Positions 1-64,000 of a DNA stretch of 64,000 nucleotides are shown piece after piece; within the stretch, counting starts at the first letter, position 1; every line of letters starts with the position of its first letter. The position numbers were made by a program, and so were the translations under genes. The stretch lies in contig OX359191.1 of NCBI GenBank assembly GCA_947172415.1, positions 6,324,001-6,388,000 on the forward strand. Reading direction: 5' to 3'. This stretch comes from Chondrosia reniformis (lineage: Eukaryota; Porifera; Demospongiae; Chondrillida; Chondrillidae). The notes beneath the pieces were generated by a model. It worked only from the letters and a program-made list of their open reading frames with translations, searched no databases and had not been told where the DNA came from.

Positions 1-3000
1 CATGTGCACAAGTAAGTCGTCTGTATGTTTACAATACATCTAAGACTGCAGGCTCAGTGGATAAGAAGAGAGTAGAAGGAGAAAACTCTTATATCCCCTC
101 CAAAGTTCTCACTATATTTCTATAGACCTTTACTCTGAAGTAGATATAACATCTGTTAGATTATTGATACAGTAGAAATGTTAATTGATGTGCATTGCAT
201 ATTGTTTAACAATACATACGTTACGAACTAAAAGCATGGCATGTATATACCCAGGAGTACTAGTTAACCAGTTTTCACTGTATGTTATCTAAAGTTAGTC
301 ATATATACAACTGATCAGTTGTGTGCTATTTCTAACATGATCCACTTAGAAGATGTTTGATTAGAAATGACAAATGTGTCATCTATTATGTATGTATAAC
401 CTTTTATATAAGGAAAATATACCTGTAATTTATTATATATTGGTACATAGAGAGAGACCTCTAATTAAATATTTTTAAAAACTCCTAAAATTCCCTAAGT
501 TTACATTTCTTATAGTTAGCATATTTTGTTCTACGACCCTCCTGTGGACCATATGATTATTTATATAATGTAGGTAGATTATTATGATATATTGTAACTT
601 GCACTGTATATGTATATAGATGAGACACCAACAGGTTGTAAGGAAGGTGAGGTCAGACTGTTTGGAGGATCTAGTGCTGACAATGGAAGACTGGAGATTT
701 GTCATAGCAACATTTGGGGTACTGTTTGCGATAATGGTTGGAACCTGAAGAATAGTTTAGTGGCCTGTAGACAGCTTGGCTACAATGATTATGTGGGTCA
801 CGCTAACCCTAATCGCTTTGAAGTTAGCTATGGAGAAATATTTTATGATGATGTAAGCTGCTTTGGAAATGAAACTAGATTAACAGACTGCCAACACAGA
901 GGCCAGGGCATCCACAACTGCTATCATTATGAAGATATAATACTTTACTGCACAAGTGAGAGAATATAGCTTAATATAGTTGTAAATGGATTCACAAACT
1001 GGGTTACCCTACATATTACAAGGCTGCCTCAAATCTACCTGTTTGCACTAGATGAACCTCCTCAGTTACGCTTGGTTGATGGCTCAAGTAACAGCGAGGG
1101 GAGAATTGAAATATCATACAATGGTGAATGGGGTACAATATGCGATCGTGGATGGACCGACTACAATGCAAGAGTTGTCTGTCGACAATTTGGGTTTAAG
1201 ACTACTTTGGGCAGTACTCGAAGGTTTGGTCCAGGGAATGGAACTATTTGGCTTGATGACGTTGCCTGTACTGGAAACGAGACAACCATTCTTAAATGTA
1301 GTCACAGAGTACTTGGAAAATATTATTGTAGCCACTATGATGATATTGGTGTCATGTGCACAAGTAAGTCGTCTGTATGTTTGCAATACATCTAAGATTG
1401 CAAGCTCAGTGGATAAGAAGAGAGTAGAAGGAGAAAACTCATATCCCCTCCAAGGTTCTCACTATATTTCTATAGACCTTTACTCTGAAGTAGATGTAAC
1501 ATGTGTTAGATTATTGATACAGTAGAAATGTTAATTGATGTGCAATGCATATTGTTTATCAATAGCTACTGCATATACGTTACGGACTGAAAGCATGGCA
1601 TTTACCCAGGAGTAGTAGTCAACCGATTTTCACTGAAAGTATGTCATACAACTGATCAGTTGTGTGCTATTTCTAACATGATCCACTTAGAAGATGTTTG
1701 ATTAGAAATGACATATACATGTCATCTATTATGTACATATAACCTTTTATATAAGGAAATTATACTTGTAATTTTTTTCTATAAATTGTAGATACATAGG
1801 GAGAGACCTCTAATTAAATAATTTGAAACTCCTAAGATTACATTTCTTACAGTTGGTATATTTTGTTCTACGACCCTCCTGGGGGCCATATGATTATTTA
1901 TATGATGTAGGTAGATTACTATGATATATTGTAACTTGCACTGTATGTACATATATATAGATGAGACACCTTGTAAGGAAGGTGAGGTTAGATTGTTTGA
2001 AAATGGAATACTGGAGATTTGTCATAGCAACATTTGGGGTACTGTTTGCGATGATGGTTGGAACTCGAAGAATAGTTTAGTGGCCTGTAGACAGCTTGGC
2101 TACAATCACTATGTGACTCACACTAACCCTAATCGCATTGAAGTTAGCTATAAAGAAATATTTTATGATGATGTAAGCTGCTTTGGAAATGAAACTAGAT
2201 TAACAGACTGCCAACACAGAGGCCAGGGTGTCCACAACTGCTATCATAAAGAAGATATTATACTTTACTGCACAAGTGAGAGAATATAGCTTAATAATTA
2301 TTATAGTTGTAAATGGATTCACAAACTGGGTTACCCTACATATTTACAAGGCTGCCTCAAATCTACCTGTTTGCACTAGATGAACCTCCTCAGTTACGCT
2401 TGGTTGATGGCTCAAGTAACAGCGAGGGGAGAATTGAAATATCATACAATGGTGAATGGGGTACAATATGCGATGATGGATGGACTGACTACAATGCAAG
2501 AGTTGTCTGTCGACAACTTGGGTTTAAGGCTACTTTGGGCAGTACTCGAAGGTTTGGTCCAGGGAGCGGAACTATTTGGTTTGATAACGTTGCCTGTACT
2601 GGAAACGAGACAACCATTCTTAAATGTAGTCACAGAGGACCTAGAAAACATTATTGTTACCACTTTGAAGATATTGGTGTCATGTGTACAAGTAAGTCAT
2701 CTGTATGTTTGCAATACATCTAAGATTACAGGCTTAGTGGGGAAGTAGAGATTAGAAGGCTTATCCCCTCTAAAGCTCTCATCTTATTCCTCTAGACCAT
2801 TAACTTTAAAGTAGATATAACATCTGTTAGATTATTCATACAGTAGAAATGTTAATTGATGTGCATTGCATATTGTTAAACAATTCATACGTTACGAACT
2901 AAAAGCATGGCATGTATATATATACCCAGGAGTAGTAGTTAACCAATATTCACAGTATGTTATCTAAAGTTAATCATACAACTGATCAATTGTGTGCTAT

Positions 3001-4926
3001 TTCTAACATGATCCACTTAGAAGATGTTTGATTAGAAATGACATATGTGTCATCTATTATGTATGTATAACCTTTTATATAAGGAAAATATACCTGTAAT
3101 TTATTATATATTGATACATAGAGAGAGACCTCTATAATTAAATAATTTGAAACTCCTAAAATTCCCTAAGTTTATAATAACATTTCCTATAGCTGGCATA
3201 TTTTGTTCTACGACCCTCCTGGGGGCCATATGATTATTTATATGATGTAGGTAGATTATTATGATATATTGTAACTTGCACTGTATATGTATATAGATGA
3301 GACACAAACAGGTTGTAAGGAAGGTGAGGTCAGACTGTTTGGAGGATCTAGTGCTAACAATGGAAGACTGGAGATTTGTCATGGCAACATTTGGGGTACT
3401 GTTTGCGATAATGGTTGGAACCCGAAGAATGGTTTAGTGGCCTGTAGACAGCTTGGCTACAATGATTATGTGGGTCACGCTAACCATTTTTACATTTATT
3501 TGGAAGTTAGCTATGGAGAAATATTTTATGATGATGTAAGCTGCTTTGGAAATGAAACTAGATTAACAGACTGCCAACACAGAGGCCAGGGCATCCACAA
3601 CTGCTATCATTATGAAGATATAATACTTTACTGCACAAGTGAGAGAATATAGCTTAATATAGTTGTAAATGGATTCACAAACTGGGTTGCCCTACATATC
3701 ACAAGGCTGCCTCAAATCTACCTGTTTGCACTAGATGAACCTCCTCAGTTACGCTTGGTTGATGGCTCAAGTAACAGCGAGGGGAGAATTGAAATATCAT
3801 ACAATGGTGAATGGGGTACAATATGCGATGATGGATGGACTGACTACAATGCAAGAGTTGTCTGTCGACAACTTGGGTTTAAGGCTACTTTGGGCAGTAC
3901 TCGAAGGTTTGGTCCTGGGAACGGAACTATTTGGCTTGATAACGTTGCCTGTACCGGAAACGAGACAACCATTCTTAAATGTAGTCACAGAGTACTTGGA
4001 AAACATTATTGTCGCTACAATGACGATATTGGTGTCATGTGTACAAGTAAGTCGTCTGTATGTTTGCAATACTTCTAAGATTGCAAGCTCAGTGGATAAG
4101 AAAAGAGTATAAGGAGAAACATGAGTTAGATTATTGATACAGTAGAAATGTTAATTGATGTACAGTGCATATTGTTTAACAATAGCTGCTGATATACGTT
4201 ACGAACTAAAAGCATGGCATGTATATACCCAGGAGTAGTAGTTAACCAATTTTCCATATATTTGAGTCACACAACTGATCAGTTGTGTGCTATTTCTAAC
4301 ATGATCCACTTAGAAGATGTTTGATTAGAAATGACATATGTGTCATCTATTATGTACATATAACCTTTTATATAAGGAAAATATACCTGTAATTTATTAT
4401 ATATTGGTACATAGAGAGAGACCTCTATAATTAAATAATTTAAAACTCTTAAAATTCCCTAAGCTTACATTTCTTACAGTTGGCATATTTTGTTCTGTGA
4501 CCCTACGATGGGCCATATGATTATTTATATGATGTAGATTACTATGATATATGTAACTTTCACTTTATATGTATAAAGATGAGGCACCAACAGGTTGTAA
4601 GGAAGGTGATGTCAGACTGTTTGGAGGATCTGATGCTGACAATGGAAGACTGGAGATTTGTCATGGCAACATTTGGGGTACTGTTTGCGATGATGGTTGG
4701 AACTCGTTCGCGAAGAATAGTTTAGTGGCCTGTAGACAGCTTGGCTACAATGATTATATATATGTGACAAATACTACCCCTAATGCAATTGAAGTTAGCT
4801 ATGGAGAAATATTTTATGATGATGTAAGCTGCTTTGGAAATGAAACTAGATTAACAGACTGCCAACACCGAGGCCAGGGCGTCCACAACTGCAATCATTA
4901 TGAAGATATTATACTTTTCTGCACAA
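1..4926 (+). repeat. Tandem array of paired SRCR exons (A/B units, about 1.3 kb period)
   Basis: Two SRCR flavours alternate. Type A starts with a GCKEGEVRLFGG-like strand (620-955, 1961-2275, 3297-3638, 4579-4926). Type B starts with QLRLVDGSSNSEGR (1052-1363, 2380-2691, 3735-4046, plus the last 11 bases of another at 1-11). A-to-A spacing is about 1341, 1336 and 1282 bases. The A-B introns (about 96-104 bases) and the B-A introns (about 530-600 bases) are also strongly similar between units, so whole genomic blocks were duplicated. Type A varies in length (105-116 residues) through small insertions between its second and third conserved cysteines. The fourth A exon has no B partner. Domains carry six conserved cysteines in a single exon. 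Confidence 0.85.
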
Positions 4927-7900
4927 GTGAGAGAATGTAGTTTAATATACATATGTGAGTGCCGCCAGTAGAAATCACAGAAAATAGCCTCAGGTATATA
5001 CAGTGAAGTTTAAAATATACTAAGGTAATCTGATGTAATGTAATGTAAATAATTAACATGGCTCCAAGAAAGGACCTATATACAAACAGAATGGGCACAT
5101 AAAATTTAAATTAAGGGAATTTTTATTTAGGCCTTCGTTTGGCAGAAAGTGGAGGACAAAGTCTGCCTATAAAAGGCCATAGGACTATAGAAAAGCTATT
5201 GGAGCTTTATATTAAAACCATGAGTTATATTAATAAAAATTATCAATTGGTCAGATCACTATGAAACTGACATATATAATGGTACATGTACATGACGTCT
5301 TCTCTAGCTTGTTCTGTTTTCTGTTATTTTTTACTTATCCATGTGTGTATGTATGTAGGGGTGTAATTGGGTACGTAGGAATGTATTTGAATATATAAAT
5401 TATGTGTGCGTGCAAATTCATGTGTTTTATTTCTATGTGCACATACAGTAGAATCTCATTATAACAAAATCACGATATAGTGAATGTATCAGTATAGTAA
5501 GTACTATTGGCATAATTATATATACATAATATTAAAATTACTACACAGTGCAAATTACAAATTTATGGAGATGCAAATGAATCCTAGGATAATTACAGTA
5601 CAAGACTTTAGTCACACTGCTACAGGCTTGATAAATCATTGATACCCTAAACTTCTGCGTAGAGAGTATACTCTTCTAAGTTAGTTTCTTGTAATTATTT
5701 GGAGTAACATGTTCCATTTTTGGCTATTTAGCTGTCTGCTTTCCTACTTGTGAGCATGGTACTTGTGTTGCTCCTGATATGTGTGAATGTGAAGATGGAT
5801 ACATTGGTGCATTGTGTGATGAGCGTAAGTTGAGAGATGCATGGGTACACATTGGAAGCAGTTTGAAGTATTTCTGATACTATTTATGTTTAGCTGAAGC
5901 AATACCATGCACTCTTCCTGATGGTTCTATGGTGGACGATGGGGCAAGCTTTAAATCTGGAAATCCCTGCATGCCAGATTGGTAACTCAAAGATTTAATA
6001 ATATCCATAATTTCATGTTTTTAAGTGATACATACGTAGATTATAATATATACTTTCTATTTGTATTAGTACTTGCACAAAGGGAATTGCTGTTTGTCCA
6101 GTGAGTCTATGCAGCCTATCTATATAAATAATTGTGTAAACCCAGGACTGGGAAAAGGGTCAATTTGGATCATCATCTGTCCTATTTTAAGATTTTGATA
6201 TTGACGCATTTTATATATATGCTTGAAAACATACAGTTTCAGTGCAAAAGGATGGCCAAAAATTAACAGTCTCTATACAATTGATAATAACTGTAGGTTC
6301 TCCATTTTGTTATAATAATAAAGTTAAACCCCTTTTCCTCCCCCTAATATGTAAATCACCTAATGACCCAGACCTTGACACATATATCCTGAGACACTGT
6401 TCCTATCATGTAGCTACTACATATATATTTATACATATATACTCATTATACTATAATTCTGAAATATCTCACAAATCCTTCCATTTAAGGAAATCGCATG
6501 CCCCACTTGTGCTGCAAGTGCTAAAGTATTACCAGCTCCTGACGGTGAATGTTGCAATGTTTGTGCCTGTCCATATAAGGGGAGAGATTTTATGCCTGGA
6601 GAAACCTTTGCCTTCGGAGATGGGTGTAACACATGGTAAGCCTTTTATTTATATATAATGACCATGATCTGACCCTAGATTTACTCCATCCACTCATGTC
6701 CCCTGAGGAGTGCAATGAGCTAATGGACAGAACTGAAGTCCACTTAATGGGAGTCTCCTAAAGCCACTTAAAAGCCACTATTTTGGTGCCAAAAGTTAAA
6801 TAAGGTGTTAACTAAGACACATGATGAAATTTAATTTTATGAAAGGAATGTAAGTCGAATTAAATTTTATGAATTAAATCTATTAGTAATCTTGTTTGTA
6901 CAGGTAAAACAGACTCAGCATAACTATAGACACAAGTAGGACATATTACATAAGTCTACCCTTAGGTCTTATAGTAGTAACATTTCTTTGGAGGTGGGGT
7001 AGCACAAGACAGTCCTTAAGATTCTAACTAGAGGCTGCCGGGGTAGGAAGGTTTTAAAGGGTTGATTTTAGCTTAAAGTACGTATTTGTAACCCTGCTTA
7101 ATAAGCCTACTAGCCTGAAAACTGGAGAAGTCACTACATATTCTGGAATACCTAATTAGTTGTGAAATAAAGACACCATAGGCTGGGGTATTAGGAATAT
7201 TACTATCTAAATGGGGGAAATTTACTATATCAAAGTTAAAATCCTCTCGCTTATCATATACTTTAGTGATAAATTGATTATTATAGTAATGGTTATATCT
7301 AAGTTTAACAAAGGGAATTTCCTAGGGCTGGTATTTGTCTTTTAAGAATAAGTTCTTTAGGGTAAATGTTACTAATTGACAGTTCAAAATTCTTGTTGTT
7401 AATACATAAAAGGTCATCAATATACCTATAAGTATTGGAAAATTTAATAGCTAGATAGGGTGATGTTATCCTTAAGTAGTCCTTTCATAAACTCATACTC
7501 ATAGGCAAACAGAAAAAGATTAGCAACTACATGGGCACAGTCAGTACCCATAGGGATACCTACACATTGCTTAAATACAGAACCGTCTACACATACATAA
7601 ATGTTGTCAATAAGGTAATTAAAGAGCTCTACTAAATGAACTGTGACTGCTTTATTGGAGACCTTGTTAGTCAATATATACTGTATGTTTATATGCAATA
7701 CATACGTACATACAAAACATAAGTAGAGATGTGTACCATTTGGTATTTATTGTGTCTGCGTAGTAACTGTGCAGTGAATGGAACTCGTACTTGTACTTCT
7801 GATGATTGTGGTAAGAAGCAAAACTTATATTCTTTGTTAATAGAATCTGAATGTGTGTATATGTGTAAGTGTGTAAGTGTAGGCCGTATTTTAAAGGGTA

Positions 7901-8544
7901 TCTAATTCACTACTTAGAACCTATGCCAGAGTGTTCACACGACCTCTGTGATAGTTTGAATGATGAAGGGAAGATTAGCACCTATTGCTACATGTAAGTG
8001 TAATGCGTCATTCATTTCCATTGTTAGATAGTTCTTTAGTGGAAGATAATAAAAATCATTATGTATACCCATTTTAATCACGTGATCTTCCAACATAATT
8101 CTGAGACAATGGAACTAATTAAACGTTGGTTTTCTCCTTGCATGATTTAGAGATGCTGATGTTTCCCTAGGAACCATTCAGTATGTGCATCCATCTGGTG
8201 GTTGCTTCCCTGTTACAACATGTGCTTCCTGCTATTACAACAAACAAGAGAAGGTCATTCCAAGAAGGTGCAGCAGCATCACGGAATTCCAGTGCAGAGT
8301 GCAAGCCTTTGATAGGCAAAGATGTCTGAATAGACTCGGAAGTTGCATCACCAAGCGCTCCAGATATGCAGATGTGTGTTACTATATAAAGATATACACA
8401 TTTCTTGCTATATATATATATATGCTTACATTGCTTGTGATTATTTATTTATATACCATATATACGTAGGTACCAGATTCAAGGAAGACTCCTGATAGAT
8501 TTAGATGTTTCTTAAACAAGAAACGAGGACCAGGCTCAATTTAA
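1..8544 (+). CDS. SRCR-EGF-VWC extracellular protein, 5' end outside the window
   Basis: Multi-exon model on GT/AG sites: 1-11 (end of an SRCR exon), 620-955, 1052-1363, 1961-2275, 2380-2691, 3297-3638, 3735-4046, 4579-4926 (SRCR); 5732-5824 (EGF); 5894-5981, 6070-6100, 6490-6635, 7764-7810, 7918-7993 (VWC-like); 8151-8373 and 8470-8544 (cysteine-rich C-terminus, stop TAA at 8542-8544). All phases agree: the SRCR and EGF exons are 1-1, and the VWC exons run 1-2, 2-0, 0-2, 2-1, 1-2. No transmembrane helix is visible, so I infer a secreted or matrix protein. SRCR, EGF and VWC modules are protein-binding in known families. The start and signal peptide lie upstream of the window. I am confident in the domains and moderately confident that all exons form one transcript. 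Confidence 0.72.
4927..5731 (+). other. Intron, nothing coding seen; pogo/Tigger-like end near 5446
   Basis: Between the last SRCR exon and the EGF exon I see no domain homology. Around 5446-5475 the sequence cagtagaatctcattataac resembles the terminal repeats of pogo/Tigger-type DNA transposons, but I find no convincing partner end. Confidence 0.35.
5732..5824 (+). CDS. EGF-like domain exon of the SRCR-EGF-VWC gene
   Basis: A 31-codon phase 1-1 exon with acceptor ctatttag and donor gtaagt. It reads VCFPTCEHGTCVAPDMCECE followed by a DGYIGALCDE-like end. The six cysteines and the G-Y-x-G turn are those of a compact EGF-like domain. It links the SRCR array to the VWC-like part. The gap 4927-5731 before it is one intron. 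Confidence 0.75.
5894..7993 (+). CDS. VWC-like domain exons (two modules)
   Basis: Exons 5894-5981, 6070-6100, 6490-6635, 7764-7810 and 7918-7993 join in phase. The first module reads CTLPDGSMVDDGASF, then CTCTKGIAVC, then a GECCNVC end, which is the typical order of a von Willebrand factor C domain (C..DG, CxCxxGxxxC, CCxxC). The second module runs ACPYKGRDFMPGETF, then GCNTCNCAVNGTRTC. VWC domains bind BMP-family ligands and other matrix proteins in known animals; the ligand here is unknown. The 1.1-kb intron 6636-7763 carries a reverse-transcriptase fossil on the other strand. A second, damaged copy of the first VWC exon lies at 45.2 kb. Confidence 0.75.
6990..7700 (-). mobile_element. Decayed reverse transcriptase fragment in an intron
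   Basis: Reading the minus strand from about 7700, one frame gives VGIPMGTDCAHVVANLFLF. After a frameshift near 7445 another gives TYRYIDDLLCINN (the YxDD-type catalytic motif), and further down FNFDIVNFPHLDSNIPNTP and AYGVFISQLIRYSRICS. These are motifs of a widespread animal retroelement reverse transcriptase. Penelope-like is my best guess; other non-LTR families are possible. Frames are broken several times and no ends are recognisable, so it is a dead insertion. It sits antisense in the intron between two VWC exons and probably came in after the gene formed. Confidence 0.7.
8151..8544 (+). CDS. Cysteine-rich C-terminal exons of the SRCR-EGF-VWC gene
   Basis: Exon 8151-8373 follows acceptor gatttag and supplies VSLGTIQYVHPSGGCFPVTT, then further cysteines (CASCYY, RRCSS, FQCRV, RCLNRLGSC). 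Exon 8470-8544 adds VPDSRKTPDRFRCFLNKKRG and the stop. The donor after 8373 (gtgtgt) is weak. The segment is basic and cysteine-rich and has no hydrophobic helix. I do not recognise the domain. It might be a degenerate cysteine-knot-like end, but the spacing is not decisive. Confidence 0.6.
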
Positions 8545-8888
8545 AGTGTATCTTTAGAACAACCTCCAACAAACAAGATTGAACTATCTTGTTTACTCTA
8601 AGACTTGTAGTTTAGTTATCGCTTTATTAAGATAATGGACTATAGTATATTTTAGGACATTTAGAACAAGTGACTATATAGTAATCTAAAGTAAATATAA
8701 TTCATTGGTTCTTGAGAGAATCATGTGACTCAAATAGGCAGCTTTTAACACACATTTCAGAGAACATTAATATTAAATCTTACAGCATGAAGTAAGCATT
8801 TTATTTATACATTACATACAATAAGAGAAGAGATATATGATCTTTATTCCCAGTTCTGACTGTACTAGTATCTGCAAATGATCTTTAG
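8545..8888. other. Intergenic segment, duplicated near 45.5-45.8 kb
   Basis: No coding sequence is seen after the stop at 8544. Stretches at 8634-8735 and 8788-8888 (ending tctgcaaatgatcttta) recur with small indels at about 45474-45580 and 45687-45810. No canonical AATAAA could be assigned to the upstream gene. Confidence 0.5.
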
Positions 8889-9290
8889 AAGGAACTCCTA
8901 ATGTTACTAGGCTTATCTGATACTCCTGAACGAGAAAGATCCATCAATAAGGCCTTTGCTGAAATAATTCATTATGCTGTGGTTAATTGCAACAGAACAA
9001 CTGCTGCTGAGCTGGCTAGTGCTAATTTGATCAGCCTATCAGTGGAGCTGACATATAGATCTGCATTGAATGCAGGAGCAGACAATTAAGAATACCATCA
9101 GAGATTTGTACAGACACTGTGTGCACTTCATTTTTACTAGAACAGGCTGTACAGACTTTCTTAATAATTACAGAAGGGTAGCTGAGGCCATAAATGGCTT
9201 TCAGATTAATGATCTCTCAAGGATTTGCAGAACTTGCCAAATGCTAGGCTGTGTGGAAATGACAGGATTTTATTGTCAGGGTACGTACAT
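8889..9290 (+). pseudogene. Frameshifted remnant of an unrecognised coding exon
   Basis: After a possible acceptor (ctttag at 8888) an open frame reads KELLMLLGLSDTPERERSIN and continues to a stop at 9089. A +1 shift near 9070 then continues smoothly as TIKNTIRDLYRHCVHFIF to GCVEMTGFYCQ before a possible donor (gtacgt) at about 9282. The two frames together look like one protein segment broken by a single indel. I do not recognise the family. A second, shorter copy of its end lies at about 9730-9930, and a more degraded one at about 45.80-45.93 kb. It may be part of the decayed EGF-type gene that follows. Confidence 0.45.
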
Positions 9291-9960
9291 ATATATGATA
9301 GGTACAGGGGTTTGTGCTTCAGTAGAGGACTCATGTCTAACTGAATCACTTGCATTCTCCCTTAACCCTGCCAGGGGTTCGTGATCTGTGCATATTACAA
9401 TACAAGATCCCGATGGTGTTAATGTATTTGATCAGTTTTTGACAAGTCTGAGGATAATTAATATCCCTGAAACCTCCTCCAAAGATAGCTCATGGATTGT
9501 CTGTATTTTGAGTGGGGTAGCAGAAATAATGCAGACACAAGATAATATTTGATTGATGTTGCTGTTGAGCATATCATATATGACAAGGAAAAATTGAAAC
9601 TGAATCCGCCACTCTAAAGAAATAACCATAAATGGTTCTATTATCATGGAAATATCTATTATTCGCTACGATAGCTATTTTGAAGGAAGGTACTTCTTGC
9701 CAACTGTTGAATACAAATTTGTATTGTGGTAAATACTTTCTTAATTACAGAAGGGTAGCTGAAGCCATAAATGGCTTTCAGATTAAATACAGGATTTGCA
9801 GAACTTGCTAAATGCTAGCTATAGGCTGTGTGGTAATGATAGGATTTTATTGTCAGTGTACGTGCATGTATATAATAGGTACAGGGGTTTGTGCTTCAGT
9901 AGAGGACTCGTTTTATAGCTTGCAAGTATTAATAAGTTTCATCACAAAAATTCAATCTGT
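9291..9960. other. Non-coding stretch with an internal direct duplication
   Basis: About 200 bases around 9730-9920 repeat 9150-9330 (for example acaggggtttgtgcttcag in both). The second copy has lost the reading frame. No gene is supported between them. Confidence 0.5.
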
Positions 9961-9974
9961 ATATATTATTATAG

Positions 9975-10490
9975 GATTGTGTTCACCGCCTTGTAAAGAC
10001 TGTGGAAACTGTTTTGCAGATAATAATATGTGTCCTGCTGGATTTACTGGCTCTGGTTGCACAGAAAAAGGTAATCACACTTGCATAGCAATTGTAGATT
10101 GGTATTCTTTGTCCCATTGATGTGGTAAGGCGAAACAGGCTAATGATATTCATACTGTTTCATTCTGCATAGCGCACTGTTATCCTGCTTGCAAACATTG
10201 AGTATATGTGGATCATAACATATGTAAATGTGATTATATGGATACACAAGTCCAACATGTGCTGAAGAGGATAAGACTTGGATAGGATATTTAGATCCAT
10301 CTAGCTATCCAACCATCCATCTATATATAATATCTAGAGTATCTGGAATTCTTAGAACATGGAGACTGTGTTATGAATATATGTAAAAATGGAGGCAGAT
10401 GTATATGACAGTGGTTGATATCAAGGAAATATGAATGTGCCTGTCCTCCCAGATATACAGGAGAAACATGCGAAACCAATGTAAGTGTAC
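9975..10490 (+). pseudogene. Remnants of three EGF-like exons
   Basis: At 9975-10070 a clean EGF-like segment reads LCSPPCKDCGNC, then MCPAGFTGSGC, with acceptor attatag before it and a donor after it. At about 10180-10270 a second segment keeps CYPACKH and ICKCDY but has an in-frame TGA. At about 10365-10481 a third keeps ICKNGGRC and CACPPRYTGETC but is interrupted by TGA after GRCI. Two of three modules are broken, so I call the locus a pseudogene. It was possibly once the 5' or middle part of a receptor like its neighbours. Confidence 0.55.
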
Positions 10491-12421
10491 TACATACATT
10501 AGTCTATCTGACAAAGATACAGCCAAAGTGAGGTCGACCTGAGTCATTGTACAGTTCAATGAATGTATATAGTCACTTATATAAGGTAGGTATAGTGGGA
10601 CAAATGTATATATAACCAATAACCATGTACTATAAGTTACATGCTATACCAGCAATATGCATGATCGTAACAGAAGTCTATACTTCTGCAGCTGTGTGCT
10701 ACATGGTGATCGTGAACTGAGAATCTGAACAGAGCAACAAACTCTAACTGCTATAACATTTTAAATTCTTTATATATAGGAATATAGTAACATTTTAGTA
10801 TTACAGTTATATTTATAGGTGATGGCAATGGTATATACATGTTTCACAGTGATTTGACCAATTGATAAATTTTATTAATATAACACAAGGTTTTAATATA
10901 AAGTTTCTATAGGCTTTCTATAAGCACTAATGTCATTTTATATGCAGACTTTGTCCTCTGTTTTCTAACAAACGGAGGCTTAATTGAAAAATCCCTTAAT
11001 CTAAACTTTATGATAATATACCCATTCTGTTTCTAGGTCCTTTCTTGGAACCATATGAATTATTTATATGTAACTTGCACAGTATATTTTAACTATGTCG
11101 ATATCAATATATATATAGATATAATACAGGTTCATTGGCACCTACGTATTATAACACTTAATTTATACATCAATACATCATTTTGTAAATGGCGGCGTTC
11201 AATTTCGAGTGTAGGGGCAGCAGTCCATGAGTGCTTTAGTGATAATTCCAGTCAGCAAGACAGTGCATGATCATGTGTTATTGCTAGATCTTTTCTTTTC
11301 TTAAAATATAAGGTTTATGGAAATTTAACAAAAGGTAAATGTGCCTCACCCCCAGCACAACTTGCAATTGGCTGATTCTCTGGTCGAATGGGAGGGAGGT
11401 GTGTATAGCAACTGCAAGAGGAAGACAACCAGTAGACCAGCCAATATAACTCTTATATAATTCTTTTGTCTTAATTTATCACATTTCATGTAAAGATTTA
11501 ATCTACCACCAGGGTTAGAGTTACAAGGGATCCTTAGTATGTTGATTCCATTACTTTGAGTGACCCTGTAAGTTGGACATTAGCAAATGTAATAAGAGGG
11601 GGGTATTGGGGCAAGTAGCTAGCTAGCAATTGTAGCCTTCAAAACTATAAGGTGTTCAGTAAATATGACACCCAGGAACTTGTATTTATCAGTGTAGCTG
11701 ATATAGGCATTGTAGCATTGTTGAATCTAATATTTTTCTATTATTTCTGAAATGTATTGTTTTAGTTGGTTATCAGGGTTGGTAGACAAATTGCAAGTTA
11801 TATTTTCTGAGTGGTAATAGAATTCTGTAAGATTCCATTAGGTGGGTCTGCTACGTTCCAATTAAAGCTAATTGGGGCATTTACATCTCTGAAAAATCGT
11901 TAATATAGTAGAACACATCCTTGTTTAACGCATGATTTAACTTAGAACCAATCAGTGATACCATATATCTGAGCAGACTGCATCAGTGACCTCCCCTAAA
12001 AAGATCTATTCCCTATTCAGGTATGGCTAGCTCCCACTGGGTCTGCATGATTGTTGCCTATTTGTGGCACCTATACCAAATTGTCAGCCATTGGAGCTGA
12101 CTCTAGATCTTGGTTAGACTGGTGGTTATAAGATTTTAGTACGTCATTATAGGTTTAGTAGTTACATGTGTAAATATAAATTAATTGCAATTACTTCTTT
12201 CTACACTTCCCTCTTTGTGATGTTTATTTATAATTGTGGTTTGATTATCACTTATATTAAGCTTATAAAGCTAAAAGAAAAGCTTTTACACATGACCAGC
12301 AAAAAAGGTCATAGTATTGTATAAACGTACGTAATAATAATAGTATTCATTAGGACAATATTGCCCCCCCCCACGGCCCATGCCAACCCCCACACGTAGC
12401 ACTGCAGTAGTGACTGTGGTA
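10491..12421. other. Non-coding region upstream of the giant receptor gene, duplicated at 46-47.2 kb
   Basis: I see no exon here. From about 11250 the sequence (starting agtcagcaagacagtgcatg) matches 45970-47169 closely, with indels, right up to the signal-peptide exon of each paralogue. The promoter and 5' UTR of the giant gene must lie here or upstream, but no core promoter element could be assigned with confidence in this AT-rich sequence. Confidence 0.55.
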
Positions 12422-12581
12422 ATGATGGAAATTCTGCAAGCTCTCTTTCGACTGTTACTTGCGGAATACATTGTACTTGGTGAGTTAAAGTCATTTTCAA
12501 TCTAATGGACCTTCTACATCAAGTCTGCTATCATTATAGGTTACGCTGCGCCCTTAGTTTCCAGTCAAACAAGTGGAGATG
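12422..12581 (+). CDS. Signal peptide and N-terminal exons of the giant receptor gene
   Basis: Tandem ATGs at 12422 and 12425 begin [20 protein letters not shown], then donor gtgagt at 12480. Exon 12540-12581 gives [13 protein letters not shown] and ends at a gttagt donor, in phase 1 with the SRCR exon at 13204. The hydrophobic run followed by small residues fits a signal peptide cleaved near YAA. The paralogue at 47170 encodes the same peptide with P-A-V in place of L-A-E, which supports the start. Upstream in-frame ATGs are absent. Confidence 0.65.
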
Positions 12582-15500
12582 GTTAGTGCTAAATGTAGGA
12601 GCGAAATTACACCAGTTAGATTTAATAAGGAATCGTTGGTCGTTTTCTGTTTTACTATCGCATATATATATTACAACCCGTTTCGTAACTTTGACCGGTT
12701 TCGAAACGGGTCGGACGGTTTCGAAACGGGTCGGACGGTTTCGAAACGGGTCGGACGGTTTCGAAACCGGGCGACCTGCTATGAAGCCGGGCGACCACCA
12801 TCGAACTATCCAAAGATTGGCAAGTTTGCCGCCGTTACCGCAACAAAGTTGCTAAATACTAGTAAAGCTTGATCGCTTTATTTAAAGGCCACTATATTCT
12901 ACTGATACCATTATACAATCGCTAAATACAAGGGACTCCATATTAATGGGATTTACAATATGTTAAACCTTTTTATACGTATATATTTTTTAAATGTATT
13001 TATAGGGTATACGATATACTGACGACAGTATTAGAATTATTTAAGATCGATTTCGTATATAAGGAAGTCTCAGTTCGGTCTGGTATATAATTTGACAGAT
13101 TTGCTCCGCTCTTTAGTAACGCCCTAGAAGTTGTGAAACGGGTCGACCGGTTTTGAAGCGGGTTAGTTTGGGTAACGGGTCGTAACATATATATGTTTTA
13201 TAGTTCGATTAGCTGATGGCGATGCTAGCAGTGGTCGTCTAGAGGTTTATTACAACGGACAATGGGGTACAGTGTGTGATGATAGGTGGGACCTCAATGA
13301 TGGTAATGTCGTGTGCAGACAACTTGGATTTAGAGATGCCATCAGAGTACGCACTAGTGCTTATTTTGGTGCTGGATCCGGCAGTATCTGGTTAGACGAG
13401 GTGGCTTGTACAGGAAGTGAAAGTAGAATATCAAACTGTTCGCACAATGGTTGGGGAGTGGAGGATTGTAGCCATACAGAAGATGCAGGAGTAGAATGTG
13501 GAGGTGAATACCAATGAAAGTAATCTATACAGGGTATCTTGTTATTTATTGAAGCTTACCTCACATTCTAGACCTTGGAGCCTGTAGAGGTGTGAGCTGC
13601 GCTAATGGAGGAACCTGTGTAGATGGAAACTGCACATGTGTGGAAGGATATAAAGGAGATCGGTGCACTGAACTAGACAGTGAGTTGTGCATGGATATTG
13701 TGAATTCTTTGATATAGAAATCCAATTCTCTTTCATGTCTCAGTTAAAGTACGCCTTGCTGATGGCAATTCAAGTAGTGGTCGAGTTGAGGTTCTGTACA
13801 ACGGAGAATGGGGCACAGTGTGTGACGATGGATGGGACATCAATGATGGCAGAGTAGTCTGCAGAGAACTTGGCTATGACACTGCCAGTGGTGTGTTTGG
13901 GAATGCTCATTTTGGAGAAGGCACTGGAACCATATGGCTGGATGATGTGGCTTGCACTGGCAGTGAAGATAAGCTATCTAATTGTTCACATAACGGTTGG
14001 GGTATTGAAAACTGTCAACATTCTGAAGATGCTGGAGTGACTTGTGGAAGTTAGTCCATCAAGCTTTTACTCAGTTAATGTAACTGTAAATTAAAGTTTT
14101 CTGTACTTTACACTTTAGGTAATACAAGTTGTAGTGGTGTGAACTGTGCTAACGGAGGAACCTGTGTAGATGGAAACTGCACATGTGTGGAAGGATATAA
14201 AGGAGATCGGTGCACTGAACTAGACAGTGAGTTGTGCATGGATATTGTGAATTCTTTGATATAGAAATCCAATTCTCTTTCATGTCTCAGTTAAAGTACG
14301 CCTTGCTGATGGCAATTCAAGTAGTGGTCGAGTTGAGGTTCTGTACAACGGAGAATGGGGCACAGTGTGTGACGATGGATGGGACATCAATGATGGCAGA
14401 GTAGTCTGCAGAGAACTTGGCTATGACACTGCCAGTGGTGTGTTTGGGAATGCTCATTTTGGAGAAGGCACTGGAACTATATGGTTGGATGATGTGGCGT
14501 GCACTGGCAGTGAAGATAAGCTATCTAACTGTTCACATAACGGTTGGGGTATCGAAAACTGTAACCATTTTGAAGATGCTGGAGTGACTTGTGGAAGTTA
14601 GTCCATCAAGCTTTTCCTCAGTTAATGTAACTGTAAATTAAAGTTTTCTGTACTTTACACTTTAGCTAATGCATGTACTGGTGTGAACTGTGCTAACGGA
14701 GGAACCTGTGTAAATGGAAACTGCACATGTGTGGAAGGATATAAAGGAGATCGGTGCACTGAACTAGACAGTGAGTTGTGCATGGATATTGTGAATTTTT
14801 TGATATAGAAATCCAATTCTCTTTCATGTCTCAGTTAAAGTACGCCTTGCTGATGGCAATTCAAGTAGTGGTCGAGTTGAGGTTCTGTACAACGGAGAAT
14901 GGGGCACAGTGTGTGACGATGGGTGGGACATCAATGATGGCAGAGTAGTCTGCAGAGAACTTGGCTATGACACTGCCAGTGGTGTGTTTGGGAATGCTCA
15001 TTTTGGAGAAGGCACTGGAACTATATGGTTGGATGATGTGGCTTGCACTGGCAGTGAAGATAAGCTATCTAACTGTTCACATAACGGTTGGGGTATTGAA
15101 AACTGTAACCATTTTGAAGATGCTGGAGTGACTTGTGGAAGTTAGTCCATCAAGCTTTTACTCAGTTAATGTAACTGTAAATTAAAGTTTTCTGTACTTT
15201 ACACTTTAGCTAATGCATGTACTGGTGTGAACTGTGCTAACGGAGGAACCTGTGTAAATGGAAACTGCACATGTGTGGAAGGATATAAAGGAGATCGGTG
15301 CACTGAACTAGACAGTGAGTTGTGCATGGATATTGTGAATTCTTTGATATAGAAATCCAATTCTCTTTCATGTCTCAGTTAAAGTACGCCTTGCTGATGG
15401 CAATTCAAGTAGTGGTCGAGTTGAGGTTCTGTACAACGGAGAATGGGGCACAGTGTGTGACGATGGGTGGGACATCAATGATGGCAGAGTAGTCTGCAGA

Positions 15501-18500
15501 GAACTTGGCTATGACACTGCCAGTGGTGTGTTTGCGAATGCTCATTTTGGAGAAGGCACTGGAACCATATGGCTGGATGATGTGGCTTGCACTGGCAGTG
15601 AAGATAAGCTATCTAATTGTTCACATAACGGTTGGGGTATTGATAACTGTCAACATTCTGAAGATGCTGGAGTGACTTGTGGAAGTTAGTCCATCAAGCT
15701 TTTACTCAGTTAATGTAACTGTAAATTAAAGTTTTCTGTACTTTACACTTTAGGTAATACAAGTTGTAGTGGTGTGAACTGTGCTAACGGAGGAACCTGT
15801 GTAGATGGAAACTGCACATGTGTGGAAGGATATAAAGGAGATCGGTGCACTGAACTAGACAGTGAGTTGTGCATGGATATTGTGAATTCTTTGATATAGA
15901 AATCCAATTCTCTTTCATGTCTCAGTTAAAGTACGCCTTGCTGATGGCAATTCAAGTAGTGGTCGAGTTGAGGTTCTGTACAACGGAGAATGGGGCACAG
16001 TGTGTGACGATGGATGGGACATCAATGATGGCAGAGTAGTCTGCAGAGAACTTGGCTATGACACTGCCAGTGGTGTGTTTGGGAATGCTCATTTTGGAGA
16101 AGGCACTGGAACTATATGGTTGGATGATGTGGCGTGCACTGGCAGTGAAGATAAGCTATCTAACTGTTCACATAACGGTTGGGGTATCGAAAACTGTAAC
16201 CATTTTGAAGATGCTGGAGTGACTTGTGGAAGTTAGTCCATCAAGCTTTTACTCAGTTAATGTAACTGTAAATTAAAGTTTTCTGTACTTTACACTTTAG
16301 CTAATGCATGTACTGGTGTGAACTGTGCTAACGGAGGAACCTGTGTAAATGGAAACTGCACATGTGTGGAAGGATATAAAGGAGATCGGTGCACTGAACT
16401 AGACAGTGAGTTGTGCATGGATATTGTGAATTTTTTGATATAGAAATCCAATTCTCTTTCATGTCTCAGTTAAAGTACGCCTTGCTGATGGCAATTCAAG
16501 TAGTGGTCGAGTTGAGGTTCTGTACAACGGAGAATGGGGCACAGTGTGTGACGATGGGTGGGACATCAATGATGGCAGAGTAGTCTGCAGAGACCTTGGC
16601 TATGACACTGCCAGTGGTGTGTTTGGGAATGCTCATTTTGGAGAAGGCACTGGAACTATATGGTTGGATGATGTGGCGTGCACTGGCAGTGAAGATAAGC
16701 TATCTAATTGTTCACATAACGGTTGGGGTATTGAAAACTGTCAACATTCTGAAGATGCTGGAGTGACTTGTGGAAGTTAGTCCATCAAGCTTTTACTCAG
16801 TTAATGTAACTGTAAATTAAAGTTTTCTGTACTTTACACTTTAGCTAATGCATGTACTGGTGTGAACTGTGCTAACGGAGGAACCTGTGTAAATGGAAAC
16901 TGCACATGTGTGGAAGGATATAAAGGAGATCGGTGCACTGAACTAGACAGTGAGTTGTGCATGGATATTGTGAATTTTTTGATATAGAAATCCAATTCTC
17001 TTTCATGTCTCAGTTAAAGTACGCCTTGCTGATGGCAATTCAAGTAGTGGTCGAGTTGAGGTTCTGTACAACGGAGAATGGGGCACAGTGTGTGACGATG
17101 GATGGGACATCAATGATGGCAGAGTAGTCTGCAGAGAACTTGGCTATGACACTGCCAGTGGTGTGTTTGGGAATGCTCATTTTGGAGAAGGCACTGGAAC
17201 TATATGGTTGGATGATGTGGCGTGCACTGGCAGTGAAGATAAGCTATCTAACTGTTCACATAACGGTTGGGGTATCGAAAACTGTAACCATTTTGAAGAT
17301 GCTGGAGTGACTTGTGGAAGTTAGTCCATCAAGCTTTTCCTCAGTTAATGTAACTGTAAATTAAAGTTTTCTGTACTTTACACTTTAGCTAATGCATGTA
17401 CTGGTGTGAACTGTGCTAACGGAGGAACCTGTGTAAATGGAAACTGCACATGTGTGGAAGGATATAAAGGAGATCGGTGCACTGAACTAGACAGTGAGTT
17501 GTGCATGGATATTGTGAATTTTTTGATATAGATATCCAATTCTCTTTCATGTCTCAGTTAAAGTACGCCTTGCTGATGGCAATTCAAGTAGTGGTCGAGT
17601 TGAGGTTCTGTACAACGGAGAATGGGGCACAGTGTGTGACGATGGGTGGGACATCAATGATGGCAGAGTAGTCTGCAGAGAACTTGGCTATGACACTGCC
17701 AGTGGTGTGTTTGGGAATGCTCATTTTGGAGAAGGCACTGGAACTATATGGTTGGATGATGTGGCTTGCACTGGCAGTGAAGATAAGCTATCTAACTGTT
17801 CACATAACGGTTGGGGTATTGAAAACTGTAACCATTTTGAAGATGCTGGAGTGACTTGTGGAAGTTAGTCCATCAAGCTTTTACTCAGTTAATGTAACTG
17901 TAAATTAAAGTTTTCTGTACTTTACACTTTAGGTAATACAAGTTGTAGTGGTGTGAACTGTGCTAACGGAGGAACCTGTGTAGATGGAAACTGCACATGT
18001 GTGGAAGGATATAAAGGAGATCGGTGCACTGAACTAGACAGTGAGTTGTGCATGGATATTGTGAATTCTTTGATATAGAAATCCAATTCTCTTTCATGTC
18101 TCAGTTAAAGTACGCCTTGCTGATGGCAATTCAAGTAGTGGTCGAGTTGAGGTTCTGTACAACGGAGAATGGGGCACAGTGTGTGACGATGGGTGGGACA
18201 TCAATGATGGCAGAGTAGTCTGCAGAGAACTTGGCTATGACACTGCCAGTGGTGTGTTTGCGAATGCTCATTTTGGAGAAGGCACTGGAACCATATGGCT
18301 GGATGATGTGGCTTGCACTGGCAGTGAAGATAAGCTATCTAATTGTTCACATAACGGTTGGGGTATTGATAACTGTCAACATTCTGAAGATGCTGGAGTG
18401 ACTTGTGGAAGTTAGTCCATCAAGCTTTTACTCAGTTAATGTAACTGTAAATTAAAGTTTTCTGTACTTTACACTTTAGGTAATACAAGTTGTAGTGGTG

Positions 18501-21500
18501 TGAACTGTGCTAACGGAGGAACCTGTGTAGATGGAAACTGCACATGTGTGGAAGGATATAAAGGAGATCGGTGCACTGAACTAGACAGTGAGTTGTGCAT
18601 GGATATTGTGAATTTTTTGATATAGAAATCCAATTCTCTTTCATGTCTCAGTTAAAGTACGCCTTGCTGATGGCAATTCAAGTAGTGGTCGAGTTGAGGT
18701 TCTGTACAACGGAGAATGGGGCACAGTGTGTGACGATGGATGGGACATCAATGATGGCAGAGTAGTCTGCAGAGAACTTGGCTATGACACTGCCAGTGGT
18801 GTGTTTGGGAATGCTCATTTTGGAGAAGGCACTGGAACTATATGGTTGGATGATGTGGCGTGCACTGGCAGTGAAGATAAGCTATCTAACTGTTCACATA
18901 ACGGTTGGGGTATCGAAAACTGTAACCATTTTGAAGATGCTGGAGTGACTTGTGGAAGTTAGTCCATCAAGCTTTTCCTCAGTTAATGTAACTGTAAATT
19001 AAAGTTTTCTGTTCTTTACACTTCAGCTAATGCATGTACTGGTGTGAACTGTGCTAACGGAGGAACCTGTGTAAATGGAAACTGCACATGTGTGGAAGGA
19101 TATAAAGGAGATCGGTGCACTGAACTAGACAGTGAGTTGTGCATGGATATTGTGAATTTTTTGATATAGAAATCCAATTCTCTTTCATGTCTCAGTTAAA
19201 GTACGCCTTGCTGATGGCAATTCAAGTAGTGGTCGAGTTGAGGTTCTGTACAACGGAGAATGGGGCACAGTGTGTGACGATGGGTGGGACATCAATGATG
19301 GCAGAGTAGTCTGCAGAGAACTTGGCTATGACACTGCCAGTGGTGTGTTTGGGAATGCTCATTTTGGAGAAGGCACTGGAACTATATGGTTGGATGATGT
19401 GGCTTGCACTGGCAGTGAAGATAAGCTATCTAACTGTTCACATAACGGTTGGGGTATTGAAAACTGTAACCATTTTGAAGATGCTGGAGTGACTTGTGGA
19501 AGTTAGTCCATCAAGCTTTTACTCAGTTAATGTAACTGTAAATTAAAGTTTTCTGTACTTTACACTTTAGCTAATGCATGTACTGGTGTGAACTGTGCTA
19601 ACGGAGGAACCTGTGTAAATGGAAACTGCACATGTGTGGAAGGATATAAAGGAGATCGGTGCACTGAACTAGACAGTGAGTTGTGCATGGATATTGTGAA
19701 TTCTTTGATATAGAAATCCAATTCTCTTTCATGTCTCAGTTAAAGTACGCCTTGCTGATGGCAATTCAAGTAGTGGTCGAGTTGAGGTTCTGTACAACGG
19801 AGAATGGGGCACAGTGTGTGACGATGGGTGGGACATCAATGATGGCAGAGTAGTCTGCAGAGAACTTGGCTATGACACTGCCAGTGGTGTGTTTGCGAAT
19901 GCTCATTTTGGAGAAGGCACTGGAACCATATGGCTGGATGATGTGGCTTGCACTGGCAGTGAAGATAAGCTATCTAATTGTTCACATAACGGTTGGGGTA
20001 TTGATAACTGTCAACATTCTGAAGATGCTGGAGTGACTTGTGGAAGTTAGTCCATCAAGCTTTTACTCAGTTAATGTAACTGTAAATTAAAGTTTTCTGT
20101 ACTTTACACTTTAGGTAATACAAGTTGTAGTGGTGTGAACTGTGCTAACGGAGGAACCTGTGTAGATGGAAACTGCACATGTGTGGAAGGATATAAAGGA
20201 GATCGGTGCACTGAACTAGACAGTGAGTTGTGCATGGATATTGTGAATTCTTTGATATAGAAATCCAATTCTCTTTCATGTCTCAGTTAAAGTACGCCTT
20301 GCTGATGGCAATTCAAGTAGTGGTCGAGTTGAGGTTCTGTACAACGGAGAATGGGGCACAGTGTGTGACGATGGATGGGACATCAATGATGGCAGAGTAG
20401 TCTGCAGAGAACTTGGCTATGACACTGCCAGTGGTGTGTTTGGGAATGCTCATTTTGGAGAAGGCACTGGAACTATATGGTTGGATGATGTGGCGTGCAC
20501 TGGCAGTGAAGATAAGCTCTCTAACTGTTCACATAACGGTTGGGGTATCGAAAACTGTAACCATTTTGAAGATGCTGGAGTGACTTGTGGAAGTTAGTCC
20601 ATCAAGCTTTTACTCAGTTAATGTAACTGTAAATTAAAGTTTTCTGTACTTTACACTTTAGCTAATGCATGTACTGGTGTGAACTGTGCTAACGGAGGAA
20701 CCTGTGTAAATGGAAACTGCACATGTGTGGAAGGATATAAAGGAGATCGGTGCACTGAACTAGACAGTGAGTTGTGCATGGATATTGTGAATTCTTTGAT
20801 TTAGAAATCCAATTCTCTTTCATGTCTCAGTTAAAGTACGCCTTGCTGATGGCAATTCAAGTAGTGGTCGAGTTGAGGTTCTGTACAACGGAGAATGGGG
20901 CACAGTGTGTGACGATGGGTGGGACATCAATGATGGCAGAGTAGTCTGCAGAGACCTTGGCTATGACACTGCCAGTGGTGTGTTTGGGAATGCTCATTTT
21001 GGAGAAGGCACTGGAACTATATGGTTGGATGATGTGGCGTGCACTGGCAGTGAAGATAAGCTATCTAATTGTTCACATAACGGTTGGGGTATTGAAAACT
21101 GTCAACATTCTGAAGATGCTGGAGTGACTTGTGGAAGTTAGTCCATCAAGCTTTTACTCAGTTACTGTAACTGTAAATTAAAGTTTTCTGTACTTTACAC
21201 TTTAGCTAATGCATGTACTGGTGTGAACTGTGCTAACGGAGGAACCTGTGTAAATGGAAACTGCACATGTGTAGAAGGATATAAAGGAGATCGGTGCACT
21301 GAACTAGACAGTGAGTTGTGCATGGATATTGTGAATTCTTTGATATAGAAATCCAATTCTCTTTCATGTCTCAGTTAAAGTACGCCTTGCTGATGGCAAT
21401 TCAAGTAGTGGTCGAGTTGAGGTTCTGTACAACGGAGAATGGGGCACAGTGTGTGACGATGGGTGGGACATCAATGATGGCAGAGTAGTCTGCAGAGAAC

Positions 21501-24500
21501 TTGGCTATGACACTGCCAGTGGTGTGTTTGCGAATGCTCATTTTGGAGAAGGCACTGGAACCATATGGCTGGATGATGTGGCTTGCACTGGCAGTGAAGA
21601 TAAGCTATCTAATTGTTCACATAACGGTTGGGGTATTGAAAACTGTCAACATTCTGAAGATGCTGGAGTGACTTGTGGAAGTTAGTCCATCAAGCTTTTA
21701 CTCAGTTAATGTAACTGTAAATTAAAGTTTTCTGTACTTTACACTTTAGGTAATACAAGTTGTAGTGGTGTGAACTGTGCTAACGGAGGAACCTGTGTAG
21801 ATGGAAACTGCACATGTGTGGAAGGATATAAAGGAGATCGGTGCACTGAACTAGACAGTGAGTTGTGCATGGATATTGTGAATTCTTTGATATAGAAATC
21901 CAATTCTCTTTCATGTCTCAGTTAAAGTACGCCTTGCTGATGGCAATTCAAGTAGTGGTCGAGTTGAGGTTCTGTACAACGGAGAATGGGGCACAGTGTG
22001 TGACGATGGGTGGGACATCAATGATGGCAGAGTAGTCTGCAGAGAACTTGGCTATGACACTGCCAGTGGTGTGTTTGGGAATGCTCATTTTGGAGAAGGC
22101 ACTGGAACCATATGGCTGGATGATGTGGCTTGCACTGGCAGTGAAGATAAGCTATCTAATTGTTCACATAACGGTTGGGGTATTGAAAACTGTCAACATT
22201 CTGAAGATGCTGGAGTGACTTGTGGAAGTTAGTCCATCAAGCTTTTACTCAGTTAATGTAACTGTAAATTAAAGTTTTCTGTACTTTACACTTTAGGTAA
22301 TACAAGTTGTATTGGTGTGAACTGTGCTAACGGAGGAACCTGTGTAGATGGAAACTGCACATGTGTGGAAGGATATAAAGGAGATCGGTGCACTGAACTA
22401 GACAGTGAGTTGTGCATGGATATTGTGAATTCTTTGATATAGAAATCCAATTCTCTTTCATGTCTCAGTTAAAGTACGCCTTGCTGATGGCAATTCAAGT
22501 AGTGGTCGAGTTGAGGTTCTGTACAACGGAGAATGGGGCACAGTGTGTGACGATGGATGGGACATCAATGATGGCAGAGTAGTCTGCAGAGAACTTGGCT
22601 ATGACACTGCCAGTGGTGTGTTTGGGAATGCTCATTTTGGAGAAGGCACTGGAACTATATGGTTGGATGATGTGGCGTGCACTGGCAGTGAAGATAAGCT
22701 ATCTAACTGTTCACATAACGGTTGGGGTATCGAAAACTGTAACCATTTTGAAGATGCTGGAGTGACTTGTGGAAGTTAGTCCATCAAGCTTTTACTCAGT
22801 TACTCTAACTGTAAATTAAAGTTTTCTGTACTTTACACTTTAGCTAATGCATGTACTGGTGTGAACTGTGCTAACGGAGGAACCTGTGTAAATGGAAACT
22901 GCACATGTGTAGAAGGATATAAAGGAGATCGGTGCACTGAACTAGACAGTGAGTTGTGCATGGATATTGTGAATTCTTTGATATAGAAATCCAATTCTCT
23001 TTCATGTCTCAGTTAAAGTACGCCTTGCTGATGGCAATTCAAGTAGTGGTCGAGTTGAGGTTCTGTACAACGGAGAATGGGGCACAGTGTGTGACGATGG
23101 GTGGGACATCAATGATGGCAGAGTAGTCTGCAGAGAACTTGGCTATGACACTGCCAGTGGTGTGTTTGCGAATGCTCATTTTGGAGAAGGCACTGGAACC
23201 ATATGGCTGGATGATGTGGCTTGCACTGGCAGTGAAGATAAGCTATCTAATTGTTCACATAACGGTTGGGGTATTGAAAACTGTCAACATTCTGAAGATG
23301 CTGGAGTGACTTGTGGAAGTTAGTCCATCAAGCTTTTACTCAGTTACTGTAACTGTAAATTAAAGTTTTCTGTACTTTACACTTTAGCTAATGCATGTAC
23401 TGGTGTGAACTGTGCTAACGGAGGAACCTGTGTAAATGGAAACTGCACATGTGTGGAAGGATATAAAGGAGATCGGTGCACTGGACTAGACAGTGAGTTG
23501 TGCATGGATATTGTGAATTCTTTGATATAGAAATCCAATTCTCTTTCATGTCTCAGTTAAAGTACGCCTTGCTGATGGCAATTCAAGTAGTGGTCGAGTT
23601 GAGGTTCTGTACAACGGAGAATGGGGCACAGTGTGTGACGATGGATGGGACATCAATGATGGCAGAGTAGTCTGCAGAGAACTTGGCTATGACACTGCCA
23701 GTGGTGTGTTTGGGAATGCTCATTTTGGAGAAGGCACTGGAACTATATGGTTGGATGATGTGGCGTGCACTGGCAGTGAAGATAAGCTATCTAACTGTTC
23801 ACATAACGGTTGGGGTATCGAAAACTGTAACCATTTTGAAGATGCTGGAGTGACTTGTGGAAGTTAGTCCATCAAGCTTTTACTCAGTTAATGTAACTGT
23901 AAATTAAAGTTTTCTGTACTTTACACTTTAGCTAATGCATGTACTGGTGTGAACTGTGCTAACGGAGGAACCTGTGTAAATGGAAACTGCACATGTGTGG
24001 AAGGATATAAAGGAGATCGGTGCACTGAACTAGACAGTGAGTTGTGCATGGATATTGTGAATTCTTTGATATAGAAATCCAATTCTCTTTCATGTCTCAG
24101 TTAAAGTACGCCTTGCTGATGGCAATTCAAGTAGTGGTCGAGTTGAGGTTCTGTACAACGGAGAATGGGGCACAGTGTGTGACGATGGGTGGGACATCAA
24201 TGATGGCAGAGTAGTCTGCAGAGAACTTGGCTATGACACTGCCAGTAGTGTGTTTGGGAATGCTCATTTTGGAGAAGGCACTGGAACCATATGGCTGGAT
24301 GATGTGGCTTGCACTGGCAGTGAAGATAAGCTATCTAATTGTTCACATAACGGTTGGGGTATTGAAAACTGTCAACATTCTGAAGATGCTGGAGTGACTT
24401 GTGGAAGTTAGTCCATCAAGCTTTTACTCAGTTACTGTAACTGTAAATTAAAGTTTTCTGTACTTTACACTTTAGCTAATGCATGTACTGGTGTGAACTG

Positions 24501-27500
24501 TGCTAACGGAGGAACCTGTGTAAATGGAAACTGCACATGTGTGGAAGGATATAAAGGAGATCGGTGCACTGGACTAGACAGTGAGTTGTGCATGGATATT
24601 GTGAATTCTTTGATATAGAAATCCAATTCTCTTTCATGTCTCAGTTAAAGTACGCCTTGCTGATGGCAATTCAAGTAGTGGTCGAGTTGAGGTTCTGTAC
24701 AACGGAGAATGGGGCACAGTGTGTGACGATGGATGGGACATCAATGATGGCAGAGTAGTCTGCAGAGAACTTGGCTATGACACTGCCAGTGGTGTGTTTG
24801 GGAATGCTCATTTTGGAGAAGGCACTGGAACTATATGGTTGGATGATGTGGCGTGCACTGGCAGTGAAGATAAGCTATCTAACTGTTCACATAACGGTTG
24901 GGGTATCGAAAACTGTAACCATTTTGAAGATGCTGGAGTGACTTGTGGAAGTTAGTCCATCAAGCTTTTACTCAGTTAATGTAACTGTAAATTAAAGTTT
25001 TCTGTACTTTACACTTTAGCTAATGCATGTACTGGTGTGAACTGTGCTAACGGAGGAACCTGTGTAAATGGAAACTGCACATGTGTGGAAGGATATAAAG
25101 GAGATCGGTGCACTGAACTAGACAGTGAGTTGTGCATGGATATTGTGAATTCTTTGATATAGAAATCCAATTCTCTTTCATGTCTCAGTTAAAGTACGCC
25201 TTGCTGATGGCAATTCAAGTAGTGGTCGAGTTGAGGTTCTGTACAACGGAGAATGGGGCACAGTGTGTGACGATGGGTGGGACATCAATGATGGCAGAGT
25301 AGTCTGCAGAGAACTTGGCTATGACACTGCCAGTAGTGTGTTTGGGAATGCTCATTTTGGAGAAGGCACTGGAACCATATGGCTGGATGATGTGGCTTGC
25401 ACTGGCAGTGAAGATAAGCTATCTAATTGTTCACATAACGGTTGGGGTATTGAAAACTGTCAACATTCTGAAGATGCTGGAGTGACTTGTGGAAGTTAGT
25501 CCATCAAGCTTTTACTCAGTTAATGTAACTGTAAATTAAAGTTTTCTGTACTTTACACTTTAGGTAATACAAGTTGTAGTGGTGTGAACTGTGCTAACGG
25601 AGGAACCTGTGTAGATGGAAACTGCACATGTGTGGAAGGATATAAAGGAGATCGGTGCACTGAACTAGACAGTGAGTTGTGCATGGATATTGTGAATTCT
25701 TTGATATAGAAATCCAATTCTCTTTCATGTCTCAGTTAAAGTACGCCTTGCTGATGGCAATTCAAGTAGTGGTCGAGTTGAGGTTCTGTACAACGGAGAA
25801 TGGGGCACAGTGTGTGACGATGGGTGGGACATCAATGATGGCAGAGTAGTCTGCAGAGAACTTGGCTATGACACTGCCAGTGGTGTGTTTGGGAATGCTC
25901 ATTTTGGAGAAGGCACTGGAACTATATGGTTGGATGATGTGGCTTGCACTGGCAGTGAAGATAAGCTATCTAACTGTTCACATAACGGTTGGGGTATCGA
26001 AAACTGTAACCATTTTGAAGATGCTGGAGTGACTTGTGGAAGTTAGTCCATCAAGCTTTTACTCAGGTAATGTAACTGTAAATTAAAGTTTTCTGTACTT
26101 TACACTTTAGCTAATGCATGTACTGGTGTGAACTGTACTAACGGAGGAACCTGTGTAAATGGAAACTGCACATGTGTGGAAGGATATAAAGGAGATCGGT
26201 GCACTGAACTAGACAGTGAGTTGTGCATGGATATTGTGAATTCTTTGATATAGAAATCCAATTCTCTTTCATGTCTCAGTTAAAGTGCGCCTTGCTGATG
26301 GCAATTCAAGTAGTGGTCGAGTTGAGGTTCTGTACAACGGAGAATGGGGCACAGTGTGTGACGATGGGTGGGACATCAATGATGGCAGAGTAGTCTGCAG
26401 AGAACTTGGCTATGACACTGCCAGTAGTGTGTTTGGGAATGCTCATTTTGGAGAAGGCACTGGAACCATATGGCTGGATGATGTGGCTTGCACTGGCAGT
26501 GAAGATAAGCTATCTAACTGTTCACATAACGGTTGGGGTATTGAAAACTGTAACCATTTTGAAGATGCTGGAGTGACTTGTGGAAGTTAGTCCATCAAGC
26601 TTTTACTCAGTTACTATAACTGTAAATTAATGTTTTGTGTACTTTACACTTTAGCTAATGCATGTACTGGTGTGAACTGTGCTAACGGAGGAACCTGTGT
26701 AGATGGAAACTGCACATGTGTGGAAGGATATAAAGGAAATCGGTGCACTGAACTAGACAGTGAGTTGTGCATGGATAGTGTGAATTCTTTGATATAGAAA
26801 TCCAATTCTCTTTCATGTCTCGTGTGCACAATTACGGAAATCGGCAGAAAGGCCGAGGTATGGGGAAATGTTCACGTTTTTATTTTCATAAACCCATGCT
26901 GATTCGTGAAAATCACGAAATTTACGTCCCGCAAAGATTTGTACACATACAGTTTTACTTTTTTCAGGGTCTTAGAAAGTATTTTAAAAATTGAACAAAA
27001 TGATAGTTCAACCTTCAACTATCAATCTAAACGTACAGTTTAGTTTAGATCTTTTGGTTCATCTGTGACTGATGGATTGGATCTTCAGTAACCTTCTATA
27101 TATAGATTCCCTTGTTACATCCAAAAGATGTGCTGGATGTTTGTATCCTACTAAATGTCTGCCCATCAAACCTGTCGTTTACAGTATGTATAAAAATTGT
27201 TGATTTTGACTTGATAGTTGCTTTTTGGAAAAAAAATTACAAATTGAAACAGGTGTGCTGAAGTGCTTTATGACAAATTTTAACCTTTTAATCTAGACTG
27301 TATAGGGCAAATATACATACCCAATAACCACTGATCCGCTATCTGCCACCATGTTTTGGACCAATCCATCTTAACAAAATTAATATTTATTAGTATGCAC
27401 TTCGTAATCCATTGAATGTGTAGGAGTGAAACTGCATAATTATGCAAGACTCTCTGAGTTATAGACGATACCAACTTTAATAGACAGATTTAATGAATTC

Positions 27501-30500
27501 AACAAAAAAGACAGATTAAGTGTAACATACGTACATTTAAGTGGAGTTTTACCAACAAGTAGACTAAAGTAAATTATTACATATACCTGTTCCTAACTTG
27601 AAAAATACATATGAAGTCACTAAGTATTTGAATTGTGGCGACTCCTACGTATATATAATACAACTTACTGCTACTCCAGGATTATCCACATATATTGGAA
27701 GTAGAACAAGTGAACAGCCTTCTGCTACTCCAGGAGTATCCACATATGTTGGAAGTGGAACAAGTAGACAGCTTTCTGCTACTTCAGGATTTTCCACATA
27801 TATTGAAGGCGGAACAAGTGAACTGCCTTCTGCTACTCCAGAAATATCTACAAATACTGGAAGTGGAACAAGTGAACTTCCTTCTGCTACTCCAGAAACA
27901 TCTACGAATACAGTAACTCGAACAAGTGAACTTCTTTCTGCTACTCCAGAAACATCTACGAATACTGGAACAAGTAAACTGCCTTCTGCTACTCCAGAAA
28001 CATCTACGAATACTGGAACTGGAACAAGTAAACTTCCTTCTGCTACTCGAGAAACATCTACCAATATTGGAACTCGAACAAGTGAACTTCCTTCTGCTAC
28101 TCCAGAAACATCTACGAATACTATAACTCGAACAAGTGAACTTCCTTCTGCTACTCCAGAAACATCTACAAATACTGGAACTGGAACAAGTGAACTTCCT
28201 TCTGCTACTCCAGAAACATCTACGAATACTGGAACAAGTAAACTGCCTTCTGCTACTCCAGAAACATCTACGAATACTGGAACTGGAACAAGTGAACTTC
28301 CTTCTGCTACTCCAGAAACATCTACCAATATTGGAACTCGAACAAGTGAACTTCCTTCTGCTACTCCAGAAATATCTACAAATACTGGAAGTGGAACAAG
28401 TGAACTTCCTTCTGCTACTCCAGAAACATCTACGATTACTGTAACTCGAACAAGTGAACTTCCTTCTGCTACTCCAGAAACATCTACAAATACTGGAACT
28501 GGAACAAGTGAACTTCCTTCTGCTACTCCAGAAACATCTACGAATACTGAAACTGGAACTAGTGAACAGCCTTCTGCTACTCCAGAAACATCTACGAATA
28601 CTGGAAGTGGAACAAGTGAACTGCCTTCTGCCACTCCAGAAACATCTACCAATACTGGAACAGGTGTACAGCCTTCTGCCACTCCAGAAACATCTACGAA
28701 TACTGGAACTGGAACAAGTAAACTTCCTTCTGCCACTCCAGAAACATCTACGAATACTGGAAGTGGAACAAGTGAACTTCCTTCTGCTACTCCAGAAACA
28801 TCGACCAATATTGGAAGTGGAACAAGTGAACTTCCTTCTGCTACTCCAGAAACATCTACGAATACTGAAACTGGAACAAGTGAACAGCCTTCTGCTACTC
28901 CAGAAACATCTACGAATACTGGAAGTGGAACAAGTGAACTGCCTTCTGCCACTCCAGAAACATCTACCAATACTGGAACTCAAACAAGTGAACTTCCTTC
29001 TGCTACTCCAGAAACATCTACGAATACTGGAACAAGTAAACTGCCTTCTGTTACTCCAGAAACATCTACGAATACTGGAACTAGAACAAGTGAACTTCCT
29101 TCTGCTACTCCAGAAACATCTACGAATACTGGAAGTGGAACAAGTGAACTGCCTTCTGCCACTCCAGAAACATCTACCAATACTGGAACTCAAACAAGTG
29201 AATTTCCTTCTGCTACTCCAGAAACATCTACGAATACTGGAACAATTAAACTGCCTTCTGTTACTCCAGAAACATCTACAAATACTGGAAGTGGAACAAG
29301 TGAACTTCCTTCAGCTACTCCAGAAACATCTACAAATACTGGAACTGGAACAAGTGAACTTCCTTCTGCCACTCCAGAAACATCTACGAATACTGGAAGT
29401 GGAACAAGTGAACAGCCTTCTGCTACTCCAGAAACATCTACGAATACTGGAAGTGGAACAAGTGAACATCCTTCTGCTACTCCAGAAACATCGACCAATA
29501 TTGGAAGTGGAACAAGTGAACTTCCTTCTGCTACTCCAGAAACATCTACGAATACTGAAACTGGAACAAGTGAACAGCCTTCTGCTACTCCAGAAACATC
29601 TACGAATACTGGAAGTGGAACAAGTGAACAGCCTTCTGCCACTCCAGAAACATCTACCAATACTGGAACTCAAACAAGTGAACTTCCTTCTGCTACTCCA
29701 GAAACATCTACGAATACTGGAACAAGTAAACTGCCTTCTGTTACTCCAGAAACATCTACGAATACTGGAACTAGAACAAGTGAACTTCCTTCTGCTACTC
29801 CAGAAACATCTACGAATACTGGAAGTGGAACAAGTGAACTGCCTTCTGCCACTCCAGAAACATCTACCAATACTGGAACTCAAACAAGTGAATTTCCTTC
29901 TGCTACTCCAGAAACATCTACGAATACTGGAACAATTAAACTGCCTTCTGTTACTCCAGAAACATCTACAAATACTGGAAGTGGAACAAGTGAACTTCCT
30001 TCAGCTACTCCAGAAACATCTACAAATACTGGAACTGGAACAAGTGAACTTCCTTCTGCCACTCCAGAAACATCTACGAATACTGGAAGTGGAACAAGTG
30101 AACAGCCTTCTGCTACTCCAGAAACATCTACGAATACTGGAACTCGAACAAGTGAACTTCCTTCTGCTACTCCAGAAACATCTACAAATACTGGAACTGG
30201 AACAAGTGAACTTTCTTCAGCTACTCCAGAAACATCTACGAATACTGGAAGTGGAACAAGTGAACAGCCTTCTGCTACTCCAGAAACATCTACGAATACT
30301 GGAACAAGTAAACTGCCTTCTGCTACTCCAGAAACATCTATGAATACTGGAAGTGGAACAAGTGAACTTCCTTCTGCTACTCCAGAAACATCTACGAATA
30401 CTGGAAGTGGAACAAGTGAACTTCCTTCTGCTACTCCAGAAACATCTACGAATACTGGAAGTGGAACAAGTGAACTTCCTTCTACTACTCCAGAAACATC

Positions 30501-33500
30501 TACCAATACTGGAACTGGAACAAGTGAACATCCTTCTGCTACTCCAGAAACATCTACGAATGCTGGAACTCAAACAAGTGAACTTCCATCTGCTACTCCA
30601 GAAACATCTACGAACACAGGAACTCGAACAAGTGAACTTCCTTCTGCTACTCCAGAAACATCTACGAATACTGGAAGTGGAACAAGTGAACTTCCTTCTG
30701 TTACTCCAGAAACATCTACCAATACTGGAAGTGGAACAAGTGAACAGCCTTCTGCTACTCCAGAAACATCTACGAATACTGGAAGTGGAACAAGTGAACT
30801 TCCTTCTGCTACTCCAGAAACATCTACGAATACTGGAAGTGGAACAAGTGAACTTCCTTCTGCTACTCCAGAAACATCTACGAATACTGGAAGTGGAACA
30901 AGTGAACATCCTTCTGCTACTCCAGAAACATCTACGAATACTGGAACTCGAACAAGTGAACTTCCATCTGCTACTCCAGAAACATCTATGAACACTGGAA
31001 CTCGAACAAGTCAACTTCCTTCTGCTACTCCAGAAACATCTACGAATACTGGAAGTGGAACAAGTGAACTTCCTTCTGTTACTCCAGAAACATCTACCAA
31101 TACTGGAAGTGGAACAAGTGAACAGCCTTCTGCTACTCCAGAAACATCTACAAATACTGGTACTCGAACAAGTGAACTTCCTTTTACTACTCCAGAAACA
31201 TCTACGAATACTGTAAGTGGAACAAGTGAACTTCCTTCTGCTACTCCAGAAACATCTACGAATACTGGAAGTGGAACAAGTGAACTTCCTTCTGTTACTC
31301 CAGAAGCATCTACCAACACTGGAACTCGGACAAGTGAACAGCCTTCTGCTACTCCAGAAACATCTACGAATACTGGAACTGGAACAAGTGAACTACATTC
31401 TGGTACTTCAACTGGTAAGATGAATATTTGTTTGTTAAAGCAGTAAATTGTACAATGTACGCTTTTGCACAGAATCTGATATTCAAATCTCAACAGTAGA
31501 TGTATCTACAGAGACTGAAGCTACAGTAACAAAACAGCCACTTCCTACTTCTACAGGTATTGTTTATTTGTTTTGAATTATATCATACTGTGACCACATG
31601 GAGTGTGTTTCAATGTTTCTAGTTTCTATTTGCCCAAATGTGAATGAGAACATTAACAATCAAAGATTAAAGACAATCTTCCACTGGCCAGCAACTCAAG
31701 CTGGAGTAGAAGCTCGTCTTCACTGTGATTGCCAGAGATACCCTCAGTTCAGCAATGGATTGTTTGCCTTTAAGAACTGCAGTAACAGTGGATTATGGGA
31801 GAATACGTATTTGGAACCTTGTGTGGTATCAGACATCTTTAGGAGTCTTTGTAGTGGAGTAAGCTAAGTATATGGGTCATAATGGATTTAATGTGTTTTA
31901 TTTTATTTCTGCTGGCCCAACAGACATTTCCCTGTATTAGCTTATACCTTATCGCCTTAGGAAATGGACCTTATGGTCTTTTTGGTTGTGTTAATTAATC
32001 AATCAAAGTGAAAGTATATGTGTTCAAGTTTAACTAAGTAGAAGGCAGTTGTGGTATGATTATTCAGTTAAGAAGGCTTTCTTTATTTATTTAGGTTATT
32101 GTAAATGTTTTGGATAATTTGGAGAATCTAACCAAGTCAGCATCCAAAGCAAGTGATATTGGATTGGTGATGAATGTTATCAGGGAGTTGTTATCTATTT
32201 CAGACATTGCACTTGATGCTAAGGTAACTTACGTATAATACATAAATAATGTCTGGAATACTTTGCAGCAATAAGTCATGTGATTCTGCTCCCAATGAAT
32301 TAATTTTTCTAATGCTGCATAGTGTTTCAAGCACATAATTGTACAGTGATTTTATCTAACGGAAGATACTCCATCTAAAGATGTACCGTATTTGTTCAAA
32401 TAGAGATCCAATCCTGTATTTAATTCCTGTCATTTTTGGCCCAGCCTCTATTTGAGCCTGGCTTCAATTAAACATTCTCTTGGCATCCACGCCTATCTCC
32501 CTAGCAGCTGCTTCCTTAGTCTTCTTTGCAGAGCACTTCACAGCCTTTAGCTTGAAGGAAACATCATAGGATGTACTCTCTGATTTTATTACTTGACTTG
32601 AGAGATCTGATTCTACCTCTATATAGTTGAGACTTGGTCTCTATACAGACAAATATGGTACATTAATGTATGTAAATCTGCCTAATTAGTTGTTTTAACC
32701 ACAACTTCAAAAGGTTCCAATAAACAATTTTAATAAATTGCTCTTTTACAGATTAGAGGAAATATTTTAGATGCACTGGATATACTCTTATTTGAAGCAA
32801 ACGATGCAACATTGGCAGATGCTAGTGTTTCGACACAAGCACCACAGATGTAAGCAAAATGCAATTTATTCTTTTGAGGCTGATAAATTAATTATTATTA
32901 TTACATGGTATCTTATTGCTTGTTTCAAAGTCTCTTAATGATAGATGATTTCTTATGGTCTCTTAATGATAGATTTTTGGCTGCACTCTCATCAGTAGCG
33001 AACCATATACAGTTGTTTGATGACATACTTATTATTGAGAAAAGGGCATACACGTTTTCAGTTGATGAAATCCAAGTTTCCAAAGTGCCTCCCTCTGGTT
33101 ACAAGCCAAACTTGGGTAATAAGGTTGGTGTGAGTGTCACTATTCCACAAGCAGCGTTCCTAAGCTTGGGGACAAGCAGTGTTCGTATGATCAGTTCTGT
33201 TCTTCACAAACCCACCCTCTTTGATGGAAGCAATGAAACAGTTTCTACATTCAGTGATATAATATCAGTTAGGTTCTTGGGAAGTATTGTGAATGACCTG
33301 GATACTCCTATAATCTTTGCTGTGCAGAAGTTACAGGTATACCTTATATTTGTATGTATAGTACAATGTCATACATACGTATATATATATATATATACCT
33401 TATTAGAGGATACTGATACATGAACAATGTATATTTTTCATGTGTGCATAATCTACAATTAACACTAGAATCATCTTGTAAAAGGAGGAAAGGCCGCATG

Positions 33501-34588
33501 TCAGTCATGGAAGAATGAAAACATTAAAGGTCAGATATATAGGCAACATGGGGGAGCATTGCTGTGACAATTGTAACTCAGTGACAGATCACTGGTTGTC
33601 ATAACCAGCTATCCTTAGTTCAATTCCCAACAATTGCTTCTTACTTCTTGCTACTTTTTATTGTTTTCAGAAATTAGGTTTAAATATGGCTTCCTGTTCT
33701 GTCAACAAAATGGCAGATGCTTGTTGGCTGGCTTTTGCTTTCTAGCTTAAAAATTCCTTTGCATCAAACATTGAACCAATGAAAAGGATTTAGAAACCAC
33801 CTTTTACTAATACTATGTAACGTAAAGCTTGTTTTCTACGAGATTGGGCATTCAAGCGACGAGCGGAATCGGTTAACTGGACATCTAAGAACCAGCAAGT
33901 AATTGGGTGCCAGGTGCACCAGGAGTTTTTTAAACTCAAAATACTTGTTTCCTCTTCTTGATGTTAAATATTAATATGAGTTTCACTTTGATTATTCATA
34001 CATGTGTATTGGTATATGTACACAATGACTGTGTACTTTTTATGTTAAGGTATCTATGGAACATGGAGTGAGGATGGATGTAAACTGCAACATGAGAACT
34101 TTACTCATATCACCTGTTATTGTGATCACTTTGGAGACTATGCTGCCATCCAGGTTAGCTAGCTTATTTGACTGGGATGTTTCAAATAATCTGTTACAAC
34201 GTCTCTTCATGCAGATTAAAGACACTATGTCTTTTGTGGGCACTGATGTAGGAGAAGAATTTCCTTCTACAATTGTAGCCATTGTTTGTGTTGTAGCTGT
34301 TCTTATAATAACAGCTGCTGTTGTAGCAGGAATAATTTGTCTTGTTTTGAGGTAAATATATTTTATTTTAACACATTTAGTGAAGGCATGCACTACACCA
34401 TATATTAACATAATACAGTGCATAATGGCTAGCTATTTCCCTTTTAAAAATTTAGAAGGAAAAGCCATCGAAAGAAGGTTCAACTAGTTACCGAAGAATG
34501 TGAATTCAAGGCGAATCCAAATGTGATGATTACTAATGAAAAAGCTATAGAACTAGATCAGGATGGAATTGCTGATTCAGAGGCATAA
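12422..34588 (+). CDS. Giant SRCR/EGF-mucin-HRM-GAIN-GPS single-pass receptor-like protein
   Basis: Exons in order: 12422-12479 and 12540-12581 (signal peptide and N-terminus); 13204-13503 SRCR; 13572-13679 EGF; 24 SRCR-EGF pairs in 13744-26759; mucin-like exon about 27617-31414; 31473-31556 linker; 31623-31858 HRM domain; 32095-32223, 32752-32849 and 32973-33336 GAIN; 34050-34153 GPS; 34215-34351 transmembrane; 34456-34588 tail, stop TAA at 34586-34588. I predict about 5,100-5,200 residues, type I at the cell surface, with a large adhesive ectodomain on a Ser/Thr-rich stalk. GAIN-GPS is the hallmark of adhesion GPCRs and polycystins, yet only one helix follows. Weak points are the mucin acceptor, the GAIN-GPS junction (33337-34049, phase 0 to phase 1, so a small exon is missing) and assembly of the array. 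It could be two transcripts split near 26.8-27.6 kb. Confidence 0.65.
12671..13190. mobile_element. Non-autonomous DNA-transposon-like insertion in the third exon's intron
   Basis: The paralogous intron at 47330-47428 runs straight from tactaccgcatatatatg to the acceptor. Here about 520 bases intervene. The insertion begins ttacaacccgtttcg and ends with gggtaacgggtcgtaac, whose reverse complement (gttacgacccgtta) is an imperfect inverted match to the start. Flanks on both sides are tatata-rich, possibly the target duplication. It has no coding capacity. The subterminal part carries a CG-rich 20-base minisatellite unlike the AT-rich surroundings. Confidence 0.65.
12691..12772 (+). repeat. 20-base CG-rich minisatellite
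   Basis: The unit tcgaaacgggtcggacggtt is repeated exactly three times (12701-12760), with partial, diverged copies on either side. It contains two CpG per unit in a genome segment otherwise poor in CpG. Related words (gaaacgggtcgaccggtttt) recur at 13136-13155 near the other end of the insertion. Confidence 0.9.
13204..13679 (+). CDS. First, diverged SRCR exon and EGF exon of the giant receptor gene
   Basis: Exon 13204-13503 (100 codons, phase 1-1) begins [20 protein letters not shown] and carries the six SRCR cysteines (TVCDD, VVCRQLG, VACTG, ISNC, VEDC, VEC). Exon 13572-13679 is an EGF domain ([16 protein letters not shown] and so on). Both are closer to the first pair of the paralogue (47429-47894) than to the 24 units that follow. 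The array therefore expanded downstream of an old, conserved first unit. Confidence 0.85.
13744..26759 (+). repeat. 24-unit near-identical SRCR-EGF coding array (544/547-base units)
   Basis: Each unit is an SRCR exon (306), intron 69, EGF exon (105 or 108) and intron 64. SRCR exons start at 13744, 14291, 14835, 15379, 15926, 16470, 17014, 17558, 18105, 18652, 19196, 19740, 20287, 20831, 21375, 21922, 22469, 23013, 23557, 24101, 24645, 25189, 25736 and 26280. The EGF exon starts 70 bases after each SRCR end. All 24 frames are intact. SRCR variants are few: [16 protein letters not shown] or DNCQHSED ends, F-G or F-A after GV, RELGY or RDLGY, ASG or ASS. EGF exons come in two cassettes, beginning NTSCSGV (108 bases; units 1, 4, 8, 9, 12, 15, 16, 22) or NACTGV (105). 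All exons are phase 1-1. The SRCR donor is gttagt, with an in-frame TAG just inside the intron. Confidence 0.93.
26760..27616. other. End of the array and transition to the mucin exon
   Basis: The last unit's intron copies the array until ctctttcatgtct at 26820 and then breaks off just where the acceptor CAG should come. The following sequence (gtgtgcacaattacgg) is unrelated and may be a small insertion ending near 26950 (a gatttgtacacatac stretch is its imperfect inverted match). I see no exon between here and the mucin exon. The acceptor at 27615-27616 (atgaag) has the right phase but a poor pyrimidine tract. Confidence 0.5.
27617..31414 (+). CDS. Mucin-like Ser/Thr/Pro-rich stalk exon
   Basis: One uninterrupted frame of about 1,266 codons, ending at donor gtaaga in phase 1. 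It is built almost wholly from an 18-residue unit, [18 protein letters not shown] and variants (GTGTSE, GTRTSE, GTQTSE, TSEQ, TSEH), with some 16-residue units lacking two residues ([10 protein letters not shown]). Threonine, serine and proline dominate and there is no cysteine, so I infer a heavily O-glycosylated extended stalk between the SRCR/EGF head and the membrane-proximal domains. The first three units (27661-27800) are the most diverged. Long open frames in the other five frames are by-products of the repeat. The 5' boundary is uncertain. Confidence 0.75.
27670..31395 (+). repeat. 54-base coding minisatellite, about 70 copies
   Basis: The tandem unit is 54 bases (occasionally 48), with a core such as gctactccagaaacatctac. 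A larger block of about 690 bases is duplicated inside it: the run containing [14 protein letters not shown] and [10 protein letters not shown] near 29190-29270 recurs near 29880-29960. Copy number is likely to vary between individuals. Confidence 0.92.
31473..31556 (+). CDS. Short linker exon of the giant receptor gene
   Basis: A 28-codon phase 1-1 exon (acceptor tgcacag, donor gtattg) reading [20 protein letters not shown], then KQPLPTST. It continues the Ser/Thr-rich stalk outside the 18-residue repeat. Confidence 0.65.
31623..31858 (+). CDS. Hormone-receptor-motif (HRM)-like domain exon
   Basis: After acceptor tttctag the exon reads [19 protein letters not shown], then [17 protein letters not shown], then [18 protein letters not shown], and ends in phase 0 at donor gtaagc. 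WPxTxAGxxAxxxC and NCxxxGxW...C are the hallmarks of the HRM domain found before the GAIN domain in many adhesion GPCRs. The position just ahead of the GAIN exons agrees with that. The ligand is unknown. Confidence 0.8.
32095..33336 (+). CDS. GAIN domain exons
   Basis: Exons 32095-32223 (phase 0), 32752-32849 (0-2) and 32973-33336 (2-0). The first two give helical sequence ([38 protein letters not shown]), the GAIN subdomain A pattern. The third gives strands typical of subdomain B ([24 protein letters not shown]). In known proteins this fold ends in the GPS motif and autoproteolyses. The next exon starts in phase 1, so a small exon with the first GPS cysteine and tryptophan may lie unrecognised in 33337-34049, or the third exon uses a later donor. 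Confidence 0.72.
33337..34049. other. Unresolved GAIN-GPS intron
   Basis: The phases on either side (0 out, 1 in) do not match, so at least one short exon of length 1 modulo 3, or an alternative donor, is needed. I searched for a C-x-[FY]-W type exon and found no convincing one. The rest is AT-rich with no recognisable element. Confidence 0.5.
34050..34153 (+). CDS. GPS motif exon
   Basis: In phase 1 from acceptor tgttaag the exon reads [12 protein letters not shown], then [20 protein letters not shown], and ends in phase 0 at donor gttagc. W-x3-GC ... C-x-C-x-H-F-x2-[FY]A is the GPROTEOLYSIS SITE pattern. The usual cleavage tripeptide H-L-[ST] is H-F-G here, so self-cleavage is doubtful. 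Other frames of this stretch are open but show no homology. Confidence 0.8.
34215..34588 (+). CDS. Single transmembrane helix and cytoplasmic tail
   Basis: Exon 34215-34351 gives [19 protein letters not shown], then a helix of about 27 residues ([18 protein letters not shown] to GIICLVL). Exon 34456-34588 begins [18 protein letters not shown], a basic stop-transfer, and ends QDGIADSEA with TAA. The tail is about 44 residues, has no tyrosine and shows no known signalling motif. No further hydrophobic helices occur before the stop, so this is a single-pass protein and not a seven-helix receptor. GEEFPST after the GPS corresponds to the tethered-agonist/linker region in adhesion GPCRs. Confidence 0.82.
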
Positions 34589-36603
34589 TGCTTTACTACT
34601 TACACCAATTTGTTTTAGATATATATATTTTTATGTATGTATGAATGACATGTTATATCACCACACACTTTACAATCTTTGTAATTAATATATATTCCTA
34701 TGTAATTAGTATAAATAGAGTTTCTCATGGCAAAGTTGTTAACATTCTATATGAAGCCCCCATTTTTAATTTCCTGACACATAATATAAGTGCAATTTTA
34801 ATTGTATTTCTGCCAATTGTGGGTGATATATCAGAGTCTCTAAGTAGGGAGGGCCTGAAAAAAATGGCTGCCGTATTCAATGTACATGTATTACAGGTTA
34901 ACACACAATACACCGCGTTTTTACCTCTTTTAAACTCGTAATGTGTCTTTTTTGTACGAATTGTTAAGTATTGTAAGTTGTATTGTTAAGTCACTGAAAT
35001 TTGAGGCAGTATAATAATATTCCATTTGTGTATTGTTAGCCTTATTATAATATTATGATCATTGTTTTGTTTCACTGCTTTTTTTGGATGAGACAGGTAC
35101 TGTTGCAGGGACTGCCATCCCTATTTCTCATTTTTTAAAATTTTTTTTTTTATTTACTTGCATATAGGGATGGCCGAAAAAAATAAATGGCCGCCCTATT
35201 CAATGGATTATCAATTAACACCTCATAAATCAACAACGATGGGATTTTCGGTTGCATTTGCAGTCGTTTTTGCATGCTTTTCTAAACTCCAAAACATTTC
35301 GATGCTCTACAACCTTCGCAAAGTAGTTAAACCGAAATAGGCCAAATTTTCTGAAATTCCTCATTTTTTCTTCTTTTTTCATGAGCTAGCGCTAGCATGC
35401 GAGCGTACGCAGGTACATAGAAATACTAAATCGTCATGAATGTTTCAGAACTAGGGAATAGGCTACCCTAGATTTCAACGCGCTCCATCCGAAGCGTGTT
35501 ACTTTCGAAAGTTCCAAATTTAGGGCCTCTTCGAACGCAATTTTGTGGTACTACCTCCACCCGCGATCGAATATCTTAGTCGCTTTGCAGGGCCTATATA
35601 TACAGTCGTATTCTTAACGATTATGGACCCTTTAATATCCTAAACTGAATGTTAAAGAACGGTAAAAACATACTTGACAAATTTGGGATCTTTTCGGGCG
35701 CCATTTTCTTAATTTAGAGCTATCTATTATATCGTCTATTTTGCTACTTTATTCCGAGTTTTCGCCAAGAAAACTTTCAAAACAAATATTAACAAGAAAA
35801 AAGGGGCAATACAAGTTAAATAAAAACATTCAAAAATGAAGTTAAAAGTAGGGATGGCACTATAACAGTGATTGGCACATCTAGAAAAAGTAACGAAACG
35901 AGAAAGTGATCATATGGTAAGGCTAACATTGCAGAAGTGGTATACTGAAACTTAACTATATATACACATCACTTCTATGTTTGGGCGCATCAATCCCTAC
36001 TTCTAGTATATCCATGATGCGCCCAAACGTAGAAGTGATGTGTATATATAGTTAAGTTTCAGTTATGCCGCTTCTGCAATGTTAGCCTTACCATTTGATC
36101 ACTTTCTTGTTTCGTACATTTAGGATTTCCTGTGTGAATAAATAATACAAATTTCAACAATGAGTGAACATTTCAATCCATGCAGATCTTCATCCGGGCA
36201 TGACATATGCAAGATACTCCACCATAGACATTTCATACATATATACATACATACATATCATAATACTCCAGCATATGCACATATAAATGTAGGATGATCC
36301 AGTGTCAACCAGAAACCAGTCAAGTATGTTGTGTACAGTAATGTACTCCCCCTTGCGGTCCATTAGAAGCCAAAAAGAAATTCAATTGCCCATGCACAAA
36401 TCAGCTTATACAGGGTTCAAGTTCCACCAGAAACCACTGAATATTGACCATACTGAAGACAAGGCTTTGCTGTAATTACTTTGATCCTTGGTAATTGACA
36501 TTTCTGATGAAAATTGCGTCTCCAAATGAGCCAATCAAATTGCCTATAAAAGGAGCCAATAGATCTGTGACTCAGAACAAGGCCAGAACAGAGGATAAGA
36601 AAC
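34589..36603. mobile_element. Mobile-element-rich intergenic region with long palindromes
   Basis: Two diverged copies of one element start near 34847 (gtagggagggcctgaaaaaa) and 35167 (agggatggccgaaaaaaat). They share the following words attcaatg, attatcaattaacacc and tttttgcatgcttttct with the element at 44436. At 35880-36118 two arms of about 100 bases face each other (agtgatcatatggtaaggct ... agccttaccatttgatcact) around a short centre at about 35990-36005, a near-perfect hairpin. From 36119 to 36603 I see only AT-rich non-coding sequence, presumably upstream DNA of the fibrinogen-related gene. Confidence 0.7.
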
Positions 36604-36941
36604 ATGAAATTAGTTGGAGCCACCATCCTATTGACCACTATTGCAATCCTCTTTGGATGGACAGTTGAAGCTAAACGTAAGCATCCCAAACAAATTCCTA
36701 AGTAAGAATCCACAGGCTATGTATGTTTTCTATATATGTATTACAGCTGCCCCTACTACCAGTACTACTACTACTACAAGTCCTGCTACTACCAGCAGTA
36801 ACAACCAACTCTGGTGCATTCCTGTTCTCCCTGGTCACCCTGGATTATCTAGTCTCTGCTGTGACAACTCAACACAGGAGGTTATGATGCTGAAGGACAA
36901 AGTTTGTCAGCTAATTGATATAGTCAACACTACCACGAATG

Positions 36942-37755
36942 GTAAGTGTGTAAGGAGAGATATCCCATTGTTGCTTAGTTATTATATACAAATCCATATG
37001 AACTGTATCTTCCTAATATGTCTTCATATATTAAGTTACATTTTTCTCTTTTTAAAGCCCTGTTAATTCAATGAATACTATATAGGCAGAAATACATTGT
37101 GATTATCTAAGCTACAAATATTACAAATATCACTAAAATAATTCAATAAAAACTAATTCTACAATGTCATGTTATGTACATATAAACCTAACCTGAGAAG
37201 GCATAAATGGTATACCCTTTAACATCAGAATGAAACCTCACTTAACTAACTAAAACTCTAATAATAACTCTCCGTTTCCTGCAAATTTGATTGAGGTTTA
37301 ACAATGTACAGTATAACCAAATAAATTTCCTTCAATAGTCTATAGTCTAAACTGTATGTATACACCTACATATATGTGAAACAAGTCACAATTTACATAT
37401 TATTATTTGGTGACTCCATAGTTCTTGAAATGCTTAGCTTAATTCTTATTTAATCCTGGATAGAGTGTAGTTTTTGAATCGTAATCTACATATTTCCCAA
37501 AGCTGAAGTCACATATGTATAGTGCTATTAGTGCATATTCAATGAAGTGAATCTTGAAAATAGTCAGTTATAACAATTTCAGTAAAAGTTAAATAGTTAG
37601 TTAATGAGTCAGTGATGTAAATTAAAAGTAATATGTATTCCTATAAACATCCATCATATCATTGAGGATCTTAGAGAAGAAAGGAGTGTTCCATAAAACA
37701 GACCCTTCAAATACTAGTCACCATAGCAACCCACCTGATGAGGCTCGGTACCAAT
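36942..37755. other. AT-rich stretch between the FReD exon and the CPSF1 fragment
   Basis: The first 420 bases (to about 37360) recur after the second copy of the FReD exon at 42455-42760. The rest shows no coding or element signature. Confidence 0.5.
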
Positions 37756-40700
37756 CTACTTAGCTAAGAGGGACTGCTCTAGATTACTCAGCTCCACATA
37801 CTGCCAGAGCAGCTGACCGTCAAGAAGGTTCTTCTGCGATACACTTTGGATCCTCCTCTCTATTCTGTATAACCTATAAGACCAAAACATAATCACTTTA
37901 TTATACGTATGTCAATAGGATCCAATTACACTACGTATATATGGTTACAAACAATCACTAGTTCACCTGTGAGCTGTAGGCTTCAAACCAGTAGTGAGAC
38001 TTAGGTGCATATATAGTATTTATTAAGTATAAATTTCAGTAGTACAGCATTTACCTGTGAGCTTTGGGGTTCAAACCAGCCGTGTGAACCAGGCCTTGTA
38101 CCATCTTTGTCTGAAGCATATGAAACCTTCTGTACTCCCTCTCAGGAATGGGCAGTATGTAGCCTGTGCCTCCATCAATAGTAGCTACAGATCTAGACAT
38201 GTGTGCAGAGGAATCAGACAGAGTGTCATCAGATGGGGAAGTCACCTAGGGGGTTCCCCTCGAGTGTACAGAATATTCTGATCCAGTGATTACATTGAAA
38301 TCATAACTTCATCCTAAGATATGTGTCCTTTATAAAATTAGTATATTTCTGCACTTTTTACCAGTTGAATTCTGCCATTATATTTTGGTTGCCTAATATG
38401 AGGTGGATATGACACAACACTCACACTTAGCAAAGTAAATTGTTTGTCTTTTCTCCAGCGTTGCCCATTTAGGATCTTTTGATGCAGCTTCAGTTAGAGA
38501 TGGCTGACACCTCACTCGAAAGAGACAGTTAATCATCACTCCACTCTTGAGGTCGCACCGTCTCAACAGTCGCTTGCCACCATAACTCTCAGGAACTAGT
38601 GAGAGTCCATGAGACCATGTGACTGTCACATGACGTGTAGTTAAGCAATTATAGTATACAAATGAATCTAATAGAACTAAAACATGTTCCAAGTGTTGAA
38701 AAGTATTCAGCCAAAAAATAAATTTTAGAATCACATTTCCTACTATTAATGCTAAGAAGTCAATTTCTACATGATCCACCTACCTTGATGCATATAGTAT
38801 CACTATGGACTATAGTAGTGCATGTAGCCTAGAACAGCCTGCATTACTTCTAATACAATTAAAAGGAAGCAGTTAATTATTTAACTTACTTTCAGGTTGA
38901 TGACAGTAGATACATAGCTATATTGCTTTGACCATCTGTAGCTGTAGACATTGTGGAGTACACATATGTATGTAAATCAGTCATACATATGATATAAAGC
39001 AGAAAATAGCACATTGGTGGAATTATTGTAAGTATTCCAGTGAATCCTAACTTGTCTCAGTGGAATGTCAGTTATCCAAATGTGTCTGGACCGAACGCAG
39101 GTGGATCAGCTTGTAATTAAGATGTACTCACCGGCAGTATCAAATATCAGGTTTAGATAACTGACATTCCACTGTACATATTTTCCTATAAACACCTGAA
39201 TATATTGGTATTGTGTATTATATATTCTTACATATATACAGTACTTAATATACAGTCCATACCAATGAATCCTAACTGGTCTCCATCAACAGCAAAACCA
39301 ACACTGTACACATTAGTACTGAAGGGATCCTATTACGGACATGTACATACAAATATGCATAAGTATATAATGAAGAAGTACTTGAGAGGTCCCAGCTGTT
39401 GGTTTATGCAACACAAACGAGTTAATAAACTTATATAAAATGTACACTTTACAAGTCAGGTAAATGTCACATGTCAACTTACCTGACTGATAACAGAGAG
39501 TGTCTTCAGTTCACTCTAACAACTAAGGGGAATAAAGGTAACACATTTAATTTAGCAAATATACAACTTGTGGTTGCAAGGGTGATAAGAATTGACATTT
39601 ATAAAAGATGTTTTACCTTGAATCTCAGTAGTTTGACATTGGTGGACACATCGGCAATAAAAATGAAGTTCTTTAAGACACTTAGAGTGTGAATGTAAAG
39701 ATCAGTGTTAATGAAAGCAATCGGAGTGAGTTCCTGGTCCTTAAACTGCCAAATATAGATCTAAACACAGTTATTTAAAACATTTCAGATGAAATTCAAT
39801 TGATTTATATGTGATATTAGCATTCCTATTCCAAGCCAACTTAGTGATGCCTAAAACTGCACTACATCTCCATACACTTTACCTTCTGCAAGACACAGCC
39901 AATCAAATGACCGTCTACTGCATCGACAGCAGTTACAGGACTCTTAAACTCTTTATTTCCTACAACCTGAAGACCAAAGAGACACATACATACAATTAAC
40001 CACTCTCCCAAGGAGGAAATTTGTGAATTGTAGCACCTGGCGTACCTTTATCTTTCTTCTAGTTTGAGGCTGGTCAGGGTCGATCTGGTACGACATCAAT
40101 TATATCCAATACAGTCACCTATACATCATACAGTACTGTATATGTGCATAGGTAATGTATAATATGAATGAAAGAGTTAATTGCATTAGTCCTTTGTATA
40201 GGCTATGATATAATAGAAGTAATCACTGGATCCAACCAATCAAGATAATAAGATTTGGTGGAAATGGCGGGAAAAATCCTCTATAAATAGAGGCAATTCT
40301 TCCACTTAACCATCAGTCACTGAGGAAGACCCCCAGGGTCGAAACGTTTGACCAAGAATTGAAAGAAACCAATTGCGTTTTTAAACGCTCAAAAGTCGAA
40401 GGATGTACCATCCCAAAGATAATAAGATTTGGTCACTTGGTTGGTCAGGTAACATAACTCTATATTACCATCAAAACTTTAAGAATATTTATTACTATAT
40501 ACGTACATATGCATAATAGTATAACTATTATACATGTGATAAATTTGTTTCTTTAATTACTATTATACCATTCCCTATATATTTGATACTATACTATATA
40601 CTATATACTACTATACTATATAACACCTACACTATATATATACTACTATCTATAACACTATATACTATATTATATACTTCATCTGTTTTAGTATCGCAAG

Positions 40701-42185
40701 TGCTGACTGCAATAAAGTTCTTCATTCCACTTACTGCCTCCTGGCTCCTCAACTGAACCACTTTCATACACGACATGTGTTCATAGTCATCACACTTCAA
40801 ACTACGTATGTCAGTCAATACACAGTCCATTATGATATATGACATGCTTGCACATAAGAAATATGTTAAAGTGACTATGTGTATATAATACATTAATTAG
40901 AGCTATCATGATAGTTCTCGGCTGTCCCTACTTATCATACTCTCTGATATGTTCATATATAAGTAAATGGAGGTATTGCAACTACACTTCACAGGCTAAG
41001 GCATACTTGCACTTTGGGAGTGGCTCCCACGAGTCCTGTTGATATATTTAGCTGCAAATAAAACTTCTCATCCGTTGGATAAGGAAACCTCTTGTCTGCA
41101 GTAGAAAAAGGTTTATAACACAAACTGTGCATACGGTCACATATAATACTAGTACAAGTGGTTAATTAAATATGTAAAGTACCTCTTTCAACATACATAG
41201 TCCATTAATTTCACTTCTTCATTCACCACTGTTGGGATGGCCTTTACAGTAAGAGGTTCACTTAAGACTACAGCATACACCTACACACAATATATACGTG
41301 TACGTACATAAATCTATAAGTAAAGAACATTATATATACGCATATATACATATTGCAATATATGCAAAAAACTTAGAAATATTTGAGACAACAATATCAG
41401 TTCTATTACGTATACAAAAAGATTGTTCAGCTAAATGCCACATATCGATATATCATAATTATAAGTTTATTACAACCAATCAGTTCATACCTTTGACTCG
41501 GGAAGATAACCAATGAAATGAGGAGTCACTTTCAGAGGAACCTTTTGATTGGCCAGTAGTGATCATATACAAACTGACCAGGGAGCACAGAAATCCTCAA
41601 TTCTCCCTTCAAACAAGAAAAAGAACTTAAGTTGAAATTATATTTCTCTCATTTCTTTATCATATAAACTGTAATGAGATCTCAATCATTATATAAACCA
41701 AATGTGTGTGTTTGTAGAGTTACTAATACTTAATTATAATACATTAGTTATTTATATTCAAAATAATAGAGTATTTCGATATCATGGCTTACTTCTGAGT
41801 TAAAATAGAGGAGCCCCTTTGGACAGATTTGGTTGTTAAAAGTTACGAAACACTTTACTATATTACATTAGCTAATATACAAACAATTACATTTATTAAT
41901 AATTCCACTTACTCCAGAATTTCCTGAAATGTCATTAAATGGTCTTAAAAGTGCTTTAAAAGGAATCGTCTCAGTTTCTTCTTAATCTGTCACAAAATGT
42001 AATAACACATTAACCTAATGTACTCAATATACTCATCTCAGATGCACTCCCTATAATGCTTACCAGCGCCTTCTTCTGTTGTGGGCTTCACTGAAGTCTT
42101 CTTCACCCTCAACATCACTCCATGATGCTGCTTCACAAAGTGGACTTGCAGTGTCAGTTCCCCCTCTCTCTGTACCTGGGGTACT
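37756..42185 (-). pseudogene. CPSF1: C-terminal fragment of CPSF1 (cleavage/polyadenylation factor), broken
   Basis: Minus-strand exons with clear homology to the C-terminal half of CPSF160, in order: about 42066-42180 (LQVHFVKQHHGVMLRVKK), 41915-41985 (RPFNDISGNSG), 41487-41610 (GELRISVLPGQFVYDHYWPI), 41196-41282 (VYAVVLSEPLTVKAIPTV), about 41010-41098 (KRFPYPTDEKFYLQL), 40678-40801 (DDYEHMSCMKVVQLRSQEAV), about 40050-40115 (VLDIIDVVP), 39883-39959 (KEFKSPVTAVDAVDGHLIG), 39617-39760 (IYIWQFKDQELTPIAFINTD), about 39260-39330 (VYSVGFAVDGDQLGF), 38425-38595 (ESYGGKRLLRR), 38055-38184 (TIDGGTGYILPIPEREYRRF), 37756-37873 (LLDGQLLWQYVELSNLEQSL, stop). Frameshifts at about 41540 and 40080, a missing segment before 38595, a stop at 37756 where the family continues (IGTEP follows) and no N-terminal half indicate a pseudogene. 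Introns are kept, so it is a genomic duplicate and not a retrocopy. Confidence 0.75.
39057..39180. mobile_element. Small palindromic DNA element
   Basis: The left end cagtggaatgtcagttatcc and the right end, which contains gataactgacattccactg, are inverted copies about 80 bases apart. The ends resemble pogo/Tigger-type inverted repeats. It is too short to encode anything and lies in an intron of the CPSF1 fragment. Confidence 0.65.
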
Positions 42186-42239
42186 TCATTGCTTTATATA
42201 CCAAAAGCCTCTCATCCACCACACTCTATAAACAACACA

Positions 42240-42760
42240 CAATGTATTACAGCTGCCCCTACTACCAGTACTACTACTACTACTACAAGTCCTGCTACTA
42301 CCAGCAGTAACAACCAACTCTGGTGCATTCCTGTTCTCCCTGGTCACCCTGGATTATCTAGTCTCTGCTGTGACAACTCAACATAGGAGGTTATGATGCT
42401 GAAGGACAAAGTTTGTAAGCTAATTGACATAGTCAACACTACCAGGAGTGCATGGTAAGTATGTATATATGGAGAGATGCATATGGTTTGTTAAATTTAC
42501 ACATAATTTCTATTTTTATCACTTTAAAGCACAGTTAATTCAAAGGAATACTATAGGCAGATATATAAATATAAAAAATATAAAATCAACAAATTAAATA
42601 ATTTAATATATATAAACCTGAGAAGGCAGTACATGTACAAATGGTATACCAGTTCACATTAGAATAAATAACTAAATTCTGATAACTGCCGGTCCATTTA
42701 AATTTCCTGCAAATTTGATTGAAGTTTTGTTCACAATGAATAAATTTCCTTCAATAGTCT
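42240..42760 (+). repeat. Second, broken copy of the Thr-rich FReD exon and its flank
   Basis: 42253-42454 repeats exon 36747-36941 almost base for base, but codon CAG (in NSTQEV) is TAG at 42385-42387 and the end is altered (agtgcatggtaagt), changing the exit phase. The similarity continues into the following 300 bases of the intron. The two copies flank the CPSF1 fragment, so a duplication and an insertion or rearrangement happened at this locus. Confidence 0.8.
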
Positions 42761-43039
42761 GTACTCCTTGTGTCACACACTAACTTCAAAAAACATCTTT
42801 TAATAATCTAGCACTGACTGGTAAAGAAAATATAAGAAGGATGCTTGTACAGCACATCTTAATCTGACCTAGGATGTTTTTCATGCAGAATGTAAAATGT
42901 AGATATATAATGTACCAGTGATTGGATTCCTCACTTATCTAATAACAATCTAACATTGTTGGAAACATTGAAACAGATTTAAGCAGTTAAGTATAGTATC
43001 AGTGCATATAGATGTATATACGTACACTTACATATACAG
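42761..43039. other. FReD gene intron, nothing recognised
   Basis: AT-rich sequence without open frames or repeats I can name. It ends in the acceptor catatacag before the coiled-coil exon at 43040. Confidence 0.4.
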
Positions 43040-44435
43040 ACACTGATGAAAATGAATACAGCATTCTGATTGATGAAGTGTGGCAACTTAAACAAGAAAT
43101 TAACAATCTCAATAATTGTTCAGCCAATGAACGTAAGTAGATGTACTGTATATACGTACATGAAGTGTACCAGTAATATGTTCAATATATACTATTACAG
43201 TATATGAAATTAATAAATTTACCCTACAATGATTATCACTTTGATTATTCATTGAAGTGTGCATGAAATATCTACTTACATGACACAGGAATTGACACTG
43301 AGTTGTTGGAAACAGTGAAGTCAATAGCGGATCAAGTGAAGGAAATAAACGGCAAAATAGGCAATAACACCAAGACACTTGAAAAAATATTGAGAAGTAA
43401 AGTGAAACATTTGACCAACTTCATCATAAATCAATTTTATTATAATCACAGATCAAGAGTGTAACACAAACAAGATAGAAAATCAGATGTAGTGTATCAA
43501 GACTTTGAAAATGTTTATAGAAGAGGAAGTGGAATATCTGGAGTATATCGCATACTTCCTAATGGAACTACTTGCGAGGAGCCAATTTAAGTCTGGAAAG
43601 TGGATTGTATTCCAAAGACGTCAAGATGGATCAGTTAACTTTTATAGAACCTGAACTGACTATGTCAATGGGTTTGGAGACCTAGAAGGGGAGCACTGGT
43701 TGGGATTGGACAAGATCTCCTGTCTGTCTTCAGGTGGAGCTGTACTGAGGGTTGACCTATAGAGGACTTCATGGTATCAGAAAATTTGCTCAATATTCAA
43801 CTTTCAGTGTTAAAGATGCTAACTCTAACTACAGACTGACTGTTGGTGGACACAGAGGAACTGTAGGTACATATATCCTACATACGTATATGTGCATATA
43901 TATGCACAGTGTATATATATATAGTCTGTGCTAAGTTGTATATATATATATAAACATTAAGACTATATATACATGTATGTACAAAGCTATAATATTCTCT
44001 ATTTAATAGGTGACAGTCTTGCTACTCATAATGGTATGTCATTCTCAACATATGACAGATCTAGAGATAATGATAGAAGCTCAAGCAACTGTGTTGGGCG
44101 GTTTAAAGGAGCCTGGTGGTACAGCAGTTGCTTTCACTCGAATCTGAATGGTCTCTACCTATGTATTCAGAATGATAATAGGAGTGCTAATTGGGTGCAT
44201 TTTGCTAATAATAGAGACTCTCTAAAGTACATTGAAATGAAGATGGAGTTGTAGTACTCAAACATTCACAAACTTGACACAAGCACTAGCCGCTATCTTC
44301 GAATTCTGTATATGATTTTATATATTAACAATAGATGATTCATATAATATGTGTATAATCACATCAGCTTAAAAAAAGACAAAACAGAAACCAATCTTCA
44401 GATGAATGTATCAGAGAGTACGGCAGTACTCTCTA

Positions 44436-45012
44436 AGTAGGGATGGCCGAAAAAAAGGCCGCCCTATCCAATGTATTATCAATTAACACCTCATAAATCA
44501 ACAGCAATAGGATTTTTGGTTGTATTCGAGTGTTTGCAGTCGTTTTTGCATGCTTTTCTCAACGCATGTTTTGATGCTCTACAACCTCGCAAAGTGGTTA
44601 AACCGAAATAGGCCAAATTCTGAAATTCCTCATTTTTTCTTCTTCTTTTTTACTAGCGCTAACATGCGAACGTTCCGAAGCGTGTTACTTTTGACATTGC
44701 CAAATCTAGGGCCTCTTCGAACGCCATTTTTAATTAAGTTTCAAATTCTCGAAACAAGAAAGTGATCATATGGTAAGGCTAACATTGCAGAAGTGGCATA
44801 CTGAAACTTAACTATACGCATCATTTCTATGTTTGGGCGCATCGATCCCTACTTCTAGTATATCCATGATGCCCCCAAACATAAAAGTGATGTGTATATA
44901 TAGTTAAGTTTCAGTACGCCACTTCTGCAATGTTAGCCTTACCATGATCACTTTCTTGTTTCGTTATTTTTTCTAGATGTGCCAATCACTGTTATAGTGC
45001 CATCCCTACTTT
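44436..45012. mobile_element. DNA element with aagtagggatggc terminal repeats and internal palindrome
   Basis: It starts aagtagggatggccg and ends gtgccatccctactt, giving terminal inverted repeats of about 13 bases. Inside is the same hairpin seen at 35880-36118 (agtgatcatatggtaaggct at about 44760 facing agccttaccatgatcacttt at about 44934, around catccctacttctagtatat-like centre sequence). No transposase frame is present. It belongs to the same family as the copies near 34847 and 35167. It lies immediately before the segmental duplication starting at about 45.2 kb. Confidence 0.75.
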
Positions 45013-45211
45013 TAACTTCATTTTTGAACGTTTTTATTTAACTTTATATGTGAAGCCGAAGTTGGTAACATTATTCATTAAAAATTTTCATTTTGCCCCC
45101 CACCCCCCTAGCCCCAAGTTCTGCATACAAATCAATGTAAGTGTTTTTAATTTTGAAAGGAAGGCAGCCGCGGGAAAGGAGAAAAACTGTGTTTACAGTA
45201 CGTGTATCAGG

Positions 45212-45480
45212 CAGTTGAAGCAATGCCATGCACTCTTCCTGATGCATGGTGGACAATGGGGCAAGCTTTAAATCTGGAAATCCCTGCATGCCATGCAGAT
45301 TGGTAACTCAAAGACTTAATAATAACCATATTTTCAAGTTTTCATGTGATACATAGATTATAATATATACTTTCTATTTGTACTTGCACAAAGGGAATTG
45401 CTGTTGGTCCAGTGAGTCTATCCAGCCTATCTATATAAATAATTGTGTATATCCAGGACTGGGAAAGGGTAATGGACTAT
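45212..45480 (+). pseudogene. Broken copy of the VWC exons of the first gene
   Basis: Matches 5894-6160 closely: caatgccatgcactcttcct, then ggggcaagctttaaatctgg, then the intron and the acttgcacaaagggaattgc exon. Bases are missing after gatg (tggttcta of the original is reduced) and a duplicated atgcc lies near 45287, so the frame is lost. It is the left end of the segmental copy. Confidence 0.8.
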
Positions 45481-47169
45481 AGTATATATATATTAGGACA
45501 TTAACTATATAAAGTAATCTATAAATTAAATATAATTCACTGGTTCTTGAGAGAATCATGTGACTCAAATAGGCCATCATATGCATACAGCACTTAAATT
45601 ATATATATTACACTGATCATAATCACATATAAGCTGTGGTCTCAGCTCCACTGTATTAATCCAGAATAATATACCACTCAAGAGATGAAGTAAGCATTTT
45701 ATCTATACATTACATATGGTAAGAGAAGAGATATTATGACTTTCCACAAACTTTAATTTATTCTGTATGCTCTGACTGGATGTACAAGTACTAGTACCTC
45801 TGCAAATGATCTTTATGAGGAACTCCTAATGTTACTGGGCTGATCTGACACTCCTGAACGAGAAAGATCCTTCAATAAGGCCTTTGATGAAGGGTAGCTA
45901 AGGCCACACTGAATGGCTTTCAAATTATATTAATGATCTTGTTTTAGTGGTTATACACTAATCAAATACAGTCAGCAAGACAGTGCATGGTGCATGTGTT
46001 ATTGCTATATAGATCTTTTCCTAAAATATTAAGTTTATGGAAATTTAACAAAATGTGTGCAGCACAACTTGGCTGGTTCTCTGGTCGAATGGGAGGGAGG
46101 TGTATATAGCAACCAACTTTAACTGTAAGAGGAAGACAACCAGTAGACCAGCCAATATAATTCTCTTGTCTTAATTTGTCACATTTCATGTAAAGATTTA
46201 ATCTACCACCAGAGTTAGAGTTACAAGGGATCCAATTAATATGTTGTTGGTCAGTACTTTGAGTGGCCCTGTAAATTGGACATTAGCAAATATCATAAGA
46301 GGGTAGTATTGGGGCCAGTAGCTAGCTAGCAATTGTAGCCTTCAAAACTATAAGGTGTTCAGTATATATGACACCCAGGAACTTATATATTTATCATTGT
46401 AGCTGATATAGACATTGCAGGATTAATTTTAAAATTTAATGTATATTGTTGAATTCTATTATTTATGAAATGTATTGTTTTAGTTGGTTATCAGGGTTGG
46501 TAGACAAATTTCACAAGTTATTTTTACAGAGAGGTAATAGAATTCTGTAGGATTCCATTAGGTGGGTCTGCTACGTACCAATTAAAGCTAATTGGGGCAT
46601 TTACATCTCTACAGCAATCTGAAAAATCATTAATATAGTTGAACACATCTTTGTTTAACGCCTTATTTAACTTAGAACCAATCAGTGATACCATATATCT
46701 GAGCAGACTGCATCAGTGACCTCCCCTAAAGGGATCTATTCCCTAGCTCCCACCGGGTCTGCATGATTGTATTTGTGGCACATGTACAGCCATTGAAGCT
46801 GACTCAAGATCTTGGTTAGACTGGTTTTTATAAGAATTACGTAGGTCATTATAGGTTTAATAGTAAATTCTTTCTAAATTGCCCTCTTTGTTATGTTTGT
46901 TTATCACTTAGATTATATCTTACAAAGCTAAAAGAATATTTCTATTAAACAGTCGTGATTTTCCAATGACCATACTATATATTACGTGTAAGATATATAT
47001 ATGGCATATATATACGTAGATATATCTTAAAAACTTTTACACATGACCAGCAAAAAAGGTCATAGTATTGTATAAACGTAACGTAATAATAATAGTATTC
47101 ATTAGGATCAATATTGCCCCTCCCCCACCGCCAGCCCCCACAAGTAGTACTGAAGTAGTGACTGTGGTG
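45481..47169. repeat. Segmental copy of 8.6-12.4 kb upstream DNA
   Basis: Blocks match in the same order and orientation as 8634-8940 and then 11250-12421, with the region of the decayed EGF exons (about 9.3-11.2 kb) missing. It carries the non-coding DNA leading up to the signal-peptide exon of the second giant gene, so the two genes probably share ancestral regulatory sequence. No gene is supported inside it. Confidence 0.8.
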
Positions 47170-47329
47170 ATGATGGTAATTCTGCAGGCTCTCTTTCGAC
47201 TGTTACCTGCAGTATACATTGTACTTGGTGAGTAAAAGTCGTTTTCAATCTAAAGGACCTTCTACATCAAGTCTACTATCATTATAGGTTACGCTGCGCC
47301 CTTAGTTTCCAGTCAAACAAGTGGAGATG
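47170..47329 (+). CDS. Signal peptide and N-terminal exons of the second giant gene
   Basis: Tandem ATGs at 47170 and 47173 begin [20 protein letters not shown]. The second exon gives [13 protein letters not shown]. The hydrophobic core and the small residues at the end fit a cleaved signal peptide. It is nearly identical to 12422-12581, and the intron between this exon pair and the first SRCR lacks the 520-base insertion found in the other gene. Confidence 0.72.
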
Positions 47330-50300
47330 GTTAGTGCTAAATGTAGGAGCGAAATTACACCAGTTAGATTTAATTAGGAATCATTGGTTGTTTTCTGGTT
47401 TACTACCGCATATATATGTGTTTTATAGTTCGATTAGCTGATGGGGATGCTAGCAGTGGTCGTGTGGAGGTTTATTACAACGGCCAATGGGGTACAGTAT
47501 GTGATGACGATTGGGACCTCAATGATGGTAATGTCGTGTGCAGACAACTTGGATTTAGAGATGCCATCAGAGTACGCACTAGTGCTTATTTTGGTGCTGG
47601 ATCTGGAGAGACATGGTTAGACGATGTGGCTTGTACAGGAAGTGAAAGTAGAATATCAGATTGTTCACACAATGGATGGGGAGTGGATAATTGCGGCCAT
47701 TCTGAAGATGCAGGAGTAGAATGTGGAGGTGAATACCAATGAAAGTAATCTATACAGGGTATCTTGTTATTTACTTCACATTCTAGATCTTGGAGCATGT
47801 AGTGGTGTGAACTGTGCTAATGGAGGAACCTGTGTAGATGGAAACTGCACATGTGTGGAAGGATACAAGGGAGAGTTGTGTACAGAATTTGATAGTTAGT
47901 TTGAACGCACAATTGCTTAATAACAAGGTCCATAAGCTTAATGTATTCCATCATACGTAATATAGTTAAGATACGTCTTGTTAGTGGAGATGCTAGCAGT
48001 GGTCGAGTTGAGGTCCTGTATGATGGAGAGTGGGGCACAGTGTGTGATGATGGGTGGGACCTCGATGATGGTAATGTTGTGTGCAGACAACTTGGATTTA
48101 GAGATGCCATCAGAGTACGCACTAGTGCTTATTTTGGTGCTGGATCCGGAAGTATTTGGTTAGACGATGTGGCTTGTACAGGAACTGAAAGTAGAATATC
48201 AGATTGTTCACACAATGGATGGGGAGTAGAGAATTGTGGCCATACAGAAGATGCAGGAGTAGAATGTGGAGGTGAATACCAATGAAAGTAATCTATACAG
48301 GGTATCTTGTTATTTATTGATGCTTACTTTACGTTCTAGATCTTGGAGCCTGTAGTGGTGTGAACTGTGCTAATGGAGGAACCTGTGTAGATGGAAACTG
48401 CACGTGTGTGGAAGGGTACAAGGGAGAGTTGTGTACAGAATTTGATAGTTAGTTTGAACGCATCATTGTTTAATAACAAGGTCCTAAGCTTAATGTATTC
48501 CATCATACGTAATATAGTTAAGATACGTCTGGTTGATGGAGATGCTAGCAGTGGTCGAGTTGAGGTCCTGTATGATGGAGAGTGGGGCACAGTGTGTGAT
48601 GATGGGTGGGACATCAATGATGGTAATGTTGTGTGCAGACAACTTGGATTTAGAGATGCCATCAGAGTACGCACTAGTGCTTATTTTGGTGCTGGATCCG
48701 GAAGTATCTGGTTGGACGAGGTGGCTTGTACAGGAAGTGAAAGTAGAATATCAGATTGTTCACACAATGGATGGGGAGCGGGGAATTGTGTCCATCCAGA
48801 AGATGCAGGAGTAGAATGTGGAGGTGAATACCAATGAAAGTAATCTATACAGGATATCTTGTTATTTATCGATGCTTACTTTATGTTCTAGATCTTGGAG
48901 CCTGTAGAGGTGTGAACTGTGCTAATGGAGGAACCTGTGTAGATGGAAACTGCACATGTGTAGAAGGATACAAGGGAGAGTTGTGTACAGAATTTGATAG
49001 TTAGTTTGAACGCATCATTGTTTAATAACAAGGTCCATAAGCTTAATGTATTCCATCATACATAATATAGTTAAGATACGTCTGGTTGATGGAGATGCTA
49101 GCAGTGGTCGAGTTGAGGTCCTGTATGATGGAGAGTGGGGCACAGTGTGTGATGATGGGTGGGACATCAATGATGGTAATGTTGTGTGCAGACAACTTGG
49201 ATTTAGAGATGCCATCAGAGTACACACTGGTGCTTACTTTGGTGCTGGATCCGGAAGTATCTGGTTGGATGATGTGGCTTGTACAGGAAGTGAAAGTAGA
49301 ATATCAGATTGTTCGCACAATGGATGGGGAGTGGAGAATTGTGGCCATGTAGAAGATGCAGGAGTAGAATGTGGAGGTGAATACCAATGAAAGTAATCTA
49401 TACAGGGTATCTTGTTATTTATTGATGCTTACTTTACGTTCTAGATCTTGGAGCCTGTAGTGGTGTGAACTGTGCTAATGGAGGAACCTGTGTAGATGGA
49501 AACTGCACGTGTGTGGAAGGGTACAAGGGAGAGTTGTGTACAGAATTTGATAGTTAGTTTGAACGCATCATTGTTTAATAACAAGGTCCTAAGCTTAATG
49601 TATTCCATCATACGTAATATAGTTAAGATACGTCTGGTTGATGGAGATGCTAGCAGTGGTCGAGTTGAGGTCCTGTATGATGGAGAGTGGGGCACAGTGT
49701 GTGATGATGGGTGGGACATCAATGATGGTAATGTTGTGTGCAGACAACTTGGATTTAGAGATGCCATCAGAGTACGCACTAGTGCTTATTTTGGTGCTGG
49801 ATCCGGAAGTATCTGGTTGGACGAGGTGGCTTGTACAGGAAGTGAAAGTAGAATATCAGATTGTTCACACAATGGATGGGGAGCGGGGAATTGTGTCCAT
49901 CCAGAAGATGCAGGAGTAGAATGTGGAGGTGAATACCAATGAAAGTAATCTATACAGGGTATCTTGTTATTTATCGATGCTTACTTTATGTTCTAGATCT
50001 TGGAGCTTGTAGAGGTGTGAACTGTGCTAATGGAGGAACCTGTGTAGATGGAAACTGCACATGTGTAGAAGGGTACAAGGGAGAGTTGTGTACAGAATTT
50101 GATAGTTAGTTTGAACGCATCATTGTTTAATAACAAGGTCCATAAGCTTAATGTATTCCATCATACGTAATATAGTTAAGATACGTCTGGTTGATGGAGA
50201 TGCTAGCAGTGGTCGAGTTGAGGTCCTGTATGATGGAGAGTGGGGCACAGTGTGTGATGATGGGTGGGACATCAATGATGGTAATGTTGTGTGCAGACAA

Positions 50301-53300
50301 CTTGGATTTAGAGATGCCATCAGAGTACGCACTAGTGCTTACTTTGGTGCTGGATCCGGAAGTATCTGGTTGGATGATGTGGCTTGTACAGGAAGTGAAA
50401 GTAGAATATCAGATTGTTCGCACAATGGATGGGGAGTGGAGAATTGTGGCCATGTAGAAGATGCAGGAGTAGAATGTGGAGGTGAATACCAATGAAAGTA
50501 ATCTATACAGGGTATCTTATTATTTATTGATGCTTACTTTACGTTCTAGATCTTGGAGCCTGTAGAGGTGTGAACTGTGCTAATGGAGGAACCTGTGTAG
50601 ATGGAAACTGCACATGTGTAGAAGGGTACAAGGGAGAGTTGTGTACAGAATTTGATAGTTAGTTTGAACGCACAATTGCTTAATAACAAGGTCCATAAGC
50701 TTAATGTATTCCATCATACGTAATATAGTTAAGATACGTCTGGTTGATGGAGATGCTAACAGTGGTCGAGTTGAGTTCCTGTATGATGGAGAGTGGGGCA
50801 CAGTGTGTGATGATGGGTGGGACATCAATGATGGTAATGTTGTGTGCAGACAACTTGGATTTAGAGATGCCATCAGAGTACACACTGGTGCTTACTTTGG
50901 TGCTGGATCCGGAAGTATCTGGTTGGATGATGTGGCTTGTACAGGAAGTGAAAGTAGAATATCAGATTGTTCGCACAATGGATGGGGAGTGGAGAATTGT
51001 GGCCATACAGAAGATGCAGGAGTAGAATGTGGAGGTAAGCATATACCTCAATCCTGTTTGTATAATATTATATACAATTGTTTGTATAGTATTATATCAG
51101 TAGATTTTATTTTAGGCCTCCAGGGTCATAAATCATATGTATTTGGTTAGATGCATATGTTTGTTTGTGTGACACATGAAGTGGGGACCTTTATATATAT
51201 ACGTATATATAGCACATCTGTGCATAATTCGATATCTGGTATGTATGAATCTTAATGAAACTTTTTGTGTAAATTTTCATTTTTATGTGTGTTGCCTTTC
51301 TTAGATAATAGAATTATTAAATGAGTCTATAATGTTCAACTGTAGGCCATTCACCTTTGTTTAATTTCCATTTACATGCCATTAAAGCCCTCCTGTGCAT
51401 TGTAACTAGACATACACATGACATACAGGGGACACATATCCTCAGGAAGAAGGAAGTTTGCACACTTTACCCAGGTTAGGTATATAGATATAGGTTCAAT
51501 GTATGGAAGTCTTATGAAAGACATCTAAAATTCATAGCTGCAGCTGTTGCAATCTAGGCCTTCCTCATCTTCAATCTCTGACTGGTTTAAGCCTAGCAAT
51601 GTGAGTAAAGATAATGGTGGGTCCATGGCATCAATCATTAATGGCATCATATAAAAGTATGCATATAGGAATGTGTATCTACTCTTAACATTAACTGAAC
51701 GGAAATATGCAAGTTCTAGGTTTAGTTTAGACACATGGTCCCAAGAGGTGTCCATGTTGTTTGAGTGATATCAGTGGAGCCAGTCATTCTGGGGTAAAAG
51801 CAGCCATGTCGTAGCTGTACATGCTGAGACCATTGTTGCTGTTACATTGTTGGCTTAAACAGCCATATATATATGAAAAATCTAAGATACCATTTTCCTA
51901 CATGCTATATGCCTATTCTGTAAAAAGAGCCTATAGGGGAACTAAACCTAAAGAGAGCTTTAGATGAAGATACAGTAGTCTTTTCTTCCTTCTTTTCCCT
52001 TCTTTCATCTTCTTCTCCACTGGGTCAGACAGCCGTTTCTGGGAATTCCACCCTTCATCAGTGATCCTGGGAGTCTTTGTCTTTTTCTTTATCTTGATCT
52101 TCTGTGAATCCTTGGCTCACTATGCTAAATCTATATGCACGTATGTACGTACATGCAAACATATACCAGAAATCAGTTATCTCACTATCATGCTTCTGGT
52201 TTGCCCCAATGATCAGTAGAGACTCAGAGAGTTATAACTCCTGAAACATGCTACTGTACTAGTATCCATGTTCTGTATGTACATACATATGGATTGCAAT
52301 GCATAGATAGTAATAATAATAGTCTTCAAACCAGTATTTGATCTCCAGAACAATCTAATGTTGCCCTATGCTGGTTCTCAGACACTTTAACCTTGCCTCA
52401 TGCATAGATACATTCAGAATATGGGAGGCCTGTAGAATATCTAGGAACTTTTTTTGCCATCTACCACATGTGTGAGAGAAGAACACAGGGAAGATAAAGT
52501 AATAGTTCTAAAAATAGAAATGGATACTAAAAACTGGGTTATTGATGATAATGTGGAGCTGTAAAAGGTGTCAAATGTTGTTGAGGATGAGTCCATAGTC
52601 TAAATTGCTGGTCCTAGGTTGATTCATAAGTGAATGGCTACCAAGGTCTTTCTCCTGCACTATACTTTTCCACCTCCTTCACTGTGGCACCCTCCCAGGT
52701 AACTTGATGTTGGGAGTTCCAGACATGCACAGCAATGCCTTTATTCCTGTCTCCTCTTTTTCACTGCCATTTTATGTTCTGAGATCCTCTTCTGCAAGTT
52801 TCTTCCTGTTCCCCCTATGTACACCTTATCACAATTCTGGCATGGGACTCATATCTAAGTTCAACCTTCTTGTTAATGGGTTATCAAGTCTTGACTTTGG
52901 TTGGGAGGTTTCTGGTGGTAATGAAGGACTTAAAATAATCCCGATGTTGAGGTTCCTAGCACATCTTTGAATTTCCTCTGATAGCACTTTGATGTAGGGG
53001 ATTTGCGGCATCTTTGCTGTAGAAGTCCTATAGGTGGGTTGGCATGTCCAGGGTTGGTCATTCTTTGATTGAGTGAGTGTTCTATTGTCCTCCATGGGTA
53101 TCCATTGGCCTGAAAGGTCTTCCTAAAATTCTCAATGTATATGTATGTAAATATTATAAAATATATGTATATACGTTACGTCATATGCTCGGTTTCTAGA
53201 AAGCTCTAAGATAGACTGCTAGTAAGTGCCGATAATCATTGTACGATTCTTAATGATAGCTGATATGGTAGAGTTTCCTATCCCAATCTTTTTGCTATTA

Positions 53301-56300
53301 CCGTATTTATTCTGATTGACCAGTGTCCTTGTCCAAAGCTTTAATAATTTCTTTCTTATCTTGAAAAGAAAGCGCTTTTTTGCTTGTAACCATTATAGAT
53401 TCTTCGATAAAATATCAACCTACCCGAAAAATATTTTCACACTAAGCGCTAACTATAGGAATGTATATGGTAAAAATTGGGACTGTGTAAAAATTCATTT
53501 TAACTGAAATTTCATCTTAAGCAAGCTCATCTTAAGCGAGTTCAACTGCATATTGACTACATTTGTGGTTTGGCATATACCTCTTCATGTTATATGTTAT
53601 AGATCTTGGAGCTTGTAGAGGTGTCAACTGCGCTAATGGTGGAACTTGTGTGGATGGAAAGTGTACATGTGCAGAAGGATATAAGGGAGAATTTTGCTCT
53701 GACTTGGATAGTATGTTAAAGGAATTTTACATACTGTATCTGTAAAATACCAGTGTGATTTAATCTATTCTTACAATCATTTCTTGCTTAATATATAGTT
53801 AAGGTACGCCTTGTTAATGGAGATGCTAGCAGTGGTCGAGTTGAGGTTCTGTACAACGGAGAATGGGGTACAGTGTGTGATGATGGATGGGACATCAATG
53901 ATGGTAATGTTGTGTGCAGACAACTTGGATATGGTAATGCTATTGCCGTGCACAGTAGTACTTATTTTGGTGCTGGATCCGGAAGTATCTGGTTAGACGA
54001 TGTAGCTTGTACAGGAAGTGAAAGTAGAATATCAGATTGTTCACACAATGGATGGGGAGTAGAGAATTGCCAACATACAGAGGATGCAGGAGTAGAATGT
54101 GGAGGTATATGTATATCCATGTCAGATAATCGATATATTCAGAGCAGAAACCTATGATTTATAGAATTTTTTTCCTTAAGTTGTATTACAATAGCTTAAG
54201 GAGTATCAGAATAAATATTTTAATTCAAAATGAATACCAACAAAGTCTATTAAATGCAATTAAACACATAGCAATTATAAATTCCATCCTGAATCACCAC
54301 ACTGGAGTCAGATCAGTAATGTATATAACCTCTCTGTTTTCCAGATCTTGGACTTTGTGCGGATGTAAATTGTGTTAATGGTGGAACTTGCACAGATGGA
54401 AACTGTACATGTTTGGAGGGATTTACAGGAAATTTGTGTGAGGAGATAGATGGTAAGTTTGAGGTAATTTCTTCCTTTTACTATAGGTTTTTGACATTAT
54501 ATTTTTCACTCCCTTTCAGTTAAAGTACGTCTTGTTGATGGAGATGCTAGCAGTGGTAGAGTGGAGGTTCTGTACAATGGAGTATGGGGCACAGTGTGTG
54601 ATAATGAGTGGGACATAAATGATGCTTATGTTGTGTGCAGACAACTTGGATTTAGAGATGCCATCACAATATATATTAACTCTCATTTTGGTGGTGGATC
54701 TGGAGAGACATGGTTGGATGGTGTAGCTTGTACGGGAAGTGAAAGTAGAATATCAGATTGTTCACACAATGGATGGGGAGTAGAGGATTGTGGCCATACT
54801 GAAGATGCAGGAGTAGAATGTGGAGGTACGTATGTAAGCTGTGAGAATTACTGTATTTAGGAGCTGTTATATTTGAATTTTTATATCAATTTGTGTGTCT
54901 TATAGATCTTGGAGCCTGTAGTGGTGTGAACTGTGCTAACGGAGGAATCTGTGTAGATGGAAACTGTACGTGTGTGGAAGGATACAAAGGAGATCGCTGC
55001 ACTGAACTAGACAGTGAGTTGTTGTATACACATTGGGTAACATTATCATTATATTATGTGTCTATTGAGCACTCATAATTCTTGTAAAATTGTTACCTCT
55101 TGTCCATCGGAAAATATGTATATTTTTTGACTATGGTATCTTTTGGCAGCAATAGAAATGGATTATGATGTGGGAATACAATAGCTGTTTGCTAAGGTTT
55201 TAGATCTGTTTGTGGCATCCAATCCAACACAGGGGAATTTGAACTTTTAAATATGCTATTATCAGAACTGTTTCTGTGTCTTCTGTAGTCAAAGTTCGTC
55301 TTGTTGCTGGCAATTCAAGTAGTGGTCGAGTTGAGATACTGTATTATGGAGAATGGGGCACTGTGTGTGATGATGGGTGGGACATTAATGATGCAAATGT
55401 TGTTTGCCGACAACTTGGGTATAGAGATGGTATTGCTGCACTTGGAAGTGCTTATTTTGGAGCGGGATCTGGGAAGATCTGGTTGGATGATGTTGCATGT
55501 AATGGAAGTGAAAATAGATTATCGGACTGTTCCAACAGTGGTTTGAACAATGCAGATTGTGAACACTTTGAAGATGCTGGTGTGGAATGTGGAGGTACGA
55601 TGTGTTTAAAGATTTAGTTACATATCTATCAAGTTTCTAACTGCGAACACAAACCTCAAAATTGTGGGGCATTATCAACCTATACTAAATATTAGTTTTA
55701 TGTACATACTTACGTATATATGCATCTTAGCTAGTTTTTTCTTTTGTATTAGACCTGAAGAACTGCAGCAATGTAGTATGTAACAATGGTGGCAGTTGTG
55801 CAAATGGTTTTTGTGTCTGTCCTGAAGGTTTTAAAGGAGAATTTTGTTCTAACCTTGATAGTAAGAATTAACTTTGTTATCTTCTGCAATGACCCCTCTT
55901 TAATCAGTAAAATAAATGTATTAATTACATATGCCATTAAATCCTTTCAGTCAAAGTGAGACTAGCTGGTGGATTGAATGCTTCTGAAGGTAGAGTAGAA
56001 ATACTCTACAACGGTCAATGGGGTACAGTGTGTGATGACCATTGGGACTACAATGATGCAAAAGTTGTATGTCAACAACTTGGATGGCCTGATGCTGTAT
56101 CAGCTGTACAGGGTTCATCTCGTTTTGGTGAAGGTAGTGGCACTAGTACTATATGGCTTGATGATGTAGCCTGCAGTGGTGAGGAATCTTTATTGAGTGA
56201 CTGTCGTAATCCTGGTTGGAGTGTTCACAATTGTGATCACACAGAAGATGCTGGAGTTGTGTGTGCTGGTGAGATTTCTAATTTCTAATTTCTCTCTTTA

Positions 56301-59300
56301 TAACTGTGTATCATATTAAGTAAATGCTGTGAATTCAGATAAAATCAGACTTGTTGGAGGTCGCAATAATTCTGAGGGACGAGTTGAAGTATTTTACAGA
56401 GATGAATGGAGGAGAGTTTGCAACACTGAGTGGGGCATCAATGATGCTAATGTTGTGTGTAGGCAGGTGGGCTATCCAGCTGGGTCTGCAATACCACCTG
56501 TGGGTACATTTGGTAGCTCTACTGGTCCAGCATGGCTAGATAATTTGCGTTGTAATGGGAGAGAAACAAAACTAAGAAACTGTTCCAGCTCAGGATTTGG
56601 TGACCATAATTGTAGCTTTGATGGTGATGCTAATATAGCTTGTAGAGGTTTGTTTTTATTGACATCGCCTTGTAAAAAGAAGACATTTTAAGTAGTACTT
56701 TTTCATACTCCTTTTTTGTTATAGTCACTTGCAGTGAAATTAAATGTCACAATGGTGGAGAATGTAAAGGTGGTATTTGTCATTGTCCATTCGGATATGG
56801 TGATCCATATTGTGAAACAGTTACAAGTAAGGGCGCTCCTAAAAGTGTTATTCACTTATGACATTCTGTAAGAATGGCACTCATATTCCTCATTTTGTGT
56901 ATTTTACACACTGATACAGTTCCTGTTCGTCTGGTAAATGGAAATGGTAATTCTTCTGGTAGAGTTGAAGTACATTTTAACTCTGAATGGGGCACAGCAT
57001 GTGATGATGGGTGGGATTTAAATGCTGCTACAGTTGTTTGTAAACAGCTTGGTTTTGACGGTGCAGTTAGTGTCAGACCAAAGGCATACTTTGGTGAAGG
57101 ATCAGCTGTTATTGGCCTTGATGAAACACACTGTACCGGAAAAGAACTTAACATTCTCAATTGTAATCACAGTGCATGGAAGTATCACAACTGTTTACAC
57201 TCAGAAGATGTTGGAGTAGAATGTGGAGGTTAGTTTATTTTAAATTTATATGCATGTACGTATGTACTACTTCATAAAATTGTAGTACAGTAAATGCATT
57301 CTGCAATGTGAGTGCATGACATCATTTTCTTTTATTCATTCTATACCAAACTATGATACAGAACCAAGTAATTGTAGTGGTGTAGTATGTTCCAATGGTG
57401 GATTTTGTGACAATGGTTACTGCATCTGTACTGAAGGTTTTAAAGGGGCAAATTGTAATGAATATAACAGTAAGTATTATTAAACGTTTGCATCTCGGAA
57501 ACATTATAAAATACATTTGCACTTAATGTATAGTTTCTGTACGCCTTTTAAATGGGAGAAACTCCTCCGAAGGAAGAATTGAGGTTCTCTATCGAGGTAT
57601 TTGGGGAACAGTATGTGATGACCATTGGGACTACAATGATGCTAAAGTTGTATGTCAACAACTTGGATGGCCTGATGCTGTATCAGCTGTACAGGGTTCA
57701 TCTCGTTTTGGAAAAGGTAGTGGCACTATATGGCTTGATGATGTAGCCTGCAGTGGTGAGGAATCAGAGTTAGGTAGCTGCCGTAATGCTGGGTGGGGTG
57801 CCCATAACTGTAATCATGGAAAAGATGCAGGGGTTATATGTGCAGGTTAGTTTTTATATGTATATGTACGTATATGCAAGGTATTAACTGCTTACAGGGC
57901 TGCATGCAGAACTAGGGGGCAAAATGAAAATTCTCAAACTTTAGGGGGGTGGGGGGGGGGGGGGCGCAATGGTATTGGGGTATTGAAGCAGTTTAGGGGG
58001 TTCATGTTCTCTATAGGAAATTGTCTGTCTGGACAAAATCAATCCCCCCACCCCCTCTATAGCAGCCCTGGCTTATATTTGTAGATTGACGACTTATTAT
58101 GTATGTCTAATTGATTGTACCAGTTAGGATAGTAACTACATGTATAACATAGGCAGTGGCAGATTTAGGGGGAACTGGGTGCTGTAGCACCTCCCTCTGA
58201 GTCTACGTTTGTAGTAGCCATATTCAAACTGTTGGCAAAACACTAGACAAACCATCTCATATAATTTCTTTGTTGCACTCCTATGTAACTTTCCAACCCT
58301 TTTTAAATTTCTTGCTTCACCCCGATAGCAGCTTATATAGAGCTCTTTTATTAAGTAGCATCTTAATTATAGCTTAATGTTGAAATCTTGAATCAAATTT
58401 CATTTACTCACACTATCCAAATATATCACCTTGTAACTCAACACACATGTAGACACAATCAGGATTGTTGATGGCAATAATGCATCCGAAGGAAGAGTGG
58501 AGGTCTATCATAACAGGGAATGGGGACGAGTGTGCAGGAGTGGGTGGGACAGCAATGATGCTGATGTAGTGTGCTTCCAAGTTGGTTTCTCAACTGGTGC
58601 AAGGGAAATTCCAGGTATTTCTAGGTTTGGGAGTGGTACTGGTAGATTCTGGCTGAAGGATATCGCTTGTATTGGAAATGAAAGGCATATAACAAACTGT
58701 CCAAATGTTACTTTCTCTGATCAAAATTGTATTGCAGATGCTACAGTTATTTGCCACGGTTAGTCTACTTGGCTGGAAGTATTGCATATACATATGTATG
58801 TATATCTCTATACATGTTATGATACTCTAGTTACCTGTGATGAGATCACTTGCCTCAATGGAGGAACCTGCAGTGGAGGAGTCTGCACTTGTCCATTAGG
58901 TTTTAGTGGTCTAAACTGTGAGACGCAAACATGTAAGTTTCTACTTAGTCAAGTTGATGTGTGAAATACAGTAAGTACGTAACTCTCTCACATTTGTGGG
59001 CCCAAGTATATTTGGTTATGTATATAGTGGAACATTGCCTTGGTGGACACCTCAATTTAGTGGACACTTTTAAATGTCCTGAAGACTCTATTAATGTAAA
59101 TTTGCCCCTGAAATGTACACAGTGCCTTGTGCACCAGTATTAAATAACAGTATGAAGCTCACCCAATAATATGGATATCTGTTGATCTCCCAGAAAATGG
59201 CTGTTGATTTATATTGCAAAACCAAGAGAATGTCCAAATGCACTTTAATAAGAAAACATGTAACATGCAAACATACACACACCTAAGTATGATTATGATT

Positions 59301-62300
59301 GTTTGTTGACAACATGCATGTTAATCTCTGCTAAGTCATAGGTGTCCATTTAGGTACAGTATCACCCTGCCATAGCAATAAAAGCAGACAAGATAGACCT
59401 GTTTTAGTGAATTTTCCCTTCACCAGTAGTCCTGATAATCAAGCAACAGTCTGTATTCAATCTTTAGAAGCTATAATCATTTGACTATTGTGTATTGCAG
59501 ACCCAGTTCGACTAGTCAACGGAGGGGATAACTCCGGGGGTCGTGTGGAGATATACTTTGATTCTGAGTGGGGTACAGTGTGTAACCACAACTGGGGCCA
59601 GAGAAATGCAGATGTAGTCTGTAGGCAGATTGGGTTTCCAGATGCTATTCAGGCTGAAGCTTTTTATGGTCAAGGATCTGGTAGAATTTGGCTCGATAAT
59701 GTATCTTGCAATGGATCTGAAGTACAACTGTCTGATTGTTCTCACAATGGTTGGGATATTGTAGACTGCCACCATAACGATGACATCGGTATAATTTGTG
59801 GAGGTATATTAAATTATTTAATTTCTTTACATACGTACATGCATACATATGAATGGATCCCTTTACAAAGACATACGTACACTATATAATATATATTATA
59901 TCAACTTCCATGTTTAATGTATAAATTTCACACATTAGCATGTGCATCCATACACGTACGTATATAGATCGTGGAGAATGTAGTGGAGTCTATTGTGCTA
60001 ATGATGGGACATGTAGTGATGGCTTCTGTCATTGCAAGGAAGGATTTAAAGGAAATTTGTGTACTGATCTTGACAGTGAGTTCATTTATTAAAAGCAGTT
60101 GTAAGGAATATGATTAATTGTACTAGTATAAGCTTATTTAATCCATTTATTCAGTCAAAGTGAAACTAGCTGGTGGATTGAATGCTTCTGAAGGTAGAGT
60201 AGAAATACTCTACAACGGTCAATGGGGAACAGTTTGTGATAACAATTGGGACTACAATGATGCTAAAGTTGTATGTCAACAACTTGGATGGCCTGATGCT
60301 GTATCAGCTGTACAGGGTTCATCTCGTTTTGGACAAGGTACTGGCACTATATGGCTTGATGATGTAGCCTGCAGTGGTGAGGAATCAGAGCTACGTAACT
60401 GCCAACATGCTGGATGGGGAATAAATACTTGTAATCATGACCACGATGCTGGAGTTGTCTGTCAAGGTAGGCAGTGGGAGATCGTAGCCACTGTTAAACT
60501 GTTACATTGTCACATAATACATATATGTATGTTACTCTACAGCAGCCTTTATATCTATATCTAATGTTTATGTTTAGATAAAGTGAGATTGGTTGGAGGA
60601 CGTAATAAAACCGAAGGCAGAGTGGAGATATATCACGATGGCCAATGGGGAAGAGTGTGCAGTACTGAATGGAATGCAAGTGATGCTGAAGTTGTGTGCT
60701 CTCAGCTTGGTTATCTGACTGGTATTAGGGTTATACCAATGTCTGAAATGTTTGGTAGTGGCTCTGGTGTGGTATGGTTAGATGGAGTCCATTGCCAAGG
60801 AAATGAACGTTACCTTAGAGATTGCCCAAATTCTGGTTGGGGTGATCATTCTTGTTCCAGAGATGCAACTGTAATATGTCAAGGTGAGATTTGTATTTGT
60901 CATATTTTTGTGTATTATAGTAACTGGCAGTTTTAAGAGGCTGCATTCCTTCACTAATAACCAAACCTACTACATACGTATGTACGTACATACAGTAAGT
61001 GTACAACATTTCAGCTTTTTAGTTGTAAATGCCAAACTAATTTTACATGCACGTGCTGTAAGTAGTTATGCTTAGACTCACAAAAGATCAAGAAGAAGAC
61101 AGATTCCCAGGGTCACTGATGAAGGGTGTAATCCTGGAAACAGATGTCTGGTCAAGTGGAGAAGAAGAGAAACAGAAAGAACTCTTGTATCCTCTTCCAT
61201 AGCTCTTAGCTGGTTTACTTCCATAGGGCCTTTACTCTAAAGCAGATGTAGCATGTTGAAAAATGGTGTGTTAAATTATGTTAGCTTGGATATGCTTCTA
61301 TAGCATCATGGAATATATGGACGAGTTTAATATTGTTTTGCAGCAACCTGTAAAGATTTTCAATGTAATAATGGAGGGGCATGTACTGATTCAGGAGTTT
61401 GTTCTTGTACATTCGGTTATGGTGGTCCTTCATGTGACCTAGTCACAGGTATGCATTTCTGTGAATGTATCTAATCAAGCAGTAATGGGAAGATCTCAAA
61501 TTTGTTTAGTTCCTGTGAGGCTTGTTAACGGTGATGGTTCTAGTGGCAGAGTTGAAGTATACTACTCTTCAACCTGGGGAACAGTGTGTGACGAGTCTTG
61601 GGATCTTAGAGATGCCAACATAGTCTGTAGACAGTTAGGTTTTCCTGATGCCATTGCAGCTAATCATTCAGCAGCCTTTGGAGAAGGATCTGGAACTATC
61701 TGGCTAAATAATTTGGGGTGTAGAAGCAGCACTACCGAAAGTACCCTTTTTGACTGCCCTCATACTATTCCTGAAGTAGATGAGTGCAGTCACAGTAATG
61801 ACGCTGGAGTAATATGTGGTGGTACGTATCTATTTTCATTTCATACACTCTTATTCTGTATATACATAATGTACATGGCTTGAAGATAGAATTTACCCTT
61901 TTGTTACACAGACCTTGGAAGATGTAGCAATATATTTTGTGAAAATCAAGGCAGATGTGTAAATGGCACTTGTGTATGTGCAGAAGGTTTTAAAGGAGTG
62001 CTCTGTTCAGAAATTAGTGGTAAATATCTATTATTAAGTACTTTATATGTACGTACGTATATACGTATAAATATTCTACATTCTCTATACATATATACAT
62101 ACGTACCATTTCACAAATGCAGTAATCAAAACAAGTTCATCAACAGTAAGCAAAGTGTTTACAAGCTCTTCTATCCAAGCTTATCCAAGCTCTACTGGTA
62201 TGTAATATAATATATAATAAGGACAATCTGTACTTGAAATGAACTATTGAATACATAATACAGCACACTATGATGAATACAAAGTGTTCTATGTATATTG

Positions 62301-64000
62301 TTCCCCTCTATTGTGAAACTGCATAGTCAGTTTAATAGACTACATATACAACTTATCACTGGTTAATACTATTCTGCAAGCAAGTAAAGTATAATAATAA
62401 ATAATATAGAAGAAATCTATATTAACTGGAGTCCATATTTGTCAATTTAGACAAATATTCACTAATTATGACTGCTTGTCTGGTATAGCATGTGCTCTTG
62501 TTTATATTTATAGAAGCTGGCACAGAAGTTTCAACCTCTGCAAAATCTACTGGTACTGTAGTGAGAACACGTACAGCTTCATCTCCTACAGAAGCGGGTA
62601 TGTAAATATACATATATAATATACTGTATATCTTATTGTATTCTATTACTAAGAAAGTACTACTCAATATATGTAAAGCTGGTAGTACATGCAGAGCTTT
62701 TATACGTATATACGTCTAACTGAACCAAATAAGTCTATATTGAGGCTAAAAATTGGCATGAAAAATCTGAGATACCATTTTCCTATACACTATTCTGTAA
62801 AAGAGCCTATAGGGGAACTAAACCTAAAGAGAGCTTTGGATGAAGATACAGGAATTTTTTCTTCCTTCTTTTCCCTTCTTTCATCTTCTGGGTCAGACAG
62901 CCGTTTCTGAGAATTCCACCCTTCATCAGTGATCCTGGGAGTCTTTGTCTTTTTCTTTATCTTGATCTTCTGTGACTCCTTGGCATGTAAGGTATTTTTG
63001 TTGTGGTTAGCAAGTGGTTTGTCTATATTCAGACTATATACCATTTACTTTTGTACATACTGTAGAATCTTCAAGACAAGTCACAACCTCTAGGGTGTCT
63101 ACAGCTACTGCAGTGAGAACAGCCAAGGATTCATCAATCCCTATGGCTACTGGTAAAATACTTTCTATTATTTGTATACCTATGAGCTACATACGTATAC
63201 GTATAAACGGTATACTAAATACTATAAACTATACGTATACTGTATATTACACATTTAAGCAATGTGATGTAAATATCTCTCTATAATGCAATACATTTAT
63301 ATAGTGACAGGTGACAGTAAAGTCATGTCATGATAGGTGATTTTAGTAATATTTGATATTTGGCAGCTGCACATGCCTTACTAATATGCTAAAGTATGCA
63401 ATGTATATCCATACGTATGTAGGTTTTGTTTCAATCACCATGACTATGAACTGCACCTAGTTATAAAATAAACCCTAGTTTATAGTCTTAGAAAGAAAAT
63501 GTATCTCTGTAGCTATATTAATAATTTACTTCTTTTTCAAAATTGTTAGTAGTAAATGTAACCAAAGTTGTTTGATATTTAATGACAGTTACTATTATGA
63601 AAATATTTCATGTATGCAAATTTTATACTGTAAGTAGCCTAAAGTATGCATGCTTGAATTGCATGCTTTTCCCAAGGTGATCTTTTTAAAACTGTCGCTA
63701 TCAGAAGAATATTATCGTCTATGCTATGTTTTATTTAGAATCTCTGACACAAGTCACAACTAATGGAGCTACACAAACTACAGAAACGTCTGCTACAGAA
63801 ACTGCTGAAACGTCTGCTACAGAAACTGCAGATAAGACTGCTACAGAAACTGCAGATATGTCTGCTACAGAAACTGCAGATACGTCTGCTATACAACCTT
63901 CCCCTACTCCACCTGGTAGGTTGATTGATATGACTGCTAAGCTTTCAAAGTAAAATCTTTCACACTGTGTACTTCATGCAGTGATCAAATGCGCATCCTT
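47170..64000 (+). CDS. Second giant SRCR/EGF receptor-like gene, 3' end outside the window
   Basis: Exons: 47170-47227, 47288-47329 (signal peptide). SRCR: 47429-47728, 47966-48271, 48518-48823, 49071-49376, 49623-49928, 50176-50481, 50729-51034, 53799-54104, 54520-54825, 55289-55594, 55951-56268, 56339-56647, 56920-57228, 57534-57845, 58453-58758, 59501-59803, 60155-60466, 60578-60883, 61510-61821. EGF: 47787-47894, 48340-48447, 48892-48999, 49445-49552, 49997-50104, 50550-50657, 53603-53710, 54345-54452, 54906-55013, 55753-55860, 56725-56826, 57362-57469, 58831-58932, 59968-60075, 61344-61448, 61912-62019. Ser/Thr-rich: 62123-62197, 62514-62597, 63066-63152, 63739-63915; the next exon starts at 63982. 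Every exon is phase 1-1 and all frames are intact. By analogy with its paralogue I expect HRM, GAIN, GPS and a membrane helix beyond the window; that is not seen. Confidence 0.82.
47429..51034 (+). repeat. Seven-unit SRCR-EGF array with 552-553 base units
   Basis: Units 2-7 are highly similar (306-base SRCR exon, EGF exon 108, introns about 66-70). Unit 3 equals unit 5 and unit 4 equals unit 6 almost exactly (ends [10 protein letters not shown] and [10 protein letters not shown] alternate), so 48518-49622 and 49623-50728 are a recent 1,105-base duplication. EGF domains end [10 protein letters not shown], unlike [10 protein letters not shown] in the other gene. Confidence 0.9.
51035..53602 (-). 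mobile_element. Long intron carrying retroelement fossils including a GIY-YIG endonuclease
   Basis: Between SRCR 7 and EGF 7. On the minus strand, from about 53095 down, [20 protein letters not shown] continues after a frameshift as [20 protein letters not shown] near 52830-52740 and [17 protein letters not shown] near 52720-52670. VYIGxTGR...R..EH is the GIY-YIG nuclease signature found at the C-terminus of Penelope-like and related retroelements. A separate block at 51900-52115 also occurs at 62771-62990. At about 53500-53550 cttaagcgagttcaactg resembles a pogo-type terminal repeat. The copies are all broken. The rest is unassigned. Confidence 0.68.
53603..55860 (+). CDS. EGF/SRCR exons 7-10 of the second giant gene
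   Basis: EGF 53603-53710, SRCR 53799-54104, EGF 54345-54452, SRCR 54520-54825, EGF 54906-55013, SRCR 55289-55594, EGF 55753-55860. SRCR 8 has [21 protein letters not shown] 9 has a [11 protein letters not shown] variant, and SRCR 10 ends [17 protein letters not shown]. All six SRCR cysteines are kept. Divergence grows with distance from the homogenised units, and introns become longer and unrelated. Confidence 0.85.
55951..62019 (+). CDS. Diverged SRCR/EGF exons 11-19 of the second giant gene
   Basis: Here SRCR domains often come in pairs without an intervening EGF (55951-56268 with 56339-56647; 57534-57845 with 58453-58758; 60155-60466 with 60578-60883). The first of each pair starts like [20 protein letters not shown] or [13 protein letters not shown] and the second like [14 protein letters not shown] or [14 protein letters not shown], so a two-SRCR block was duplicated. 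The second type lacks the usual VCDD (VCNTEW, VCRSGW, VCSTEW). EGF exons at 56725, 58831 and 61344 are shorter (102-105) with a [16 protein letters not shown] core. N-glycosylation sequons (NNS, NAS, NKT) sit in the first strand. Confidence 0.83.
57846..58452. other. Intron with a G-rich run, nothing coding
   Basis: Contains a run of about 20 G broken by one T (near 57945-57965), and ccccccaccccc about 85 bases later, which could pair with it or reflect a small palindromic insertion. No exon is seen. Confidence 0.5.
58933..59500. other. Intron with a pogo-like element
   Basis: At 59025-59080 tagtggaacattgccttggtggacacctcaatttagtggac resembles ends of pogo/Tigger-derived short elements (shown here by position; key words tagtggaac and tggacac repeated). 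The opposite end is not certain. No coding exon. Confidence 0.4.
60884..61343. other. Intron with a copy of the 52/63-kb repeat in reverse orientation
   Basis: 61085-61180 contains ggtcactgatgaagggtgta, then ggaaacagatgtctgg and aagtggagaagaag. This is the reverse-complement relative of the blocks at 51990-52110 and 62850-62980. No exon. Confidence 0.6.
62123..63915 (+). CDS. Ser/Thr-rich stalk exons of the second giant gene
   Basis: Four phase 1-1 exons: 62123-62197 ([20 protein letters not shown]), 62514-62597 ([20 protein letters not shown]), 63066-63152 ([20 protein letters not shown]) and 63739-63915, which contains a small repeat [16 protein letters not shown] and ends SPTPPG. They occupy the place of the mucin exon in the paralogue, but with little repetition. 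I infer an O-glycosylated stalk start. Confidence 0.72.
62198..63738. other. Introns between the Ser/Thr-rich exons
   Basis: Apart from the exons at 62514-62597 and 63066-63152, the sequence is AT-rich. The only recognisable item is the repeat block at 62771-62990. Intron 63153-63738 shows nothing I can name. Confidence 0.5.
62771..62990. mobile_element. Dispersed repeat block shared with 51900-52115
   Basis: Shared words include gcctataggggaactaaacc, taaagagagctttggatgaa, gtcagacagccgtttctg and cacccttcatcagtgatcct. It occurs twice in the same orientation in this gene's introns and once inverted at 61.1 kb. It is probably the terminal part of a retroelement, since the first copy lies beside GIY-YIG fossil sequence. 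Confidence 0.7.
63982..64000 (+). CDS. Start of a further exon, cut by the window end
   Basis: After acceptor cttcatgcag a phase-1 exon opens with VIKCAS in the correct frame. Too short to identify; a cysteine this early suggests a folded domain after the Ser/Thr-rich exons. Confidence 0.5.

What the first reader, a model, noticed from the sequence alone, without database searches (positions are those of the whole stretch)
12422..34588. Receptor with an adhesion-GPCR-like stalk (HRM-GAIN-GPS) on an SRCR/EGF/mucin ectodomain and only one membrane helix
Seen: in-phase exons for signal peptide, 25 SRCR and 25 EGF domains, mucin repeats, HRM motif, GAIN strands, GPS motif, one helix and a tail with stop. 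Known: HRM-GAIN-GPS normally precedes seven helices (adhesion GPCRs) or many helices (polycystin-1). Inference: a distinct receptor class in which the mechanosensitive or tethered-agonist module is attached to a single-pass anchor, perhaps for cell recognition in a sponge.
Basis: partly seen in the sequence, partly recalled or inferred. Interest (0 to 1): 0.88.

Follow-up and report, generated by a model that had tools for sequence, protein, structure and literature searches.

The report
Single-pass mucin receptor with GPCR-type stalk
This animal gene appears to encode a giant cell-surface receptor that carries the membrane-proximal module of adhesion GPCRs on a single membrane helix, and it has relatives in the same genome that also have one helix where adhesion GPCRs have seven.

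Summary
One plus-strand gene model at 12422-34588 reads through 61 exons with GT-AG introns and matching phases: exon 1, 25 SRCR/EGF pairs, a 1,245-aa mucin-type exon, linker, HRM, GAIN, GPS, one helix, a 44-aa tail and a stop. The first half of the GPS sits in a small exon (33469-33529) found by comparison with paralogues; without it the frame breaks. GPS passes Pfam's cut-off; GAIN-B/GPS alone matches only adhesion GPCRs in the PDB (17 of 17 hits at E<=10, 8 of them at E<=0.001). It has relatives: of 94 GPS matches in the genome, 62 are followed by a 7tm_2 match and 32 are not. I examined 25 of the 32: 22 (this gene included) have one strong helix, one is uncertain, two look seven-helix. Against the tethered-agonist idea: the cleavage site reads HF|G instead of H-x-S/T, a His-supporting Phe is Ser, and there is no 7TM in cis. 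Best reading: a probably uncleaved single-pass relative of adhesion GPCRs. New variant of a known kind; expression, ligand and function are untested.

The parts
12422..12479 (+). Exon 1, start codons at 12422 and 12425, weak signal-peptide-like sequence
   Evidence: model starts at 12425; similar reading in tandem paralogue 2 at about 47179; the least certain exon
13204..13503 (+). SRCR domain 1, diverged from the others (69-70% aa identity to them)
13572..26759 (+). EGF1 followed by 24 further SRCR/EGF exon pairs, every 544 or 547 bp; SRCR2-25 exons 96-100% identical in DNA, introns 98-99% on average
27680..31414 (+). Mucin-type exon, 1,245 aa, about 70 copies of a 54-bp (18-aa) Ser/Thr/Pro-rich unit
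   Evidence: Ser/Thr/Pro-rich frames in the same place in paralogue 3, C10b and C5a
31497..31556 (+). Linker exon (Thr-rich)
   Evidence: near-identical sequence in paralogue 3
31623..31858 (+). HRM (hormone receptor motif) exon
32095..32223 (+). GAIN subdomain A, first exon (assignment by position between HRM and GAIN-B)
32752..32849 (+). GAIN subdomain A, second exon (assignment by position)
32931..33336 (+). GAIN subdomain B exon
   Evidence: PDB matches
33469..33529 (+). First half of the GPS (C-Q-S-W), small exon needed to keep the frame
   Evidence: found from paralogues L003 and L007; conserved in L001 and L002; in frame
34050..34153 (+). Second half of the GPS; cleavage position reads His-Phe|Gly
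34215..34351 (+). Single transmembrane helix exon
   Evidence: mean hydropathy 3.26; next segment above 1.9 on this strand about 2.3 kb on
34456..34588 (+). Short cytoplasmic tail (44 aa with the residue shared with the helix exon; basic juxtamembrane stretch, no Tyr) and stop codon

Best explanation
A giant single-pass cell-surface receptor built on an adhesion-GPCR-type ectodomain base. A multivalent SRCR/EGF array (25 SRCR domains, 24 of them nearly identical) binds a repetitive ligand such as a microbial or matrix glycan; a long, probably O-glycosylated mucin stalk lifts it above the cell coat; an HRM-GAIN-GPS module sits on the membrane; one helix and a 44-aa tail anchor it. The GAIN domain has most likely lost self-cleavage, so it would work as a covalently continuous, folded, force-bearing collar rather than a source of a tethered agonist. 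Signalling would be by clustering through tail adaptors, or by lateral pairing with a seven-helix adhesion GPCR, as described for Drosophila Cirl 1TM/7TM and for worm LAT-1 lacking TM2-7. Shown here by sequence: domain order, one helix, stop, loss of the cleavage residues, constraint on the GAIN/GPS exons, and related genes with one helix. Inferred: one mature mRNA, surface display, ligand class, glycosylation, lack of cleavage, signalling route.
For: Open 61-exon model. GPS above Pfam cut-off. GAIN-B/GPS of this gene finds only adhesion GPCRs in the PDB (17 of 17 at E<=10, 8 at E<=0.001); an 11-sequence profile gives 23 of 24 at E<=1, best 1.1e-16. HRM found in 10 of 10 exons scanned. SRCR - Ser/Thr stalk - HRM order in paralogues 2 and 3, C10b and C5a; in C10a an SRCR exon directly precedes HRM. 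Helix, tail and stop read in full in L001, L002, L003, L006, L007. 22 of 25 examined GPS loci without a 7tm_2 match have one strong helix (strongest segment 2.78-3.77) within 1.1 kb. GAIN-B search: 13 exons, all in loci of that set. dN/dS over GAIN+GPS 0.19-0.47 in six comparisons. HF|G and C-Q-S-W at the cleavage site, read against PMC13062082 and PMC11697300 passages. Function without TM2-7 and without cleavage: LAT-1 fertility role (PMC3776922 passages).
Against: No transcript joins the SRCR/EGF array to the HRM-GAIN-GPS part; the 920-bp intron between EGF25 and the mucin exon is the weakest join. The signal peptide is weak. HRM is borderline in this member and Pfam GAIN does not match. The hydropathy scan alone cannot exclude extra weak helices: helices of the seven-helix-looking L038 score only 2.0-2.4. 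Ligand, glycosylation and partner are inferred only, and the tail shows no recognised motif. PMC13062082 reports that restoring the Phe (with other changes) in ADGRB2 gave little cleavage, so Phe loss alone is weak evidence; the Gly at the nucleophile position is the stronger point. LAT-1 without TM2-7 did not rescue its polarity role.
Confidence: 0.6

Rival explanations
1. A decayed or truncated adhesion GPCR that lost TM2-7 recently and is becoming a pseudogene.
For: The same genome has SRCR-HRM-GPS-7tm_2 series: three on the minus strand of C3 at 5.51-5.67 Mb by order of matches. L018 has a stop inside its HRM exon, so some relatives may be broken.
Against: Open frame across 61 exons; dN/dS below 0.5 in all six GAIN+GPS comparisons, although the helix (0.70) and tail (1.27) against the closest paralogue L002 rest on 3 and 6 changes and show nothing; one helix and a stop kept in tandem and distant paralogues; GAIN-B hits confined to one-helix loci, 13 of 13.
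Confidence: 0.12
2. Two neighbouring genes: a secreted SRCR/EGF protein (12.4-26.8 kb) and a separate mucin-HRM-GAIN-GPS one-helix receptor (27.6-34.6 kb).
For: A 920-bp stretch without array sequence lies between EGF25 and the mucin exon; no cDNA.
Against: EGF25 ends at a GT donor and the mucin exon begins after an AG, both in phase 1. SRCR arrays precede the same module on the same strand in three C3, two C10 and three C5 genes; Ser/Thr-rich frames with different repeats occupy the same slot in C10b and C5a, and in C10a an SRCR exon directly precedes HRM.
Confidence: 0.13
3. Seven-helix isoforms exist through distal exons, so the one-helix form is only one isoform, as for Drosophila Cirl.
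For: Cirl is expressed as 7TM and 1TM forms (PMC13197933 passage).
Against: No 7tm_2 match listed on C3 above 5.63 Mb; no segment above 1.9 hydropathy on the plus strand from the helix to about 36.6 kb; a separate tail exon with a stop, kept in both tandem paralogues.
Confidence: 0.05
4. A polycystin-1/REJ family protein with one helix, like SpREJ1, 8 and 9.
For: Those sea-urchin proteins have GPS and one predicted helix (PMC1934368 passages).
Against: GAIN-B/GPS matches adhesion GPCRs in the PDB, but PMC11697300 says that no experimental PKD1 GAIN structure was available, so this comparison could not have shown a PKD1 match; HRM precedes the GAIN; no PLAT match at this locus (3 in the genome). 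REJ was not tested.
Confidence: 0.04

Closest known systems
SRCR-bearing adhesion GPCRs of the sponge Amphimedon (Aq712029, Aq715659; PMC4302439, passages)
   Same: SRCR repeats in an adhesion-GPCR ectodomain; HRM and GPS occur in sponge adhesion GPCRs
   Different: Classified there by a 7tm_2 domain; here one helix and a short tail, plus EGF pairs and a mucin stalk
Drosophila Cirl 1TM variant (PMC13197933, passage and reference title)
   Same: Adhesion-GPCR ectodomain on one helix; proposed to pair with the 7TM form
   Different: A variant of a 7TM gene by intron retention, not a separate one-helix gene
C. elegans LAT-1 deltaTM2-7 constructs (PMC3776922, passages)
   Same: GPS on one helix works without TM2-7 and without cleavage in the fertility role
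   Different: Engineered truncation; did not rescue the polarity role
Sea-urchin SpREJ1, 8 and 9 (PMC1934368, passages)
   Same: GPS before a single predicted helix in a large modular receptor
   Different: PKD1/REJ family; no HRM, SRCR or mucin stalk in the passages read
EMR2-1TM truncation (PMC12488864, passages)
   Same: GAIN-GPS ectodomain on the first helix alone reaches the cell surface
   Different: Artificial and cleavable; this gene lacks the nucleophile

Membership tests
Adhesion GPCR (class B2) | GAIN domain with GPS directly before the first helix | tested here: met
   GPS 33.4 bits against a 22.5 cut-off; GAIN-B/GPS against the PDB; Pfam GAIN itself does not match
Adhesion GPCR (class B2) | Seven-helix 7tm_2 domain | tested here: not met
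   No 7tm_2 match listed near the locus; one helix, then tail and stop. Filed as a relative, not a member
Adhesion GPCR (class B2) | H-x-S/T self-cleavage motif (not universal: ten of 32 human receptors lack it, PMC13062082 passage) | tested here: not met
   His-Phe-Gly here, in L001 and L002; His-Leu-Gly in L006; the other 18 of the 22 clear one-helix loci keep H-x-S/T
Adhesion GPCR (class B2) | HRM N-terminal to GAIN (in many members) | tested here: met
   Exon at the Pfam cut-off (26.2 bits), below it in the longer translation (20.9); 10 of 10 exons match; 35 of 36 PDB hits of their profile at E<=1 are class B receptors, best E 6.5e-4; the exon alone finds nothing in the PDB
PKD1/REJ | PLAT domain after the first helix | tested here: not met
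   3 PLAT matches in the genome, none on C3; the tail is 44 aa
PKD1/REJ | REJ domain | not tested
   searches did not complete
SRCR superfamily receptor | SRCR domains on a membrane-anchored protein | tested here: met
   SRCR E 1.8e-65 over the two copies in the scanned piece; 25 copies in the model
Transmembrane mucin | Ser/Thr/Pro tandem repeats on a membrane-anchored protein | tested here: met
   glycosylation not testable
Transmembrane mucin | SEA domain before the helix (many members; recalled) | tested here: not met
   No SEA match at E<=1 in the linker-to-tail translation

The most novel reading that the evidence does not exclude
A third animal GAIN-protein family beside adhesion GPCRs and PKD1: a repertoire of dedicated one-helix HRM-GAIN-GPS receptors (at least 22 loci in this genome) with exchangeable SRCR, EGF and mucin ectodomains and varied short tails, one branch carrying an array of tyrosine motifs, acting as recognition receptors on their own or as partners of the seven-helix adhesion GPCRs of the same genome; the C3 branch has given up self-cleavage and is a purely mechanical version.
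Probability: 0.4. Interest if true: 0.82.

Novelty: new variant of a known kind. Interest (0 to 1): 0.62.

Why it matters
PMC11697300 (2025; [quoted passage not shown] A set of one-helix GAIN receptors in an animal would give natural test objects for an open question: what the GAIN-GPS module does apart from presenting a tethered agonist to seven helices. Loci with and without the cleavage residues sit in one genome, so cleavage-dependent and cleavage-independent roles could be compared directly. It would also add to the recognition receptors of what is probably an early-branching animal.

Tried and rejected
Pfam GAIN gave no match in the whole genome, so I used PDB sequence searches instead. 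The HRM exon alone found nothing in the PDB; a 10-sequence profile did. The GPS search reported only the second exon; the first half was not recognised in the window alone and needed paralogues. Considered and rejected: pseudogene (open frame, dN/dS), two genes (order and phase kept in relatives), PKD1 type (HRM present, no PLAT), hidden seven-helix exons. Seven of the 32 GPS matches without a 7tm_2 match were not examined. One search also shows further segments of 2.5 or more: L003 (2.53), L007 (2.91, start of the next gene by reading), L018 (2.5), L011 and L015 (two each, beyond 1.1 kb), and in L010 an equal second copy 2.25 kb downstream, which looks like a tandem duplicate. In one search the script ended in an error after printing the table that I use. 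The species was not identified.
Full report
The observation. I rebuilt the gene exon by exon. On the plus strand, exon 1 (12422/12425-12479) is followed by 25 SRCR and 25 EGF exons in alternation (13204-26759), one 3,735-bp mucin-type exon (27680-31414), a linker exon, an HRM exon, two exons placed in GAIN subdomain A, one of subdomain B, two GPS exons, a helix exon and a tail exon ending in TAA at 34588. The 61 exons have GT donors and AG acceptors throughout, compatible phases, and give 5,149 residues from the second Met with one terminal stop. An earlier count said 60 exons; the table counts 61. Exon 1 is the least certain: its signal peptide is weak, and it resembles exon 1 of tandem paralogue 2 but has no counterpart that I could find before paralogue 3.

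The missing exon. The GAIN-B exon ends in phase 0, and the GPS exon that profile search finds starts in phase 1. In paralogues L003 and L007 the first Cys and the F-W of the GPS lie in a small separate exon. The corresponding stretch of the window, 33469-33529, is conserved with tandem paralogues L001 and L002 and restores the frame. With it Pfam GPS covers positions 2-43 of 45 at 33.4 bits against a cut-off of 22.5.

What the module is. HRM scores 20.9 bits in the long translation, below the 26.2 cut-off, 25.3 in the genome search and 26.2 for the exon alone; all 10 HRM exons scanned match the family. A profile of them finds 36 PDB sequences at E<=1, of which 35 are class B receptors, best E 6.5e-4; the exon alone finds none. 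The Pfam GAIN model finds nothing here or in the genome. The GAIN-B/GPS sequence of this gene alone finds 17 PDB sequences at E<=10, all adhesion GPCRs, 8 at E<=0.001, best 9.4e-6; an 11-sequence profile finds 24 at E<=1, of which 23 are adhesion GPCRs, best ADGRG1 at 1.1e-16. PMC11697300 says that no experimental PKD1 GAIN structure was available (passage), so the PDB result cannot exclude PKD1 kinship; the HRM and the absence of PLAT here argue against it. The genome has 3 PLAT matches; two lie beside relative L008 on the other strand.

One helix. After the GPS there is one strongly hydrophobic stretch (mean 3.26), a basic stretch and a 44-aa tail with a stop. The next segment above 1.9 on that strand is about 2.3 kb further on and weak. 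The 7tm_2 search lists nothing on C3 above 5.63 Mb. Tandem paralogue 3 (L002) keeps helix (96% aa identity), tail (83%) and stop; paralogue 2 (L001) keeps one helix and the stop, with diverged sequence. C10 genes L006 and L007 and C5 gene L003, read in full, also have one helix, a tail and a stop.

How widespread. The genome has 94 GPS matches at E<=0.1, 93 of them over the cut-off (counts are lower bounds). For 62 a listed 7tm_2 match lies within 8 kb downstream on the same strand; for 32 there is none. I examined 25 of the 32: this gene, L001-L020 and L036-L039. In a uniform recount 22 of the 25 have a strongest segment of 2.78-3.77 within 1.1 kb of the GPS. L036 (2.51, only 1.3 kb seen) is uncertain; L038 and L039 look seven-helix by several weaker segments. 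Tails with stops were read in full for six loci (window, L001, L002, L003, L006, L007); in L008-L011, L013-L018 and L037 charged readings ending in a stop after the helix exon are visible by eye, not spliced. The scan alone could miss weak helices, since those of L038 score 2.0-2.4. Seven of the 32 were not examined. A genome search with this GAIN-B exon finds 13 exons at E<=0.001, all in loci of the one-helix set and none in a seven-helix locus; the other nine one-helix loci are not reached, so a single origin of all 22 is not shown.

The ectodomain belongs to it. SRCR matches precede HRM and GPS matches on the same strand in three C3, two C10 and three C5 genes. Between SRCR and HRM lie Ser/Thr/Pro-rich open frames: 894 aa with the same kind of repeat in paralogue 3, a short Thr-rich stretch in paralogue 2, 294 aa with other repeats in C10b, 716 aa with yet other repeats in C5a, and none seen in C10a, where an SRCR exon directly precedes HRM (the other two C5 genes were not scanned for this). 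Different repeats in the same slot argue for one gene each (inference). The same genome also has three SRCR-HRM-GPS-7tm_2 series on the minus strand at C3:5.51-5.67 Mb by order of matches, so similar ectodomains sit on both kinds of anchor; a fourth GPS there, at 5.475 Mb, has no 7tm_2 match and was not examined.

The array. SRCR2-25 are 96-100% identical in DNA, with 7 distinct proteins and 6 variable residues; the two kinds of intron average 98.3% and 99.1% identity. This points to recent or ongoing amplification of a 544/547-bp unit; copy number may vary between individuals (inference).

Selection. dN/dS over GAIN+GPS is 0.47 against L002 (11 synonymous and 19 nonsynonymous changes), 0.32 against L001, 0.35 for L001 against L002, 0.31 against L006, 0.19 against L007 (dS 2.4, saturated) and 0.44 for L006 against L007. 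Helix and tail against L002 show 1 and 2, and 1 and 5 changes (ratios 0.70 and 1.27): too few to judge. So the membrane-proximal exons are under moderate constraint.

Cleavage. The scissile position reads His-Phe|Gly here and in L001 and L002, and His-Leu|Gly in L006; the other 18 of the 22 clear one-helix loci keep H-x-S or H-x-T. PMC13062082 (passages) gives H-x-S/T as the motif and names a Phe at position S10.49 that orients the histidine, Ser in the poorly cleaving ADGRB2. PMC11697300 (passage) puts the conserved Trp at S10.50, so S10.49 is the residue before it: Ser in C-Q-S-W here, in L001, L002 and L006, and Phe in L003 and L007, the only H-x-T loci in which I read that exon. The four loci without the nucleophile thus also lack the Phe. 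The same paper reports little gain of cleavage when the Phe and other residues were put into ADGRB2, so the Gly is the stronger argument. Self-cleavage of this receptor is unlikely, and without seven helices a tethered agonist has no target in cis.

How it probably works. Shown by sequence: order, single helix, tail, loss of cleavage residues, constraint, relatives. Inferred: a multivalent SRCR/EGF head binds a repetitive ligand, a mucin stalk holds it out, an uncleaved GAIN collar carries force to one helix; signalling by clustering or by lateral pairing with a seven-helix receptor. Precedents: LAT-1 without TM2-7, also when cleavage-dead, keeps its fertility role but not its polarity role (PMC3776922, passages); a truncated EMR2 with one helix reaches the surface (PMC12488864, passages); Cirl 1TM appears to pair with 7TM (PMC13197933, passage).

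Prior knowledge. Sponge adhesion GPCRs with SRCR repeats and with HRM are published (PMC4302439, passages). SpREJ1, 8 and 9 have GPS and one predicted helix (PMC1934368, passages). [quoted passage not shown] A sponge immune-receptor study (PMC6208332, passages) names one SRCR gene and one GPS gene responding to microbial signals, the latter placed with latrophilin-like adhesion GPCRs. I found no paper describing a dedicated one-helix HRM-GAIN-GPS gene family in the ten searches; the library holds open-licence papers only, and I saw listings and passages, not whole texts.

Verdict. Observation confirmed with one exon added; interpretation partly supported. A new variant of a known kind, of interest because it recurs across the genome and includes loci that have lost the cleavage residues. 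After the recount the one-helix number went from 23 to 22; I left the odds as they were.

Noticed in passing
L003 (C5:4919500-4926000), about 4020-4210: The tail reading of this one-helix relative carries eight copies of a tyrosine motif (YVEV), a possible phosphotyrosine docking array.
   Followed up: partly
L040-L044 (GPS genes with a 7tm_2 match, on C3, C9, C2, C7): In all five fetched, the GPS lacks two of its usual cysteines (GV instead of GC; CES or CET instead of CxC) while keeping HLTSF.
   Followed up: no
window about 47179-64000 and L001: A tandem paralogue with its own SRCR/EGF array, a short Thr-rich stalk and HRM-GAIN-GPS-one helix begins inside the window; a third lies at C3:6.398-6.418 Mb.
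   Followed up: yes
window 598-4940: Part of another SRCR gene (seven SRCR matches) upstream of the finding; no GPS match listed there.
   Followed up: no
window 12696-12767: Perfect 20-bp tandem repeat (3.6 copies) in the first intron.
   Followed up: no
window 7444-7746, minus strand: Open frame resembling a piece of a reverse transcriptase (resemblance recalled, not searched).
   Followed up: no
window 36635-37066 and 42126-42386: Two similar fragments encoding a Thr-rich stretch followed by a Cys-containing segment, apparently a duplication.
   Followed up: no
L018 (C14:1993500-2000500) 1168-1356: An in-frame stop replaces the conserved Trp of the HRM, so this relative may be broken.
   Followed up: no
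L010 (C5:739500-747000), about 4180 and 6430: Two equal strong helix segments 2.25 kb apart, which looks like a tandem duplication of the helix region.
   Followed up: no
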